Assembly: GCA_034638255.1 (NCBI GenBank) | Contig: JAWPGT010000023.1 | Span: 1-64,000, forward strand | Reading direction: 5' to 3' | Length of the DNA: 64,000 nucleotides | Source: Coprinus comatus | Taxonomy: Eukaryota; Basidiomycota; Agaricomycetes; Agaricales; Agaricaceae | Shown: in pieces, positions 1 through 64,000 of the stretch | Position numbering within the stretch: the stretch's first letter is position 1 | Layout: every line of letters begins with the position of its first letter | Made by a program: the position numbers and the translations under genes | The notes under the pieces: generated by a model | The model's database searches: none | What the model was told of the DNA's origin: nothing | Seen by the model: the letters and a program-made list of their open reading frames with translations, nothing else

Positions 1-199
1 ATTTGGGTTCTACCCATAGAGAATGTCTTCATAACATCACGGAAGAATTGGGTGAGGCGTGGGCTACTTGGCAGGAGTGTAGTTTGGCTGATTACACTGT
101 GTCCAAGGTTCAACCAAACACCCGTCAACAGTCAAATACTAAGGTTAGGGTTCTCGTGTACCTCTCGAATTACGATTGCACGACAACCCGGGGCAAGAC

Positions 200-575
200 A
201 CCAACCTGATACGTTCAACTTCGTATTGTAGGCAGCATCTATCCGGAGATTGGATACCCGCGTGGTCTGAAAGTCGACAAGAAAAGAGAAAACTCAATGA
301 TAATACGGCTGCCAAATGCGACATTTTGACAAATCCTAGTCCGATTACTGTTGGTGCTGTTATGCACAGGGAAGCTGAATTGACTCAGATTTCGGACTTC
401 TGCCAGCTGCTCTTTTTAGTTTCCGCGCCCACTCGAGCTTGGCTTCGTTCTTCTTCTCTCACTTTGAGTTCGGTAGGAGTCTGGGCATCGGACTTTGTGC
501 AGTTATCCTTTCTTCAAACTCAATAAGTCCGCTAGACTACCGGTGCCAACGACCTACGACAAACAGGACCTGAAA
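200..575 (+). pseudogene. Decayed copy 1 of the Ser/Thr-rich protein gene
   Basis: This stretch aligns by eye with the intact gene at 5457-6797. Both contain a 'gatacccgcgtggtctg'-like segment, a following 'aaagtcga...aaaagaga' segment, then 'gacattttgacaaatcc' and 'tatgcacagg' blocks in the same order. Several stretches of the intact gene are missing and the frame is not maintained, so I read it as a relic rather than a gene. It lies at the left edge of the window, and related material further left cannot be seen. Boundaries are approximate. Confidence 0.5.
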
Positions 576-859
576 ATCATGCGTTTAATGGGCTAATTGG
601 GAATCGAATTACTTGTGTGGTGGTCATCAAACCGGTATTGTCGCTCAATTAGATATCAAGAATATTGGTGACAAAGTCTATAAAGTAGTGAGCACTGTTT
701 AGAACCGGTACCGTCAACGAATGGTCCGAAATATAATCCCTTTACGGCCATAACCAAACTTTAATTATACGGAATGATTGATATTTTGACGTATGTATGT
801 TCGGGGGAGTTGGTTGGTAGGATGTGTTTAGACTTGTTTTCCGTAATCTGTTGTGCTGA

Positions 860-1480
860 TGTATGCGACATTTTTGAAGAGTCTTAATCCAAATCCAAAT
901 CCAAATCTCACTTCTGAAATGCGTAGGAATGCAGCAACCCAAAGAGGTGACAGATTCCACTTTTAACTTATTCATTAGCTTCTGTCGAATAGTTCTATCC
1001 CCACCTCGAGTCTGCGTGTGGGCACAAATGTTGGCATGAATGTAGGGAGTTCAAACGTTCGGGTTTGACTGTGAACAAGGTTCAAGGTTCAAGCATTCCA
1101 AATGGAATTTGGTCATCTACCATTCATTACCAACGTACAACAGCAGCGTCCACAAGGCCTTGGGCTTTCTCTGGAAATGGTGCTATTGTTTCTGGGCCCA
1201 TTGTTTCGGGAATTGCTTCAGGCATGAAAATTTTGGGTGAGATTCCCACTATGGATCCAGAGTCCAGGCTGGGACACATTCGTTTATCAACGCAAGGGAT
1301 TCCTGGTTCAAGGACAAGAACAAAATTTGTTATATGATACTAAATAGTAGATCAGGTGTGTAGTACTCTTCTTGTTTTATTATTCCACTAACGGGTTGAT
1401 AAGTGATTACTCAACGTTTAGATTTTACCTCTGAAAGTGAAATACCAAAACCAATTCTTAGCCAGATAGTCGCATTTCGT
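860..1480 (+). pseudogene. Decayed copy 2 of the Ser/Thr-rich protein gene
   Basis: The segment follows the intact gene at 5457-6797 block by block. It has the 'acatttttgaagag' start, the repeated 'aatccaaatcc' motif, 'gattccacttttaact..ttcattagctt', a stretch reading LTVNKVQ against LTVNQCS, the exon-end block 'aggacaagaac', the intron start 'gtgtgtagtactct', and the exon-2 block 'attttacctctgaaagtgaaat'. Numerous indels and stops prevent a continuous product. It sits 1.2 kb upstream of TGL-A, just as the intact copy sits upstream of TGL-B. The pair of genes was therefore duplicated together. Confidence 0.65.
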
Positions 1481-1499
1481 TGTAGGTGAGGGAATACTA

Positions 1500-2580
1500 T
1501 CATAGCTTGTTTTTCAGAAGTAAGGAAGCTAGGAAGGTAGTGGTGCAACGTACGCGGCCATGTCACCGCACACAAGACTACTCTTCCTTTGTTTCCAATC
1601 GTAATAAGAACTCAAGGTGTCTGGCTGGTTGATAGGAACTGAGGTGAGGTCTCTGCTGACAGGGATATGTGACGTATATACCTTCCATACTTCCTGCCAT
1701 GTATTACAATGTTTCAAATTTTGCATCAGAGATGGTTTAACGAATTCTGATGTACACATATGGACTACGGCGATATAAAAGGCCCTGAGGCACCATTATT
1801 AAAGTACCTCCACAGGGAGTGAAGCACTAGTGTGTAGTATGCAAGAATTGGTATGGTTGATCAATACATACACAGTACATCACTTAGTGGTTATTTTTGT
1901 CCCCTACAAGCGCGTGACCAGCATTTTTTTTTTTTTTTTTTCCAGTTCAGCATTAATATCCCTCTACAAGCAAACTATAGTGCTAAGACGCGGTGGACCT
2001 AATATATATGATAATTAGTGGCCCAATCTACTGGAGAGAATCTACGAATAACAAGTCAATACAGGGATATGGATGTGTCTGATGGTAAGTAGCGTGACCG
2101 ACGTGGACGATACTGGTCACTTGTTGGTCTCTCGTATCATTGAACCAGCACCAAACGTCGTGAAGGCTCTTCAAAACAGTGGTCAGCCAACGTGAATTAT
2201 AATTGGGCACATTCTGACTGTCAACGCTTGTTTTAGATTTACGTCAAAACTGTGAAACAGAACGCCTGATAAGGGACAAAGCTGCGCATGCAAGGAGTAG
2301 GCTCCTTTCTCAGCCAACAGACGTGACCTACTCTTCGCAATAGATCAAGAAACTACCTACATCCACCGAATCTCCACGTACATCTGCCCATTACATTCTT
2401 CCAAAGAGCCTGTCATGTTGAAATAATGTTACTAGTATTCATTATTGAGAATGCTCCGGGCTGTATGGGGCTTACGAGGCATTGAATACAAGCCCTCTTT
2501 CGACGTTCAATCTTAGAAAATGGATAAAAACGCATTGAAAGATAGAAATTGAGTCAGCGACTCTACCCTTCTCAACACAC
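1500..2580 (+). repeat. Upstream block of TGL-A, duplicated before TGL-B
   Basis: This non-coding stretch has a diverged partner at about 8640-9420. Shared landmarks in the same order are 'gtacgcggcca', 'ataccttc.atacttc', 'tttgc.tcagagatgg', 'tgtatgcaagaat', 'cttgttttaga' and 'ggcattgaataca.gccctcttt'. It ends in a weak TATA-like GATAAAAA (2523-2530) and leads into the TGL-A leader, which carries a likely 5'-UTR intron (about 2587-2638, gtgagt to cacag). A poly-T run lies at about 1925-1941. I see no credible gene in it. Confidence 0.6.
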
Positions 2581-2658
2581 GACATCGTGAGTGTTCTCTG
2601 TTATCATTCTTTGAGAAATCTCCAACCTTGATACACAGGATAAACTTTCTAGCCAGTC

Positions 2659-4885
2659 ATGGTCCATGCAGCTTTCCAAATTTTGAAGATATCAACAAAT
2701 TGCGACATTCCTGTCCGTAACTCGAAGGATGAGCTCATCCTTGGCCCTCAAATCGTCTGGGAGAGAAAGGAAATCATCGATGGTACTCATGGATCTCTTG
2801 TACCAATTGCATTCCCTTATGATTTCACCTCCGATGTTGGCACTACTGGGGCATTGGATATTGTGCTCCAACCTTCCAGTTCTCGTTCATTTTCTGGAAA
2901 TTATCGTCTTTCCGGTCACATTGATGGCAATAGGGTCTTGGAAAGTGATATATTTACCATTTCCTCCACGAGCGATATAAGTGTTACTGCTAAGGTTGTT
3001 TTACCCAAAACTCATAAAACCCCATTTGCCTGGGCGGGGACTGTCTTTGGAAATTGGAAGTGGATGGAGATACAGATGAAGACTTGGGAGCTACTACCCG
3101 ACTCGAGCTCTATTGGATCGCAGGAGATATTCATGACCTCTTCCTTTCTGGTCATGCTGGTATCGCCGTCGACTTCCTACGTGCTGTTATTCCGAACCTC
3201 AATTTTGCCGGTGATAAGGGTACGTGTGCCAAACAAGGATACCAATGTCTTATTCTTATTTTCCGATGAATTTGGTTAGATGTGGATCGGCCTGAGGCTT
3301 TGGCTCGCTATGATCCTTACAGTGCTACACGTAACACGTTCAACAATTTCTCCAAGGTATATGACTCTGCTGGTGGTGGTACGTATATTAATATACTTCT
3401 TGAATTGTTGTCTTACTTTGCGAAACAGGGAGGTCCTTCTTCTTGATCTCGAACACTCCTCAATATGGCGGTGTTTTCCGATATCAATACTTCATTGCTG
3501 CCAGGATCGGTGGCCGTCCAGGAAGCTTGGCACCCATTGTCAATTGTTATGATCAAGCAGGGATGGTACAGATTGTTAATTCGTTTGGTACCATTGTTCC
3601 CGACCGACCATCCTGGCTTTATATGCAACCTTACGGCTTCATTACTGCGACTTATCTTGTAGGGCTTCCTGGTTTATGCAACAACCCGTTCTATCCGATT
3701 ACTCGAAGCCCGCAATACCTTGAAAACATCAACGACAGTAGAAGAACACCATTTGGTAACCATGCATTCAACGGAAGGTTGGCTAGATGGAGCCCTACCT
3801 CGGACAATATATTTGATGCTTGTGGTGGACCACATGTTGGCGATAACCCTCTATCCTACGTTTCATACGCGATTGACAGGCAGACCACCCTTTATACACC
3901 AACATTCCAACCCGGTCAACTCAAGAATATAGTTCAATGTACTGGAGTGACTGGTACATCACCCAATCGTGATGCTGTCGATCCTCTCACCGCAGGAAAG
4001 GGTCTTGATATATTGATTCAGAGGGCCACTTCAACCAATCCACACTCCAGGGTTTGTCTTCAGTCTCGATGGGACAACGTTTCATCATGGCTCAGATCGG
4101 TGGTTGACGGAGACACTACTGTCGCATTCAGTGATATTCACCATGGCTCTGGTTTTGTTGAGACGCTTTGGCATCTCGCAGGTGTGGAAGGTGTAGGTGA
4201 TGTGGTACTAGATGCGAAAATCCATACCCCCACTGGTTCCACCGACCTTGACCTTTCTCGAGCGTCTGCTGCCGCCCTGGACAGCTTCCAATGCTACCTT
4301 TCGAATGTCCAAATCGATTTGGGAGAGGAAAGCGAGCTTTTGAACACACTCTGGGAACCCGCAACAGTTGCATTCGAATATGCACAATATGCAGTCCAAT
4401 CGGCTTCCCATATCCCTCAAGGTCGTGTTGTCATCGTCTCTGGGAATACCTTGATCAGTATTACTGCAATCGGCGATTCCACTACCAGAGCTTCTTTGGA
4501 ACCATTCTTGAAGAAAGTCCTTTCCCATACAACTATTAGCCAACCAATCTCTCTCTCCACTCCCAAAGTTGACTCTACTCGTTTGAATATCCCAGCTTCT
4601 CGTCAGGGTACTGAGGTCAATGCTATCAAGGGAATTGGTGTTCCTTTCTCTGTTCGTTGCCAAGTCCCTCATCCAATTTCCCTTGCTTCAGCACATGTCG
4701 AGAACCGTGGAGTGTTGTTGAAAGGTTATAAAACTATAGCCGAGACAGGGTCAGAGTTAACAACAATTGAATTTGATTTTGTTACTTGGAAGGTTGGGTC
4801 GCATGAGGTTGAGCTGTTGTTCTCTAGGGCGGAAACGTTGACTGAAGGTAGCCACAAAGTTCGCGTGGAAGTTGTGGAGGGTTAA
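2659..4885 (+). pseudogene. TGL-A: transglutaminase-like family paralogue, one frameshift
   Basis: First member of the five-gene family and sister of TGL-B. Exons by splice consensus and alignment are 2659-3219, 3280-3378 and 3429-4885. Exon 1 is one base short. At about 3035-3042 it reads 'tgggcgggga' where TGL-B reads 'tgggccgggga', so the frame shifts inside the N-terminal domain. The downstream part (TRLELYWI, then DIHDLFLSGHAG) continues in another frame. The rest is open and keeps the predicted triad: Cys in NCYDQ, His in GNHAFNG and Asp in IFDACGGPH. Exon 1 would otherwise have exactly the expected length (562 nt against 565 in B), so this is either a very young pseudogene or an assembly error. 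The product is unknown. The Cys-His-Asp order suggests a papain/transglutaminase-like fold (inference). No signal peptide is visible. Confidence 0.75.
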
Positions 4886-5456
4886 AAAGAAATTGACTGA
4901 AACCATATGCCAGGACAAGATACCGATACTCTTATGGTCTATCACTGGTATCGTTTGTTAAGCCCGTCGACCTCAAATGAGAAGCGAGAAGATTAATTAC
5001 TATATGTCGTTATTGTGTTTGTTAAAAATGTCACAAATTGATTACTGCTACTGGTATCTAACCTTTGTCACTTAGTTCTCCCAATCAGAAAGGTCATGGA
5101 GCTTGCCACGATATAGCAGGGGATACTCCAATATTCTTAATTAAAGTAATCGATTTATTTATGACAAGCCAATCTGTCGCTTTTGAGAGCAGAAATATCA
5201 ACAATTGGTACAAAGTAGAAAATGGAGGTTCGACATTAAACAGGAACATGATTCAACTGATGACAATCTTTACGACACGGGGAGGCCTGGTCTTAGAATC
5301 GAGGATATTTGGTTTCTCCTGTCTTTCCCAATGAATACATTATTCTTAGTCCAATTTAAAACGGGTCAGTGGTACCAATTAGGATGATGTTTAACTCACC
5401 TCTCATCTTTCCTTTCACTCCCTCACTCTTCCTCATTTTCCTCTTCAGTAACCACA
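4886..5456. other. Intergenic, TGL-A 3' flank and next promoter
   Basis: About 570 bp without a convincing gene. The first 100-150 bp are presumably the 3' untranslated region of TGL-A. A pyrimidine-rich stretch (5395-5455, ctcacctctcatctttcctt-like) directly precedes the ATG at 5457 and is typical of fungal core promoters. The ORFs seen here are short and carry no recognisable motif. Confidence 0.5.
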
Positions 5457-6797
5457 ATGAATCAGAACCTTCCATCTGATGCATCCACAATTAAGACACC
5501 GAGACCCATGTATTCAAGACCATATCCTAGACAGAGTCGATCCGGGGATAAGATACCCTTGTGGTCTGGCGTTAATACGGTTTCTAGTGCCAGTGAAAGT
5601 CGATCTGGAAAAAGAAGAGAAGGAGCAGTAACTATGAGTGGAATACCTGCTACGATAGTATCTATAGCGACATTTTTGAAGAATCCGAATCCGAATCCGA
5701 TTACTACTTCTACTAGTATGCACAGGAATACTGGAACAACTCAAATATCGCAGATTCCACTTTTGACTACTTCATTAGCTTCAACTTCTATTCTATCTCA
5801 GTCTGGACCATATGTCTCGAGCTCTACTTCGAGTCTGGGCGTGGGTTTGAGTACGGATGTTGGTTTGAATGTTCCGGGGAGTTTAACAGTGAACCAATGT
5901 TCAAGTATTTCAAATGGAATTCGAACATCTACTAGTGGAACTACCAATATGCAACAACAACTACGGGACCTTGGACTTTCCCCGGAAATGGCGTTTAATT
6001 CTTCTGGACACATTGTCTCACCAATTGTTTCAAACGCCTTAAATAGGTTGGATAAGATTCCGACTTCTATACCTGGGGTCCAGCACAGGACGCATTCGTA
6101 TACCGTTTATCAATGCAAGATACTCTCGGTTAGAAGACAAGAACGAATTCTGGTATTCGATGAAGAGTGGATTCAAGTATGTAGTACTCTCATTTACTTC
6201 GCTCTCGGGACTGCCGTGCGATATTTCAATGCGCTGACAAGCTTAAATTTACTAACTACTCAACATTTAGATTTTGCCTCCAAAAATGAAATATCAATAC
6301 CAATCCTTAGTAGTAAACGATAGTCAGAAATCAGAGATTTATCACATTCGGTTTCTCCATTCAGTGACGGTACAAGCTGGATGGAAAGCTTCTACGAGAC
6401 AAACCAAGTGTTTTAAAGTTGCCGCAAGATTCGAAGCCATCCAATCGTCGCGAAATCGAGTAATAGACGAAAACGAACATACCCCCGATAGTAAGGATTC
6501 AAAGGTTGTTAAGCCTGAGGTGGACTACGGAAGTGAGGGTGATGTGATCGTATTGGAGTTCAAGCAACTATCGGGGGATAACCATATTGGCAAGGTAATA
6601 TCGAAGAGATATGATCTGAGAATGGAGAGCTCGAAGGTGGCTGGTACGTCTGTTTTGTTTTGAGATTCCGTTCAACTCTGATGATTTCCGATGTCATTTC
6701 ATTATACGTTGGATGATACTTGCATCATATGTGTGTAGCTGAGGTGGCAGTAATGTTGAAGCGGGCAAAGCGTGAATTAACTGTAAGTCTGACATAG
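5457..6797 (+). CDS. Uncharacterised Ser/Thr-rich protein (383 aa)
   Basis: I do not recognise the family. Three exons join in frame: 5457-6176, 6271-6643 and 6739-6797, with introns gtatgt...tttag and gtacgt...gtgtag. Residues 1-190 are rich in Ser, Thr, Asn and Pro with little predicted order. Residues of about 190-330 are more conserved-looking and contain basic and aromatic residues (VYQCKILSVRRQER, then IYHIRFLHSVTVQAGWK). No signal peptide or membrane segment is visible. A perfect donor (gtaagt, 6783) overlaps the end of exon 3. An alternative last intron to cacttgcag (6911) would replace the tail VSLT with NMRNA. Two decayed copies lie upstream, and each copy pairs with a TGL gene. This suggests the two genes were duplicated as a unit. 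Gene structure is moderately certain and function unknown. Confidence 0.6.
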
Positions 6798-8640
6798 TAG
6801 ACTGGTAGTAAATGCGAAGTAGATGTTTTAAATTTAAACATGTCACAAATACCACGGTCACAACTGTTGCCTCTTTTCTTCACCTTACCACGCCCCTTCT
6901 CGCACTTGCAGAACATGAGAAATGCTTAAGATAATCACGATGTTGAAGCAGGAATTCATAAATTTCCACTCACTCGTATCTGGACTTACAGCGCGTTTCC
7001 CAACTATTTTCCTATCACCTAAAAAACCAGGGCCGTGATGTAGACGACTCGAGGCGACAAAACCCTGTCAGGTACCTACCAATCCGTCTTGACTCACAAG
7101 TTTGCAGTCGTTGGCGTGGTGTCGTATTGTTTTCTCCCCGTTCCGAGCTCCTCAGGATTAATTTAGACACTTCCCTGCGGTCGAACAAGAATTATGGAAT
7201 ATGGCCCGAATATAGAGGATCATGCAATGACAGTACGCCAGGGGCGGTTTGACAAGCCGCATTATTTGTATGGTGTTTAGAAAAGGAATCACCCAGCCTG
7301 GATGAGGCGCGTCGAGACATATTCCTCGGGTATTCTACCCGATTCTGCGGTATCTTTGTTTGAGAAGTGTAGAATCCGTTCTCGACAAATTTTCTTCCTT
7401 TTCAATAACACTGCGCATTCGAACCCATTCCATCATTATCAGTCGGAAGAAGCTGAACTAGAGGTAATCCTCCCACCCTCGAAACATGTCGCTTGTTTAC
7501 GCAATGCGATATACCCAATCCCAATCCCAATCCTAATCCTAATACCTCCCTGAAACTCTGCTCCGTCCATTCGAACTACTCAGTCTTAAGAAGCTAAAGT
7601 TCAAGGACGATACTTCTTGCACTCGTTTTCTGGACAATTTTCTTTTGAAGGGAACCGCGAACACCAATGACCTTGAAATCTTCTTTTTCAACTTCCTTGG
7701 CCTAGTTATTTATTGTAAGTAGTTACACGGTCGAAAATACAACATATTCAAGTTCTATCACCTCGGATTATCTCTTTCCAGTACACTGACATGAAGAACA
7801 GCTATGGATTAGGGCCAGTTTCTCCCCATTTTCTCACCCATCTCCACCTTTTCTACGAACTAGTGTCAACGCTGACACAGTCGTCAGTGGTCTCGGCTTT
7901 TTCCTCCGGACTCCAGAATCATAAAGACTATCACCTGCTCTAGATTGATCGCTTGAAAGTTGATTGGGTTGTATCATTCTTCCGTTTTATCCTACTAGAA
8001 ACAATCGCAACCGCTTTGTGTTTGACGGGGCCTGTGTAAGTCACATTGGCAGGCTTTTAACTATACAAAAATGGTTTTTTTAGCAGGAAATCATCTTCCT
8101 TTCCTGCTGGGCGTTATTTGTTTTGAAGAGATTCTTTTTGGTCATATCAGATGGATGGGTAGGAATTTGATGAAGTGGATAGAACGGACTTGATGTGGAC
8201 AATTCTTCCAGTAACAGTAACAGCAATTTTTTGGATGAACAAACATGGGATGGAGTTAAGAGGAAGTGGGCACACAGAGAGTTTCATCCAGATTCGGACT
8301 CGGACTATTCAACAGCCGGATTACGTCAAAGTCAAATAACCAATATTTGCCTGTCTATCCGAAAAAATAAACAAAACTACGCTTGAAAGTTTCGATTGAT
8401 CACAGGCAGAAATAACGGGGAACTAACAACATATCGAGATTTGTCAAGTAGCTCCAAACAGTTTGTTTTTTGCGACATTCCCTTTCGTGATGTGAATGTA
8501 GTGTGTGGGGATATAGGCTGTAGTTTTATTCAACTATGTATGCAAGAGTACACAACTGGCGGGCATTGAGTCGTACTATATCCGAAAACTCGTCTTCCAA
8601 GTGTAGGTAATCGTATTCGTGGTGTGTGAAGAATATTAAT
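6798..8640. other. Intergenic, no supported gene
   Basis: I find only short, low-complexity ORFs here, for example one at 7302-7553 ending in a Pro-Ile repeat from 'aatcccaatccc' units and one at 8195-8386 with an Asn-Ser repeat. Neither has a clear start context, partner exon or known motif. The stretch lies between the Ser/Thr-rich gene and the duplicated TGL-B upstream block, and its counterpart is nearly absent before TGL-A. It is therefore either an insertion or sequence lost from the first unit. Confidence 0.45.
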
Positions 8641-9420
8641 AAGTGGTCGTCGGGTCCAGACACAAGCCAGGAAAGTAGCGGTGCGAAGTACGCGGCCACT
8701 GATGTTTACACAGAGCTATTTGTGCTTCCGTCGCAGTGCTTCCTTCGCTTCCGATTATAGTGAGAAGGGTACAGAGGGTCAATGATAGAAGCTGGGATAA
8801 GACTTTACTCATAGGAGTACGGGGAAATGTGCCGTGCATACCTTCTATACTTCAAGCATGTCAGGTTTCAATTTTGCCTCAGAAATGGTACAAACGAGTT
8901 CTTGTGTTAGAGGCTTAGACATGTATGAGCTACAGCAATATCAGAACTTCTGAGGTAAGTTGAAGGCACCGATGGACGGTATGCAAGAATGAATATTTGA
9001 ATATTATATTGATCAGGTGTAACATTGGCGTGTGAGTCCGGTGACTTACTTTTGGCTAAATTCACCAACGTCATCAAATGGTCAGACAAAGTGAATCATA
9101 GTTGAGCGCATTGTGATTGTCGATACTTGTTTTAGACTTATAGAATACCCGGCAAGGAACATCTGTGCACAAAATAGGAAGCTCTTCTTCGCAACTCCAC
9201 CAAAAAACCACATATACCCAAGGAATCTCCACGTAACTCCACCCAACTCCTGTATTCCTCTTCCAAAGAGCCTATCATGGCTAAGATAACACTATCCGGA
9301 TAAGGCTTGCAAGGCATTGAATACAAACCCTCTTTGGAAAGTTCAATCTTGACAGATGGATAAAAGCATACTGGAAGGTGTACATTGGGTCAACAGCTCT
9401 ACTTCTCTCGACACTTGACA
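8640..9420 (+). repeat. Upstream block of TGL-B, partner of 1500-2580
   Basis: Diverged copy of the block before TGL-A (see 1500-2580 for shared landmarks). It ends with a TATA-like GATAAAAG (9359-9366). The following leader contains a likely 50-nt 5'-UTR intron (9423-9472, gtgagt to atgcag), then GATAAACTCTTG before the ATG at 9494. The same leader and intron occur before TGL-A, so these two paralogues share promoter architecture that differs from that of TGL-C, D and E. Confidence 0.6.
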
Positions 9421-9493
9421 TCGTGAGTCCTCTACCATCACCCTTCAAACTATCTACAACCTCAATATGCAGGATAAACTCTTGAATTAAATC

Positions 9494-11748
9494 ATGAAGA
9501 TCGACCGATCTTTCCGAATTCTGAAAATATCAACAAAATGTGATATTCCTCTGCGTAATTCGAAGAAGGAACTCATCCTCGGCCCTCAAATCGTCTGGGA
9601 GGGAAAGGACGTCAATGATGGTACTCATGGATCCCTTGTGCCAATCGCATTCCCTTATGATTTCACCTCTCGTGTTGACTCTACCGGAGCATTGAATCTC
9701 ACACTCCAACCATCTAGTTCTTGTTCACTTTCTGGAAACTATCGTCTTTCTGGTCACATTGATGGCAATAGGGTCTTGGAAAGTGATACATTTACCATTT
9801 CCTCCACGAGCGATATTAGTGTTACTGCTAAGGTTGTTTTACCCAAAACTCGTAAAACTCCATTTGCCTGGGCCGGGGACTGTCTTTGGAAATTGGAAGT
9901 GGATGGAGACACAGATGAAGACTTGAGAGTTGCTACCCGACTCGAGCTCTATTGGATTGTGGGGGATATTCATGACCTCTTCCTTTCCGGTCATGCTGGT
10001 ATTGCTGTAGAATTTCTGCGCGCTGTTATTCAGAATCTCAATTTCGCTGGTTATCGAGGTACGTGTGCCAAATTTAAATAGGAGTACCAATGTCTTATCG
10101 TCCGATTCATTTGGTTAGATGTAGAAGAGGTTGGCGTTGAGGCCGTCGCTCTGCAATACGAACCTTCCCGTGCTACAATTAACACGTTCAGTAATTTCTC
10201 CAAGGTATATGACTCTGCTGGTGGTGGTGCGTACATTCACACACTTTATGGATTGTGATCTTACTTCACGAAATAGGGAGGTCCAATTTCGTGATCTCAA
10301 ACACTCCTGGATTTGGTGGTATTTTCCGATACCAATATTTCATTGCTGCCAGAGTCGGTGGTGGTCCTGGCAGCTTGGAACCCATTGTCAACTGTTATGA
10401 CCAAGCAGGGATGGTACAGATTGTTGATTCATTTGGTAGTATCGTTGCCGACCGACCATCCTGGCTTTTCATGCAACCATATGGTTACATTGTTTCAACA
10501 TATCTGGTGGGACTCCCGGGTTTATGCAACAATCCATTCTTCCCGATGACTCAAAGCCCACAATACATTGGCATCAACGATCCTAGAAGAACATCATTTT
10601 ACAATCACGCATTCAATGGAAGGCTAGCTACATGGAGCCCTACCTCTGACAGTATCTTTGACGCTTGTGGTGGGCCGCATCTCGGCGACAACCCTCTGTC
10701 CTACGTTTCATCCACAATTGACAGGCAAACCACGCTTTATACACCCCAATTCCAGCCCGGTCAGCTCGGTAATATAGCGCAACATCCAGGAGTTACCGGC
10801 ACCTCTCCCACTCTTTCTGCTGTCCATGCTCCCCCTGCCGGGAAAGGTCTTGAGACCTTGATTCAGAGGGCCACTTCCACCAATCGTCACTCCGGGAGAT
10901 TCTTGCAGTCTCGATGGGATAACATTCCTTCATGGCTCCAATCAGTAGTCGACAGAAACACTACTGTGGCTTTCAGTGATATTCACCATGGCTCTGACTT
11001 TGTTGATGTACTTTGGCATCTCGCAAATGTGGCCGGTGTGGGTGACGTCGTATTGAATGCGAAAATCCATACCCCAGCTAGTTCGGACGATCTAGATCTT
11101 TCCCGAGCATCTGCTGCTGCCCTGGACAGCTTCCGATGCTACCTTGCGAATGTCCAAATCGATTTAGGAGAGGAAAGCGAGCTTTTGAACACACTCTGGG
11201 AACCTGCAACAGTTGCATTCGAATATGCACAGTATGCAGTCCAATCGGCTTCCCGTATTCCTCGCGGCCATGTAGTGATCGTCTCTGGAAATGCTTTGAT
11301 TAGTGTCACTGCAATCCGCAACTCCACCACTAGTGCTTCGTTGGAACCGTTCTTGAAGAAAGTCCTCCATCATACAACTATTAGCAAACCGATCTCTCTT
11401 TCCATTCCTAAAGCAGACTCTACTCGTTTAAGCATCCCAGCTTCTCGTCAGGGTACTGAGGTCAATGTCATTATGGGAATTGGTGTTCCTTTCTCCATTC
11501 GTTGCCAAGTCCCTCATCCAATTTCCCTTGCTTCAGCACATGTCGAGAACCGTGGGGTGTTATTGAAAGGCTATAATACTACAGTCGAGAGGAGGTCAAA
11601 GTTAACGACAATTGAGTTTGATTTCGTTACTTGGAAGGTTGGGTCGCATGAGGTTGAGCTGTTATTCTCTATGGCGGAAACGTTGACTGGTGGTAGTCAT
11701 AAAGTTCGTGTGGAGGTTGCAGAGGGACAAGAAGTGTTAGTTTTGTAA
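9494..11748 (+). CDS. TGL-B: transglutaminase-like family protein (714 aa)
   Basis: Intact member of the five-paralogue family. Exons 9494-10058, 10119-10226 and 10277-11748 join in phase 1/1 and give 714 codons. The N-terminal domain (about 1-190) is beta-rich and ends in TRLELYWI and a conserved segment DIHDLFLSGHAGIAVEFLR. The central domain (about 230-350) carries Cys in NCYDQA, His in YNHAFNG and Asp in IFDACGGPH. These residues come in the order and spacing style of transglutaminase-like cysteine enzymes (inference from motif order only). After a variable linker a C-terminal region of about 300 residues is again beta-rich. There is no signal peptide or transmembrane segment, so the protein is probably cytosolic. 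The nearest relative is TGL-A. Whether it is a protease, transglutaminase or inactive binder cannot be told from the sequence. Confidence 0.85.
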
Positions 11749-12029
11749 AAACATGTACAGTATATAAGGTTGTGATTTTTGATGTAAAATAGGAAAGGAA
11801 TAAATTTACGCTTCAAAATGCCCATAATCTTGTTCTAATAGCTGCTAGCCCAAAATTCTCTTGCTAATGTTGGTTCTCTCACTTTCTTCTTGAAGTACAA
11901 TGATACAACAGCTTGTAACTACCACGTGTAGAATATCTCTGTTGATATATCTAGATTTATATTTTTTACTTTACATAGGGATTGAACCCTCAGCGTGACA
12001 CCGTCATAAAATCTGAAAATATAACAAAT

Positions 12030-12550
12030 ACAAGTTTTCCTCCATATTGTCCCTCAAGTCCTCTCTATAACGTAGCTACTGGGCACTCCCTTGCCCAATG
12101 TCCCTTTTCCGCACAGCCATTACACACACCCTCAGGCTGTGGTTTTGCTTTTCCTTTTGTGTCCCTTTTTTTTTCTTACCCTCAGTATTTCCTATCATCC
12201 GTTTTTTCTCTCAACTTCTTCATGCAGAGTCGATGACAGTACTCGCTATTCGGAGTTGTCATTGCATTCAGGTCCAAATGGTCATAAAGTTGAAGCAGCT
12301 TCTGTGTGATGTTTCGCCATTTGCAGTGTTGGGCAACTTGGAGCATACGATATAATAATACTCGAGTACGCCCGTTCAGGAATATCAAGGCCACATTTGG
12401 CAATCCTTTGTTGAATCCTAGACTTAGCATTACGAATAATGTAGAGCCAGTTTCGTGTTGAGAATTCAGAGAATTCGGAAGCTGCCAACGAGAAGAGGGC
12501 GCATTTAAAATTATTATTGCTGCCGACTCATGGAGACAATGAATCTTCAT
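12030..12550 (-). mobile_element. LTR-retrotransposon gag remnant with zinc knuckle
   Basis: On the minus strand an open stretch of about 120 codons (12550-12182) is followed, after stops, by a segment that reads CNGCAEKGHWAREC. This is a perfect CX2CX4HX4C-type zinc knuckle of retroelement Gag proteins. Internal stops and frame changes show it is dead. No reverse transcriptase, integrase or LTR is visible next to it, so only a fragment remains. The upstream open stretch lacks a motif I can name. Its link to the knuckle rests on adjacency and strand. Confidence 0.6.
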
Positions 12551-12559
12551 TCATAATGC

Positions 12560-13868
12560 AAAGAATGGGGATTTGGTGTGTATTTACGTTCATTGAAATC
12601 AATGACTAGACGTTCTAAGAGGAAGTGAAGTGGCAACCATCGGTGGCAATTGATACCCCACATTCTCTTGACCTATTCAAGAATTTTTTCCTCCTCTTTT
12701 GTGGCAGAGGCTTAAGGCCTACATTCAGTCGGGTACTTTGAACATGGACCGAACGATGCAACACCCATAACTTCATGTCTCAGTACAAAATCATAATAAT
12801 TCACGGATGTGGTGTACAATAGAAAAAAGAATAAAATCACGAGCCGGAACCTGTATCTAAAGTGACGCTTGTCCAATAACCTCGACATGAATTCTTTTCT
12901 TACCCTCGATCAACGTGCCCACTCTCCTAAGGGGTGGTTATAAATACTTGGATCTCAATATTCAATGTTCAAACTCTACAGTTCACCTGGCAAAAATACC
13001 GATTTGTCAAGGGTGTTGCGGAGGATCTTATGATAGATTCCAACAAGGATATCCATTATCTAGTATATATGTTTTAGTTGCTCACTGAGTGTAAGATATC
13101 AGGAAATTAAATGTAGTAGGAAGAATGAAACGTAAGTATCATTATCAGCCATCTCCTTGGCAGCAGGATACTCCACATAACTCTACAAGCGCTTACAGGC
13201 ACGGTGGTAGTACCTAGTAGTAGTAGTAGCTCTTTAGTCGGTTAAATACGGCACAACTAAATGCCAGACTTTAGCCAGCCTGATTAGCTAAGGTTCGTCA
13301 ATTAATTATTGTGAGGAAGCTTCAAAGTTTTGACAGTCGCCTCAGAGACAAGGATGTACCTTGACGCACACCAGCTGCCGTAATGATGAGAAGTACTTAA
13401 GTAGTCTCTGAGTAGTCCAAACAATGCTCCGGTGTCGTCATGGAGATCATCGGATGAACTAATTTTAGACGTTAAAATCATTTTCTTTTTACTACTTGTG
13501 TAGTCTCGCTATTGGAAAGAAATTCTAAAAAAATGGGAAAGTCCTTGTAACTGAAGTTGTGATGAATTTGGTGGAAGAATTCTGAGTCTCTTATCTGAGT
13601 TAATATCGCGAAAAACGAAAAGAATACTTCAATCCGATTGCGTCATGATTTTATGTGATTTAAACGCCGAGCGTGCCCAGATCAAATACGGTAGTATTTA
13701 AACGTTTATGAACTTGCGCTCCACCATCGTATTCCTCCTTCCACCCACCCGCTCCTGTCTTTTTTCTTCTTCTCCATTACAATCCTCTTTGAGGATTTGT
13801 ATTGCTCCGGACCTCACTCATTAGTCCAACCTTAGTCTCTCTTTATTCACAACCGCAAGCGTTAAACC
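12560..13868. other. Intergenic, nothing recognised; AA14 promoter at right end
   Basis: About 1.3 kb without a supported gene. The sequence is AT-rich with a short 'agtagtagtagt' run near 13217. The right end (13730-13860) contains a pyrimidine-rich stretch, 'ctcctgtcttttttcttcttctcc', typical of fungal promoters and leading to the ATG at 13869. Confidence 0.45.
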
Positions 13869-15711
13869 ATGCTCACTAGTATCCTTTGTGTGTCCCTATT
13901 GATGGGATTAGCCAACGCCCATTTGGCTGCTTTCCACGAGGGTATGTACTGCCTAGATGTAAGTTGACGGTTAACATTGCGAAAGGAATCTGTCTCTAAT
14001 ATCCACAAGGGCAACGAGAATGGTCGCACTAATTTGAACACCGCTGCACCTGTTACCCCTTTATACCAGCTTCCCAAGAATGACTGGTGGTGTAAGTCAA
14101 CCTTTCACTCGGTCAAGATGCAGTGCGCTAATCCGAATCCTCAGTTCATCATATAAACAGAGTGAATCATATCCTCTCTCGTTCGCTCGTGTTGCTCACT
14201 TGGTTTACGTAGTGTGACGAATTCCCCCCTGCTCCAGGAAAATTCCTCGACCTGTAAGCCTTACATAAACTAGTGGCTTGTCTCAGCTATTCACCATTGT
14301 ATTTTTCTCTTCTCAGTCCCACTGGAGGTGAATTCCAGGTCGAAATTGCGTCGAACCGTGCGAAAACCACTCTCTCCTACAACGGCAGAGATGCTACAGA
14401 CTGGCCGGATGGTTCTACGTACCCCGAAGATTATGTGCGTTATTTCACAGAGTTATTTTGTCTTGGTTCTCACAATAGGTTTAGAACGTAGCCTCTTGCA
14501 TTACTTCGCCCAACAGTGAGTCGCATGAAATGTCACTTGTAAAATAATTGTTAATGGCATTCCACAGTTCATACTCAGAACCAAACCATGGCAGCTGGTA
14601 CTGCCTTCGCTATCAGCTATCAGGTATACCTCGTGCAAATGATATTTCTGAAACGCATAAAACTAAGTTTTTTGTTCTAGTCTGATATTACGAAAGTGAC
14701 GGCAGATAACCTGGCTGTCTTCTCCGTTACATACCAGTACGCCTCTACAATTTCAATTCCTGTGTATATCACTTATGACCTTCTAGCACACCTTGGAAAC
14801 GTGTGACAAGTTATGCTGTTCCATCTGCTATGCCCGCATGCCCTGCTGAAGGATGTATTTGTGCTGTGAGTTTCGTAATGCTATTGCCCCTTATTAATGT
14901 ACTAAATAATATTCTGAAACAGTGGGGATGGGTAAGTTTCATTAAGGCCATTCATTATATTAACAACCTGAACTCATGTTGTGGTTGATATACTAGGTTC
15001 CTAACGGGTGAGTATATATGTATACCATTCATTTATTCAATCATTAATATCCACATAAATAGATGCGGCCAAGCCAACATATACCACCAGGCATTCCGTT
15101 GTCGAGTCACTAATGCATGGAGTACTACGCCCGTTGCCGCCCCTAAACCTCCAGTATGGTGTGAAGGCGAACCTGACAAATGTACCAAGGGTTCCAAGCA
15201 AATGATTTACTGGAACCAAAAAGAAGGAAACAACATCCAAGTGGCGGGATTTGATAATTCTGGAGGACACAAGTCTCCTGGATATAATATGAAATGCGGA
15301 TTTTCACATGGTGAGTAAATAACGCTCAGGGAAAGTTAAATACTGTATATTAAATCAATAAACGTGAAAATAGGTGCACAGGATGATATATTCGCTGGAC
15401 CTCCTTCTGGACCCAACTCGAACGCGAGTCCTAGATCAACACCAAATGCAGACTCCTCCGCTTCAGATTCGGCTCCCATCGCCACCGAAGGCGTAACGAC
15501 TACAACTTCTTCCTCTACCACTGGTCCAGAGCCTACCTCTCGCCCAGCTCGTTCTTGCCGTGCGAAGAACAAAAGGTCCGTCAATGCTCGAGCCTCTGTA
15601 CCCAAACAGGACTCTCCCTCAGTATTAGCCGAGTTGTCGACCAATAATCTTACTACTGCCGGAAAGAAAAGGAGCATAAAGATTCATAAGAAGTTGGGTG
15701 TGAAATTTTGA
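13869..15711 (+). CDS. AA14-type lytic polysaccharide monooxygenase
   Basis: Secreted copper enzyme. Family AA14 members oxidatively cleave xylan coating cellulose (established for the family). A 17-residue signal peptide ends in ANA, leaving a mature N-terminal His, the first ligand of the copper histidine brace. The sequence then reads HLAAFHEGMYCLDG, PLYQLPKNDWWFHH, CDEFPPAPGKF and SPNIHTQNQTMAAGTAFAIS, which supplies a second His. Further segments are YHTPWKRVTSY, GCICAWGWVPNGCG and KQMIYWNQKEGNNI, a pattern I recognise from fungal AA14 proteins. About ten short introns join these blocks in frame. Two need unusual choices: a gtgaat donor near 14159, and an acceptor at the second AG (ggtttag, near 14485). 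The Ser/Thr-rich tail ends in a basic stretch (GKKRSIKIHKKLG). The gene looks intact. It stands alone between TGL genes and has no linked polysaccharide-degrading partner here. Confidence 0.85.
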
Positions 15712-16440
15712 TCAGCTTGTGGTATGAGTTTCCAACAAGGATCGCACCTCTCATCGTCAGTGACGAACTCCTACACTCTCTCTTTCCCCTCTTTGTTTGT
15801 TATCTTGAGTATCATCTACGGAACAGGAATATCTTAACCTACTTTAGCTTGATGCTACATATTTGTGTACGTACCATCGTTCTTTTCTGTGCATACTATT
15901 ACATTCTGCTACGTCTATCTACAAGTCTCAAGGCATCCGAGTGATCCTTATCCTACTATCTAATAGTACCTGGAGTATTATTAGCAAGTTAAATAATAGC
16001 TTTCCTTTGTTTTGTTTTTTTCGTCTAGTTCCTATCTACTCACATCTCAACTAACAACGATGAGTCCATGTTTGCATCAGATTTCTTAAACACAAAAAAT
16101 GTGCTGCAGACAGGGTTCGAAACCTTGTCACCTGGCGAGCCTGGACGAGTATGAAATATTTGATATTTGGAGGTACAGCTCTCAGACTGCACGTGGTTGG
16201 TGTTTTTTTTTTTTGGTGGCGCCTTCGCGGATGCCGGTCGATACCACAAGTTAGGGTCCTTCATCCAGCGATCGTGAGGTGTCCTTAATTCAAAACCGAA
16301 ATTTTCTAGTTACTTAGTATCTACTTTTCCATGGGCCTTGCCGTGGAGAAATGCCTTTATGCACACCGGTAGTGAGACTCGCCTGTCAACGATTCCTCTG
16401 GAGGAGGGGCCAACAGGAAATACTCACCACAACTACGCTG
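15712..16440. other. Intergenic, no supported gene
   Basis: Contains the AA14 3' flank, a T-rich tract and a poly-T run near 16202-16213. ORFs here are short and lack motifs. The right part (after about 16040) may be the 3' tail of the adjacent minus-strand LINE remnant, but I see no poly-A track that would define its end. Confidence 0.4.
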
Positions 16441-17520
16441 CCAGACTAGTGGTCCTACAGGCCATGTTCATCCTCAAGCATTCTGCTCCATGTTTCCCTC
16501 AATAGCTCATATTTCAGAGACTTGTTGCGGTAGCTTTGTGTGTCAGGATCTGGTCTATTTTTATACGCCTGTTGATGGCTGCGCGTCATCAGCTCGTGAT
16601 CTCCGTTAGTGTCAGTTTCTTTCATGAGTCGCTCACTTGTTTTATTACCCACTCTTTTCTTAACTTCCAAATATGCATCATAGCTCCAGACATCAGGATT
16701 TGTTTCACGCGAGTTGTTCCTTCTGAGACTCGATTTCCATCTCTCATCTTTGCTACTGTCATTAGTGTCATGACACGCTAGGACATTTCCTCTAGTCGGT
16801 CTCGTGTATTTAATGCCTTTATTGTCCATTGCCATTCCGGTGAGTTCCCTCCCATACTAATGCGTTCTTGGCCATTGGTCCAACACTCTATCATCATATA
16901 TTCCAGGTTCTCTGTAACTCCATACATATGGCAGCGTCCTCAGATTTCATAATTTGTTATTCAGGTCCAATAGTCTCCCACTCGTAGTGCATTGTGCATC
17001 ATTCTCCAATGGAGTGACCTGGCATTTCGTCCCAGTGTCTTATTCCTCGTGCAATTCCAGATCTGCGTGTCCTGTGGGAGGTGGCCGAGTTCGTCAAGGA
17101 GAGCATGTCTTGTCATATCTAGGTGTATCGTGGTGTATCGTGGTGTCTCGCCTCACCTTTCATGGGGCTACTTCTCATAGTTTGGGATATGTGGTAGCTT
17201 GTGAAGTTGAGGCTAGTTGCTGATATTTGCGTTTGTTGGACTTGGTTCGTGCCCCGTTTGTGATGTCCTCTGTTGTTAGGTAGTACACAGAGTGTGATGG
17301 TAGTATTGGTGAGCTGTTTGACTTTCTTCTGCAGTGCCGTTCCACCAGTTCTAATGCTCAGATTTGTTACTAGTGTTCCCAGGAGTCGAGCACTGGGGAT
17401 GTAGAGCCGTCCAAATTGATGTTCTTTCGAAGTTATCATGGCTGTCGTGCTATCTGATATGTTCTCGAGGATCAACTCGGCATTAAGGTTGGTACGGGGG
17501 TTGAAAGCTTATTGGATTAT
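16440..17520 (-). mobile_element. Degenerate LINE (non-LTR retrotransposon) C-terminal region
   Basis: Read on the minus strand, broken frames give segments in the order seen at the C-terminus of basidiomycete LINE ORF2 proteins. These are RNARSLHWRMMHNALRVG (about 17030-16975), then a degraded cysteine/histidine motif GRCHMYGVTENLEYMMIEC followed by NGQER (about 16940-16860). The end segment is LKYELLRETWSRMLEDEHGL (about 16520-16455). Stops and shifts separate the blocks. The polymerase domain is not visible, so this is a 5'-truncated, mutated insertion lying between the AA14 gene and TGL-C. Confidence 0.65.
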
Positions 17521-17619
17521 GACCAGATTATGAGGGTATTGTGATGTCCTGACACCAACACATCTTCCATCCCATACTCACTTCTATTCTTCCTCTCATT
17601 GCTTTGACCGCATCAATAA

Positions 17620-17995
17620 TGGAAGGCACCCTGATCTAATAATAAGAGCGGGAGGAGCTTAGAGGAGTATCATCTCCAATCGTCTCGACATCAGGAATTC
17701 AGGAATCTCCGGGAACCACCATACTTACTACATATTCCTCCGTCATGCCTTACATCACTCACTGCTTCTTATCGAATCCTTCCATGCAAAATGTCTTACT
17801 CTTTGGGATCACCGTACCTATGATGCTATTCTTAACATTCTTGTTCTGTTCCGTGACAGGAATTATGGGTGAAATTGTCCCATGATAGAATGTTCGTGCT
17901 TGAGAAAATCCCACTGCGTGGTACGCGAGCGGTATAAAAGGGAAATCCAATTTGTTCACCGTACAGAAAGCCAATCCCTACTCGAGTCTTCTCTT
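17620..17995 (+). promoter_or_regulatory. Conserved TGL promoter block (copy before TGL-C)
   Basis: Starts with 'ggaaggcaccctgatctaa' and ends at the TGL-C ATG. The same block precedes TGL-D (20947-21321) and, inverted, TGL-E (46400-45815). It contains a small hydrophobic ORF (17745-17885), the segment 'gggtgaaattgtcccat..tagaatgttcgtgctt' shared with TGL-E, and a consensus TATA box TATAAAAG at 17933-17940. That TATA box is 56 bp before the start codon. Conservation outside the coding sequence suggests shared regulation of the three paralogues. Confidence 0.65.
17745..17885 (+). CDS. Small hydrophobic ORF upstream of TGL-C (46 aa)
   Basis: Encodes a peptide with a membrane-like core, MQNVLLFGITVPMMLFLTFL, whose counterpart stands in the same place before TGL-D (21081-21200) and TGL-E (46244-46086). 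The common pattern is MxNVLxFGI followed by aliphatic residues and FCS or SCS. It ends 48 bp before the TGL-C TATA box, so it cannot be an upstream ORF of that transcript and would need its own promoter. The conservation may be DNA-level (promoter) rather than protein-level. I list it because three copies keep the frame over the core. Confidence 0.25.
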   Translation: MPYITHCFLSNPSMQNVLLFGITVPMMLFLTFLFCSVTGIMGEIVP

Positions 17996-20227
17996 ATGAC
18001 GGGTTCACACAACTTTCACATTCTGAAGATATCGGGAAAGTCCGATCTTCCTCTACGTAACTCCCATGATGATCTTATTCTTGGGTCTCATGTATTGTGG
18101 GATCATACCAAACATGCTGAACATCGCGACTCTCTCTCCCCAAATATATTTGCTCATGACTTCACCAGCCCAATTGCGTCCACCGCCTCTCTTAATGTAA
18201 CCATCAAAACCTCACATCACTTCGCAAAGCCAGAGCACAAGTACCGCCTTTGTGGTTCCATTGGACGTACCAAGATCATCGAGAGCGACTGTTTTGTTCC
18301 TTCTCAAGATGAAACCAATGTAGTTGTCAAGGTCGTGCAACCTGAAATCAGTAACAGGCCATTTGCGTGGAATGGCGATTTTACCTGGACATTGGAGAAT
18401 GAACAAGACTCTACGGGAACTATCGGTCATCACACGCATACTCACCTCGAGCTTTATTGGATTTCGAAAGACATTCATGAAATATTTCTTGGAGAACATC
18501 CAGGAATTCCTGTTGAACTTCTCCGCATTGTCATCCCAAACCTGGCTTTGTCGGGCTTAGGTACTTCCAGCGCTACATTCTCTGGATTGTAAACTAACGA
18601 AGTTATTCTCTTTCTTTAGGATTATTATCTTCGACCACTCGGTACTTCGATCCTTATAACGCCACAAACCTCACTTTCTATCACTTCTCCAAGAGATATG
18701 ATACTACACAAGGCGGGTTGTCATGTATGGGGCCGCGCTCAATATCTGATATATATATTTCTAGGAAGGCCTCGCTTCGGTGTTAATGGTGGTGGGGGAA
18801 CCTTTAATTATAGTTATTATATTCAAGCCGCACCCGGTGGACCGGCAGGAAGCATGCAACCACTCGTGAATTGTTATGACCAAGGGGCCATGATGCAAGT
18901 GGTAGAGTCCTTTGGTCATGTCGTCCAAGATCGACCATCATGGTTATATTTGGCACCTTACGGGTTCATATTACCAACCTCCCTTGTTGGCGTCCCGGGT
19001 ATCTGTAACAACCCCTTCTTCACGTCCAATGGTTCTCCACAAAATATCGGAGTCGATGACCCTCGAAGAACTGCATTTGGGAACCACGTCTTCAATGGAA
19101 TTCTGCCTTTATGGGATCCCAACCATGATCGTATCTTTGATGCTTGTGGAGGGCCACATACTGGGGATGACCCACAGATGTATGTGGATACATCTATCGA
19201 CAGAATAACCCATCTTTATAACCCTCCGTTCCGCCCGGGGACTCCTTACGATATTGTCCAGTACGCTGGGGTCACAAACACCACCAGGTTGGCTCCTTTT
19301 TCCGATATCATCAAGGCGGAAGCAATGGCAAGTAAAGGTGTTGAAAGGTTGATCAAAAGAGCAGCTTCCCATCAACCGAGATCTAGTGCACTTTTACAGA
19401 ATCATTGGGACGATGTACCAAGTTGGGTCAGACATGTTGCTGGACACAATTCCTCGATCGCATTCCATAGTGACCACTTTGGTAACGGGGGTGAAACGGT
19501 TCATGAGCTTTGGCACCTCTCTGGCGTTGCACATGGTATCGAAGGTGGAGACCTTGTCTTACAGATTAACGTTCATACTTCGGTCTCTTCGAGTGGTACA
19601 TTGGATCTTCAGAGGGCATCTGTCGCTGCTCTTGATAATCTTCGATATGAGCTGAAGAATACGGATATGTATCTTGGTCCGGACGACGAATTATTGAATA
19701 CTCTGTGGGAACCTTCACCAGTGGGACAGGAGTATTCTCAGTATGCAGTCCAATTGGCATCGCAGGTACCTCGTGGACACATATTGATTGTCTCGGGAAA
19801 CACTGTCATTAGCCTTTACGGTGGATCCTCAAGTGCATCGCTCGAGCCACTTGTCCGCAGACTCCTTTCCCATACAACGATCTCTCATCCCATCTCTCTT
19901 TCTGTCCCGAAAGAATCCTCTCATCGATTCAATATTCCTGTACACTGGAGAGGCTCTGAAGAGAATGTCGTGAAAGGTGTTGGTACCTCCTTCACTATTC
20001 GCTCTCAAGTACCCCATCCTATTTCTATTGCATCGGCAATCGCCAAAGACAGTGGAGTGTTGTTGAAAAACTATACCATTGAACATCATGAAGAAGAATC
20101 TACAATCATCTTCGAATTCGTAACATTCAAGATTGGAACTCATGATGTCGATATATTCTTCGCAAGAACTCTCATGCTGACTGGAGGAAAGAAGAGTATT
20201 AAAGTTGTGGTTGAGGAGGCTGACTAA
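17996..20227 (+). CDS. TGL-C: transglutaminase-like family protein (706 aa)
   Basis: Intact family member. Exons are 17996-18560, 18620-18712 and 18765-20227. The start MTGSHNFHILKIS was chosen because it aligns with the other paralogues and lies 56 bp after a TATA box. The second intron begins with GC (gcgggt, 18713) where D and E have gtgggt, so it is a GC-AG intron. The N-terminal domain ends in THLELYWISKDIHEIFLGE. The central domain has Cys in NCYDQG, His in GNHVFNG and Asp in IFDACGGPH. The C-terminal part, with conserved LWHLSGVAHGIEGGDLVLQ and NTLWEPSPVGQEYSQYA, matches D and E closely. The NCYDQA alanine is Gly here. No signal peptide is visible. Function is not established. The Cys-His-Asp series suggests a cysteine-dependent hydrolase or acyltransferase fold. 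Confidence 0.85.
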
Positions 20228-20946
20228 GAAATCAATACCTGAATAAAGTTCAAATGTAAATGTAAAGTATGTACAGTAGTTGCCAATGTTACGATTTCGA
20301 TATTCTTGTAACCAAGACTGTATGAAATCAAGACATGAAAAGTTTCGCAACTTGTAACACTCATATTGTTTCCTTATTGTGGGGTCCTAGGTATGTTATT
20401 CTTACTACAATGGGAACGTAAATGTACATAGCTTTAGTTTGTCATTCCAACAAGGATTTACAATTATTTATTGCACAATTTCAGGAGTATTATTTAAGAA
20501 CTCGATTCTCATTCCATCTTACCCGGTATATTAGTAGTAATAAGTTGCAGAAATATAACCTTGTTTGCTTATTAAATTGCCCGGTTCTGGGTCGTCGAAT
20601 TATAGACTCGACAGATTTATATCTAGATTCTAGGCAACTACTTCTTAAGCGCGGAAAGTCGAAACATTGACACATGATGTCACTTGTTCAATGATTAATG
20701 ACATCTCAGCAAAAACCAAAAGTATGACTTCAAACTTCCAAAAAAAAATATTCTGGATGATTAACCTAAATGTATGGCTGGTGTCGTGCTCGCCCTGAAA
20801 TAGATATTTGAAAGCCCTGACTGAGTACTGAGTACTGATTAATCGATTATATATGATCGTCTTAGATGGTCCCTGCGAGTCTGTCTGGTGACAACACAAT
20901 GGCATGTTCTTCCTTTCCTTTTCTAGATTTCTTTGATTGAATATTA
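20228..20946. other. Intergenic between TGL-C and TGL-D
   Basis: About 720 bp holding the TGL-C 3' flank and AT-rich spacer. Short ORFs on both strands have no recognisable motif. I see no RNA gene or repeat beyond short AT runs. Confidence 0.45.
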
Positions 20947-21321
20947 ATAGAAGGCACCCTGATCTAACGTGATTAGAGCAAGAAGAGCCCGACGTGAACT
21001 CAAAGCATCTCTACATCGGTCATTTGGCAAGAATCTTTTGGAACTACCATACCTACACATATAATTCTTCCATCAAGATAATGTATGTACCTTGCTCCAC
21101 TTACCGCTTCCTATTGAGCTCTTCCATGCGCAACGTCTTACTCTTTGGGATCGCTCTGCCCATGATGCTACTCTTAAATCTCCTGTTCTGCTCCCAGTGA
21201 CAATAGAATTCAAAGCCAGAGTCATTCTATAGAACGTTTATGCTTGATATAACTTCATTGAATGGTTCCTGAGCTGTATAAAAGGGCGACACAATGAAAT
21301 CCATTCTCTAGTACTCGACTC
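20947..21321 (+). promoter_or_regulatory. Conserved TGL promoter block (copy before TGL-D)
   Basis: Second copy of the block described at 17620-17995. It begins 'gaaggcaccctgatctaa', continues through 'ttggaactaccatac' and the small ORF 'cttccatgcgcaacgtctta', and ends with 'gagctgtataaaag'. The TATA box is at 21277-21284, 38 bp before the TGL-D ATG at 21322. Confidence 0.65.
21081..21200 (+). CDS. Small hydrophobic ORF upstream of TGL-D (39 aa)
   Basis: Reads MYVPCSTYRFLLSSS followed by MRNVLLFGIALPMMLLLNLL and a FCSQ end. The core matches the small ORFs before TGL-C and TGL-E. It is almost entirely one predicted transmembrane or signal-like helix. It stops 76 bp before the TATA box of TGL-D. 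The same caveat applies as for the TGL-C copy: this may be a by-product of promoter conservation. Confidence 0.25.
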   Translation: MYVPCSTYRFLLSSSMRNVLLFGIALPMMLLLNLLFCSQ

Positions 21322-23628
21322 ATGGCGGCAAACTTTCAGATCCTGAGGATATCGGGAAACTCCGATCTTCCTTTTTCTAACTCCCGACATGAAGTTATTC
21401 TTGGATCACATGTGTTGTGGGAACGTACCGAGCGCTCTAATGCTCAACCTCGTATCTCTCTCTCATCCAACATCTTTGCTCATGACTTCACCAGTCCAAT
21501 TGCTTCTACTGCCTCTCTTGATGTGACTATCAAAGCCTCTGATCACTTCGCGCAGACAGAAGTCCAGTATCGCCTTAGTGGCTACATTGAAGAGTTTAAG
21601 GTCTTCGAGGGCGACTACTTCACTGTTCCTTCTCAAGATGAAACCAACGTTCCTGTCAAGGTGGTAATACCTGCAACCAGTAACAGGCCCTTTGCGTGGA
21701 CTGGCGATGTTAACTGGTTACTGGAACACCCGGAAGAATCCACTGGGTTTATCCGTCATGCAATAGATACTCATCTCGAACTTTATTGGATCTCGAAAGA
21801 CATTCACGAAATATTCCTTGGAGAATTTCCCGGAATTCCTATATCACTTCTGCGCGTTGTTATTCCAAATTTGGCTGTGTCAGGATTAGGTACCTTCCAC
21901 CGCTTCTCCCTCCTAGAATGACAACTACTAATGAAGTTATTCTCTTTCTTTAGGAATATTAGTTGCGCCGGCGCAAGGTGTCGTTGACACACATATCCCT
22001 GCAAATCTTACTTTCTCTCAATTGTGCAAGAAATACGATACTACTGAAGGTGGGTTGTCATATGGAAGGGATCAGAGCACCTGATCTGATGTATTCTTCC
22101 AGGAAAGTCTCGCTTTCGTGTTAACGGTAGTGGAGGAACCTTCAATTACCGTCTATATATTGCCCCAATATGGAGTGGACAGGCAGGAAGCTTACAGCCT
22201 ATTGTGAATTGTTATGATCAAGCTGCTATGACGCAAGTGGTGGAATCATTTGGGCATCTCGCCGCTGATCGACGGTCATGGTTATACATGGATCCATTCG
22301 GCTTCATATTACCAACCAATCTTGTTGGTATTCCTGGTCTTTGTAACAACCCCTTCTTCATGTCCAACGGCTCTCCACAACATATCGGAGTCAATAACCA
22401 ACAAAGAACTCCATTTGGGAATCACGCCTTCAACGGAATGTTACCTGTATGGAATCCCGACCAAGATCGCATCTTTGATGGCTGCGGTGGACCACACACG
22501 GGAGATGACCCACAGGCATATGTAGATGCATCTATCGACAGAACAACCACTCTATATAACCGTTATGAGAACTTCCGCCCAGGAACGGTCAACGATATCG
22601 TCCAGCGTAATGGGGTCACAAACACCAACATAGCATTGGTTCTTCATGTTCCTGATGTTGCTGATGCTCCTGGTGTTGCTGGTGTTGCTGATGCTCCTGG
22701 TATCGCCGAAGCCGGAGCAATCACAACCGCAAGTAGTGGTGTTGAAACATTAATTCTCAGTTCAGCGTCCCCTCAGCCCGGTGCGAACATCCTTTTACAG
22801 AACCACTGGGACGATGTACCCATCTGGATCAACACCGTTGCCGGAGCCAATACCTCAATTGCGTTCCATAGTACTAACTTTGGAAATGGGGGTGGCAGGG
22901 TCCACGAGCTTTGGCATCTTTCTGGCGTTGCACATGGTATCGATGGTGATGACCTCGTCCTACAGGTCACTGTCCACACTTCGGTCTCTTCGAATGGCAC
23001 GTTGGATCTTCAAAGCGCATCCGCTGCTGCTCTTGATAACCTTCGATACGAGCTGACGAATACGGATATGTATCTGGGTCCGGACGATGACTTATTAAAT
23101 ACTCTGTGGGAGCCTTCACCGGTGGGACAGGAGTATTCTCAGTATGCAATGCAATTGTCTCCGAATGTACCTCGAGGACACATTATGATTGTCTCGGGAA
23201 ACACTGTTATTGACCTTTACGGAGGATCCTCAAGTGCATCACTTGAGCCACTTGTTCGCAAACTCCTTTCCCATACGACAATCTCTCGTCCTATCTCTCT
23301 TTCTATCCCTAAAGAATCTTCTCATCAATTTGATATTCCTACACCATGGAGGGGATCTAAGGAGAATGCCGTTAAAGGTGTTGGTACCTCTTTCACCATT
23401 GTTTGTCAATTACCCCATCCTGTTTCTGTTGCATCGGCAATCGCTAAAGACGGTGGAGTGTTATTGAAAACCCATACCATCAAAGGCAATGCAGAAGAAT
23501 CTGCAATCACATTCGAATTCGTAACGTTTAAGATTGGAATTCATGATGTCGATCTATTCTTCGCAACAACTCACATGTTGACCGGAGGAAAGGAGAGTAT
23601 TCAAGTTGTTGTCGAAGAAGCAAACTAA
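21322..23628 (+). CDS. TGL-D: transglutaminase-like family protein (729 aa)
   Basis: Intact. Exons 21322-21889, 21954-22049 and 22103-23628 join in phase 1/1 with GT-AG introns. Domain order is as in TGL-C: an N-terminal beta-rich domain to about residue 190 (THLELYWISKDIHEIFLGE), then the central domain with Cys in NCYDQAA, His in GNHAFNG and Asp in IFDGCGGPH. The C-terminal region ends VVVEEAN. Between the centre and the C-terminal region is a short imperfect Asp/Ala/Pro/Val repeat (DVADAPGVAGVADAPGIAEA) that is absent from TGL-C and replaced by a Pro/Ala-rich tract in TGL-E. This marks the linker as the fastest-changing part. It lies 1.1 kb downstream of TGL-C on the same strand, consistent with tandem duplication. 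No signal peptide is visible. Function is unknown. Confidence 0.85.
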
Positions 23629-24009
23629 ATAGTCGACTGAATGGTAAAGATCTTGTAGTCCAATTCAAATGCAAATGTAAAATGTGTCAGTACGTTACGG
23701 TGGTGTCTAGTATAGTGGTGTCTTCATGTTGTCAATCACTTCCCATGTTGCGACTTTTGTTGTTTTCTTTGGAACTGAGAACTGAGACATCTTACGAAAT
23801 AAATAGTCAAAGATCCGAATCACTTCCCATTTACATTATTCCCTCAATTATTATAGATCTTGTGAGGTAAGTTCTTGTTTAATTAACTTATTAAGTCGCA
23901 TTGACGAGCCTCACAGCTCGCTGAGCTCTCTAAATTCTCAATAAATATATTGTTGAATACAGAACTCGGATCGTTCTCTCTGATTTGACAATAAATGGTT
24001 AATTACACT

Positions 24010-24275
24010 TCCTAGGTTAAAGTAGGGACAATATCATCGACAGCTTTTCAATCCCTGGTGTCGACTAGCACAGAGATTGAATGTATTGAGGCGGGCCTTC
24101 CAAGTACTGAATACGACTTTATTGTCATAGGAGGTTGGTCATCCAATGATATTGTACTCAATCTAACTTGGTGTTTCCTAGGTGGTACTGTTGGAAACAT
24201 CATTGCAGACTGACTGAGAACCCCAACATCTCAATTCTCATCCTCGAAACTGGATATTTACCTCTGCTTTATGGT
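24010..24275 (+). pseudogene. GMC oxidoreductase N-terminal fragment
   Basis: Reading across a plausible intron (gttggtcatcc to ctag) gives EYDFIVIGG, then GTVGNIIAD, a stop, LTENPNISILILETG. This is the FAD-binding start of glucose-methanol-choline oxidoreductases, such as fungal aryl-alcohol oxidases (normally GGGTAG...ANRLTENP). The TGA stands where Arg is usual (CGA to TGA). Nothing of the remaining roughly 550 residues follows. It is a truncated relic. Confidence 0.65.
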
Positions 24276-27200
24276 TTGCATAGACCGAATCTCCACGCAT
24301 ATGTTGGCTACCATCTGAATCTGTAACCGGTCGTAGGCTTACAAGAGGGTAATATTCTTACACGTAGTCGAACAGCAGATGATTCTGCACGGTCTCTGTA
24401 TTTCAGAGTCAAAAAGGTAAGAATTAATTACATCGTAACTAGGTCCATTGAACATCTTATAAAGGGCGTTGGACAAATAATAATAAACTTTCAAAAATAA
24501 ACATAACAGATGACGTATTAAGTCATTTCTACCCCTTACAGAATCTTTGAAACCATTAATTAGTACTATATTTCTACCCACATAAAAATGAAATTCAGAA
24601 TACTCACTCGTAACAGGATCAATAATGTTCGGTGTTAGATCAATCCTATTTACGATAACAGCTGTGAAACTGGTAAGTAGAGGTAGGAAACTCATCCTGC
24701 CAGTGGCAGTGACATTATATATACATCCCGGTGTGAATCACGTTGGAACCGGGATGATAGTTATAATAGCTGAAATAGGTTTGGTGTGTTAAATATGATC
24801 TAATGAGGATTCAGAAGTTGTTCCTGGAAAGAGAGTTTCTTGCCACATTTGTGTGAATATCTTGGTTCAGAAAAATAATCGTGCGGATGTAGATTCTAAA
24901 ACCGTAGTTTACATTCCTCCCCTAGGTGTGTAAGTCTGAGGGAAAGGTGATACGAGTCAAGGTATATGACAAAAAGATATGATGCACACGTTTCATCATT
25001 TTCGGAATTTGATGCGAGATAGTAGAACATAAAACTCAATAGGTGATTCCTCCAGACAAACTGCACATCATCGCAGTGACGATGGGGCAAAGCCTATTCC
25101 ATGTGGGCTCATATTACATAGTCTGCTTGAACACTTCAAAGCGTCTTAGCCTTCATACTTGGTTCTCTCATTCGGTTTCAAATACTAATACAAACATTTT
25201 TACACAGAAGTCTTCAAACAACGAGTCAGACGATCTTCCTAGAATACGGATATTAAAGTTCAATCAATCGACTTGCCAATCCAATTATATTTTGAATGAT
25301 ATTTTAGTCCTACCAATAATGGTTCATTAATAGAAATGCGGCATCATGCTCTAATGCAGTAGTAGTATGGAAGCCGTGGTGCTTCATCTTCCACTGGTCT
25401 TCTGTTCTCAGTGGCACGTATCAGTCAGTCACTGGTGAAGAGAAAATGTACATCTCACAACAAAATTAAAATGCGAGCACAGCTGCGTCCGTCAGCTGTC
25501 AGAGCTTCAAGTCCGAAATTAACGTTGAAGATTTAAGAAGGGAACGTTGCGAATGGTGAGTAAAAGTTTTGAGAAGATTCGAATAAGAATAGAGTGATTT
25601 TCGGGCGAGTTTCGAGAGAGGTTATAAGTAAAAAAAAAGTGGGGGTAAAATTTGCTGGCTTTCTACTACATCATCCGTAGTATTTATACTAGAGAGTAGG
25701 ATAACGAGGAAGGGCTTCAAAGCCCGTGTTTATGGCACAAAACTAGAAATGTTCATTAAGCAGTATGCGTGTTCATAGATTAAAGTTTCGAACATGTGGA
25801 AAATTGAATATAAAAAATGTTTTTAGCTAGGAAAAGAGCAGTTGAATGCTCAGGAACCAACGTGGTGTTAAACCACCGAGGTGCGGAGCTCCGAAAAGAG
25901 ATATCGGCGGAATAGAAACAACAGAATAAAAATGGAGAGGAAAAAAAAAAGAAACAGACCTCGTGTCCTTATTACTGCCAAGCTGTCCAAACTAAAATGC
26001 GGACCCTGTCTCCTGGGTTTCGAGCACGTTGTTCCTGGTGAAGTTTTTCTGAAAGGAATGAACCGTTGGCCTAGGTGGAGCATCTGATGTTGTAGTGTCA
26101 GCCGAGTTGTTGAGTCAGGGTCAAGTGTGATCAAAAATGGGAATCGTTGTTGGAGGTTGCGTGAGTTCGGAACTGGAGGCCAGAGAGGGAAAAGACTAGA
26201 GAAATGTGGATTTCTCGAGTACGTGATCTGCTGTCTCCACGCTGGCCTCAGCATTATAATCACTCCCCGATTCTTTTGGTGTGCTGCATAGGAAATTAGT
26301 CTGCGACTGATACCACATATAGCGACAATATTTACTTCACATCCAAATCCGAAAAAAAAACCTACATGCCAGCTTTGACACTTTGTTTTGAAAGAACATC
26401 AGTCAACTTGCAACCACTGGTGTGTCCGACTCGGACTAACTTTTTTGAAAAATATCCCGAGATATAACTAAAGAATCAGGATTCTTTACGTGAAAGGACT
26501 CAGATAAATATGGATCAAGAGAGGAGTTTGCATGTGGGTCATGGCGTCTATTTGGCGTCATCAGTGGAGACTACTAATTAGTGCAGATCCAAGTTATTAA
26601 TAGTTCATTACTCACACAACAGTACAACGCACTAACGGCTGTGGCACTTAGGATTAGTATCAGTAAACAGGAATCGAATTACTGAATCACCAATTTCAAG
26701 ATCGAGTTTCTGCTGGAATAATGGTCGAGATTGGGAAATTTGATACATATACCTTTTGCAACTTCGTCGATGTTTTATTATACTATCTTGCTAGTATGGA
26801 TTATCTGAAAGAAGTATTTCCCCTATCCGTTCGCAATAATTAGAAACAGAAAAGATTCTCATGTTAAAGTGGAGGCCCCTCAAACAGATTTATTACGACA
26901 TATCCCTACTACTCTGGAATTTAACCATAATGGTAATTCAAAAATTTCCTATGTATCTTACTGAATTGAGACCGGTTGTTAGTGATTAATGTCAATTAAT
27001 GAGTGAGTAGTCAATGCTTGATATCTGGTTATATATCTGCCGTGTGATTTCTTATGCTCTCCGAACTTCTCAACGAACTTCATAGGTTGAGCCAATCAGA
27101 TGTACTACAATGTTCCGCGCTGTTCATTGCTTACCTATGTCAATGGACATCGGAGCAGCTGACCCACCATCTTAGACGACTCCTATCACTTACCAAAAAT

Positions 27201-27277
27201 TCACAGTTGTGAATGATATTTAAGAACTGAACTCTTCGAAGCTCAAGGACCTTCTCGTCCCCCACATCAACGTTATC
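24276..27277. other. Three-kilobase intergenic stretch, no supported gene
   Basis: Several short ORFs occur (for example 24339-24695 and 25868-26263 on the minus strand), but none has a motif, a partner exon or a good start context. The DNA is AT-rich with A runs near 25630 and 25943. The right end is the promoter of the P450 gene, with a TATA-like 'atatttaa' about 55 bp before its ATG. Confidence 0.4.
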
Positions 27278-29200
27278 ATGATTCCTGACTACCTAACAAA
27301 CAACACATTGTACGCTCCATACGCCTTCCTAGCTGTTATCCTTGTTGTATATGTCATACCATGGCTCTGGGATAGTCACCGTCTCAGGAAGTATCCAGGG
27401 CCTTTCCTGGCCAAGTTCTCTGACCTATGGTTGGGATACACATCCAAGATGGGACACCGGTCCGATGTAATACATGAATTACACCTTAAATATGGTCTGT
27501 CATGCCTGGGATTCTCTTGTTCAAACTCTCTAAAATCCAATGAATATATCTATAAATATCTCAAATAGGCCCTATTGTTCGTATTGCACCGAACCATATC
27601 TCTGTTGCGGACCCAAACGGATTGCAACCTATTTACGGACATGGAAATGGTGCCCTCAAATCTGATTTTTATGATGCCTTTGTCAGTATTAGTCCTGGTG
27701 TTTTCAGTGTTCGGGATAGGAACGAGCATGCAAGAAAGCGCAAAATTGTTTCACACATATTCTCCAAGCAAAGTGTGCTTGAGTTCGAACCCTACATAAA
27801 GGAACACGTAGGAACGCTTTTGAAGCAATGGGATAGGTTACATGATATGGCTATGAAAGGAATGTCAGGAAACGAAGGTGAAGGATGGAGCGGCTCTGAA
27901 GGGAGGCTGTGGCTTGACTGTCTACCATGTGAGTATTTTACTTCTTTGGGTTCATTACACAGACATTTGACTTTGACTTAACAATAAAGGGTCGAATTAC
28001 TTGGCTTTTGACATTATCGGAAACCTTGCATTTGGTGGCCCGTTTGGTATGCTTGAACGCGCAGCAGATATTGCGGTCGCACCCAAAAATCAGAAGAGAA
28101 TGATGGAGTCCTACGGAAAAGAAGCTACGGACGAGGAAGTCATTGCTATTCCTGCTGTTCAGATTCTTAACAGTCGTGGCGAATTTGCTATGTCTATGGG
28201 TGCCATCCCTCCCCACTGGCGGCCTATTGCTCGCAGACTCCCCGGGTTCAGGCAAGGTGACGAGAGCGTCAGGATCCTTGCTGGTATTGCCATTGCTGCC
28301 GTAGCAAAGCGTATGTTAATACCCACAGACCGGGTCGACCTTTTGAGTAGACTTCAAGCCGGAAAGGATAGTGAAGGAAATCCCATGGGTCGGGAAGAAC
28401 TTACGGGGGAATCCCTTGCTCTTCTCATTGCAGGTTCTGATACTACATCTAAGTAAGATTCCCTTATCTCCCGAGACTATTACGAAACTAGCGCTAATTT
28501 TGAGTCTATGTAGCTCCATCTGCGCAATTCTCTACTACCTCGCTCAAAACCGTCACGTTCGGGAAAAGCTCCACAAAGAACTTGATGAACAACTAGGTAC
28601 CGAAGATGAATTTGTTGCAAGTTCGAATCAGGTTAAACGTCTCCCATATATGCATGCATGCATTGACGAGGCTTTACGACTTCATTCAACATCATCACTT
28701 GGTCTACCTCGAATTGCTCCTGCTGATGGTTTAGTCGTTTTAGATCATCTTTTCTCGGCAGGAACGGTTTTAAGTGTGCCTAGCTATTCTATCCATCGCA
28801 ATAAAGAGGCTTGGGGTGATGACGCTGATATTTATCGACCTGAACGCTGGTTTGAACGTGATCAAGCTGCAATTCAAAAGGCATTTAACCCATTCTCCGT
28901 CGGTCCCCGGTAAGTCAACTTCCTACTACTTAGATGGATAGTAGTTGTTAATTATTCACTTATTGAAGCTCATGTGTTGGTCGCAACTTGGGAATTCTCG
29001 AACTTCAAATTGCCATTGCTTCCATTATGCGTCGATATGATATTATTCTGAGACATCCGGACCAGAAGGTATGAGTTTTAAAAATGTGTTCTAGTCTTAG
29101 AATTGTTAACCAAGATTTTTTCTTGTAGTTGGAGACTCGGGAAGGATTCTTGCGCAAACCTTTGAAATGCCTTATTGGCATCAAGCGCAGACACATGTAA
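27278..29200 (+). CDS. Cytochrome P450, CYP53-like (benzoate 4-hydroxylase type)
   Basis: Membrane-anchored haem monooxygenase. CYP53 enzymes para-hydroxylate benzoate and related aromatics using NADPH-P450 reductase (established). Six exons (27278-27494, 27569-27928, 27990-28452, 28514-28909, 28969-29068 and 29129-29200) give 535 codons, the usual size. A hydrophobic anchor (residues of about 12-30) is followed by a proline-rich hinge (RKYPGPF). Other signatures are RIAPNHISVADP, the I-helix LLIAGSDTTSN, the K-helix ExxR in DEALRLH, DIYRPERW, and the haem loop FNPFSVGPRSCVGRNLG with its Cys ligand. The segment KSDFYDAFVSISPGVFSVRDR and the following LWLDCLPWSNYLAFDIIGNL resemble fungal benzoate 4-monooxygenases, which is why I favour CYP53. 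All motifs are intact. No clustered pathway partner is present. Confidence 0.88.
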
Positions 29201-30507
29201 TTCATCTATAAATAGTACAAAATGTAACATTTGGATACGGATACTTGTAGGATTGGCAGTGTGTTATATTGATCAAAGTTCAAACGTTCATGAGCAGACT
29301 ATCACTTGTTCTCTGCCTATGGCCCATGGGTGAATTCATGTTTTTGATCGAAAGTTGTCTGAGATTCAATAATGCGAAGAAAGACCTTTCAACTGCTTCT
29401 GAAGCACTACTTCGAAAGAAGTAAATGGATGGATGGCGGGAGTAGTATGTCGAACGTACTCCGATGTCGGCATAGGGGACGGAACCAGAAGGCATCGAAG
29501 ATAGCAATAACACATGGACCATGGTTCGTATGTAAATGTGTCGAATGTACTATTTTAATATCGGAATAATGTAATACCAATACCAAATTTCACATTGATC
29601 TATGTGATACTATTAATAGATACCGTAGTAATAACACTTTGTTAAGAAGATAAACCCCGCCGTTGACAGTAGTTTCCATTGCTGAAGAGATAATTGAGAT
29701 GTTGGACGTTGAACTTCTTGGCGTAACAAAATGCATCTACGTCTTCTTGTGATATTTATGCATTTCATGACCAGCTGACCCTTCTGAATCCGAAGTTCTG
29801 ACAGATCTGTTTTGTAGAGAGAGAAGCCTGGTTTCAATGGCATAGAGTGCCGCGTAAGTACTGTGATCCTCAAGAACTATTTGAACTCGCTCCGGGTCCG
29901 CCGAATGAATAATGACAAAGTGCCCCTAGCCTACCGGATGTTAGCTTCTCTGTCAAAACTTTACAGCGACTTCACCCGGAAGAAGAATCGCTCGGTTGAT
30001 GATACAAGCGCCCTGTGAGATTGTTGAACGTTGAACTTGTTCTGTGTGTGGTGTAGTGATGATAAGCACGAAGAAACCTGTGTCACGATAATAATAAGTT
30101 TTTAGTACATCCATTAGATAGCGCTTTGTTTACCAATATAGGGTGTATCTGGGGTAACCTGTGTGCGGTAATTTTGCAATACTTGCAGCATACTACTCAC
30201 CATAGAGTAACCTGCGGAGGGTTTGCGATACACGCATAAAAATGCCCAACGTTCAGCTGACGTGATAAAGCAGTTAGATTAGTTACATATAGAGGCAGCC
30301 GATTCATTAAAAATTACTTACGATTTAATCAGTGACTGGATTTTATTTCTATATGCAGTACTTTAAATATTCTTTGATATACATATGTAGCTATAGCCTA
30401 CCACACTATACCACATTTTTGTTACAAGAACACAAAGAAAGGAACAAACAAGACGAGAAAGATATATACTTTTTCAACATCAGCTCCTCCCCAACAATTT
30501 CATCGTG
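29201..30507. other. Intergenic, P450 and F-box 3' flanks
   Basis: About 1.3 kb between the plus-strand P450 and the minus-strand F-box gene, which converge here. Short ORFs at 29280-29522 and 29613-29873 (minus) lack motifs. I see no RNA gene, LTR or terminal repeat. Confidence 0.45.
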
Positions 30508-32080
30508 TTATATTTCCATATCCTCATCACTATATCCGTCATCCTCACCCCTCTCTCTAAATTCCTCATCTTCGTCTTCGTCTTCGTCTTCGTCTTCGTC
30601 TTCGTCTTCGTCTTCGTCTTCGTCTTCGTCTTCGTCTTCGTCTTCGTCTTCGTCTTCGTCTTCGTCTTCATTATCATCTTCATTATCATCTTCATTATCA
30701 TCTTCCATTCTCATCTCAATATCATCACTCTCCGTAAACAACCTAACTTCCCTTCCTTCCGGGTCCAACCACTTCAACAAAACATTCCGCTCATGATACG
30801 TATAAATCCTTCTCAAGTAATCCCAATGTTCCATAATCCTTCCCATCAAGTTCCTATCCATAATCTGAACCACCAATCCTTTATGAGTTCGTACAAGATC
30901 CGACAAAGATGTCATTAACAAAGCCACATCAGCTTTCTTCGGTATTCCATGAAACGAACAAATACTAAATTTCTTCACAGTAGAAGGAAGACTAGCCACA
31001 CTACCATTCCAATCTTCATAAGGCCAACGTCCAAAAGCCATTATGAAATGTTCCAAATTTGGTGCTAATTTCCAAAAAGGATGAAATAAAGACATCAGGT
31101 GTGTAAAATCATCCCATCCTAAAAAGTGTCCATTCAATTGGAAAACGCGAAGGTTTGGTTGAAAAAATGTCGGTACCCAACGATGCCATATTTCGGTTGG
31201 TCCCCATTCGTCAGGTGTTCCAGCAAACACCCAAATTAGGTGTTCAAGAGAGGTGTATGGAAGGGCTATTGGTGGATCCCTGTGATCTGAGGAGTAAACC
31301 TTGATATAGGGATAAGGTCCTCGCCCTAGTTGAGTGGGGTACGTCGTTAGGACATCGGGTTCGAAATCGAATGTGGGATTGATAGCTCTTAGCTGGAGGT
31401 GATTGGAGCAGAAAGTATTCCAGTTTTCGCGATGGGGTCGAACACCCAAGCCATTCCATCTAAGAACCTGAAGGTTTGGACAGAAAGGTTTAGTCAAAAT
31501 GTTAACAAACTCCCCAGCCACATGATTGGTATGGATAGCGAGGAACTCTAGATGAGGAAGATTGCGAAGTAAACGATATAGACATGATTGAACGTCGATT
31601 CCTGGTAGAGCCCGAGCATAATCTCTAAGAATAAGATCGAGTCGTTTTGTACTCCAGCCATAAGTTGGCTTATATTCAGAGTGCGCATGATCTCCAGGAA
31701 TGAAACGTTCGAGTGATGATATAAGTTCTGGAAGACTCTTCAATTTCCACACTGTGATCCATTGATAGAAGTATGGAGATGCGAGGCGGTACCAGGATCT
31801 GCATACGCGTACGAGGTAGCGCTTTGTTACCTGATCGAAAGGCAGTGCAAGTAATTAATATTTATAGTATGTGTAAGGTTTGAGAAGAACGCACGATTGA
31901 TGAACGGTGAGCTCTCACACTCTCCCTCCATTGAGTACTCTTGATAGCATCGACCGGCAAATCCCAAAGTTCTATTCCATAAGGAACCCAAGTGGCATGT
32001 CGAAATACCTCGCATAGGATGACATCTGGAAGCATGTCGATATGTATTGGAGGTCTTCGAAGGGCTTGTTTCGCTGACAT
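30508..32080 (-). CDS. F-box protein with Asp/Glu repeat tail (502 aa)
   Basis: Two exons, 32080-31895 and 31830-30508, are joined across a 64-nt intron (gtgcgt...gatcag). The N-terminus has a degenerate F-box (IDMLPDVILCEVFRHATW, then VCRSWYRLASPYFYQWITVW), the usual form in the large agaricomycete F-box families that recruit substrates to SCF ubiquitin ligases. The middle (about 90-400) looks leucine-rich-repeat-like: LPHLEFLAIHTN, FCPNLQVLRWNG and LAPNLEHFIMAFG. The tail carries three Asn-Glu-Asp-Asp units, then a long Glu-Asp alternation encoded by a hexanucleotide microsatellite, and ends in GYSDEDMEI. Upstream in-frame codons exist, but the ATG at 32080 directly precedes the F-box. The substrate is unknown. 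Expansion of the acidic tail is likely to vary between strains. Confidence 0.8.
30571..30669 (+). repeat. Hexanucleotide microsatellite (ttcgtc)n in F-box gene
   Basis: About 16 near-perfect copies of ttcgtc, followed by three 15-bp units 'ttcattatcatc...'. On the minus strand it encodes the Glu-Asp alternation of the F-box tail. ORFs on the plus strand made only of Phe-Val or Ser repeats are shadows of this tract. Confidence 0.9.
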
Positions 32081-32429
32081 TGTAATCTTGATGAGCCTGA
32101 TGATGGATGGACGAATAAAACAGTATTGTTCGTATACTATCATTGACAGATGTTCGTTTTTCCCATAAGTTCGTTTCGTAACGGTACACATGACCGTGAC
32201 CATCACTGACATTCAAATTCCGCTGATCGTTTTGTCGATGCGTTGATATGCTATCAGTAGGACTTATGAACACAAAATCCGCGCAGCCCAACCACGGCCA
32301 TTGAATAGACTAACTATAGACAGTGTGATATTCAGTTAAATGCATGGTACTAGCAAGTGACAAGAAAGGAATGTTTATATTACCGGCAAATGGTATATCA
32401 TGGTAGGCAGGCGGGCGGGCCATCAGGAC
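32081..32429. other. Intergenic, F-box promoter side
   Basis: Holds the upstream region of the minus-strand F-box gene. In-frame codons extend to 32212, but they precede the F-box without homology. I see no separate gene here. Confidence 0.4.
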
Positions 32430-33740
32430 TTTGCGCAATTCCTTCAGGCTCCTTGGACCTCCTTGGACCTCCTTGGAGGTGGCCCCAAGGAAGTTCAAGG
32501 AGTCTAAAGGAAATCTCAAGTAACATGATTATTTTTGCATTTCTCCTTGGATTTCCTTGAGGAACCTTCCCCAAGGAGCTCCAAGTAGGTCCCTCTACCT
32601 TCGGGAAGCTTGGAACTACTTGAGCATCACATGGGAACACATTTAGAAGCTTTGAAATAATGTAATATAATATATTTTTAATCATTTTTTCGAGGGTAGT
32701 AGGAGTTAAAAAAAGAAATATGTATTGTGAATCTAATCTAATACAAGTGTAATAATATAATAGCTAAACTACTAATAAACGTGAAGAGATTTCGGAACAA
32801 TATTATCAGTAAAGGTGAATTTATTGTAGATGAAAATAATCAACTTACATGAAATTATAAGGAATCCATCATAGCACACCGAGTTCTTCACTGAATTGCG
32901 CGTAAATTCTCGCATTCGAAAGCTGTAATCCATAGCATTCTGTAGTGCCTAAGAACGCGTAAAAACACGAAGATATGGGTATGTTAAAGGGGAATATATG
33001 TTGAAAGTATATAAAAATGAGAGAACTTACTTTTACCCAATGAATACCCCACCATATCGCGTCGTTCTACCCTCTATCAATTTGCCTCTACAATGCGGTT
33101 CCAACGAGCCTAAAATTGTGGTGTATGACGCGAAATTGATTGTGTTAGTGGTCTTGACATCTGGTGGTTGTGAAGTGGGGAGTGTGACAGGGCCTGTGTC
33201 TGGTGTGTTGTGGGTGGGGAGGGGTAGGCCAGGCTACACAAGCCAAGAGTTGAGTAGGAAGGTCATAGGTGTGGGGTTGAGTATTTCGTCAGGGGGATTG
33301 GAAGGGATGGGGGAAGACAGAGGCAGTAACATCAGTATGTGATGTGTCCATGTTCACATTGTCACATGATCACATATTTTCAAAATTTCGTCAAGTCCAA
33401 ATTGCAGAATGTTCCTCAAGGGTGTCACACCTTCAAATCTTGGCTTCTTGGCACGTCCTTAGGCTCTACAGAACCGCACAAATGACACCTATTCAATGGT
33501 ACTAATTATATAGCCCCACGAGGTGTACCCGTTGCACAATTGTCAATTTATTGATTTCCCTACTGTGATGCTACTTCATAATAATAATTCTCAAAGTATA
33601 TTTGGTTAGCACTTGGGAGAACTTGAATTTCCTTGTTGAAAATTTTTCCTTGGAGCTCCTTGGGGCATTATTCACCAAGGTACTACAAGGAGTATAAGCT
33701 TGAAAAGGAAGCTCAAGTAGCCCAAAGGAAATGTGCAAAG
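32430..33740 (-). mobile_element. Non-autonomous element 1 with CCAAGGAG-rich ends
   Basis: Left end (32430-32600): repeated 'ctccttggacctccttgg' and 'ccaaggagctccaagtaggt'. Right end (33600-33735): 'ttccttggagctccttgg', 'caccaaggtactacaagg' and 'gctcaagtagccc'. The interior is AT-rich and has no long ORF. The minus strand shows two exon-like segments, 33119-33031 and 32948-32849. Each is preceded by TTAG and followed by GTAAGT, as in element 2 (39795-41740). Both elements also share 'tgatgtg' and 'cacatgatcacat'-like blocks before the right end. Ends are approximate, and I could not define target-site duplications. Confidence 0.5.
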
Positions 33741-33838
33741 TCTTGATGCTACCCACAGGCCACACTCAGCAAACACCCGTTATGCCAAATGCACAAGAAC
33801 AATCCATTGGTGATGAAACCCATGCTATGTGAAATCCG

Positions 33839-35770
33839 TTGCAACCTGTTCAACCTCTATGCAAATGCAAATGTACCAAATTATCCGATGCAGAGAAGAT
33901 TTCCAAGAAGTTGAAAGCCCAGATGACAAAAGCGACAAAGGATGTGATGTTAGCCAAAGTTGACAAGATCCACACATCTTGTGCAATTTGTGCTTCCGAA
34001 ATTGCCTCCACATACAATCTTCCAATCCAGGACATGTGGGACAGCATTTACCACTCTTCAAAGATAAAGAAACAATGCCCTTTGATGTTTTGGAATGCAC
34101 TTGCATTAGCAAAGAAGGAGGAAGTCAAAATTAGTGAGTAAATCTTGTGGATTACTGGACTTAAACCAATCTCATCTCATCTTCCATGTTCTAGCACATC
34201 CTGGCAGGGTCTTTAAAGTTCAAGAGTTGCACCAAAAAGTCTGGGAGGACATGGATAAATGTGGAGGATGTAATGATCCACAATATTCTACCGAAGAACA
34301 TGAATCCATCATGAGTATTACACAGGCTAAATGAGACCTTAAAGCTACTGGAGCCTGCCCAAACAATAAGAGCGTATCACAGGATGTATATAAGACTACC
34401 AATTTCATTGTGTCTGAGGTAAATCCCCCCATTTCCTGATTTTCAACTCATAACTGATTGTCACATATTAGATTAAACATATGCATGGAAGAACTGGCAT
34501 AGCTTCTTTCTTTGCTGCCACTGGTGGGCATCAAAATGATACCATCAACTTTCCAACCATTTTTGAAACTGCAAGTGCTGCTGGCTTCTGTCAAAATGCC
34601 TTAGGACTTGGCCCTATTGACCTTGCTGGTAGATTGGAATGCTGGGCAAGTACAGGAGGATCAGGTATGTATTCACTTACTTATCTTAATCATATGACAG
34701 TTTTAATGCCATTCTATAGCATTCCCTCCCTTACAAGATAGGAGTACAATGCGTAAGGAGTGTACTTTACTAATATTAAAAGGACTCCATAAGTTTTTAC
34801 AAATATTTCTCTTAATACTATTGTTAATTTTTTTTTAGAGAAAATCACTTGCAACAATGTGAAGAAAATGAATTATGACAATTACCCATAGGCAATTGTA
34901 CTTGATTACCATGTCTATCTTAATGGCTAGCCAATGGGCTTTCCAGTATGCAACCCATCCATCCTGGTTGTCGACAACATCAGAAAGCTTCAGGATTTAT
35001 TGCTGTCTGGAAAATGTAGATGGAAAAACATGACTCAGGATGAATATGAGCAATATGAACAATCATTTGAGGAAGGGTTGGAAGCTGGGGTAAACACTGT
35101 TGCAGTGAGGAAAGAATGGTCAGATAAGAACAAGAAGAGGAAGGCACAGGTGGGAGGTAATACAGCAAAACAGTCAAAGAAACAAACTGGTATATCTGAC
35201 CAGTTACCCCCTACTGCAATCCCCAGAGCTGACTTCGCATTCTTAGATAATTCTGAGGAGGAACAATCTTTTGAAGTCATTGATAGTGCAAGAACTGCAC
35301 TGTCTTTAGGTCTCAATTTACCTACCACATCATCTAACCTGCCCTTGAGTCCCAATGTACCTAGTACTACAACATCTACTGTCCCATGTTCTCCAGCACT
35401 CCCTGCACCTGCTCCAGCCATTTTGACTACATCAAATAATAACTATGACATTGACATTCCTTTTGGCAGCAATGTTCCTACACTGCTATCAGATGGATCT
35501 GGTTCCAATGCATATCCCACCTATAATGACCCATTTGCTTCAGTGCTAGGCTATTTCCCAGACCCAATGACAGGCTCATATACATTCACAGACAACCATA
35601 CTGGTGCCTTTCCTACATCATCACTGTTCACTACTAACTTGTTATCTCCATTCCCACCAACTCTAGGAACTTCTTCATTGTCTATGCCTGATTGGTTCAA
35701 TGTATCCTTGAATATAGATTACAGTAGTATCTCAAGACCTCTATCTGTTACAGTTTCATATTTATCATGA
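33839..35770 (+). pseudogene. Transposon-associated basidiomycete ORF, broken by stops
   Basis: Several exons join by good GT-AG sites: intron 1 near 34134-34194, intron 2 near 34421-34470, and intron 3 from about 34664 to 34838. The encoded blocks are CKCKCTKLSDAEK, ATGACPNNKSVSQDVYK, MHGRTGIASFFAATGGHQND, SILVVDNIRKLQDLLLSGK, and a basic segment KNKKRKAQVGGNTAKQSKK before a Ser/Pro-rich tail. This layout resembles a hypothetical protein that recurs near mobile elements in agaricomycetes (recognised by pattern). Three in-frame stops interrupt it: TGA after SITQAK, TAG after NYDNYP, and TAG where a Trp is expected before PMGFPVC. The start is not clear. It lies between the two CCAAGGAG elements. 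Confidence 0.55.
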
Positions 35771-38196
35771 CTAATCATTAGAACTAATGATGGACGATAG
35801 TGTACTTTCTCTTACTTGTTTTACATAGCCTTGGACTAGTGTTTCATATAGCCTCAGACTAGTACTTTCTACAGACTTCCACTTGTCATTTCACTTACTG
35901 TTTCAGCTGTAGATAGTTTCACCCTCCTGTCTTACATGTATCAAGCATAGCCTACAACCTGTACTTATAGTTGTATAAATACATGGACAGTGACAGAGAT
36001 TAAGCTTCAGCTTAATACTCTAAGTCCTCCATTCTACTTGCTATCATCATTCCACCTCTACCTTGATAACCCTAGAACTCGGAGTCAGCTCTAACTCCTG
36101 CACAAATGGCTTACTAGTAAGGAATACCTGTGATCTACAGTCTGAGTACTGTGGAGGTCATCCCCTGAAAGTAGTCTCAGTAAGAGTAGACATTCTCCTC
36201 CTACAAGCACCTTGAAGAGGTCCATTATAGCATTGTCTATACCAAAACAGAGGTATAGGCAAGATTATAACACTATCCCCATCAGCAACTATATTACCAG
36301 AACCAAGACAGTCACCATCGCCACCACTACCAGATGTTCTTCTACCACCACCACCAAGATCTCCTTCACCCCCACCCCCATCAAGCCCTAATGTTATCTC
36401 ACCACATGACTCCAACTTGATTCAGACTGAAACTTCACTATCAGCCACTTCTAATGGCTGTAGTTCTCGCTTGAATAGACGTTGCATTCTAGTTACTTTT
36501 TGAATATCTCTCTTGTAGTTTTGATTGTTTATTTGTCATTACAATAGAATGTGATAATCAAGATAACACTATACACCAGATGTCATTTCCACATGATGGG
36601 TGGAAACATACTGTATAGCTCACTGGTATGGTTACATGGTATATTAGTATATTATGTTTGAACTTCATTATGAGATTTCTACCATGATAACACATCCAGA
36701 TCTCTTTTTAAGAATTTATGCACTCAAGACTATTCTAATTTTGTATGATCTTTTTAAATCACTACCACTGATTGGCTCCAATATAGGATCCAAAAGGGAT
36801 CCAAGTCCATATTTGCTGGGTCTATACTTGGATCTCAAATTATGTACTACTTGTACTACCACGTAATATGGTAGACTATAGTCCATAGACAAGAAGTATT
36901 GTGCTTTTTCGACACAGCTTAGATTTAAGAGTCAGGACTTCAGGGACCGAAGCAGATTAATATTTCGATTCAGGTAAAAAAGCTTGGATCATGGATTCGA
37001 TTTGATGGGTAGTTGACTGCACCCAATTAATTGACTTTATCCAAATTAATTCGATTCATCAGATAAAGTCGATTCAATTAATTACTCAAGGCTTGAAGTC
37101 TGAAAATCTGATTATGTATGATGATTTCGATTGCACACTGTCCTTGCATCAATACAACAAAGGAATTACATTAACAGGCCAGCATTATACTATTAAATAG
37201 GGTAAGGTATTACAAATTTCTACTACACAGAACACTAGATGTCTAGAGTTCCACCCACCTTCAGTATAGCTGATGTCCAACCCTCATCAGCTTTGGAAGC
37301 AAGACACGCATATATGTGAGAGTCTACAGGGATGAGAATGAGAGAAGAAGGATAGGAGAACAAGAGAGTAAGTGAGAATGAGAGAATAAGTAGGAGTGAG
37401 AACGAGAGCCTTGGAGAGTTTATGACACACTAGTATGTGTAAGGGGACCTTCCTCACCGACCCTTACACCGACACACCGACTACCGACCGATCCTCCGAT
37501 GTTCCGACTTCCATCGGAACACCTCCCGACTTCGCGCTTTCATGACTTGCCCCCTCACGTGACTCGTCCCCCATTGTTCCCATTGTCCATGTTACGACAT
37601 CCCTCTGGACAATAGCTGACGTCTCTGTTTGTATAGTAGTATATATTGTGCATAGCCTGTGCGAGTGAATCCCCAACTCTTTCTCTTTGGATTCCTCACT
37701 AGGTATGTTGTATCTGCTCTGTAATATGTTTCCAATCAAATATAACTTTGGATTCCTCGCTAGTTGTCGGGCCGTTCGTCGCCGACGTGAGTTGCCCTTA
37801 CAGTATGTGTCAAGTGTGTTGTTGCAACTCTGTGAGGTTGTGAACAACAGTCAACACGTGTCATTGACTCATTGACATGTGCATACCAATAAAACATAAG
37901 TTAGCAAACAAGGGAGAGGTTGAGAGAGGAGATTACACATACCTGGTTTCACAGTCAACATGCAATGAACCATACATGCTCGAGACAGACTAAGGGCATT
38001 GAGGGGAGGTAGTAGTAGATGGGGCGAGGTAAAGACTAAAGTGGGTGATTCGATGTGTTATGGGTGCATAAGGAGGGAAGTTCAAACTTGGGAGAATTTG
38101 ACGTGGTGCTGACATGTCGTATCCTGTCACATCATCACATGATACTTACAACACTCTCAGACTTCAGTAAGGTTGTGCTGCTGCTATGTCACAAAG

Positions 38197-38238
<42 letters not shown>

Positions 38239-39057
38239 AAACTGTGTATACCCCCCCCTCTGAAGACCTCAATGTGTATGTATGCTCATCTATTCATAGT
38301 ATCACATCACTGACTAGAACCCAAGAATCAATTACAGGTATGCAACTCAATTACCCTAGTCTTCACAGTACATATCACTTGCTTGACCATGTGCTCCTTA
38401 GTTTATGCATTTTGGGGTGTAGTGATAGTAGTTGAATATTGGATGACTTAGAATACTTTTTTATACTTAATTAATTGGACTAATTGAAATAATTGGGTTA
38501 ATTGAGTTTATTGAACTAATCGAATCAATAGGATTAATTGTGATTTACAAGTAATCCGATTAATCCGAATGTGAGTTAATTCCTTCTCTGAGTTCAAAGA
38601 ATTGATATTCCTTCTGAGCTGTGGTGCGACTGAAATTGATTGTAGTTTTTGATTTCTTCAATTAATCAGAAAAAATCGAAAATCCATTAAGGAAGACTAG
38701 CCTTCGATCGGCATCCGCGATAGAGGCAAAATAGCCAGAATCGAACAATCGAAGGTGCTGCAACAGGTGAGGACTTGGCCTTAAGCCTTTAATACCAAAA
38801 AGACAGTGAACACGACTACTTAGTATAATCTTGAGTTGTAACTTGTTGTTTTAATTCTACTCACTAACTGTTTTATCAGTGGTGCTGAATATTGTAAGCA
38901 AGATGCTTCATTTTACACCACAGCTGCCAAACATTGACATTACCAACTAACAACAACTTACAAGACATCTCCATCTGTCTCCATCAAGTCTCTATCTCCC
39001 ACCGACACTACTATCAAGACCCTGACATATATTGTCCCTATTAGTAGCATAGTATAT
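35771..39057. other. AT-rich repeat-derived stretch, no supported gene
   Basis: No coding region can be supported. A segment at about 35930-36100 resembles an LTR promoter/R region, with 'tgtataaatacatgg' and 'gattaagcttcagctt', then 'cactactcgga'-like text. I could not find its partner, so it is at most a solo LTR. Two blocks rich in AATTAATT and TCGATTCAATT (about 36960-37135 and 38450-38720) resemble each other and could be ends of one decayed element. GA-rich 'gagaatgagaga' text lies at 37330-37420. Confidence 0.4.
38201..38237 (+). repeat. (CTCACT)n microsatellite
   Basis: About six uninterrupted copies of ctcact. Confidence 0.85.
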
Positions 39058-39285
39058 ACTTATTAATAAATATTGATTATTGTAAGTATTAAACAGATAT
39101 GGATCATATGTATGACATGTCGAGAGCAGTTGACATGTTGAGACTTGAGATGCATCAATAGTGTTGATACTCAAGACATATCAACATGGTGTTGAGGCTC
39201 AAGATATGTCAATACTGTGTTGACATGTCATGCACATAATTATATCTATTTAATAATCAACAATCTTGAATATTTATTAATAAGT
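39058..39285. mobile_element. 228-bp palindromic MITE-like element
   Basis: The ends are perfect 15-bp inverted repeats, ACTTATTAATAAATA on the left and TATTTATTAATAAGT on the right. Pairing continues inward (ttgattattg against caataatc-type text, and atgacatgtc against gacatgtcat). The centre repeats 'gttgacatgttgag' and 'gttgaggctcaagat' motifs. No ORF is present. Size, terminal inverted repeats and internal symmetry fit a miniature inverted-repeat transposable element. Family is unassigned. Confidence 0.6.
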
Positions 39286-39794
39286 GTGTGCTAAATATAG
39301 TATCTTCGAATATGTTTACATGTAGGCTGACACATCATACTGTCGGTAGTTAAAATACCTGGTGAGTGAGGAAAGCCTAGGCCAGTGTACAGTGTACACT
39401 GTAGTGGTAATTTTGGCAGTGGATATTAATAGATAGAAGTGCCAAATTATAGCTGAATTATAGTAGGACAACTTTATGACAGGAATCCCTCTAATTAGAG
39501 GTGGCACCAGGGCCTGATGCCGCTTCCAATTAGAGTGACAGTTTGGGTGCCACAGGTGTTCTACCAACCAACAGTTGAAAACCCCAATCTTACAACTACT
39601 ACCGAAGTCAACCTTGCACAAACCCTATTCTACAGCAATGAACTTGCAAACCTCAGAAATGCAGTCCATGACAAAATCATTGCTCTAGACCTATTCCCTA
39701 CATCATCACCTATCCAAACTCATCCTCCTACCAACCCCAACCCCTCATCACCCAATGACACTTCTATCCACTCAAATTCACAACATCAGGATTT
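39286..39794. other. Spacer between palindromic element and element 2
   Basis: Contains an open stretch (39517-39819) rich in Thr, Pro, Asn and Ser. It may be the 3' end of a decayed transposon ORF, but it has no motif, start or upstream exon that I can identify. Confidence 0.35.
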
Positions 39795-41740
39795 CGTGCA
39801 TGTCCTTGGAGGTGCTTGAAGTTACTTAGAAAGGCATCCAAGGAACTCCAAGTACACCCCAATAGAATTCAAAGAAGAGTAAAATTATCCTTAGAGTTCC
39901 TTAGAAAATTTGTCCCAAGGAGCTCCAAGTAGGTCCCTCTAACTTGGGTGTACTTGAATAGCTTTGAACATACTTGGACAGCACATAAAAGTTACTTTCC
40001 TACCTTGTAACAATATTTTTCAGGGTTCTATTTGCATTTTCAGGACAATTCAAGTACTCTCAAGGTCACATCAAGTATGGAATAAAAATAATATCATTGA
40101 AGTTGTAATAATACATGTCATATACTAACTTAGTTTACAGTATTACTACATGTTCATACCTTTATATCAAAAGAGAGACTGTAATAGTAAAATAAGTAAT
40201 TTATTAGGATAAAATAGAGAAAAAAGCGAACCTAAGAAGTATTTCTTGAATGATGTGTCACAAAGATCACATCGCGGGGAGAGTAATACTGGGCCATTTT
40301 GTATGTAAAAACCAGCATTCGAGAGTGGTGATTAATGTGGTTTTAACGAGCCTAGACACAAATGGATTGGACAGGGATTGAGGGACTTGTTAGATATTTA
40401 GTTGGAGAGAAATATATAAATAGCAACTTACCAAAGATGTACACGTCAGTACATCAGTTTTGAGCGGTGTGCAGTGAAAGTGGTATCATTTGAATGGCGC
40501 CATGTAGACGGTTTTAATGAGCCTAGGTACAACAGGAATGCATGGATAATGAGCGACATATTTAATATTTAGCTGGGGAGGAAGAAATGTGGTAACTTAC
40601 CAGAGATGTGCATGTCGGCACATGGGTTTTGGACAGTGTGCAGTGTGGATGGTATCATTTGAATGGCGTCATTTAGGTGATTCCAATGAGCCTAGATACA
40701 AAAGGAGTGCATAGATATTGAGTGACATATTAAATATTTAGTTGGGGAGGAACATATATGGTAACTCACCAGAGAGGAGTGTGTCAGCACCGGAGTTTTG
40801 GGCAGTGTGCAGTGCGGATGGTATTGTTCAAACAGCATTGTTGAGACGGTTGTAATGAGCATAAAATTATAAGGATTGAACATGTATCAAGCGAAATATT
40901 ACATATTTAGTTAGAGTGACTCACCTAGGACCTAGTACCAGAGTATTGCTCACTACACCTCCAATCCTTCCCCACAGCACAATTAACTTCGGTCAGTCAT
41001 GAAGGAGTTACAGGTGGTCTAAACGAGCCTAGGTAAATGTTTCTATGTGAAGAAATGAGTGAGACAGCCTCAGGATACTACAGAGTGATGACATACCAAT
41101 ATTATTCATGCCATACCATGAGAATTAGACCATAGCATGTGTGGCTAGGCTTGTTCAAAGTGGGAAAAAAAGCTGGTTCCGAAGAGCCAAGACGTGTTCC
41201 GAAGTGTGATGAAATGAGTACAACAGACCAAAAACATTGTATGCTTACCTTGTTCAATAAAGTGGCTGTTATAGTACAAGTACTAAACCATGCAACACAT
41301 AACTGCCATCATTCAAAGCAAAACGTTGAGACAATTCTAGAGAGCCTAGAAACGTGAGATTCCGTTAGGAATTGAGTGAATAGGGATGTGATGATGTGGC
41401 AGAGGTATTATGATCTCGTGAGGTTGTTGCTATTAGGATGTGATGTGTAGTGAGTGATGTGTGATGAGGAGAGCAGGATGTCACACTCATCTGCTTTTTT
41501 TGCAAAGTCCAAATTTGATAACATCAAAAGTTTTAAAACATATGTGATGATCAATAATCATTGATCAGAACAAAAACAAATAGTGTTAATGATGTAAACT
41601 AAAGTTTAACATTTTTCGTGAGCAAGTAAAGCTTGAGGATTTACTTGGTTCTATCCTTGACCTAACTTGGAACTAAAAAGCTCCTCAGAGTACCTTGGGC
41701 CATTTTTCACCAAGGATGTACAAGTTGTTAAGAACGGGGA
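39795..41740 (-). mobile_element. Non-autonomous element 2 with CCAAGGAG-rich ends
   Basis: Relative of element 1 in the same orientation. The left end has 'catccaaggaactccaagta' and then 'cccaaggagctccaagtagg', continuing 'tccctcta', as at 32571. The right end (41640-41740) has 'tcctcagagtaccttgg' and 'caccaaggatgtacaag'. The interior has no long ORF. It carries the tandem exon-intron-like array described at 40348-41032 and, near the right end, 'gatgtgatgtgtag' and 'aagtccaaattt' blocks shared with element 1. It may derive from the same family as the broken ORF at 33839-35770, which it flanks. Ends are approximate. Confidence 0.5.
40348..41032 (-). repeat. Tandem ~169-bp units with conserved splice sites (minus strand)
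   Basis: On the plus strand, gagcctag or a variant recurs at 40348, 40519, 40688, 40857 (mutated to gagcataa) and 41025, a period of 168-171 bp. Read on the minus strand, each unit has CTAG|GCTC, then an exon-like segment (91 nt in the three central units), then GTAAGT or GTGAGT (donors at 40431, 40600, 40769 and 40924). An AT-rich stretch with a 'ctaaat' branch-like motif leads into the next CTAG. The acceptor next to 40857 is lost. Only one segment (40691-40601) is open throughout in one frame, reading HWNHLNDAIQMIP, and the others hold stops. The array may therefore be non-coding or dead. Confidence 0.7.
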
Positions 41741-42640
41741 TCGGAGATGAGCTAGCGATGTCGGATTGAGGCTTCAGCTTCAACGTATGTGTTGCGCCCT
41801 TCCGATACTGTGATTAGCCTCACTTGCAAGAGGACTGAATGGTCGGAAAGAATGTCAGGAGGAATTACGGAGGAGAGTAGAGAACGAGAGCAGAGACAAG
41901 ATTGACTTAGAGTTGGAACAAGACAGAGACAGAGATGAGTGTGGATACTATGTTGATATCAGACTAAGGAATGTACATGAGCGACTAGCGATTAAATACA
42001 TTGTTTACCGATATCGGAATATAACATATCAAAACATAAGATAACAGGACAACGGGCCGACATACTAAAAAGGATGATGCCAACCGAAAAGGGAAGTAAC
42101 CGAAACAGGAAGTTGGAATAGGACGAGCAGATAAGAGTAGGGCTGCCACCCGTAACTGTATAATACAGTTTACGGGCCACCTGTATATGGTATACGGTAC
42201 TGTACTGTAAGAGCGATCAAGCAGCCTCAATACGGTACGGTTGACGGTACGGAGTGTACCGTACTGTACCGTATTTTTTGCCCGTCGACGGCCGTATGGA
42301 CAGTAGTCGGTCATGACATCATGTGATAGCATCACATGGTACGTCGAAACGTCATCGATTCATAACATGGGGTTGACCTCAGTCTCTCCTCAATCAGCAA
42401 CATAAACTCTCTCACAATGCCACAGTCATCCACTATTTCTAGAGTATTTTTACAAAAATTACAAGAACAACACTTGTATTTTTATCTGATTTCTATATTT
42501 ATAACTCTATATATTGAGTCTTGAATGTTTAATAAGTTAACGCATTTCCTGATGTGTATCTAAGGCAATAAAACCGGCACACGAGTTATACTGTGTTATT
42601 GCCGGATTTGCTAAACAACTTACTAACGATAATTGACTGA
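41741..42640. other. Repeat-derived spacer with hairpin-forming DNA
   Basis: No gene is supported. At 42149-42178 a near-perfect inverted repeat (CCCGTAACTGTAT / ATACAGTTTACGGG) forms a hairpin. It is followed up to about 42315 by repeated TACGGTAC and GTACCGTA text that also pairs with itself. The segment 41745-41960 is GA-rich and could belong to an LTR, but no partner LTR was found. Confidence 0.45.
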
Positions 42641-42647
42641 GCAAGAT

Positions 42648-42945
42648 TGGTAATTCCACTCCGACTCCAGATATTCCAAAGAAGAAAAAGCGTATCAAAG
42701 CCCTAACAACACAACAAGAATGAAGGTTAGTAACTTACCTCGATGACCGTTTCTTAGAACTAATGAGCAATATAAAAGGCGGTAATGTATTCTTCCCCAA
42801 TCGAAATACAATTAACATTGTGACTAATACTACTACAACGTGAATATGTTATAGTTCCACTTCAATAACAAAAGTCCCAACATTACATTGTTACATAACA
42901 TACACTCGTTAATTATCGGTTTTTTGATCCACTTCAAGTAGTCAG
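42648..42945 (+). pseudogene. Truncated copy of the 5' end of the gene at 46986
   Basis: It aligns over about 300 bp with 46930-47225. Shared text includes 'attccactcc', 'atcaaagccctaacaacaca', 'gttagtaacttacctcga', 'ttcttagaactaatgagc' and 'aagtcccaacattacattgt'. The ATG is changed (aagcgt for atgggt), and an Arg CGA has become TGA (caagaatgaagg). Similarity stops soon after, so only exon 1, the intron and the start of exon 2 are present. It lies downstream of TGL-E while the intact gene lies upstream of it, both on the plus strand. Confidence 0.8.
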
Positions 42946-43550
42946 TATTGAAATATTGAAATAGTTCATTACAATCTGGGAGCAAAGTTGTGGGGGGAGT
43001 TATTGAATTTGAAAAAAGGATTATTTTCACAAAGTCCAATGCCTAAACTCCTATTAAACTCGAACTCGAAGTGGGAGAAGAAATGTACAAAGACGGAAAT
43101 CAAGATTAAATAAGACACCGAAACTAAAAGATCAGTTAATAGAAGTATGATATCCGACTTTGGTTTCATCATCCCTAGGTGGTGCATAACAACTAGTAAC
43201 AGTAATCGGATTTATAAGTTGTCAAAACGTGGTAGCATTCGGCTGCCCCCACTTTTCTAAGACTCACGAACTGATAAACTTCAAAGGAAACTTACTTTAA
43301 AGAAACTAAAAAACATAGTCATAAATTTGAAGGCGAGTGAAGGGAACAAAGCAAGTACTCGTCTGTTGCAAAAGAAAAACTGCATTTATACTATGTATCC
43401 CAAGATCTCGGTTCCAAAAGCAACAAAATCATAACATCGTAACATCGTAAGTAATCGTAATCAAGACACCACCGTAACCTATACTACATATATCCTACAT
43501 TTACATTTCAACTTGACTACAAGAGAATTGTTACCATTCATTCAACAAAC
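42946..43550. other. TGL-E 3' flank
   Basis: Minus-strand 3' flank of TGL-E. The text complementary to 43440-43545, such as 'ggttacggtggtgtc', matches the TGL-D 3' flank (about 23690-23720). The remainder is AT-rich with short ORFs and no motif. Confidence 0.5.
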
Positions 43551-45814
43551 TTAGTTTGCTCCTTCAACCACAACTTGAATACTCTCCCCTCCTCCAGTCA
43601 ACATATGAGACCTCGCAAAGAATAAATTGACATCATGAATTCCAATCTTAAACGTTACGAATTCAAATGTAACCGTAGATTCTTCTGCATTACCTTTGAT
43701 AGTATAACCCTTCAACAATACACCTTGATCTTTAGCGATTGCCGATGCAACAGAAACAGGATGCGGTAATTGATAAACAACAGTGAAAGAAGTACCAACA
43801 CCTTTAACCGCATTCTCTTTAGATCCCCTTCGTGGTGTAGGAATATCTATTTGATGAGAAGACTCTTTCGGGATGGAAAGAGAGATAGGTCGAGAGATCG
43901 TGGTATGGGAAAGGAGTTTACGAACAAGGGGTTCAAGAGAGGCACTGGATTTCCCACCGTAAAGGTTAATGATAGTATTTCCCGAGACAATCAACATGCG
44001 ACCTCGAGGTACCTTCGAAGACAATTGTACTGCATACTGAGAATACTCCTGTCCAACAGGAGAAGGTTCCCACAGAGTCTTCAATAATTCATCGTCCGGA
44101 CCCAGATACATATCCGTATTCGTCAGCTCGTATCGAAGGTGATCAAGAGCAGCAGCGGATGCCTTCTGAAGATCCAACGTGCCATTCGAAGAGACGGCAG
44201 TATGAACACTGATCTGTAAGACAAGGTCTCCACCATCGATACCATGTGCAACGCCAGAAAGATGCCAAAGTTCATGGATCCGGCTACCCCCATTTCCAAA
44301 GTCAGTACTATGGAACGCGATTGAGGTATTGGCTCCAGTGACAGTATTGATCCAGGTAGGTACATCGTCCCAGTGGTTCTGTAAAAGGATGTTTGCCCCA
44401 GCGTGATGAGAGGCTGAATTAAGAATCAATGTTTCAACACCGTTGCTTGCGATCGCAACAGCAGGAACCGGGATAACAGGAGGAGCCACGACAACAGCAG
44501 CGTCCGGGGCAGCACCAGGAGGAGGCGCTGGAGCGGCAGGAGGTGCTGCCGCTGGAACAGGAGGTACTGGAGCGGCAGGAAGTCGAACCCCAGGACGCTG
44601 GACAATGTTGTTAATATTTCCAGCCCACGGTTGATCCACATCGATAGATGCATCCAAATACGCCTGCGGGACTTCTCCGATATGTGGTCCACCGCAAGCG
44701 TCAGAGATTTTATCCCAGGCGGGATTCCATACAGGTAACCTTCCGTTAAAAGCGTGGTTCCCGAATCGAGTTCTGTCTGGGTCATCAGCTGCGACGAGTG
44801 GTTGAGAGACAGTGGACATGTAAAAGGGGTTGTTACAGAGGCCAGGAACACCAATAAGGCTCGTTGGTAATATGAAGCCAAATGGTTCCATAAATAACCA
44901 TGAACCTCGATTTGCGGCGAGATGACTGAATGACTCCACCACCTGTGTCATAGCGGCCTGATCATAACAGTTCACAGTAGGCTGCAAGGTTCCTGGTTGT
45001 CCATCTGGTAGTGCAGCGATATAATCACGGTAATTAAATGTTCCCCCAGAACGGTTAACATCGAAATGAGGCGCTCCTGGAATTATACATCAGATATTGA
45101 GCATGAGGTTCCACATAATACAACCCACCTTGCATAGTATCATACCTCTTGTTGAATTGAGCGAAAGTGAGATTTGTAGGGTTGAAAGCGTTGTCATCTT
45201 GTACGTGCGCATCCAACATTGCTAAAGAAATATAATAGTTTCATTAGTCGTCATTCTAGAGGTATAACGGTAGAGGTACCTAATCCGGTTACAGCCGGGT
45301 TTGGAATAACAATACGAAGAAGCGTTACGGGAATTCCGGGAATTTGCCCAAGAAATATTTCATGAATATCTTGTGAGATCCAATAAAGCTCGAGATGAGT
45401 AGATACATCATGATGGATAATGGCAATGGGTCCAACGCGTTCCAGTCTCCAGATAAAATCTGCATTCCACGCAAAGGGCCTGTAACTGTTTGCCGGTGCC
45501 ACCAGTGTGACAGGAATGTCGGCTTCTGCTAGAGTAGGAACGAAGGGGTCGCTTTCGAAGATAATGATACCACCAACGAAGCCACGAAGGCGGTACTGGT
45601 CATCAGGATCACCCAAGTCACCAAAGATTATGATGGCTACAGTAACGGCAGAAGCAATTGGATTGATGAAGTCATGAGTGAAGATGTTGGGCGAGAGAGT
45701 GAGTGCACCGCCGATAGGTTCCCATAATATGTGTCCTCCAAAAACAAAATTGTCTTCGGCGTCGCGTAGAGGAAGGTCGGAATTTGCTGATATCCTTTGG
45801 ATTTGAAAGTTCAT
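43551..45814 (-). CDS. TGL-E: transglutaminase-like family protein (717 aa)
   Basis: Intact and inverted relative to the other four. Exons 45814-45280, 45221-45129 and 45076-43551 join in phase 1/1. The N-terminal domain is shorter than in C and D and ends THLELYWISQDIHEIFLGQ. The central domain has Cys in NCYDQAA, His in GNHAFNG and Asp in ISDACGGPH, where Ser replaces the usual Phe just before Asp. The linker is a Pro/Ala/Val-rich tract of about 50 residues, unlike any paralogue. The C-terminal region, with HELWHLSGVAHGIDGGDLVL, is close to D. The gene lies 20 kb from TGL-D, has the same promoter block and 3' flank, and is bracketed by direct copies of a neighbouring gene's 5' end. This suggests it arrived by a duplication or insertion that carried its flanks along. 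Function is unknown. Confidence 0.85.
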
Positions 45815-45889
45815 GATAGGAGCTCTAGGGATTGGATATTGTTGGGTTGCTCTTTTATACAGCTCGAGCAGCGTGTAATGAGGTTATGC

Positions 45890-46270
45890 AAAGCATGAAC
45901 ATTCCATCTGGAATGACTTCACCCATGATTCCTATTGTCAGTAGGAGCAGAACAGGAACCTAAGAACAGCACCACAGACAGAGTGATCCCAAAGAATAAG
46001 ACGTTGTGCATGGAACCTGCAGTCAGCGGCTGAAGGCATATACATTATATTTGACAGAACAACGTACAAGTATATGTATATGGGGCTACACCAAGCATGA
46101 ATGACTCTGCCCATGATTCCTATTGTCAGTAGGAGCAGAACAAGAACCTAAGAACAGCACCACGGACGGAGCGATCCCAAAGAATAAGACGTTGTGCATG
46201 GAAGAAATTAATAAGAAGTAGTAAGTGGCCCAAGACATATACATTATCTTAATAGAACAACGTACAAGCA
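45890..46270 (-). repeat. Tandem duplication (period ~188 bp) inside TGL-E promoter
   Basis: The text 'gattcctattgtcagtagg' followed by 'agcagaac..gaacctaagaacagcaccac' and 'gatcccaaagaataagacg' occurs at 45927 and again at 46115. Each copy holds one version of the small hydrophobic ORF start (MHNVLFFGI). The two copies differ by several substitutions and an indel. Confidence 0.85.
46086..46244 (-). CDS. Small hydrophobic ORF upstream of TGL-E (52 aa)
   Basis: Reads MYMSWATYYFLLISS, then MHNVLFFGIAPSVVLFLG, then a polar end NRNHGQSHSCLV. The first part matches the TGL-D version (MYVPCSTYRFLLSSS, MRNVLLFGIA). The frame after the hydrophobic core differs from C and D. A shorter version starting MHNVLFFGITLS lies in the second promoter repeat. 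Coding status is unproven. Confidence 0.22.
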   Translation of the reverse strand: MYMSWATYYFLLISSMHNVLFFGIAPSVVLFLGSCSAPTDNRNHGQSHSCLV

Positions 46271-46400
46271 TGATAGAGTTCATCTTACCAGCAAGATTAC
46301 TGAATTGCTTTCGAGGTGATTTTGAGTTTAAGCGGTAAAGTCGTGCGTCTAACTTCTGCTTCTCTAAGGCGCTTCCTGCTTTTATTATTAGATTAGGCGC

Positions 46401-46985
46401 ACCTAAAATAGCCAATTAATTAGACAAGCGCACAACCGTGAACACAAGACCAACCAATTGGCCACGAGTCTGGACAGTGGGGTCAAGGGTTAACAATCCG
46501 TACAGCTCTGTAGGTAGGTTAGGTTAGTAAATGTCCCAACGTTGAATTTGATGTCATTGAAGAAACGATGCCTGGATAACAATCAGCCCCCCTGGTGTGT
46601 AGACCTGCGGCATTCGTCATTTTTTTTAGATTAATAGAGACCCAAGTTCGTCCGGGAGAAGATTGAGTAGAAATGGGTGTCAGACGCCGGGCTGGGGAGC
46701 CTGGATTTGAATTCCGCATCAACGATACAAATTCCATCGCTGAGTGAATGCTATTCCATAGCTTTAATGTAGGTTTCAAAGTCGAGAATATTGCCCTAGA
46801 AATGTTACCTGTGCAGGCTGAGGTTGGGAGAATCTAAGACAACTCGCTCTTACCTCTAAGAGTATAAGATGATGACATCATCTATTTGGCTATTACATCC
46901 CTTTCAAACTACCATTACGATCTCCCAACTCACGCTTTAACAATTCCACTGACCCCCCAAATATTCTAAAGAAAAAAGAAAACAA
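46401..46985. other. Spacer before the conserved right-hand gene block
   Basis: No gene is supported. A minus-strand ORF (46779-46519) has no motif or partner exon. From about 46930 the sequence is the upstream part shared with the truncated copy at 42648. This point marks the change from the duplicated accessory region to the conserved block on the right. Confidence 0.45.
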
Positions 46986-47774
46986 ATGGGTATCAAAGCT
47001 CTAACAACACAACAAGAACGAAGATTAGTAACTTACCTCGACGACCATTTCTTAGAACTAATGAGCGAATATAAAAAACGGTAACGTATTAATCGAATCA
47101 ATACTAATTAATACTTACCACAACGTGAATATGCTAGTTCTACCTCAGTGACAAAAGTCCCAACATTACATTGTTACATAACATACGCTCGTCAACTATT
47201 GGTTTTGATACTTCAAATACCTCCAATTGATCCATCAACTTCATTAAGAAGTCAATATATGCTTCGTCTAAGCGGAGATGTACTGAATGCGATTCTGGGA
47301 TATACGTTACTTTCAAAGTGTGTAGAAGATGTTGATGTTGAGACTGATGAAGGAATGCGGGTGGACGAACCGAAAGATTATAGGTCGATGCTACGAGAGT
47401 TGTTGGATTGGTTGGATGATTTGGACCAAGCGTGGTTAGCCGTGCTACGGTCACAGGTGTGGAACCCAGAGACAAATCAAGGTGTAGACTTGGAGGAGAA
47501 AGACCTAGAAAGAACAGTAAATGAAACGTCTACACCTGTGACTCAAACAGACGTGACAAGGCTGCGAAGTATGTTGGTAACAAGTATGTCCAATCTGGAA
47601 GAGTGGTTGGGACAGGAAAAGGGAGTGGAAACGGGTGAAGAGGATGTTAGTGAGATGTTGGAACGACTTGGACTGCTTGATGGATTTGAAGACTTGTTTG
47701 GACGGACAATGGATTACCTGCAAGGATTTGGGGGACTTGTAGTTGAAGGGGACAGAGTTGAGAAGCAATGTTGA
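46986..47774 (+). CDS. Conserved uncharacterised basidiomycete protein (243 aa)
   Basis: Exons 46986-47080 and 47138-47774 are joined by a 57-nt intron (gtaacg...gctag). The product starts MGIKALTTQQERRLVTYLDD and is mostly helical. Landmarks are ARQLLVLILQIPPIDPSTSL, MLRELLDWLDDLDQAWLAVL, RSQVWNPETNQGVDL and an acidic C-terminal third. It has no signal peptide, membrane segment or metal-binding pattern. The sequence looks like a conserved agaricomycete protein of unknown function (recognised as a pattern, not named). It converges on mS33, with only 36 bp between the stop codons. A broken copy of its 5' end lies at 42648-42945. Confidence 0.75.
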
Positions 47775-47810
47775 TGACATTTCTAGTGTAATATAATATC
47801 AGACCACCTA

Positions 47811-48209
47811 TTACCGCTTCTTGGTCCTGCGCGTCGTCTGTTCTAGAACCACAAATCAGTACAGGCATGAACGCATATAACCACAACACATACCTTTGGT
47901 CTTCGCCTTCTTCGGTGCACCCTTTCCTCTCTTCTTCCTATGTTCAACATCCTCAAGTCTTATCTGCTCGTCCTCATTAACCATCTCTAGCATAGGATAG
48001 TGGCGCACAATGCGTGCCAAGTCGAGCTCTTTGTTTTTGGGGTAGTAACCGACCATAGACGGTCCCCGTAATCGTCTGCGAAGGTATTTGGCACCGGTAT
48101 GTACACTGGTGGGATTGAACGCGGTCTGGAAGAGTACGGCACGGGCTTGGGTAAGAGCGAATAGTTTCTTCCCTGTGGCATTCAGCCATGGTAGAGCGTT
48201 AACGCTCAT
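47811..48209 (-). CDS. RSM27: Mitochondrial small-subunit ribosomal protein mS33 (115 aa)
   Basis: Exons 48209-47894 and 47842-47811 have a 51-nt intron. The core FQTAFNPTSVHTGAKYLRRR followed by LRGPSMVGYYP is the diagnostic mS33 (yeast Rsm27, Pfam MRP-S33) signature. The C-terminus is strongly basic (KKRGKGAPKKAKTK, and then KEQTTRRTKKR from the last exon). The protein is a component of the small subunit of the mitochondrial ribosome. The ATG at 48209 gives the expected short N-terminus; upstream in-frame sequence has no other ATG. It is divergent from SUV3 with 145 bp between start codons. Both products act in mitochondrial gene expression, so a shared promoter is plausible. Confidence 0.88.
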
Positions 48210-48354
48210 CAGTGCCTTTGGGTGTTTAGCGTAAGTCGCGTCAACAGCCCTCACAAAAATCCATCACGTCAATGGCTTTGAAATAAAACAAACACAAACA
48301 TCATGTCATAATACTTACCAAAAAAAGTTTGCCCGTTTTGCCATCGACCCAACC

Positions 48355-50907
48355 ATGCTCAGTCGTTCCTCGTCCGCCTGCTCTCGCTGCACAATATGTC
48401 TCGAGCGTCAACAACTTCTCAACACCGCCCAACACGTCGTCAAACGATTCCGTACGACACATCAAGCACCTCGACGCGCTCCATCTCCCACATGGCCAAA
48501 CAACAAAAAACCAGGATACTCTCATTCTCATGGAAAACTACGCCACGTCTACAGTCCATTCTCAGAACCAGAATCCAATGCAGACGCTTTTCCCATTCCA
48601 TCATCTACCCAACTCAACCAAGAAGGCTGTTTCAAATATTTCAAAGATTCAGTCCAAGCATGGGCTGCTCATACTCGAACTTTGGAACGATTTCAATTAT
48701 GGGGATTTTCTCCTCAAAAAGTCAAACCATTGTTAGATGCTTATGTTCATACCGCCTTGACGACTGATTTCTTTTCAATTCAAGAAAACCAAAACCATTA
48801 TCATCTTTCTCGATTCTCTCATCTCGTTTCTTCAAAACCTAGTCTTCGACAAACAGAAGCTGAAATCGTATTCAGTAATATCTTTTTCGCTTGGTGTCAT
48901 AATACACAACATTCCAAAATCTTGGACGAGGGTGTTACTCAAGGTACCATCGATTCAGAAACTTTGGGTTCGGTTCGACATTTAGCAGAAGCAGCGGATC
49001 GTAGACCTGAAGAAGAATATCCACTCGCACGTCAAATTCATAGGAAAATTATTATGCATGTTGGTCCTACCAATAGTGGAAAAACTCATCATGCTTTACG
49101 TGCTTTAGCAGCTGCTAAAACGGGGGTTTATGCTGGTCCTTTACGGTTATTGGCTCATGAAATCTGGGAACGACTTAATCTTGGACAAATCGTACCTTTG
49201 GGAATTGATCAACCTTTACCACAAATAATCACACAAGCACCAACCGTATTAAATAGATCACCATTCCAATCACTCACTAAAGGTGATCAAATTATCACTA
49301 CTCCTCAAACTCACAAATTTGGAAACCCTTTATACGCGAGAAAAACGAATATGATAACGGGCGAAGAAAAGAAAGTTGTTGATGAAAATGCGGGATTGTA
49401 CAGTTGTACAGTTGAAATGTTATCATATGTGAAATCGTTTGATGTTGCTGTGGTTGATGAAATTCAATTAATAGGAGATCCGAATAGAGGTTTTGGTTGG
49501 ACGGCGGCAGTTTTAGGATTATGTGCCAAGGAAGTTCATTTATGTGGCGAAGAATCAGCAATTCCAATCGTTCAAAAATTACTTGAACATACTGGTGATG
49601 AATTGGAAATTCGAAGGTATGAAAGGTTGACACCTTTGGTTGTTGAAGAAAAAAGTTTGGAAGGGGATTGGTCGAAAGTTAAAAAGGGTGATTGTGTTGT
49701 TGCGTTTAGTAGATCGAGGATATTTGCTATTAAGGATGAGATTGAGAGGAAATCGGGGTTGAGATGTGCGGTTGTTTATGGGAAATTGCCACCTGAAGTT
49801 AGAAGTGAACAAGCTGCTCTTTTTAATGATCCTAATTCGGATTATGATGTTATTATTGGTAGTGATGCTATCGGTATGGGTCTTAACTTGTACGTTCCTC
49901 TTTTTTCCGATTTCATGCATACAACTGACGTTTTCCTATTTTTTTCAAAAAAAAAAAAAAAAAAAAGGAAAATCGGACGTATCATATTCGATGCAACAAG
50001 TAAATTCGACGGATCAAAACGTAGAGCAACCCTCGAAACATCTCAAATCAAACAAATAGCAGGTAGAGCAGGACGTTACGGATTATCAATTCAAGGTTCC
50101 GAAACCAAACCAGGTGGTTATTGTACCACATTCCAATCAACCGATTTACCTATACTTCAAGACGCATTATTACAACCATTCAAACCAATACCTTATGCTC
50201 ATATAGCAACATCATCAACATCTTTAGAAAAGATAGTCACTGCTTTACCGGAGGATACTAGTTCTGAAGCTGTACAGATGGCACATTTATATGCAGCTGG
50301 AGCTTATGGGAATTTAAGTGAGATTTATAGGTATTCGATGCCTACGAGATTGAAGGATATTTGTGATTGGGTGGATAAGAGATCTAATGGATTAACTTGG
50401 AATGAGAAACAGATACTTTATGTTGCTCCTGTTGCTTGGAGAGATGAATTATGTTTGGAGGCTGCGGAAAAGATGATTAGAGCTCATAGAGAAAAGTATA
50501 ATGTTGTTGTTGAAGATGTGGTTGATAGATTTGGGCTTATGAATCGTTTGGAATTGGTGGAAGGAATGATGAAGAGGAGTAAAGCGTTGGAGTTGAATGG
50601 TAATGGTAATGGTAGGGGTAAAAGGGGGAATAGGGATGTTGAGGCAGTGGATTCGAATGTGTTGAGTGTGTTGGAAAGTTTTCATAAGGTTTTGGTTCTT
50701 TATATGTGGATGTCTTTTAGAAGTCCGGTTACGTATCATGAGAGAGAGAAAGTGGAAGCGTTGAAATTGAGAGTGGAGATTGTGTTGGATTGGGGATTAC
50801 AACATTTGGGAAAACAGGATTTGAAAGTTAAATGGAAGGCTTTGACGGTGGAGAAAATGAAAGAGAGGAGAGGGAGAGGGAGAGGGAGGATGTGGGATCG
50901 AAATTGA
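48355..50907 (+). CDS. SUV3: Mitochondrial ATP-dependent RNA helicase SUV3
   Basis: Helicase subunit of the mitochondrial RNA-degrading complex (mtEXO with the exoribonuclease DSS1), established for the family. The N-terminus is Arg/Ser-rich like a mitochondrial presequence. Helicase motif I is MHVGPTNSGKTHHALRAL (residues of about 237-255), motif II is VVDEIQLIGD, and motif VI is QIKQIAGRAGRYG. The SUV3 C-terminal region follows (LPILQDALLQPFKPIPYAHI, then EKQILYVAPVAWRDE). One intron, 49890-49967, carries a run of about 20 A just before its AG. It is 78 nt long and without a stop in frame, so retention would simply add 26 residues. Spliced length is 824 aa. The Gly/Arg tail (RRGRGRGRMWDRN) overlaps another open frame (50832-51353), which might be the true C-terminus after a frameshift. 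Confidence 0.9.
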   Translation: MLSRSSSACSRCTICLERQQLLNTAQHVVKRFRTTHQAPRRAPSPTWPNNKKPGYSHSHGKLRHVYSPFSEPESNADAFPIPSSTQLNQEGCFKYFKDSVQAWAAHTRTLERFQLWGFSPQKVKPLLDAYVHTALTTDFFSIQENQNHYHLSRFSHLVSSKPSLRQTEAEIVFSNIFFAWCHNTQHSKILDEGVTQGTIDSETLGSVRHLAEAADRRPEEEYPLARQIHRKIIMHVGPTNSGKTHHALRALAAAKTGVYAGPLRLLAHEIWERLNLGQIVPLGIDQPLPQIITQAPTVLNRSPFQSLTKGDQIITTPQTHKFGNPLYARKTNMITGEEKKVVDENAGLYSCTVEMLSYVKSFDVAVVDEIQLIGDPNRGFGWTAAVLGLCAKEVHLCGEESAIPIVQKLLEHTGDELEIRRYERLTPLVVEEKSLEGDWSKVKKGDCVVAFSRSRIFAIKDEIERKSGLRCAVVYGKLPPEVRSEQAALFNDPNSDYDVIIGSDAIGMGLNLYVPLFSDFMHTTDVFLFFSKKKKKKRKIGRIIFDATSKFDGSKRRATLETSQIKQIAGRAGRYGLSIQGSETKPGGYCTTFQSTDLPILQDALLQPFKPIPYAHIATSSTSLEKIVTALPEDTSSEAVQMAHLYAAGAYGNLSEIYRYSMPTRLKDICDWVDKRSNGLTWNEKQILYVAPVAWRDELCLEAAEKMIRAHREKYNVVVEDVVDRFGLMNRLELVEGMMKRSKALELNGNGNGRGKRGNRDVEAVDSNVLSVLESFHKVLVLYMWMSFRSPVTYHEREKVEALKLRVEIVLDWGLQHLGKQDLKVKWKALTVEKMKERRGRGRGRMWDRN

Positions 50908-51353
50908 AATTAAAGTCGAAGTTTACGCAGAGTCAAACTCAGAATCAAACTCAAAGTCATAATCATCATTTACAACGTCAACGTTCTTCTTCGAATTCAA
51001 CATACATGGATGATTCATCATTCTCCTCTTCATCAACATCATCACTACCAAAATACTCATTACGAAAAACTCCATTCTCAACCAACAACAACATCGATAA
51101 TAATAATAAAAAGAAATCAGACATTGCTTATACGACTGAAACTCATGATAAAACGGGTAGAACATTTGTTAGTGCTCCGAACTTGTCAAGTTTGTTGAGT
51201 AAGTATGTGGATTCGCCTATGTTGAGAGTTGGTGCGAGTTTAAATGGGAATAATGAAGTAGTGGGTAGGTTTGGGAAGAATGGGAATGGGAAAGGGAAAG
51301 GGGGTTTGGGTGAGAAAGGGGTTGGTGGAAAGAGGGGGTTACTTGAGGGTTGA
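50832..51353 (+). other. Open frame overlapping the SUV3 3' end (173 codons)
   Basis: A second frame opens inside the last 75 bases of SUV3 and runs 450 bases past its stop. It encodes a Ser/Gln/Asn-rich, basic stretch (KLKLKSKFTQSQTQNQTQ; TRTFV-like text; SAPNLSSLLSKYVDSPMLRV) and a Gly/Lys-rich end. The switch would fall in the GA-rich repeat 'gagaggagagggagaggg' (50862-50890). It could be a lost or misread SUV3 extension, a separate gene without a visible start, or chance. I do not call it a gene. Confidence 0.3.
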
Positions 51354-52488
51354 GTACGTTGGGTAACTGAATACTGAGTTTTGGTGCTTAGCGCTTAGCG
51401 CTTAGCTTCGGCTTTTTTGGACCTAGAGGCTAGATGAGATGTGGAACGAACTATTGATATTTATTTATTTGGGTATTTGGATATAGCTACGTAAAGTAAT
51501 GCGTTTTTTATATGGTTTTGTTTTAATTTGGCTTCATGTGTAATGTCTTCCTGGTATATACACACTAGATAATAAATCACCACCTCCCCTCTTTCGTTAA
51601 TCGATGGATGTTTACCAGAGTCCAGACCTCAGACGCTGATGTAATTGAAACTTCAACGGAACTTGTAGTCTGTAATGATGCCATTCTATGTTGATTCTCA
51701 GCGCACTTTCACATACGATCATGCATGATACATGGTTTTTTGTTTCATCTACCAAAACAAACGATTGGAAGGTTCTGATCCTGGTTCTGATTCTAATTTT
51801 ATACTTATGTAGCCACTAAGGGCATGTTACATGCTTTTGCTTATCATGATTGGGAAAAAGAAGTTAGAAAGAAAACCACACTACGGAACGTTGAACCTCG
51901 TTGAAAGTTTGTATATTTATACTAGTGCGTGGTGTTTCAAGTTGTATGAATGAAGGTTTAAGAAGAAATCTTTTGCTGATAACATGAAGAACCGGAACGT
52001 GTTAAAGCATTATTTTTTGCTCTAGCTTGGCCTTTCTAGACCTTCTTTAAAGTTTATCATCCGTCACTTGAAGTTTGGGGTCCGTTTATAGTACTACTAC
52101 TATGTAGACCATTCGCAAAATTACCTCCCCCCCCCCCCCATTTTTCACTACCATCAAAGGCTAAATCTGGAAAACTTATTACTTGTTTTGCTTCAATTTC
52201 TGAGGAAATCAAATAGTATGTCTAACACACGCAAAAAACAAAAAGAATACAAATACTTTAAGTAACTCCCTTTAAGCCAATGCCAACGGGCATTACGATT
52301 ATTAGATTTCCTTGGGAACTTTTTATTACATATTAGATTTATCCGATTCATCAAGTTTTATAGATTAAGATCGGGTAAGGGGGGACATGGACGGACTCGC
52401 GGTACATACATCTAACTTCAGAAGAAGAAAAAAAACATGCTGACCAAACGTTCTAGGGTTCAAATGCCCAACTTTTCTTCTTCTTCTT

Positions 52489-52519
<31 letters not shown>

Positions 52520-52929
52520 TCGTGGTTCCGGCAGTCATTCTACTATCCAGTATTTCAGGCATGTGTTAGCCTGCGTGTCTAACACTGCGTCACCAGTTTT
52601 AAAATAGTTATAATGGTAACGACTAAACTTGAACGGCGTAGAACTATCATATATGCTTTTATTGCAGATCAGAACTGATGAAGTCTTCATGTAAACACCC
52701 ATGTCTCAAGTTGGGGCTTAAGGATGCTATTACGGTAATAGCGATATGCTATGCCATAAATATATATGGACCGCAGTTCAACAGGTACCCACTCTAATAA
52801 GATGTCGCCCATAGGGGATACCCTCCACTGCGCAAAACGAAAATAGAACATCACCAGCGTTTTTTTCCCGTGCTAGTGGTATAAAAGACCGTTGTTCAGA
52901 TTCATGGAAGTCGTAAGCTCTCGAGTTCA
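51354..52929. other. Intergenic, SUV3 3' flank to P450-like promoter
   Basis: No gene is supported. Simple sequence includes a triple 'gcgcttagc' near 51390, a poly-C run at about 52126-52139 and a (TTC)n tract at 52476-52519. The right end has TATAAAAG in 'gtggtataaaagaccg', about 50 bp before the P450-like ATG. Confidence 0.5.
52476..52519 (+). repeat. (TTC)n microsatellite
   Basis: About 14 uninterrupted ttc triplets. The poly-Arg ORF on the other strand is only a shadow of this tract. Confidence 0.9.
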
Positions 52930-54258
52930 ATGCACAAGATGCAATGGTCACGCGAGCTCTTGCTCCTCCTCCCCGTTTCTTCAATCATACTTTTTTTGCT
53001 ACATCGTCTTGTAGTATCACCTTTCCTGGGGAAGAAAACCAAAGCGGTCAAGTCCTCATCGCAGGTCTTTCACAAGACACTTTCGTCAGTGAAAGAATTA
53101 CTTTCCTCGGTACCATCTCGTATTCCTATCCAACTTCATGAACGTGCATCCGCGAATACTCGCTTGAGGCCGTTCCTTGGACTCACCAACACCTTCGTAG
53201 ACCCTAGGGAGTCTATCCACAATTTCTTCCGAAAACACTCGGCATTACTTTTGAAGAATGTCCAAACGATCGGGTGGGGAGGATTTCATGACGTTTGTAC
53301 CACAGCAGTACGATCCACCTTCATGGACTATCAATTGTCTCTCCAGGATGACATAGCTTTTGATCAATTCGTCCAGATCGTCGTTCTCAGAACCATAATA
53401 TCCAGTCTATTGTCTCAAGGACAATCTGCGGAGGACTTGGGTTTTGACAGTTTGAAAACCGTATCCTCAAATATCAACCTACTTTGGACTCTGTCCAAAT
53501 CATCCTCATCACCACCAAGTCATCTCATCCAACAACTCCACGAGCATCTTCGAATTCTCTTACCACCCTCCACCACCGGTTTCACTAATCCAATCGACTT
53601 CGTTGTTCCTACATGGGAAACCACGTGGCGTGTATGTGCAACAACTGTTGCACACGCCCAAGAGTCTATAGAATATCGGAAGGAATTTGAAGAGTTCTAT
53701 GCTGCGGAACAGTTTTCGGTTACGGATTTCGATTCGGTACGACCCGCAGGTTGGAGTATCAGAAACTTCGTGGATGAGGTGATGAGACTTCACCCGCCTG
53801 TGAAGCACATCGCCAGGTCCGTCTGTCCTTTGATGCCGAAGACCAGTGACGGTTCTGGTAAAAGTGTTTTATCACGTTGCCTACAGTTTTTCCGGAAATG
53901 GATGGCTCGTGGTGAGAATCCGCAATCAACTCACCACGTTGCTGATGTCCATTCTGCATTACGTTCCGAACCCATTTGGTCTTCAGACGCTAAACTCTTC
54001 AAGCCAGAACGACATCAAGACCCTATGATTGATGACGGAATCGCCACAGATCGGAAAGATAGTTTAAAATTGGTTTTTGGATGGGGTTCATTACGGTGTA
54101 TTGCTTCGGCATGGGCACCTAATGCTGTCGCGGTTATTAGTAGTACTATTATCGGAGAGTGTCAACAATTGGGTTGGGAAGTTGTGGTTGGTGAGAAGAT
54201 TGGTGGACGGGAAGGGTGGGATGGGTGGAAGTTGGTTAAGACTTCGATGAGAGAGTGA
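52930..54258 (+). CDS. Degenerate cytochrome P450-like protein (442 aa)
   Basis: Intron-less frame with an N-terminal membrane anchor (LLLLLPVSSIILFLLHRLVV). Vestiges of P450 architecture appear in order. An I-helix-like PTWETTWRV keeps the ETT element. A K-helix FVDEVMRLHPPVKHIAR keeps ExxR. DAKLFKPERHQD matches the PERF region, and the Cys-ligand loop reads FGWGSLRCIASAWAPN. In that loop the usual Gly two residues after Cys is Ala, and the loop is followed by a short C-terminus. At 442 aa it is about 60-90 residues shorter than typical fungal P450s. It could be an active, very divergent P450 or a protein that has lost oxygenase activity. The TATA box just upstream and the unbroken frame argue that it is expressed. 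It is not closely similar to the CYP53-like gene at 27278. Confidence 0.7.
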   Translation: MHKMQWSRELLLLLPVSSIILFLLHRLVVSPFLGKKTKAVKSSSQVFHKTLSSVKELLSSVPSRIPIQLHERASANTRLRPFLGLTNTFVDPRESIHNFFRKHSALLLKNVQTIGWGGFHDVCTTAVRSTFMDYQLSLQDDIAFDQFVQIVVLRTIISSLLSQGQSAEDLGFDSLKTVSSNINLLWTLSKSSSSPPSHLIQQLHEHLRILLPPSTTGFTNPIDFVVPTWETTWRVCATTVAHAQESIEYRKEFEEFYAAEQFSVTDFDSVRPAGWSIRNFVDEVMRLHPPVKHIARSVCPLMPKTSDGSGKSVLSRCLQFFRKWMARGENPQSTHHVADVHSALRSEPIWSSDAKLFKPERHQDPMIDDGIATDRKDSLKLVFGWGSLRCIASAWAPNAVAVISSTIIGECQQLGWEVVVGEKIGGREGWDGWKLVKTSMRE

Positions 54259-54674
54259 TATGTTACTATCGGCCTCCCTGTCCTTAAATTTCTTGGGCTT
54301 GTTATATTGTGTCACTTCGTTTCCCTTCGAGTTTGTTTTTCAATACATTTTTGGAACTAGCTGTGTTTATTCTTTCCTTATACGACTTAACCCCATAAAG
54401 CCCTGAGTTTGCATAGTACACGAGTATTTGAGAAGTGGAAATAGTACTTCTTGTCAAGATTTAAGAAAGGAAAAGAAAGAGTCAATAACCAGATAATTTG
54501 TGGACCCGAAGCACCAGAGAACCGAGAAATTACTAGAAGTCCGAGAACAGGGGGAGGTCTTTTTGGTTTTTAGAGTTTCAGTAATAGAGGGATCAAGACG
54601 ATGTGGCTGAAGAGACTAAAGCGTAGCCATTTGAAGTTACAATTTATTAAAACCCGTAGCCGACAAAAACTAAT
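54259..54674. other. Intergenic between P450-like gene and tRNA
   Basis: About 415 bp of AT-rich sequence with no ORF of note. It includes the P450-like 3' flank and the 5' flank of the first tRNA-Met. Confidence 0.5.
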
Positions 54675-54780
54675 GCTTTCTTGGCTCAGTTGGTTAGAGC
54701 GCCGGTCTCATATTCTCAACATATGAGTGATCATTGATCATGTAATCCGGAGATCACCAGTTCGACCCTGGTAGAGAGCA
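54675..54780 (+). tRNA. tRNA-Met (CAT, elongator), with intron
   Basis: The acceptor stem GCTTTCT pairs with AGAGAGC, with discriminator A. The D-arm is GCTC..GAGC (A box tggctcagttgg), the anticodon loop CTCATAA has anticodon CAT, and the T-arm is ACCAG TTCGACC CTGGT. An intron of about 33 nt interrupts the anticodon loop after position 37. The U31-U39 opposition and A-rich loop fit elongator rather than initiator tRNA-Met. A T run follows at about 54806. Confidence 0.9.
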
Positions 54781-55349
54781 TTTGGTGGACTATTAATAAA
54801 GTACATGTTTTTGTACCAGAAAGTTGGGGTGCCCTTATGGATAGCCTGGACTGTTCTACCTAGGTTCTATCATAAATAAAGAGCGGAAACTTCAAGGGTT
54901 CCTTCACTCTTTTTCTGAAGGTGTTTTCTGCTTGTAAAACAATCTTGCGAGAACACCACTTTCAATCCAAAAGCATTATGTATCACGGTGTAAGGAGCAA
55001 CGTTTTCACGTTTCACCTTCACTAACGAGATGAGGGTGAAAAAGGAATTCACGCAGGGAGGTACACTGAAGCGGTTATGGATTCCTAATTTTCTACCTTA
55101 CAACATGTGTATCTTTTATATGCAATATTGAATGCCAGGAATTCTACAGTATTAAATGAGCTATCAGGCACTTCGTGTCATGTCATCGTTGCACGTTGCA
55201 ACTGTAAGGTTGGTAGGTCTTCGGTGTCATCATGTTGGATCAATGGTTGATCTACGTTGTGAGAGACGATGTCCTCACACATGGATGCTATTTACTTTTC
55301 CAAACACTCCTCACCAGTTGTAAAAATTACTAGGACTCATAAAAGCATT
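54781..55349. other. Spacer between the two tRNA-Met genes
   Basis: About 570 bp with no supported gene. A minus-strand ORF (55052-54870) has no motif. Confidence 0.5.
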
Positions 55350-55452
55350 GCTTTCTTGGCTCAGTTGGTTAGAGCGCCGGTCTCATATCACAATGAGTGA
55401 CCTTCTAGGTCATCCAATCCGGAGATCACCAGTTCGACCCTGGTAGAGAGCA
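55350..55452 (+). tRNA. tRNA-Met (CAT, elongator), second copy with different intron
   Basis: Mature sequence appears identical to the copy at 54675-54780 (same acceptor, D, anticodon and T arms). The intron differs in sequence and is about 3 nt shorter. A TTTTTT terminator follows at about 55468. The two genes are 570 bp apart on the same strand, so they are probably a local duplication in which only the intron has diverged. Confidence 0.9.
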
Positions 55453-55559
55453 TGAAGCGGACCCAATGCTTTTTTGAACTTGTTTCGAACCCAAAAAAAA
55501 GTTCGTTCAGGTTGGTCTCATTATTTTAGGTTCAGGCTGTTCAGTAATATGAGCTTTTG

Positions 55560-55562
55560 TTT

Positions 55563-55607
<45 letters not shown>
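55560..55607. repeat. Poly-T/poly-A palindrome (T23 A25)
   Basis: A run of about 23 T followed directly by about 25 A. Such a tract can form a perfect hairpin and is also a common place for assembly error. It lies between the second tRNA and the minus-strand gene ending at 55675. Confidence 0.9.
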
Positions 55608-55608
<1 letters not shown>

Positions 55609-55674
55609 AATATTAAGTACTATCGATGATATTTGTATATCATTCTATTTATCTACCTAGGAGACATTCTGTAA

Positions 55675-56705
55675 TTAGAAAGGGCATACGGTGTTATGGG
55701 TATAGTAAGGAGTGGTAGGAGTAGGAAAGGTAATGACTGGGTGGTAGTGAGGACTCGATGGAATTGGTAAAGTAAGAACTGGACGATGATGAGGAGAACA
55801 AGGACTATGTTGATGATGATGATGGCTATGGTGATCATAATGATAATGGCGTGCATCTAGGTGAACGTTCGCATAAGCATTGTGGTACACCCTTTCAAAA
55901 ACATATGAAGAGAACGAAAAAGAGACTTACCAATAACCAATTTCAATGCCCTTTCCTCAATAGAACCATGACCGTTAACCAAGAAATCAAGGATATGAAC
56001 GTTCTCAGTTAATTTTTGTCCACATTTGGTTTCCCAGTGAGTTAATGGTCTATAATGAGCTGGAATGAAACCTTGAGCGAAGATGTGATTGGTTAAATGA
56101 GCAAGATGATCGAATTTGATTCCTTGATTTAAACGGATACGTTGAGGAGTTACTTTGATTGTTGGAGTGTGAATGTAGTGGTAGGTGAACCATATAGCTG
56201 TTGGTGCATCGTCTGTAGGAGTGAAAGTAGTAGGATAATGATTCAGTACATTGGTTTTATAAGAAAAGGCGATTAGGACTGACCGATGTGTAACTTGATA
56301 GCAGTTTCAGCGCATCTGCCAATACCTTGTTTCAATAATTCATCGACGTTGTCGGATGAGTGGACTGTTATTCCATCTTTACGAGACCAAGTGGTAACAG
56401 GACGATGACGAGCTTCGATAAATCCTTGACGGAAAACTTTTGAATATCCGTATATGGATGCAGTAGTTGGAGTAGGGGGAATTGAATTGACAGTGGTATG
56501 GACGGTAGTTCAAAGGGAATAAAAGGTTTGTTAATTCTTAACTCATAATGAAGGCAGTGAGAATGACATTACCATAATCCAAAACATCTTCGAGATCAAT
56601 GAGCTTTTGGTGTTGATATTCAAGCTCAATGAGTTGAGATGTAGGAGCTGCATTGCCTCTAGAGGCAAATTGATAAGCAAGCCAAAATTCACCGGCGTGG
56701 ACCAT
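55675..56705 (-). CDS. Uncharacterised protein with His/Pro-rich tail (249 aa)
   Basis: Four exons, 56705-56573, 56436-56284, 56212-55931 and 55856-55675, join in frame. The last intron uses CTAG just before DARHYHYD; with an earlier AG the frame would stop early. The product starts MVHAGEFWLAYQFASRGNAA. It contains repeated similar blocks: FRQGFIEARHRPVTTWSRK and FAQGFIPAHYRPLTHWETK, plus DGITVHSSDNVDELLKQG and CGQKLTENVHILDFLVNG. This suggests an internal duplication of a roughly 70-residue module. The C-terminal tail is rich in His, Pro and Tyr (HYHYDHHSHHHHQHSP), a potential metal-binding stretch. No signal peptide is present. I do not recognise the family. The first intron's acceptor (caaaag) is weak. 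Confidence 0.65.
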
Positions 56706-57121
56706 TGTTTGAACGAAGAGATGATTGTTGTTAGGAGAGTGTTGAACGTCGAAAGATTATTCGAGGCTCAATGAGGAATTGCAAGACGCGATGAGCTGTG
56801 GCTTTTATAACATTTTTGCTTGGGGAATTGTGAGCTGGCAATACATTACGCTACTGCATTGAAAAAAATAAAATAGCGTAGGGTTGCCGTAGGGTCAATA
56901 AATTGGTGTATTTCTTGGCTCGTGTACCATTTGACGTCGGGAATGGAACTAATGGCATTTAGGAGACCAAGCTCGGTACAAGTCAATTTACAAAGGGCCA
57001 GCAAAAGGCGGTTGTAGTAAATTATCACTATCACCAAGGTATAACGATTAGTTAAAGACGTCAATACTCAAAGAAAGAAATCAAACATACCAATTTCCTA
57101 CTAATACTGAGTACAGAAGTA
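56706..57121. other. Spacer between two minus-strand genes
   Basis: Upstream region of the His-rich-tail gene. A 72-codon minus-strand ORF (57064-56846) has an unusually protein-like stretch, LLNAISSIPDVKWYTSQEI, but no start context or partner exon, so I do not call it. Confidence 0.4.
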
Positions 57122-57406
57122 TCAAAGCTCATCACGTTTCGCTCTCTGACGAGGCTCTTGTACAATATCGACTCTAATAACACCCTCTCTTGCGTTTATA
57201 GCGCTGATGACTTCGTTTTGAATGTTTTGCCAATCGGGTTTGGCAATGCTATAGAGTTGTACGTCATCTAATGCCCCAACTTTGCCTTGATGAGCTAATG
57301 AAGGATGTGCAGAAGATAGATTTGTTGGATCGTTGAACATTGGTGTTTGAGGTAAGAGTGTAACTGCAAGATAGACATTCGCCTGATGGTCGAGATTCTG
57401 AGGCAT
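57122..57406 (-). CDS. Small conserved protein, single exon (94 aa)
   Basis: Complete frame from ATG at 57406 to TGA at 57122. It contains ANVYLAVTLLPQTPMF, SLAHQGKVGALDDVQLYSI, DWQNIQNEVISAI and REGVIRVDIVQE, ending QRAKRDEL. The pattern suggests a small alpha/beta protein conserved in basidiomycetes, of unknown role. The C-terminal RDEL resembles an ER-retrieval signal, but there is no signal peptide, so this is probably fortuitous. It is divergent from the inositol kinase gene with 150 bp between start codons, which implies a shared promoter. Confidence 0.6.
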   Translation of the reverse strand: MPQNLDHQANVYLAVTLLPQTPMFNDPTNLSSAHPSLAHQGKVGALDDVQLYSIAKPDWQNIQNEVISAINAREGVIRVDIVQEPRQRAKRDEL

Positions 57407-57556
57407 TGTGAGAGACCTCAGACGGTTGATATAATTGATCGAAGTATGCTGGATGATTATATCATCTCCCTACTCTACCATCAGATCTCTGTACAAACGT
57501 GTGTGGCAACAGACTCTTCTTCTCCTTCTTCTTCTTCTTTTTCTTTTGTACCATTC

Positions 57557-58675
57557 ATGGCCATGGATTTTAACAAATTCAAGACTAAACCTCTCAATAC
57601 TCAAGTTGGTGGACACGCAGGTGTAACTCAATCAGAAGATGGCTCACTTCTAATCAAACCTGCTCACCAACGAGAACTTGAATTCTATGAACTTTTGAGT
57701 TCAAGTTCTGAAGGCCCTTTAGAACAACTCAAAGAATTCACACCGGCATTTTATGGAAAATTGACTTATCAAGGAAAAACGGATGGAGGTTTAGAAGATA
57801 TGGTTCCTATTCAATCTACCGGAGAAGGAGAACACAGCGATAACAATAAGTATTCATTTGCCTCTTCCGTATTTGAATTATCTTTGGTCTAATAAAAGAT
57901 CGTGATAATTACATTTACTAGTTTTGGAGAATCTTTCATGGGCGTTAAAGAAACCATGCATTCTCGACATCAAACTTGGTACTATTCTATATGACGATGA
58001 AGCATCGCCTGAAAAACAAGCAAGAATGATAGAAATAGCTCGTAATACTACATCTTTCGAAACTGGTGTACGTCTTACAGGTTTCCAGGTTCGTCTCTCT
58101 CTCTCTCTCTCTTACAAAATATCTAACCCCTTTCAAAAAAAAAACAGGTATACGATAATATCACAAACCAAGCAGTCAATACTCCCAAATCATTCGGTAA
58201 ATCAATCAAACCAGCGGATTTACCAGATGGTATAGCCAGATTCTTTGCAATTGGTACACTTGTTGAAAACGGGGAAACATCGACTTCGATTGGTCTTCCG
58301 CCTCATTTATTGCACCGTGTCCTCCAAGGACTTCGCGAAGAAACACAACAAATACGTGATGCACTTGGGCAAATGGAGTTTAGAATGGTTGGTGGAAGTT
58401 TGTTGCTGTTGTATGAGGGTGATTGGGCACAGGTCGAGGTTGCTCTGGAATATTATTACAAAGAAGAGTCGACAGAGGGCGAAGAGGATGAGGATTCCGA
58501 GGAAAAGAAGCCGATTGGAGCACCGCATATAGCGAAGCTCATCGATTTTGCCCATACGAAGCTGACTCCGGGAGAGGGACCAGATGAAGGGGTTTTATTG
58601 GGGCTGGATACTGTACTGAGGCTTTGGACGAACGCATTGAACATGTTGCTGGACATATCTAGTACAAATATATAG
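57557..58675 (+). CDS. Inositol polyphosphate kinase (IPMK/Arg82-like)
   Basis: Member of the IPK family (Pfam IPK), which phosphorylates inositol phosphates. The size (about 332 aa) favours inositol polyphosphate multikinase over the much larger IP6 kinases. The catalytic signature PxxxDxKxG is PCILDIKLG, followed by TILYDDEASPEKQARM, TSFETGVRLTGFQVYD, PKSFGKSIKPADLPDGI, the GGSLLLLYEGDW strand and the metal-binding IDFAHT near the end. Intron 2 is 58089-58147. Intron 1 is less certain. The CTAG acceptor at 57921 gives the wrong frame with the available donors. A join from the donor at 57869 (gtattt) or 57887 (gtctaa) to the GGAG acceptor ending 57929 keeps the frame. An acidic insert (EGEEDEDSEE) precedes the last block. 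The gene appears functional. Confidence 0.85.
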
Positions 58676-59059
58676 TCGATTTAAAAGCCAAAAAGGTTTG
58701 AGCTAGGCGCGACTCATAGTGCGGCTGACGACATGCCCTGATCTCCTAAGACTAACTCGGCAAGTCCTGCAGGTTGCGGAATCAACTTCCCTAGCCTGTC
58801 AAGGGCAAATTATTCCAAGTCCGGATCAACCCTTACGGGCCGAGGAACTGTGGAAACCAAGTTTTCTGGAGGGGACAGCCTTGAACCAGCGCACTGCTGA
58901 GCTAATCGCTGATAAGAACCCTGCTCATTCCGGGTTGGGCCACTACAGCCGTTACTCCAGAGAGCCTTACTTATGCACAGGTGATAACAGAGCTATATAC
59001 GCTTGTGACAAACCACTGTTCACTAGCAATCACATTGGCTCAAACACTTGACAGTGACC
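58676..59059. other. GC-richer 380-bp stretch before CDC73, unassigned
   Basis: This segment is clearly richer in G and C than neighbouring spacers. It has an ORF (58719-59051) without an ATG-supported homologue, and stem-like complementary text. I looked for tRNA, 5S, U-snRNA and SRP RNA landmarks and found none that hold. It may be the CDC73 promoter and leader or an unrecognised structured RNA. Confidence 0.3.
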
Positions 59060-60687
59060 ATGGCTGCCTCGGACGCTCTCAACGCACTTCGCAATGCTAT
59101 TAAAACGAAGGAGGCTATAACATACTCTAATGCACAGGGCCCTTGCTCATCTCTCGCGGAGGCCACACATATCGTCATCTCTTCTGGCAGCCTTTCCAAG
59201 GCTTCACCGACCCGATATCGTAGGACAGGCGCTTCTGGATCTTCACCACAGGACTTCTACAGTGTTGAAGCTATATATCTAGCATGGCTACTCCGTGATG
59301 CCGGCGGCGCGGAATACATGAAACAAACGCGCGAAAATGGTCTTACGGTTGGGTTTGTCAGTATGACCGAAAGGAAGACTATTGTCGATTGGTTGGAAGG
59401 ACGGACACAGGATAACGATAATATAGTATCTTCCACTTCCGGTGTGTCTTTTATACTTGCTAAAGGTATATTTTAGCTGATATTGTAATAGTGGGATCCA
59501 CTACGCCCCCTGGAACACCACCTCGGGCTAACAATGCCCTTCCCCCTACTACCCAAAAAGCTAGTGGCACAGCACACACTTCGTCACCAACAAAACGAAG
59601 ATATGTACCAGATACACATGACGTCGATGTTGTCAAGAAGATCAGACTGGGTGAAGTTGAGCTACGTGATCGTACGACTGTATTACGAGGCAGCAAACCG
59701 AATGTATGTTCGTGAAACACGTTTGATTTGGTATTGTAATATTAACACAAGAGCAGAACTTTTCGTCGGTGCGGACAGCTTACGCTGATAAACTCAAGAA
59801 GCTCAGGGAAATGAGTCGGTCGGGAGGTGTACCTTCAAGCGTTATGCACCAGGTATGTCTAGTTGCTGAACCTTACTCTATTTTTGCTGACGCTCTTCCT
59901 CAGATGCCAAACTACAAGCGAAAAAAGCCCGTACGCCCATCAACACTCCGTATATTTAAATCCATTTTTTTCTGAATATGTCTATTAGGAAACTTTCAAC
60001 CTATTATCATCATTTCGTCCTCCCCGACCGCTCTCATCACCATGCACAATGTCAAACGCTTCCTTCAAGAGTCCACGTACGTAACCATCTCTTCCCCTTC
60101 CTTGCCATTCATAACGTTTGTTTCTTAGGTTTGAACATTCACAAGAAGCACGTTCTCGAGCAACGGCTGAAGGCAATACGCGACCAGAAGATCTTATACC
60201 TATCTATCGGAAGCGAACACACATTGACTCAAGTGGAAAAGAGACAGAGACGCAGGCCAAATACTTTGTTGTCGATAGTGTCGAAGCTTTGTCCAAATTC
60301 GGTGCTGATCCCTGGGATCGAGTGGTCTGCGTAATGACAACGGGGCAAGCCTGGCAGTTCAGGCCATACAAATGGACTGAGCCTCGTCAGCTATTCCATC
60401 ATGGTAAACTCTTCCTCGCGAGCGTTGAACACTATTCTCATTACCTTTTCTTTCACAGTAAAAGGTATTTATGTGTCATGGTCAAATGACCCTCCCAACC
60501 CAAAAATTAAGGATTGGAACGTAACTGAACTGAAGGTATATTGCCCTGTATATTTACCATAAACTTGGATTAATTCCTTCGATAGATTGACCCTCATCGA
60601 CGACATGTTGACAAGGCTGTTGTTGCACAGTTCTGGAAAAATCTTGATGCCTGGATTTTGGCAAATAAGCCATGGCTGATCAAGTAA
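59060..60687 (+). CDS. CDC73: CDC73 / parafibromin, Paf1 complex subunit (425 aa)
   Basis: Subunit of the nuclear Paf1 complex, which travels with RNA polymerase II and promotes H2B ubiquitination and elongation (established). Eight exons sum to 426 codons in frame: 59060-59441, 59492-59703, 59757-59852, 59904-59949, 59989-60076, 60129-60413 (the last base of that exon is near 60403), 60459-60535 and 60586-60687. N-terminal landmarks are ALRNAIKTKEAITYSN and FVSMTERKTIVDWLEG. The middle is Pro/Thr-rich. The Ras-like C-terminal domain is well preserved: ISSSPTALITMHNVKRFLQE, RPEDLIPIYRKRTHID, FGADPWDRVVCVMTTGQAWQ and VKGIYVSWSNDPPNPKIKDW. It ends DAWILANKPWLIK. The ATG at 59060 matches the family start. 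It lies downstream of the inositol kinase on the same strand. Confidence 0.93.
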
Positions 60688-61201
60688 CCTGCTATACCGA
60701 TTCTTCTCATGTATTACTAGACAACCATACCGTTCTTTTTGCGTTCACCTGTTACGTGAGGAGATACATCATTATTTTCGTTGTCCGAGCAGTTTTCAAA
60801 GTCCGACATACTTATCTTTCGGCCGTGGCCGTTAGTTTTTCTTCCTAACGCATCCAGTCAAATTACACTCCTGGGCCGCTACACATTCCTACGGCTGGAC
60901 TGTGCCAAAGAGGTGCTGAAACTGATTCTGGGGATATCTTAGTGCTCGACCTTCTGGTCAAGGTCCCTGGCTGTTCTTTTTCGGGACCAGAGCCGGCAAT
61001 CCATACAATCCTTCTCTTCTCAGTCTTATGCTTTTTGTATTCTGCTATATTTACTCGTCAATACATCCTTTTTTTCTCTCCCTCTCCGATCGTCACCCAC
61101 AGACCACGTGCCCCTTTGCTTAAAGTGCTTTTCGAAAACGACATCGCTCCTCGTTCTTCATCTTGAACCACTACTACTTTCTTGGATATCCTCTCAGAAC
61201 T
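60688..61201. other. Intergenic, CDC73 3' flank to DUF6697-like promoter
   Basis: About 510 bp. An ORF at 60942-61166 has no motif. A T/C-rich tract (61070-61090) precedes the next gene, consistent with a promoter. Confidence 0.5.
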
Positions 61202-63252
61202 ATGGCAATGAATCCCGTAAACGAGGAGAAACGTTATACTTTCATGGTTCCTTCTGATTCGGAGACTGTTACTCCGGTTAATGATATAGTCCCAAGTAAA
61301 CTGGATCATCAAACAGTAAGTACACTTGTAATCTCTCTCAAGATTGCGCATATATTAACTCATAATTATCGCTACCCGTGAATAGAATCCTCTACGCATT
61401 GCAGAAATGGCTATTGAAATTCAACTTGAAAAACTTCGTGTAGCAGAAGCTATGAATGCTCGAGATGCACTTGTTCAACGATTAACAGATGCATATACCT
61501 CTATCAGAGAAAAGACTGAAATCATTGAAAAACTACAACAGATTTTGAGTACCTCTATGAACGGAAATGGAAACGGAAGTGGGAATGGTGTGAATATGAA
61601 TGTGGTTATGAACGTTCTTTATGGAAATAGACCTACTTCACCGACTAGTCCAGGTTCTCAACAATGGGTTGATCACACAACTGATAATGGTGGTTTGAGA
61701 ACGCAAATTACGGATTTGGAGGGCTTGATACAAGATTTAAGGTTGGGTTCGAATTCGAGAACGGGAACAGGAACGGGAACGGGAACGGGAACTGGGACTA
61801 TGGGACCACCGCCAAGATATGAAGAGGAGGAACAGAAGGCAAGCAGCTGAATATATGCACTCCAAAACACCTTTGGATAATACGACTTAGGTCGAACCTT
61901 GTGAAAATTCCTGTTCTCGCACTTCCGAACATCAGACCCCCACACCAAGTTTCTCTCCTGTTACTCGTCATACAGCAGTCCTCAATGCGACGTCGTCCAT
62001 GAAAGAGGAAAGAGTGAGTATATGCGCAAAATTTTTGCAGACGTAATATAATATTGAAACGTTTTTAGTCTATCGACACACCTGTGTCTCAAGAGCCGGA
62101 AGACATGGTCAAGGCTCGATTTGCTATCTTGGTGACTATTCCATTACCCGCCAATCCTCCTGATGATACCCTTAAACCAATTGTACTTCCTCCTGCCTGT
62201 ACTCTACATGAGTTTCTCAGCGGTGCCCCAGCAGTATGCACTTCAGAACTATTTGTTCTCCATACCCTACTCACTTGTATCTATAGGCTTTGCGTAACTC
62301 GTAAGTATTAAGTATGCTGCTCTATTGATTCTTTATTTTTCTGTATCCAGACTTGGAAGCTACCGTGTATTGCAAAGTTTGACTACGAAATGGTGCCCCA
62401 GCCGTGAAGAGCACGGTTATTTCTACAGTCCTTTATTCAAATGTAGCACCAATCCAAGAGTTACTACTGCTCACAGATGGCAACCAGTCGATGTTACTTC
62501 GAGGATGAAACACCCTACAGGTACTTTTCTTTCAACGACTACTATGGTTCTGACTAATGAGGTCTCGATTTAGAATGTTTTTATAATCGTGAAGGGCTCT
62601 GGTACTATGCCGGTTCATACCAAGCTTTTCGTCTAGAAGATTTGAATATAAAGGAATGGGCTGAGTTGTCTACGGAGGTGAAACTCACCTTTTCCGAACA
62701 TTCTTACGACTTATAAGAACCATATAGACCGCAAACCATCTTGTTAAAGAAACCATCGCAGGACGCAAGAATGTCTCTCCTCAAAACATTTATGAAGTAA
62801 ATCAACTCTACAATGCAGGCGCGCTCAAGATTGCTTGCGTTGGGCTACAATGCGTCGGCTTCAACCAAGATGTCTACAAATCTGTCCTTGATCACGCAAC
62901 CAAATTTTCGCAGACTAAGTGGAAGAATACCAACACCAACGCTGGATCAACAACTAATAGTCCTGGAATTGGAACAACTATCACATCAACTAGCATCAAC
63001 AAACCTGGGGGTACTCCCAGTAAAGCAACAGGTGGCGTTTCAACACCTGTATCACCTATCTCTTTGGCTTCGGCTGGCTTCGGCACTGTGGCTGCAGGAC
63101 TTGGACTTGGAAATGGTGCAGCATGGAATACTACGGCGTCGGTCCTTTGCCAAATAAGCAACGCTCAAGTGACGATGCATCTGGCGAACGGGAATGAGAA
63201 CATACGACCTAACGAGAATACTGGGACGTATAAGAATGCCTTGAAGAAATAA
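61202..63252 (+). CDS. DUF6697-like protein with N-terminal coiled coil (555 aa)
   Basis: Eight exons join in frame: 61202-61315, 61386-61838, 61891-62013, 62069-62233, 62287-62300 (a 14-nt microexon), 62351-62520, 62574-62677 and 62728-63252. Intron 2 begins with GC (gcaagc, 61839) and ends cttag, a GC-AG intron that removes an otherwise in-frame TGA. Residues of about 40-90 form a coiled coil (EIQLEKLRVAEAMNARD, then REKTEIIEKLQQIL). A Gly/Asn repeat and a (Thr-Gly)n tract follow. The C-terminal domain contains KWCPSREEHGYFYSPLFKC, CFYNREGLWYYAGSYQAFR and GALKIACVGLQCVGFN, which I recognise as the basidiomycete DUF6697 pattern. The end is Ser/Thr/Gly-rich. Molecular function of the domain is unknown, and localisation cannot be judged. 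Confidence 0.78.
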
Positions 63253-63480
63253 GTATCAAGATATCGATATCCTTTGACCGCCTATTAGTGGACGTTTTCT
63301 AGCATAAAGTTCCTTGATAATACTATTGCGATTGAACAGATGAAACGATAAAAGCTACAGGGCGCTTTTCTCCAGTTCTGATGGGGATGTACATGAGGAA
63401 TATATTTGCATTTTCAGAATTACACAGAAAGGTACCAGCTTGAAATAGATTTGACAGAGATAAAAACAGGGGTTACTCGC

Positions 63481-64000
63481 TTATTTTTTTCCACTTGCAA
63501 ATCCTCGAAGGAAACCTGCGATTTGCTTGTCCTTTGCTTGCTCTAGTGCACTCTCGTTATGTTGAGGACCTTGTTTAAGGACATGCTCTTGAACAAAATC
63601 GATGGCTAATGCAAAAAGAAAAGACATCAGTCATCTACAATCGATTGGATCAGATGTCATCAGAACCCCCTACATACCTTTATCCAAACCATCCTCCTTC
63701 TCTTCAGCTTTAGTTCCACCACCCAAAGCACTGTTCAACTTATCACCAAGTTTGTCACCTAATGTTTGAGGTTTCTTAGGTTCTTCTTTCTTTCCACCAC
63801 TTATGACGTTAGTGAGTGTATCGAAGAGATTTTCTTGTTTAGGAGGAGATGGAGGTGGTGGTGTTTTTTTACCGGTTATAGCATCACCGATTTTGTTGAA
63901 TAGATTGTTATCGTGTGAGGATGAGTTGTTGTTGTTGTCGTTGTTGTGAGAGGAAGAGTGGTCGTTGGAATGTTTGTTATGAGAGCCGATATCGTCCAAT
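63481..64000 (-). CDS. Uncharacterised basic, Asn/Ser-rich protein (C-terminal part, window edge)
   Basis: The frame enters from the right edge, so the start is not in the window. Exons are >64000-63678 and 63605-63481. The visible N-terminal part is rich in Asn, Ser and His (NNDNNNNSSSHDNN). It is followed by two similar amphipathic segments (NLFNKIGDAITGKK; NLFDTLTNVISGGKK) and LGDKLGDKLNSALGGG. The last exon gives IDFVQEHVLKQGPQHNESAL and an end GFLRGFASGKK. I recall similar VQEHVL..QG..NESA..QAKD tails in small agaricomycete proteins of unknown function. No activity is proposed. Confidence 0.7.

What the first reader, a model, noticed from the sequence alone, without database searches (positions are those of the whole stretch)
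2659..45814. Five-gene cluster of an undescribed Cys-His-Asp protein family (TGL-A to E)
Seen: five genes of about 700-730 codons share three exons with identical intron phases. All keep Cys in NCYDQ, His in NHAFNG or NHVFNG, and Asp in (F/S)DACGGPH or FDGCGGPH, about 110 residues apart in total. Known: papain/transglutaminase-like enzymes use Cys, then His in an 'HAW/HVF' strand, then Asp after a hydrophobic strand. Inference: this is a divergent, non-secreted transglutaminase-fold family expanded in one locus, flanked by beta-rich N- and C-terminal domains. Local expansion, pseudogenisation and variable linkers are typical of genes in defence, self-recognition or conflict, but no partner proves that role.
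Basis: partly seen in the sequence, partly recalled or inferred. Interest (0 to 1): 0.88.

Follow-up and report, generated by a model that had tools for sequence, protein, structure and literature searches.

The report
Fungal genes kin to bacterial weapons
A fungus carries a cluster of genes that look like a bacterial injected enzyme joined in one protein to the antidote-like protein that bacteria often keep as a separate neighbouring gene, which suggests that fungi took over a self-restrained bacterial weapon.

Summary
In detail: five three-exon genes, with Cys, His and Asp in nine of nine copies with open exon 3 in this genome and in 41 of 41 aligned relatives. A transglutaminase fold is supported by the predicted structure of a full-length relative, not by sequence profiles. 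New is the ancestry. In eight of eight bacterial loci whose neighbours I scanned, relatives sit near type VI secretion genes (VgrG, PAAR-like, DUF2169, DUF2345). In 15 of 20 loci a partner-like gene, usually with an export signal, follows at once, most simply an immunity protein. In Aminicenantes, Archangium and Chitinophaga the partner is fused to the enzyme. The fungal C-terminal region looks like its diverged homologue (hhalign up to 89%, E 2e-6, lower with other sequence sets; shuffles far lower). A tree without that region still separates 15 fused from 40 unfused proteins (97/96), fungi beside Chitinophaga. One solo copy of the partner-like domain exists in the genome. Selection is purifying. 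Best reading: one bacterial effector-immunity fusion entered fungi, expanded, and makes a cytosolic, self-restrained transglutaminase-fold enzyme, probably for defence. Ancestry and architecture are well supported; inhibition and the defence role are inferred.

The parts
2659..4885 (+). Gene A: exons 2659-3219, 3280-3378, 3429-4885; exon 3 open with Cys, His, Asp; frame broken in exon 1 (same in the overlapping contig)
9494..11748 (+). Gene B: exons 9494-10058, 10119-10226, 10277-11748; 714 aa, introns phase 1 and 1
17996..20227 (+). Gene C: exons to 18560, 18620-18712, 18765-20227; modelled from 17882, but the start that lines up with the other copies is Met at 17996
21322..23628 (+). Gene D: exons 21322-21889, 21954-22049, 22103-23628; 729 aa. 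Domains (by homology to the P0004 model): beta-sandwich, transglutaminase-fold core (Cys, His, Asp in exon 3), immunity-like alpha/beta domain, Ig-like domain
43551..45814 (-). Gene E: exons 45814-45280, 45221-45129, 45076-43551; 717 aa, introns phase 1 and 1; proline/alanine-rich linker between core and C-terminal domain

Best explanation
Each gene encodes a bacterial type VI secretion (T6SS) effector of a transglutaminase-fold family joined in one chain to the homologue of that effector's immunity (antidote) protein. The order is: N-terminal beta-sandwich, transglutaminase-fold core with Cys-His-Asp, immunity-like alpha/beta domain, Ig-like domain. Shown by computation: beta-sandwich and core are homologous to bacterial T6SS-linked proteins; in most bacterial loci the next gene encodes a partner, usually exported; in some bacteria that partner is fused to the enzyme; the fungal proteins have the fused layout and group with the fused bacterial ones. 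Inferred: the partner is an inhibitor (its position, tight spacing and export signal are those of T6SS immunity proteins), so the bacterial enzyme acts in the target's periplasm. Inferred: the fusion arose once in bacteria and passed once to fungi, where it duplicated. Most likely working mode in the fungus, inferred: a cytosolic zymogen whose C-terminal domain restrains the core until cleavage or ligand binding frees it, so that the enzyme modifies (cross-links, deamidates or cleaves) proteins of an invading bacterium or of a feeding animal. Subjective odds: ancestry and fusion about 0.85; inhibition in cis about 0.55; defence role about 0.45.
For: T6SS link: VgrG, PAAR-like, DUF2169 or DUF2345 genes within about 5 kb of the enzyme gene in 8 of 8 loci whose neighbours I scanned with Pfam (L012, L013, L016, L017, L021, L028, L058, L059; scanned because the ORFs looked T6SS-like); 3 of 41 aligned proteins are fused to Tox-PAAR-like and 1 to LysM. 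Partner: a same-strand ORF follows at once in 15 of 20 loci (3 are fused; 2 show none, L022 and the cut-off L028); spacing about -20 to +15 nt in 11 of 11 measured; 17 of 19 partner-type proteins have a hydrophobic N-terminus (12-residue mean of 1.8 or more, threshold set after looking) against 0 of 14 effector, fused and fungal proteins. Fusion: 18 partner-type proteins (12 of them seen beside an effector) against 5 fused bacterial C-termini, hhalign 99.95%, E 3.4e-38, 257 columns. Fungal C-terminus: 7 fused bacterial and other fungal C-termini against 9 agaric ones 87.8%, E 3.3e-6, 242 collinear columns; the 25-sequence profile gives 89.2%, E 2.2e-6, score 50.6, against at most 20.5 for 100 column shuffles, with the agaric N-terminal and core parts at 13.4 and 12.1; BLASTP of gene D's C-terminus against the free partner of L012 E 1e-4 over 181 columns in a 23-sequence set. 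Tree without the C-terminal domain: 15 fused against 40 unfused 97/96; fungi with Chitinophaga L015 97/81; the split is clean in length too, 364-451 residues from the Cys motif to the end in 9 fused rows checked, 123-229 in 39 unfused. Macrophomina P0028 and L015 share an extra N-terminal domain (E 4e-13). Solo partner-like gene in the same genome. Fold. Purifying selection. Introns and a SUV3-type helicase in the window argue against bacterial contamination.
Confidence: 0.6

Rival explanations
1. Anti-predator version: same ancestry, but the fungal proteins are stored cytoplasmic toxins that act when nematodes, mites or insects eat the mycelium, with the C-terminal domains serving target binding or stability rather than inhibition.
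For: No secretion signal by hydropathy in the fungal proteins; cytoplasmic proteins abundant in fruiting bodies are linked to resistance against predation (PMC6238071, abstract; PMC10512399, listing and start of abstract); fungal papain-like chimerolectins exist (reference titles seen in PMC13324453); the Chitinophaga and Macrophomina members share an extra N-terminal domain that I take for aegerolysin-like by eye only.
Against: No Pfam domain, lectin or membrane-binding, was found in the agaric members scanned; bacterial kin point to interbacterial use.
Confidence: 0.25
2. Self-recognition or poison-antidote locus: the fused genes and the solo partner-like gene form a fungal toxin-antidote set that acts in heterokaryon incompatibility or spore killing.
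For: Clustered multigene locus with variable linkers and one broken member; a solo C-terminal-domain gene at C23:105950-107239, about 60 kb past gene E.
Against: Purifying rather than diversifying selection in all three domains (Ka/Ks 0.14-0.38); no population data; no incompatibility domain in the ten window ORFs scanned, single open frames only.
Confidence: 0.12
3. The bacterial downstream protein is an exported co-effector, adaptor or chaperone rather than an inhibitor, and the fusion merely ties two cooperating subunits.
For: Reasoning only: the fusion keeps both in one chain, odd for a toxin with its own inhibitor.
Against: Tight downstream spacing, export signals and a second partner copy beside one effector (L059, one on each side) are the pattern of T6SS immunity.
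Confidence: 0.2
4. Ordinary fungal transglutaminase or protease with a housekeeping role; the bacterial resemblance is convergent or reflects old vertical descent.
For: Purifying selection; animal transglutaminases have a similar order of beta-sandwich, core and C-terminal beta domains.
Against: Of 40 homologues found, 7 have the fungal layout (2 of them named as fungal) and 33 are shorter, bacterial where named; fungal proteins fall beside bacterial fused ones.
Confidence: 0.1

Closest known systems
Animal transglutaminases (TG2, TG3, factor XIII) and protein 4.2
   Different: About 7% identity; no sequence-profile match at cut-off; a partner-like alpha/beta domain lies between core and Ig-like domain.
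Tox-TGase and other papain-like toxin domains of polymorphic toxins (Zhang et al. 2012, PMC3482391, passages seen)
   Same: C, H, D catalytic set on a papain-like fold used as a toxin.
   Different: The passages list Tox-TGase with T2SS, T3SS and PVC delivery and no immunity protein; here T6SS delivery and an adjacent partner. No alignment between the two was made.
EAT14, eCIS-associated toxin with a transglutaminase-like domain (PMC11297309, passages seen)
   Same: Contractile-injection cargo with a transglutaminase-like domain, reported toxic to E. coli and yeast; its authors leave open whether it is a protease.
   Different: DUF4157 N-terminus and eCIS; no sequence link tested.
dae genes: T6SS amidase effectors transferred to eukaryotes (Chou et al. 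2015, seen only as a reference in PMC6299479; content recalled)
   Same: Interbacterial effector taken over by eukaryotes.
   Different: Amidases without a fused immunity domain, from recall; the present core matches no NlpC/P60 Pfam model.
Cytoplasmic fungal defence proteins of fruiting bodies (PMC6238071 abstract; PMC10512399 listing)
   Same: Unsecreted fungal proteins with a possible defence role.
   Different: Lectins and lipases there; toxicity of the present family is untested.

Membership tests
Transglutaminase-like superfamily | Conserved Cys, His, Asp in that order | tested here: met
   41 of 41 rows; 9 of 9 open exon-3 copies of the fungal genome; in a 17-row set reaching further, Cys and Asp 17 of 17, His 16 of 17, the exception L050
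Transglutaminase-like superfamily | Transglutaminase fold | tested here: met
Transglutaminase-like superfamily | Match to the Pfam Transglut_core profile at its cut-off | tested here: not met
   1 of 17 members at E 0.096; so described as transglutaminase-like fold, not filed in that Pfam family
Transglutaminase-like superfamily | Triad geometry in space | not testable with these tools
   Model coordinates are not exposed; secondary structure only
Transglutaminase-like superfamily | Cross-linking, deamidating or proteolytic activity | not testable with these tools
   Needs an enzyme assay
T6SS effector-immunity pair (bacterial relatives) | Linked to VgrG, PAAR or chaperone-type genes, or fused to PAAR | tested here: met
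   8 of 8 loci Pfam-scanned, chosen for T6SS-like ORFs; PAAR-like fusion in 3 of 41
T6SS effector-immunity pair (bacterial relatives) | Immediately adjacent partner gene, exported if the effector acts in the periplasm | tested here: met
   15 of 20 loci, 3 more fused; spacing in 11 of 11 measured; hydrophobic N-terminus in 17 of 19
T6SS effector-immunity pair (bacterial relatives) | T6SS-dependent toxicity and neutralisation by the partner | not testable with these tools
   Needs competition and rescue assays
T6SS effector-immunity pair (fungal proteins) | C-terminal region homologous to the partner protein | tested here: met
   Through fused intermediates up to 89.2%, E 2.2e-6, shuffles far lower; partner-type proteins alone not significant
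Tox-TGase (PMC3482391) | Sequence homology to that domain | not tested
   No sequence of it was fetched
dae / Tae amidases | NlpC/P60-type Pfam match | tested here: not met
   Over 41 rows only Tox-PAAR-like, PAAR motif and LysM at E 0.01 or better; window exons none but a chance-level Endo_dU

The most novel reading that the evidence does not exclude
A fungal genome runs a true toxin-antidote locus built from a bacterial T6SS effector-immunity pair: nine gene copies whose product carries poison and antidote in one polypeptide, and a solo antidote gene nearby, used for allorecognition or for controlled release of an intracellular weapon.
Probability: 0.2. Interest if true: 0.92.

Novelty: new variant of a known kind. 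Interest (0 to 1): 0.78.

Why it matters
It describes an enzyme family that I found in none of the curated libraries searched (Pfam, NCBIfam, PADLOC, PHROGs) and gives it a likely job in bacteria: a T6SS effector of transglutaminase fold with a candidate exported immunity protein. It then indicates that fungi carry the fused version, so the question of how a eukaryote can keep a transferred bacterial toxin without harming itself gets a directly testable answer here: the antidote is built in. It also offers a prokaryotic family that may share the beta-sandwich-plus-core layout of animal transglutaminases.

Tried and rejected
Pfam, NCBIfam, PADLOC, PHROGs and PDB sequence searches gave no family for the core or the partner. 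The structural list for the window's own exon 3 showed only matches to its Ig-like end, so P0004's model carries the fold argument. A search with one partner protein found only itself and one relative; a 10-row alignment found 7 proteins, 5 of them new. The partners of Verrucomicrobia/Planctomycetes relatives match the main partner group at 93%, E 3e-7, but not the fungal domain (0.5%). No relative in plasmid or phage records with the query used, the effector of L010. Contamination rejected: introns, a 382-kb contig, a SUV3-type helicase; the P450 match is below its cut-off. Positive selection rejected: Ka/Ks 0.14-0.38 in 27 comparisons of 9 pairs; the C26:264k copy was left out there because my script took the wrong frame, its exon 3 being open with C, H, D.

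Rows dropped before the second tree: P0038, P0040, P0039, P0027, L027 (flagged long), P0001 (under half of the columns), L016 (identical to P0036); L061, L062, L058 were added. L014 was also flagged long in the first tree and kept. The first tree gave the fused group 98/92 for 14 rows.

Literature: 0 papers; 2, neither on point by listing; 0; 8; 7; 4; 2; one search held 721 papers of which 10 were listed. I saw listings only, apart from passages of PMC3482391, PMC11297309, PMC10433429, PMC13324453, PMC6299479 and the outline with abstract of PMC6238071. The library holds open-licence papers only.
Full report
OBSERVATION. The window lies in a 35.7-Mb genome whose genes here have introns; the nearest named protein is from Crepidotus variabilis, an agaric by recall, so 'agaric' below is inference. 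Genes B-E have three exons, introns in phase 1 and 1, and open proteins of 714-744 codons as modelled; A has the same layout with a frame break in exon 1. Contig C26 overlaps the window's start over 5,753 alignment columns at 99.76%, with 10 gap openings and 1 mismatch, so the locus extends leftward, or the contigs are alleles. The genome has nine copies with open exon 3 (A-E, C26:264k, 322k, 328k, C10:384k), Cys, His and Asp in nine of nine, one broken fragment (C26:262k), and one ORF that holds only the C-terminal region (C23:105950-107239).

RELATIVES. One search with gene D's exon 3 found 40 proteins at E up to 0.001 among 7,991 scored candidates: five of the window's layout (one named, Crepidotus), one from Macrophomina phaseolina, one of similar layout without a name (P0013), and 33 shorter ones of 321-530 residues, of which three carry bacterial names and the rest none. 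Cys, Tyr, Asp and Gln of NCYDQ, the His and the Asp are invariant in 41 of 41 aligned rows. In a 17-row set that reaches further, Cys and Asp hold in 17 and the His in 16, the exception being the distant L050; one effector of L058 reads CFDQ and EHAF. A scan of species genomes gave 20 loci from Pseudomonadota, Myxococcota, Bacteroidota, Aminicenantes, Verrucomicrobiota, Kiritimatiellota, Planctomycetota and unnamed bacteria. The family is rare: 3 of 300, 2 of 298 and 4 of 195 genomes, the starting genome counted in each.

BACTERIAL CONTEXT. In eight loci I scanned neighbouring ORFs with Pfam, chosen because they looked T6SS-like, and all eight have T6SS parts within about 5 kb of the enzyme gene: VgrG-type domains (L016, L017, L021, L059), DUF2345 (L028), Tox-PAAR-like (L012, L013, L058 twice, L059) and DUF2169 (L012, L058, L059). 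The other loci were not scanned. Three of 41 aligned proteins are fused to Tox-PAAR-like and one to LysM. Of the 20 loci, 15 have a same-strand ORF directly after the enzyme gene, mostly of about 190-320 codons (899 in L027, cut by the contig end in L013), three are fused, and two show none (L022; L028 at a contig end); homology among these partners was not tested for L020, L023 and L027. Spacing is about -20 to +15 nt in 11 of 11 measured (hand-entered coordinates, L013 three bases off). Seventeen of 19 partner-type proteins (three of them not seen beside an effector) have a hydrophobic N-terminus, against 0 of 14 effectors, fused and fungal proteins; the threshold was set after looking. L058 has two modules in tandem, the first effector ending early beside the second, and L059 has a partner on each side of its effector. 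By analogy with known T6SS pairs this is an effector and its periplasmic immunity protein; that is inference. In L018, L022 and L026 the enzyme itself begins, by eye, with a signal-like stretch, so delivery differs there.

THE FUSION. In L011 (Aminicenantes), L014 (Archangium), L015 (Chitinophaga), L061 and L062 (unnamed G476, and a second copy in L015's genome) the partner's sequence continues the enzyme's own chain. Eighteen partner-type proteins, 12 of them seen beside an effector, match these five C-termini at 99.95%, E 3.4e-38 over 257 columns. The C-termini of Macrophomina P0028 and P0013 match the first three fused bacterial ones at 96%, E 3.9e-9. The agaric C-terminus matches the seven fused bacterial and other fungal C-termini at 87.8%, E 3.3e-6, collinear over 242 columns; with all 25 sequences it is 89.2%, E 2.2e-6, score 50.6, against a maximum of 20.5 in 100 column shuffles and 13.4 and 12.1 for the agaric N-terminal and core parts; reversed profiles reach at most 0.32%. 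Against this, the result depends on the set: 15% with three fused rows, 29-47% with free plus fused bacterial rows, 75% with five fused bacterial rows, and 0.3%, 0.8% and 3.8% with 8, 13 and 18 partner-type proteins alone. A plain BLASTP of gene D's C-terminus hits the free partner of L012 at E 1e-4 over 181 columns in a 23-sequence set; four of nine agaric C-termini gave a hit at E 0.05 or better.

HISTORY. A tree of the N-terminal and core region only, which leaves the fused domain out, puts 15 fused proteins on one side and 40 unfused on the other (97/96). The ten fungal-type rows form one group (100/97) beside Chitinophaga L015 (97/81); L011, L014, L061 and L062 lie outside them (first tree). 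From the Cys motif to the end, 9 fused rows checked have 364-451 residues and 39 unfused 123-229. P0028 and L015 also share an extra N-terminal domain (E 4e-13). The simplest account is one fusion in bacteria and one passage to fungi; the root is a midpoint and one deep fork among the fused is weak (91/61).

FUNCTION. Ka/Ks lies between 0.14 and 0.38 in 27 comparisons (nine pairs, three domains), the immunity-like domain about as constrained as the core. That is expected if both parts still work, and speaks against decay and against rapid conflict-driven change. The fungal proteins show no secretion signal by hydropathy. I therefore favour a cytosolic enzyme held in check by its built-in antidote and set free on demand against bacteria or feeding animals; cytoplasmic defence proteins are known in fruiting bodies (PMC6238071, abstract). 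The solo partner-like gene fits an extra antidote, but could equally be a relic.

NOVELTY. Transglutaminase-type toxin domains (PMC3482391, passages) and a contractile-system toxin of that kind (PMC11297309, passages) are in print, and transfer of T6SS effectors to eukaryotes is known (Chou et al. 2015, seen as a reference). In the listings (10 of 721 listed), 73, 74 and 86 I saw no report of this family, its partner or a fungal effector-immunity fusion. I rate it a new variant of a known kind.

Noticed in passing
G000:C23:105950-107239 (L034:1951-3240): A 430-codon ORF with only the immunity-like and Ig-like domains, 33-39% identical to the C-termini of the fused copies, and no transglutaminase core in the 1.9 kb before it; a possible solo antidote gene.
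   Followed up: partly
window:42686-42923 and 46984-47206: Direct repeats of 89-92% identity flank gene E at about 4.3-kb spacing, as left by a duplication or a mobile element.
   Followed up: no
window:1-5745: The start of the window is the same DNA as the end of contig C26, with indel-type differences, so the contigs are neighbours or alleles and indels in the assembly are uncertain.
   Followed up: partly
window:40425-40931: Three tandem copies of a 169-nt repeat (81% and 62% to the first) in a stretch of high GC skew.
   Followed up: no
window:30508-31752 (-): An antisense ORF of unknown kind that ends in a long Glu/Asp run encoded by a simple repeat; no Pfam match.
   Followed up: no
L015:6972-7400 and P0028 residues 1-154: A shared N-terminal domain of the Chitinophaga and Macrophomina members that looks aegerolysin-like by eye, with no Pfam match.
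   Followed up: partly
L018, L022, L026: Verrucomicrobia, Kiritimatiellota and Planctomycetes relatives begin with signal-like stretches by eye, so a second delivery route may exist.
   Followed up: partly
L050:1993-2643: A distant relative with NCTDC, HEVAW and DACL in place of the usual motifs, a possible bridge to ordinary transglutaminase-like domains.
   Followed up: no
L058: Two tandem effector modules in one unnamed myxobacterial-phylum genome, 88% alike, with the divergence concentrated in the core half of the effector.
   Followed up: no
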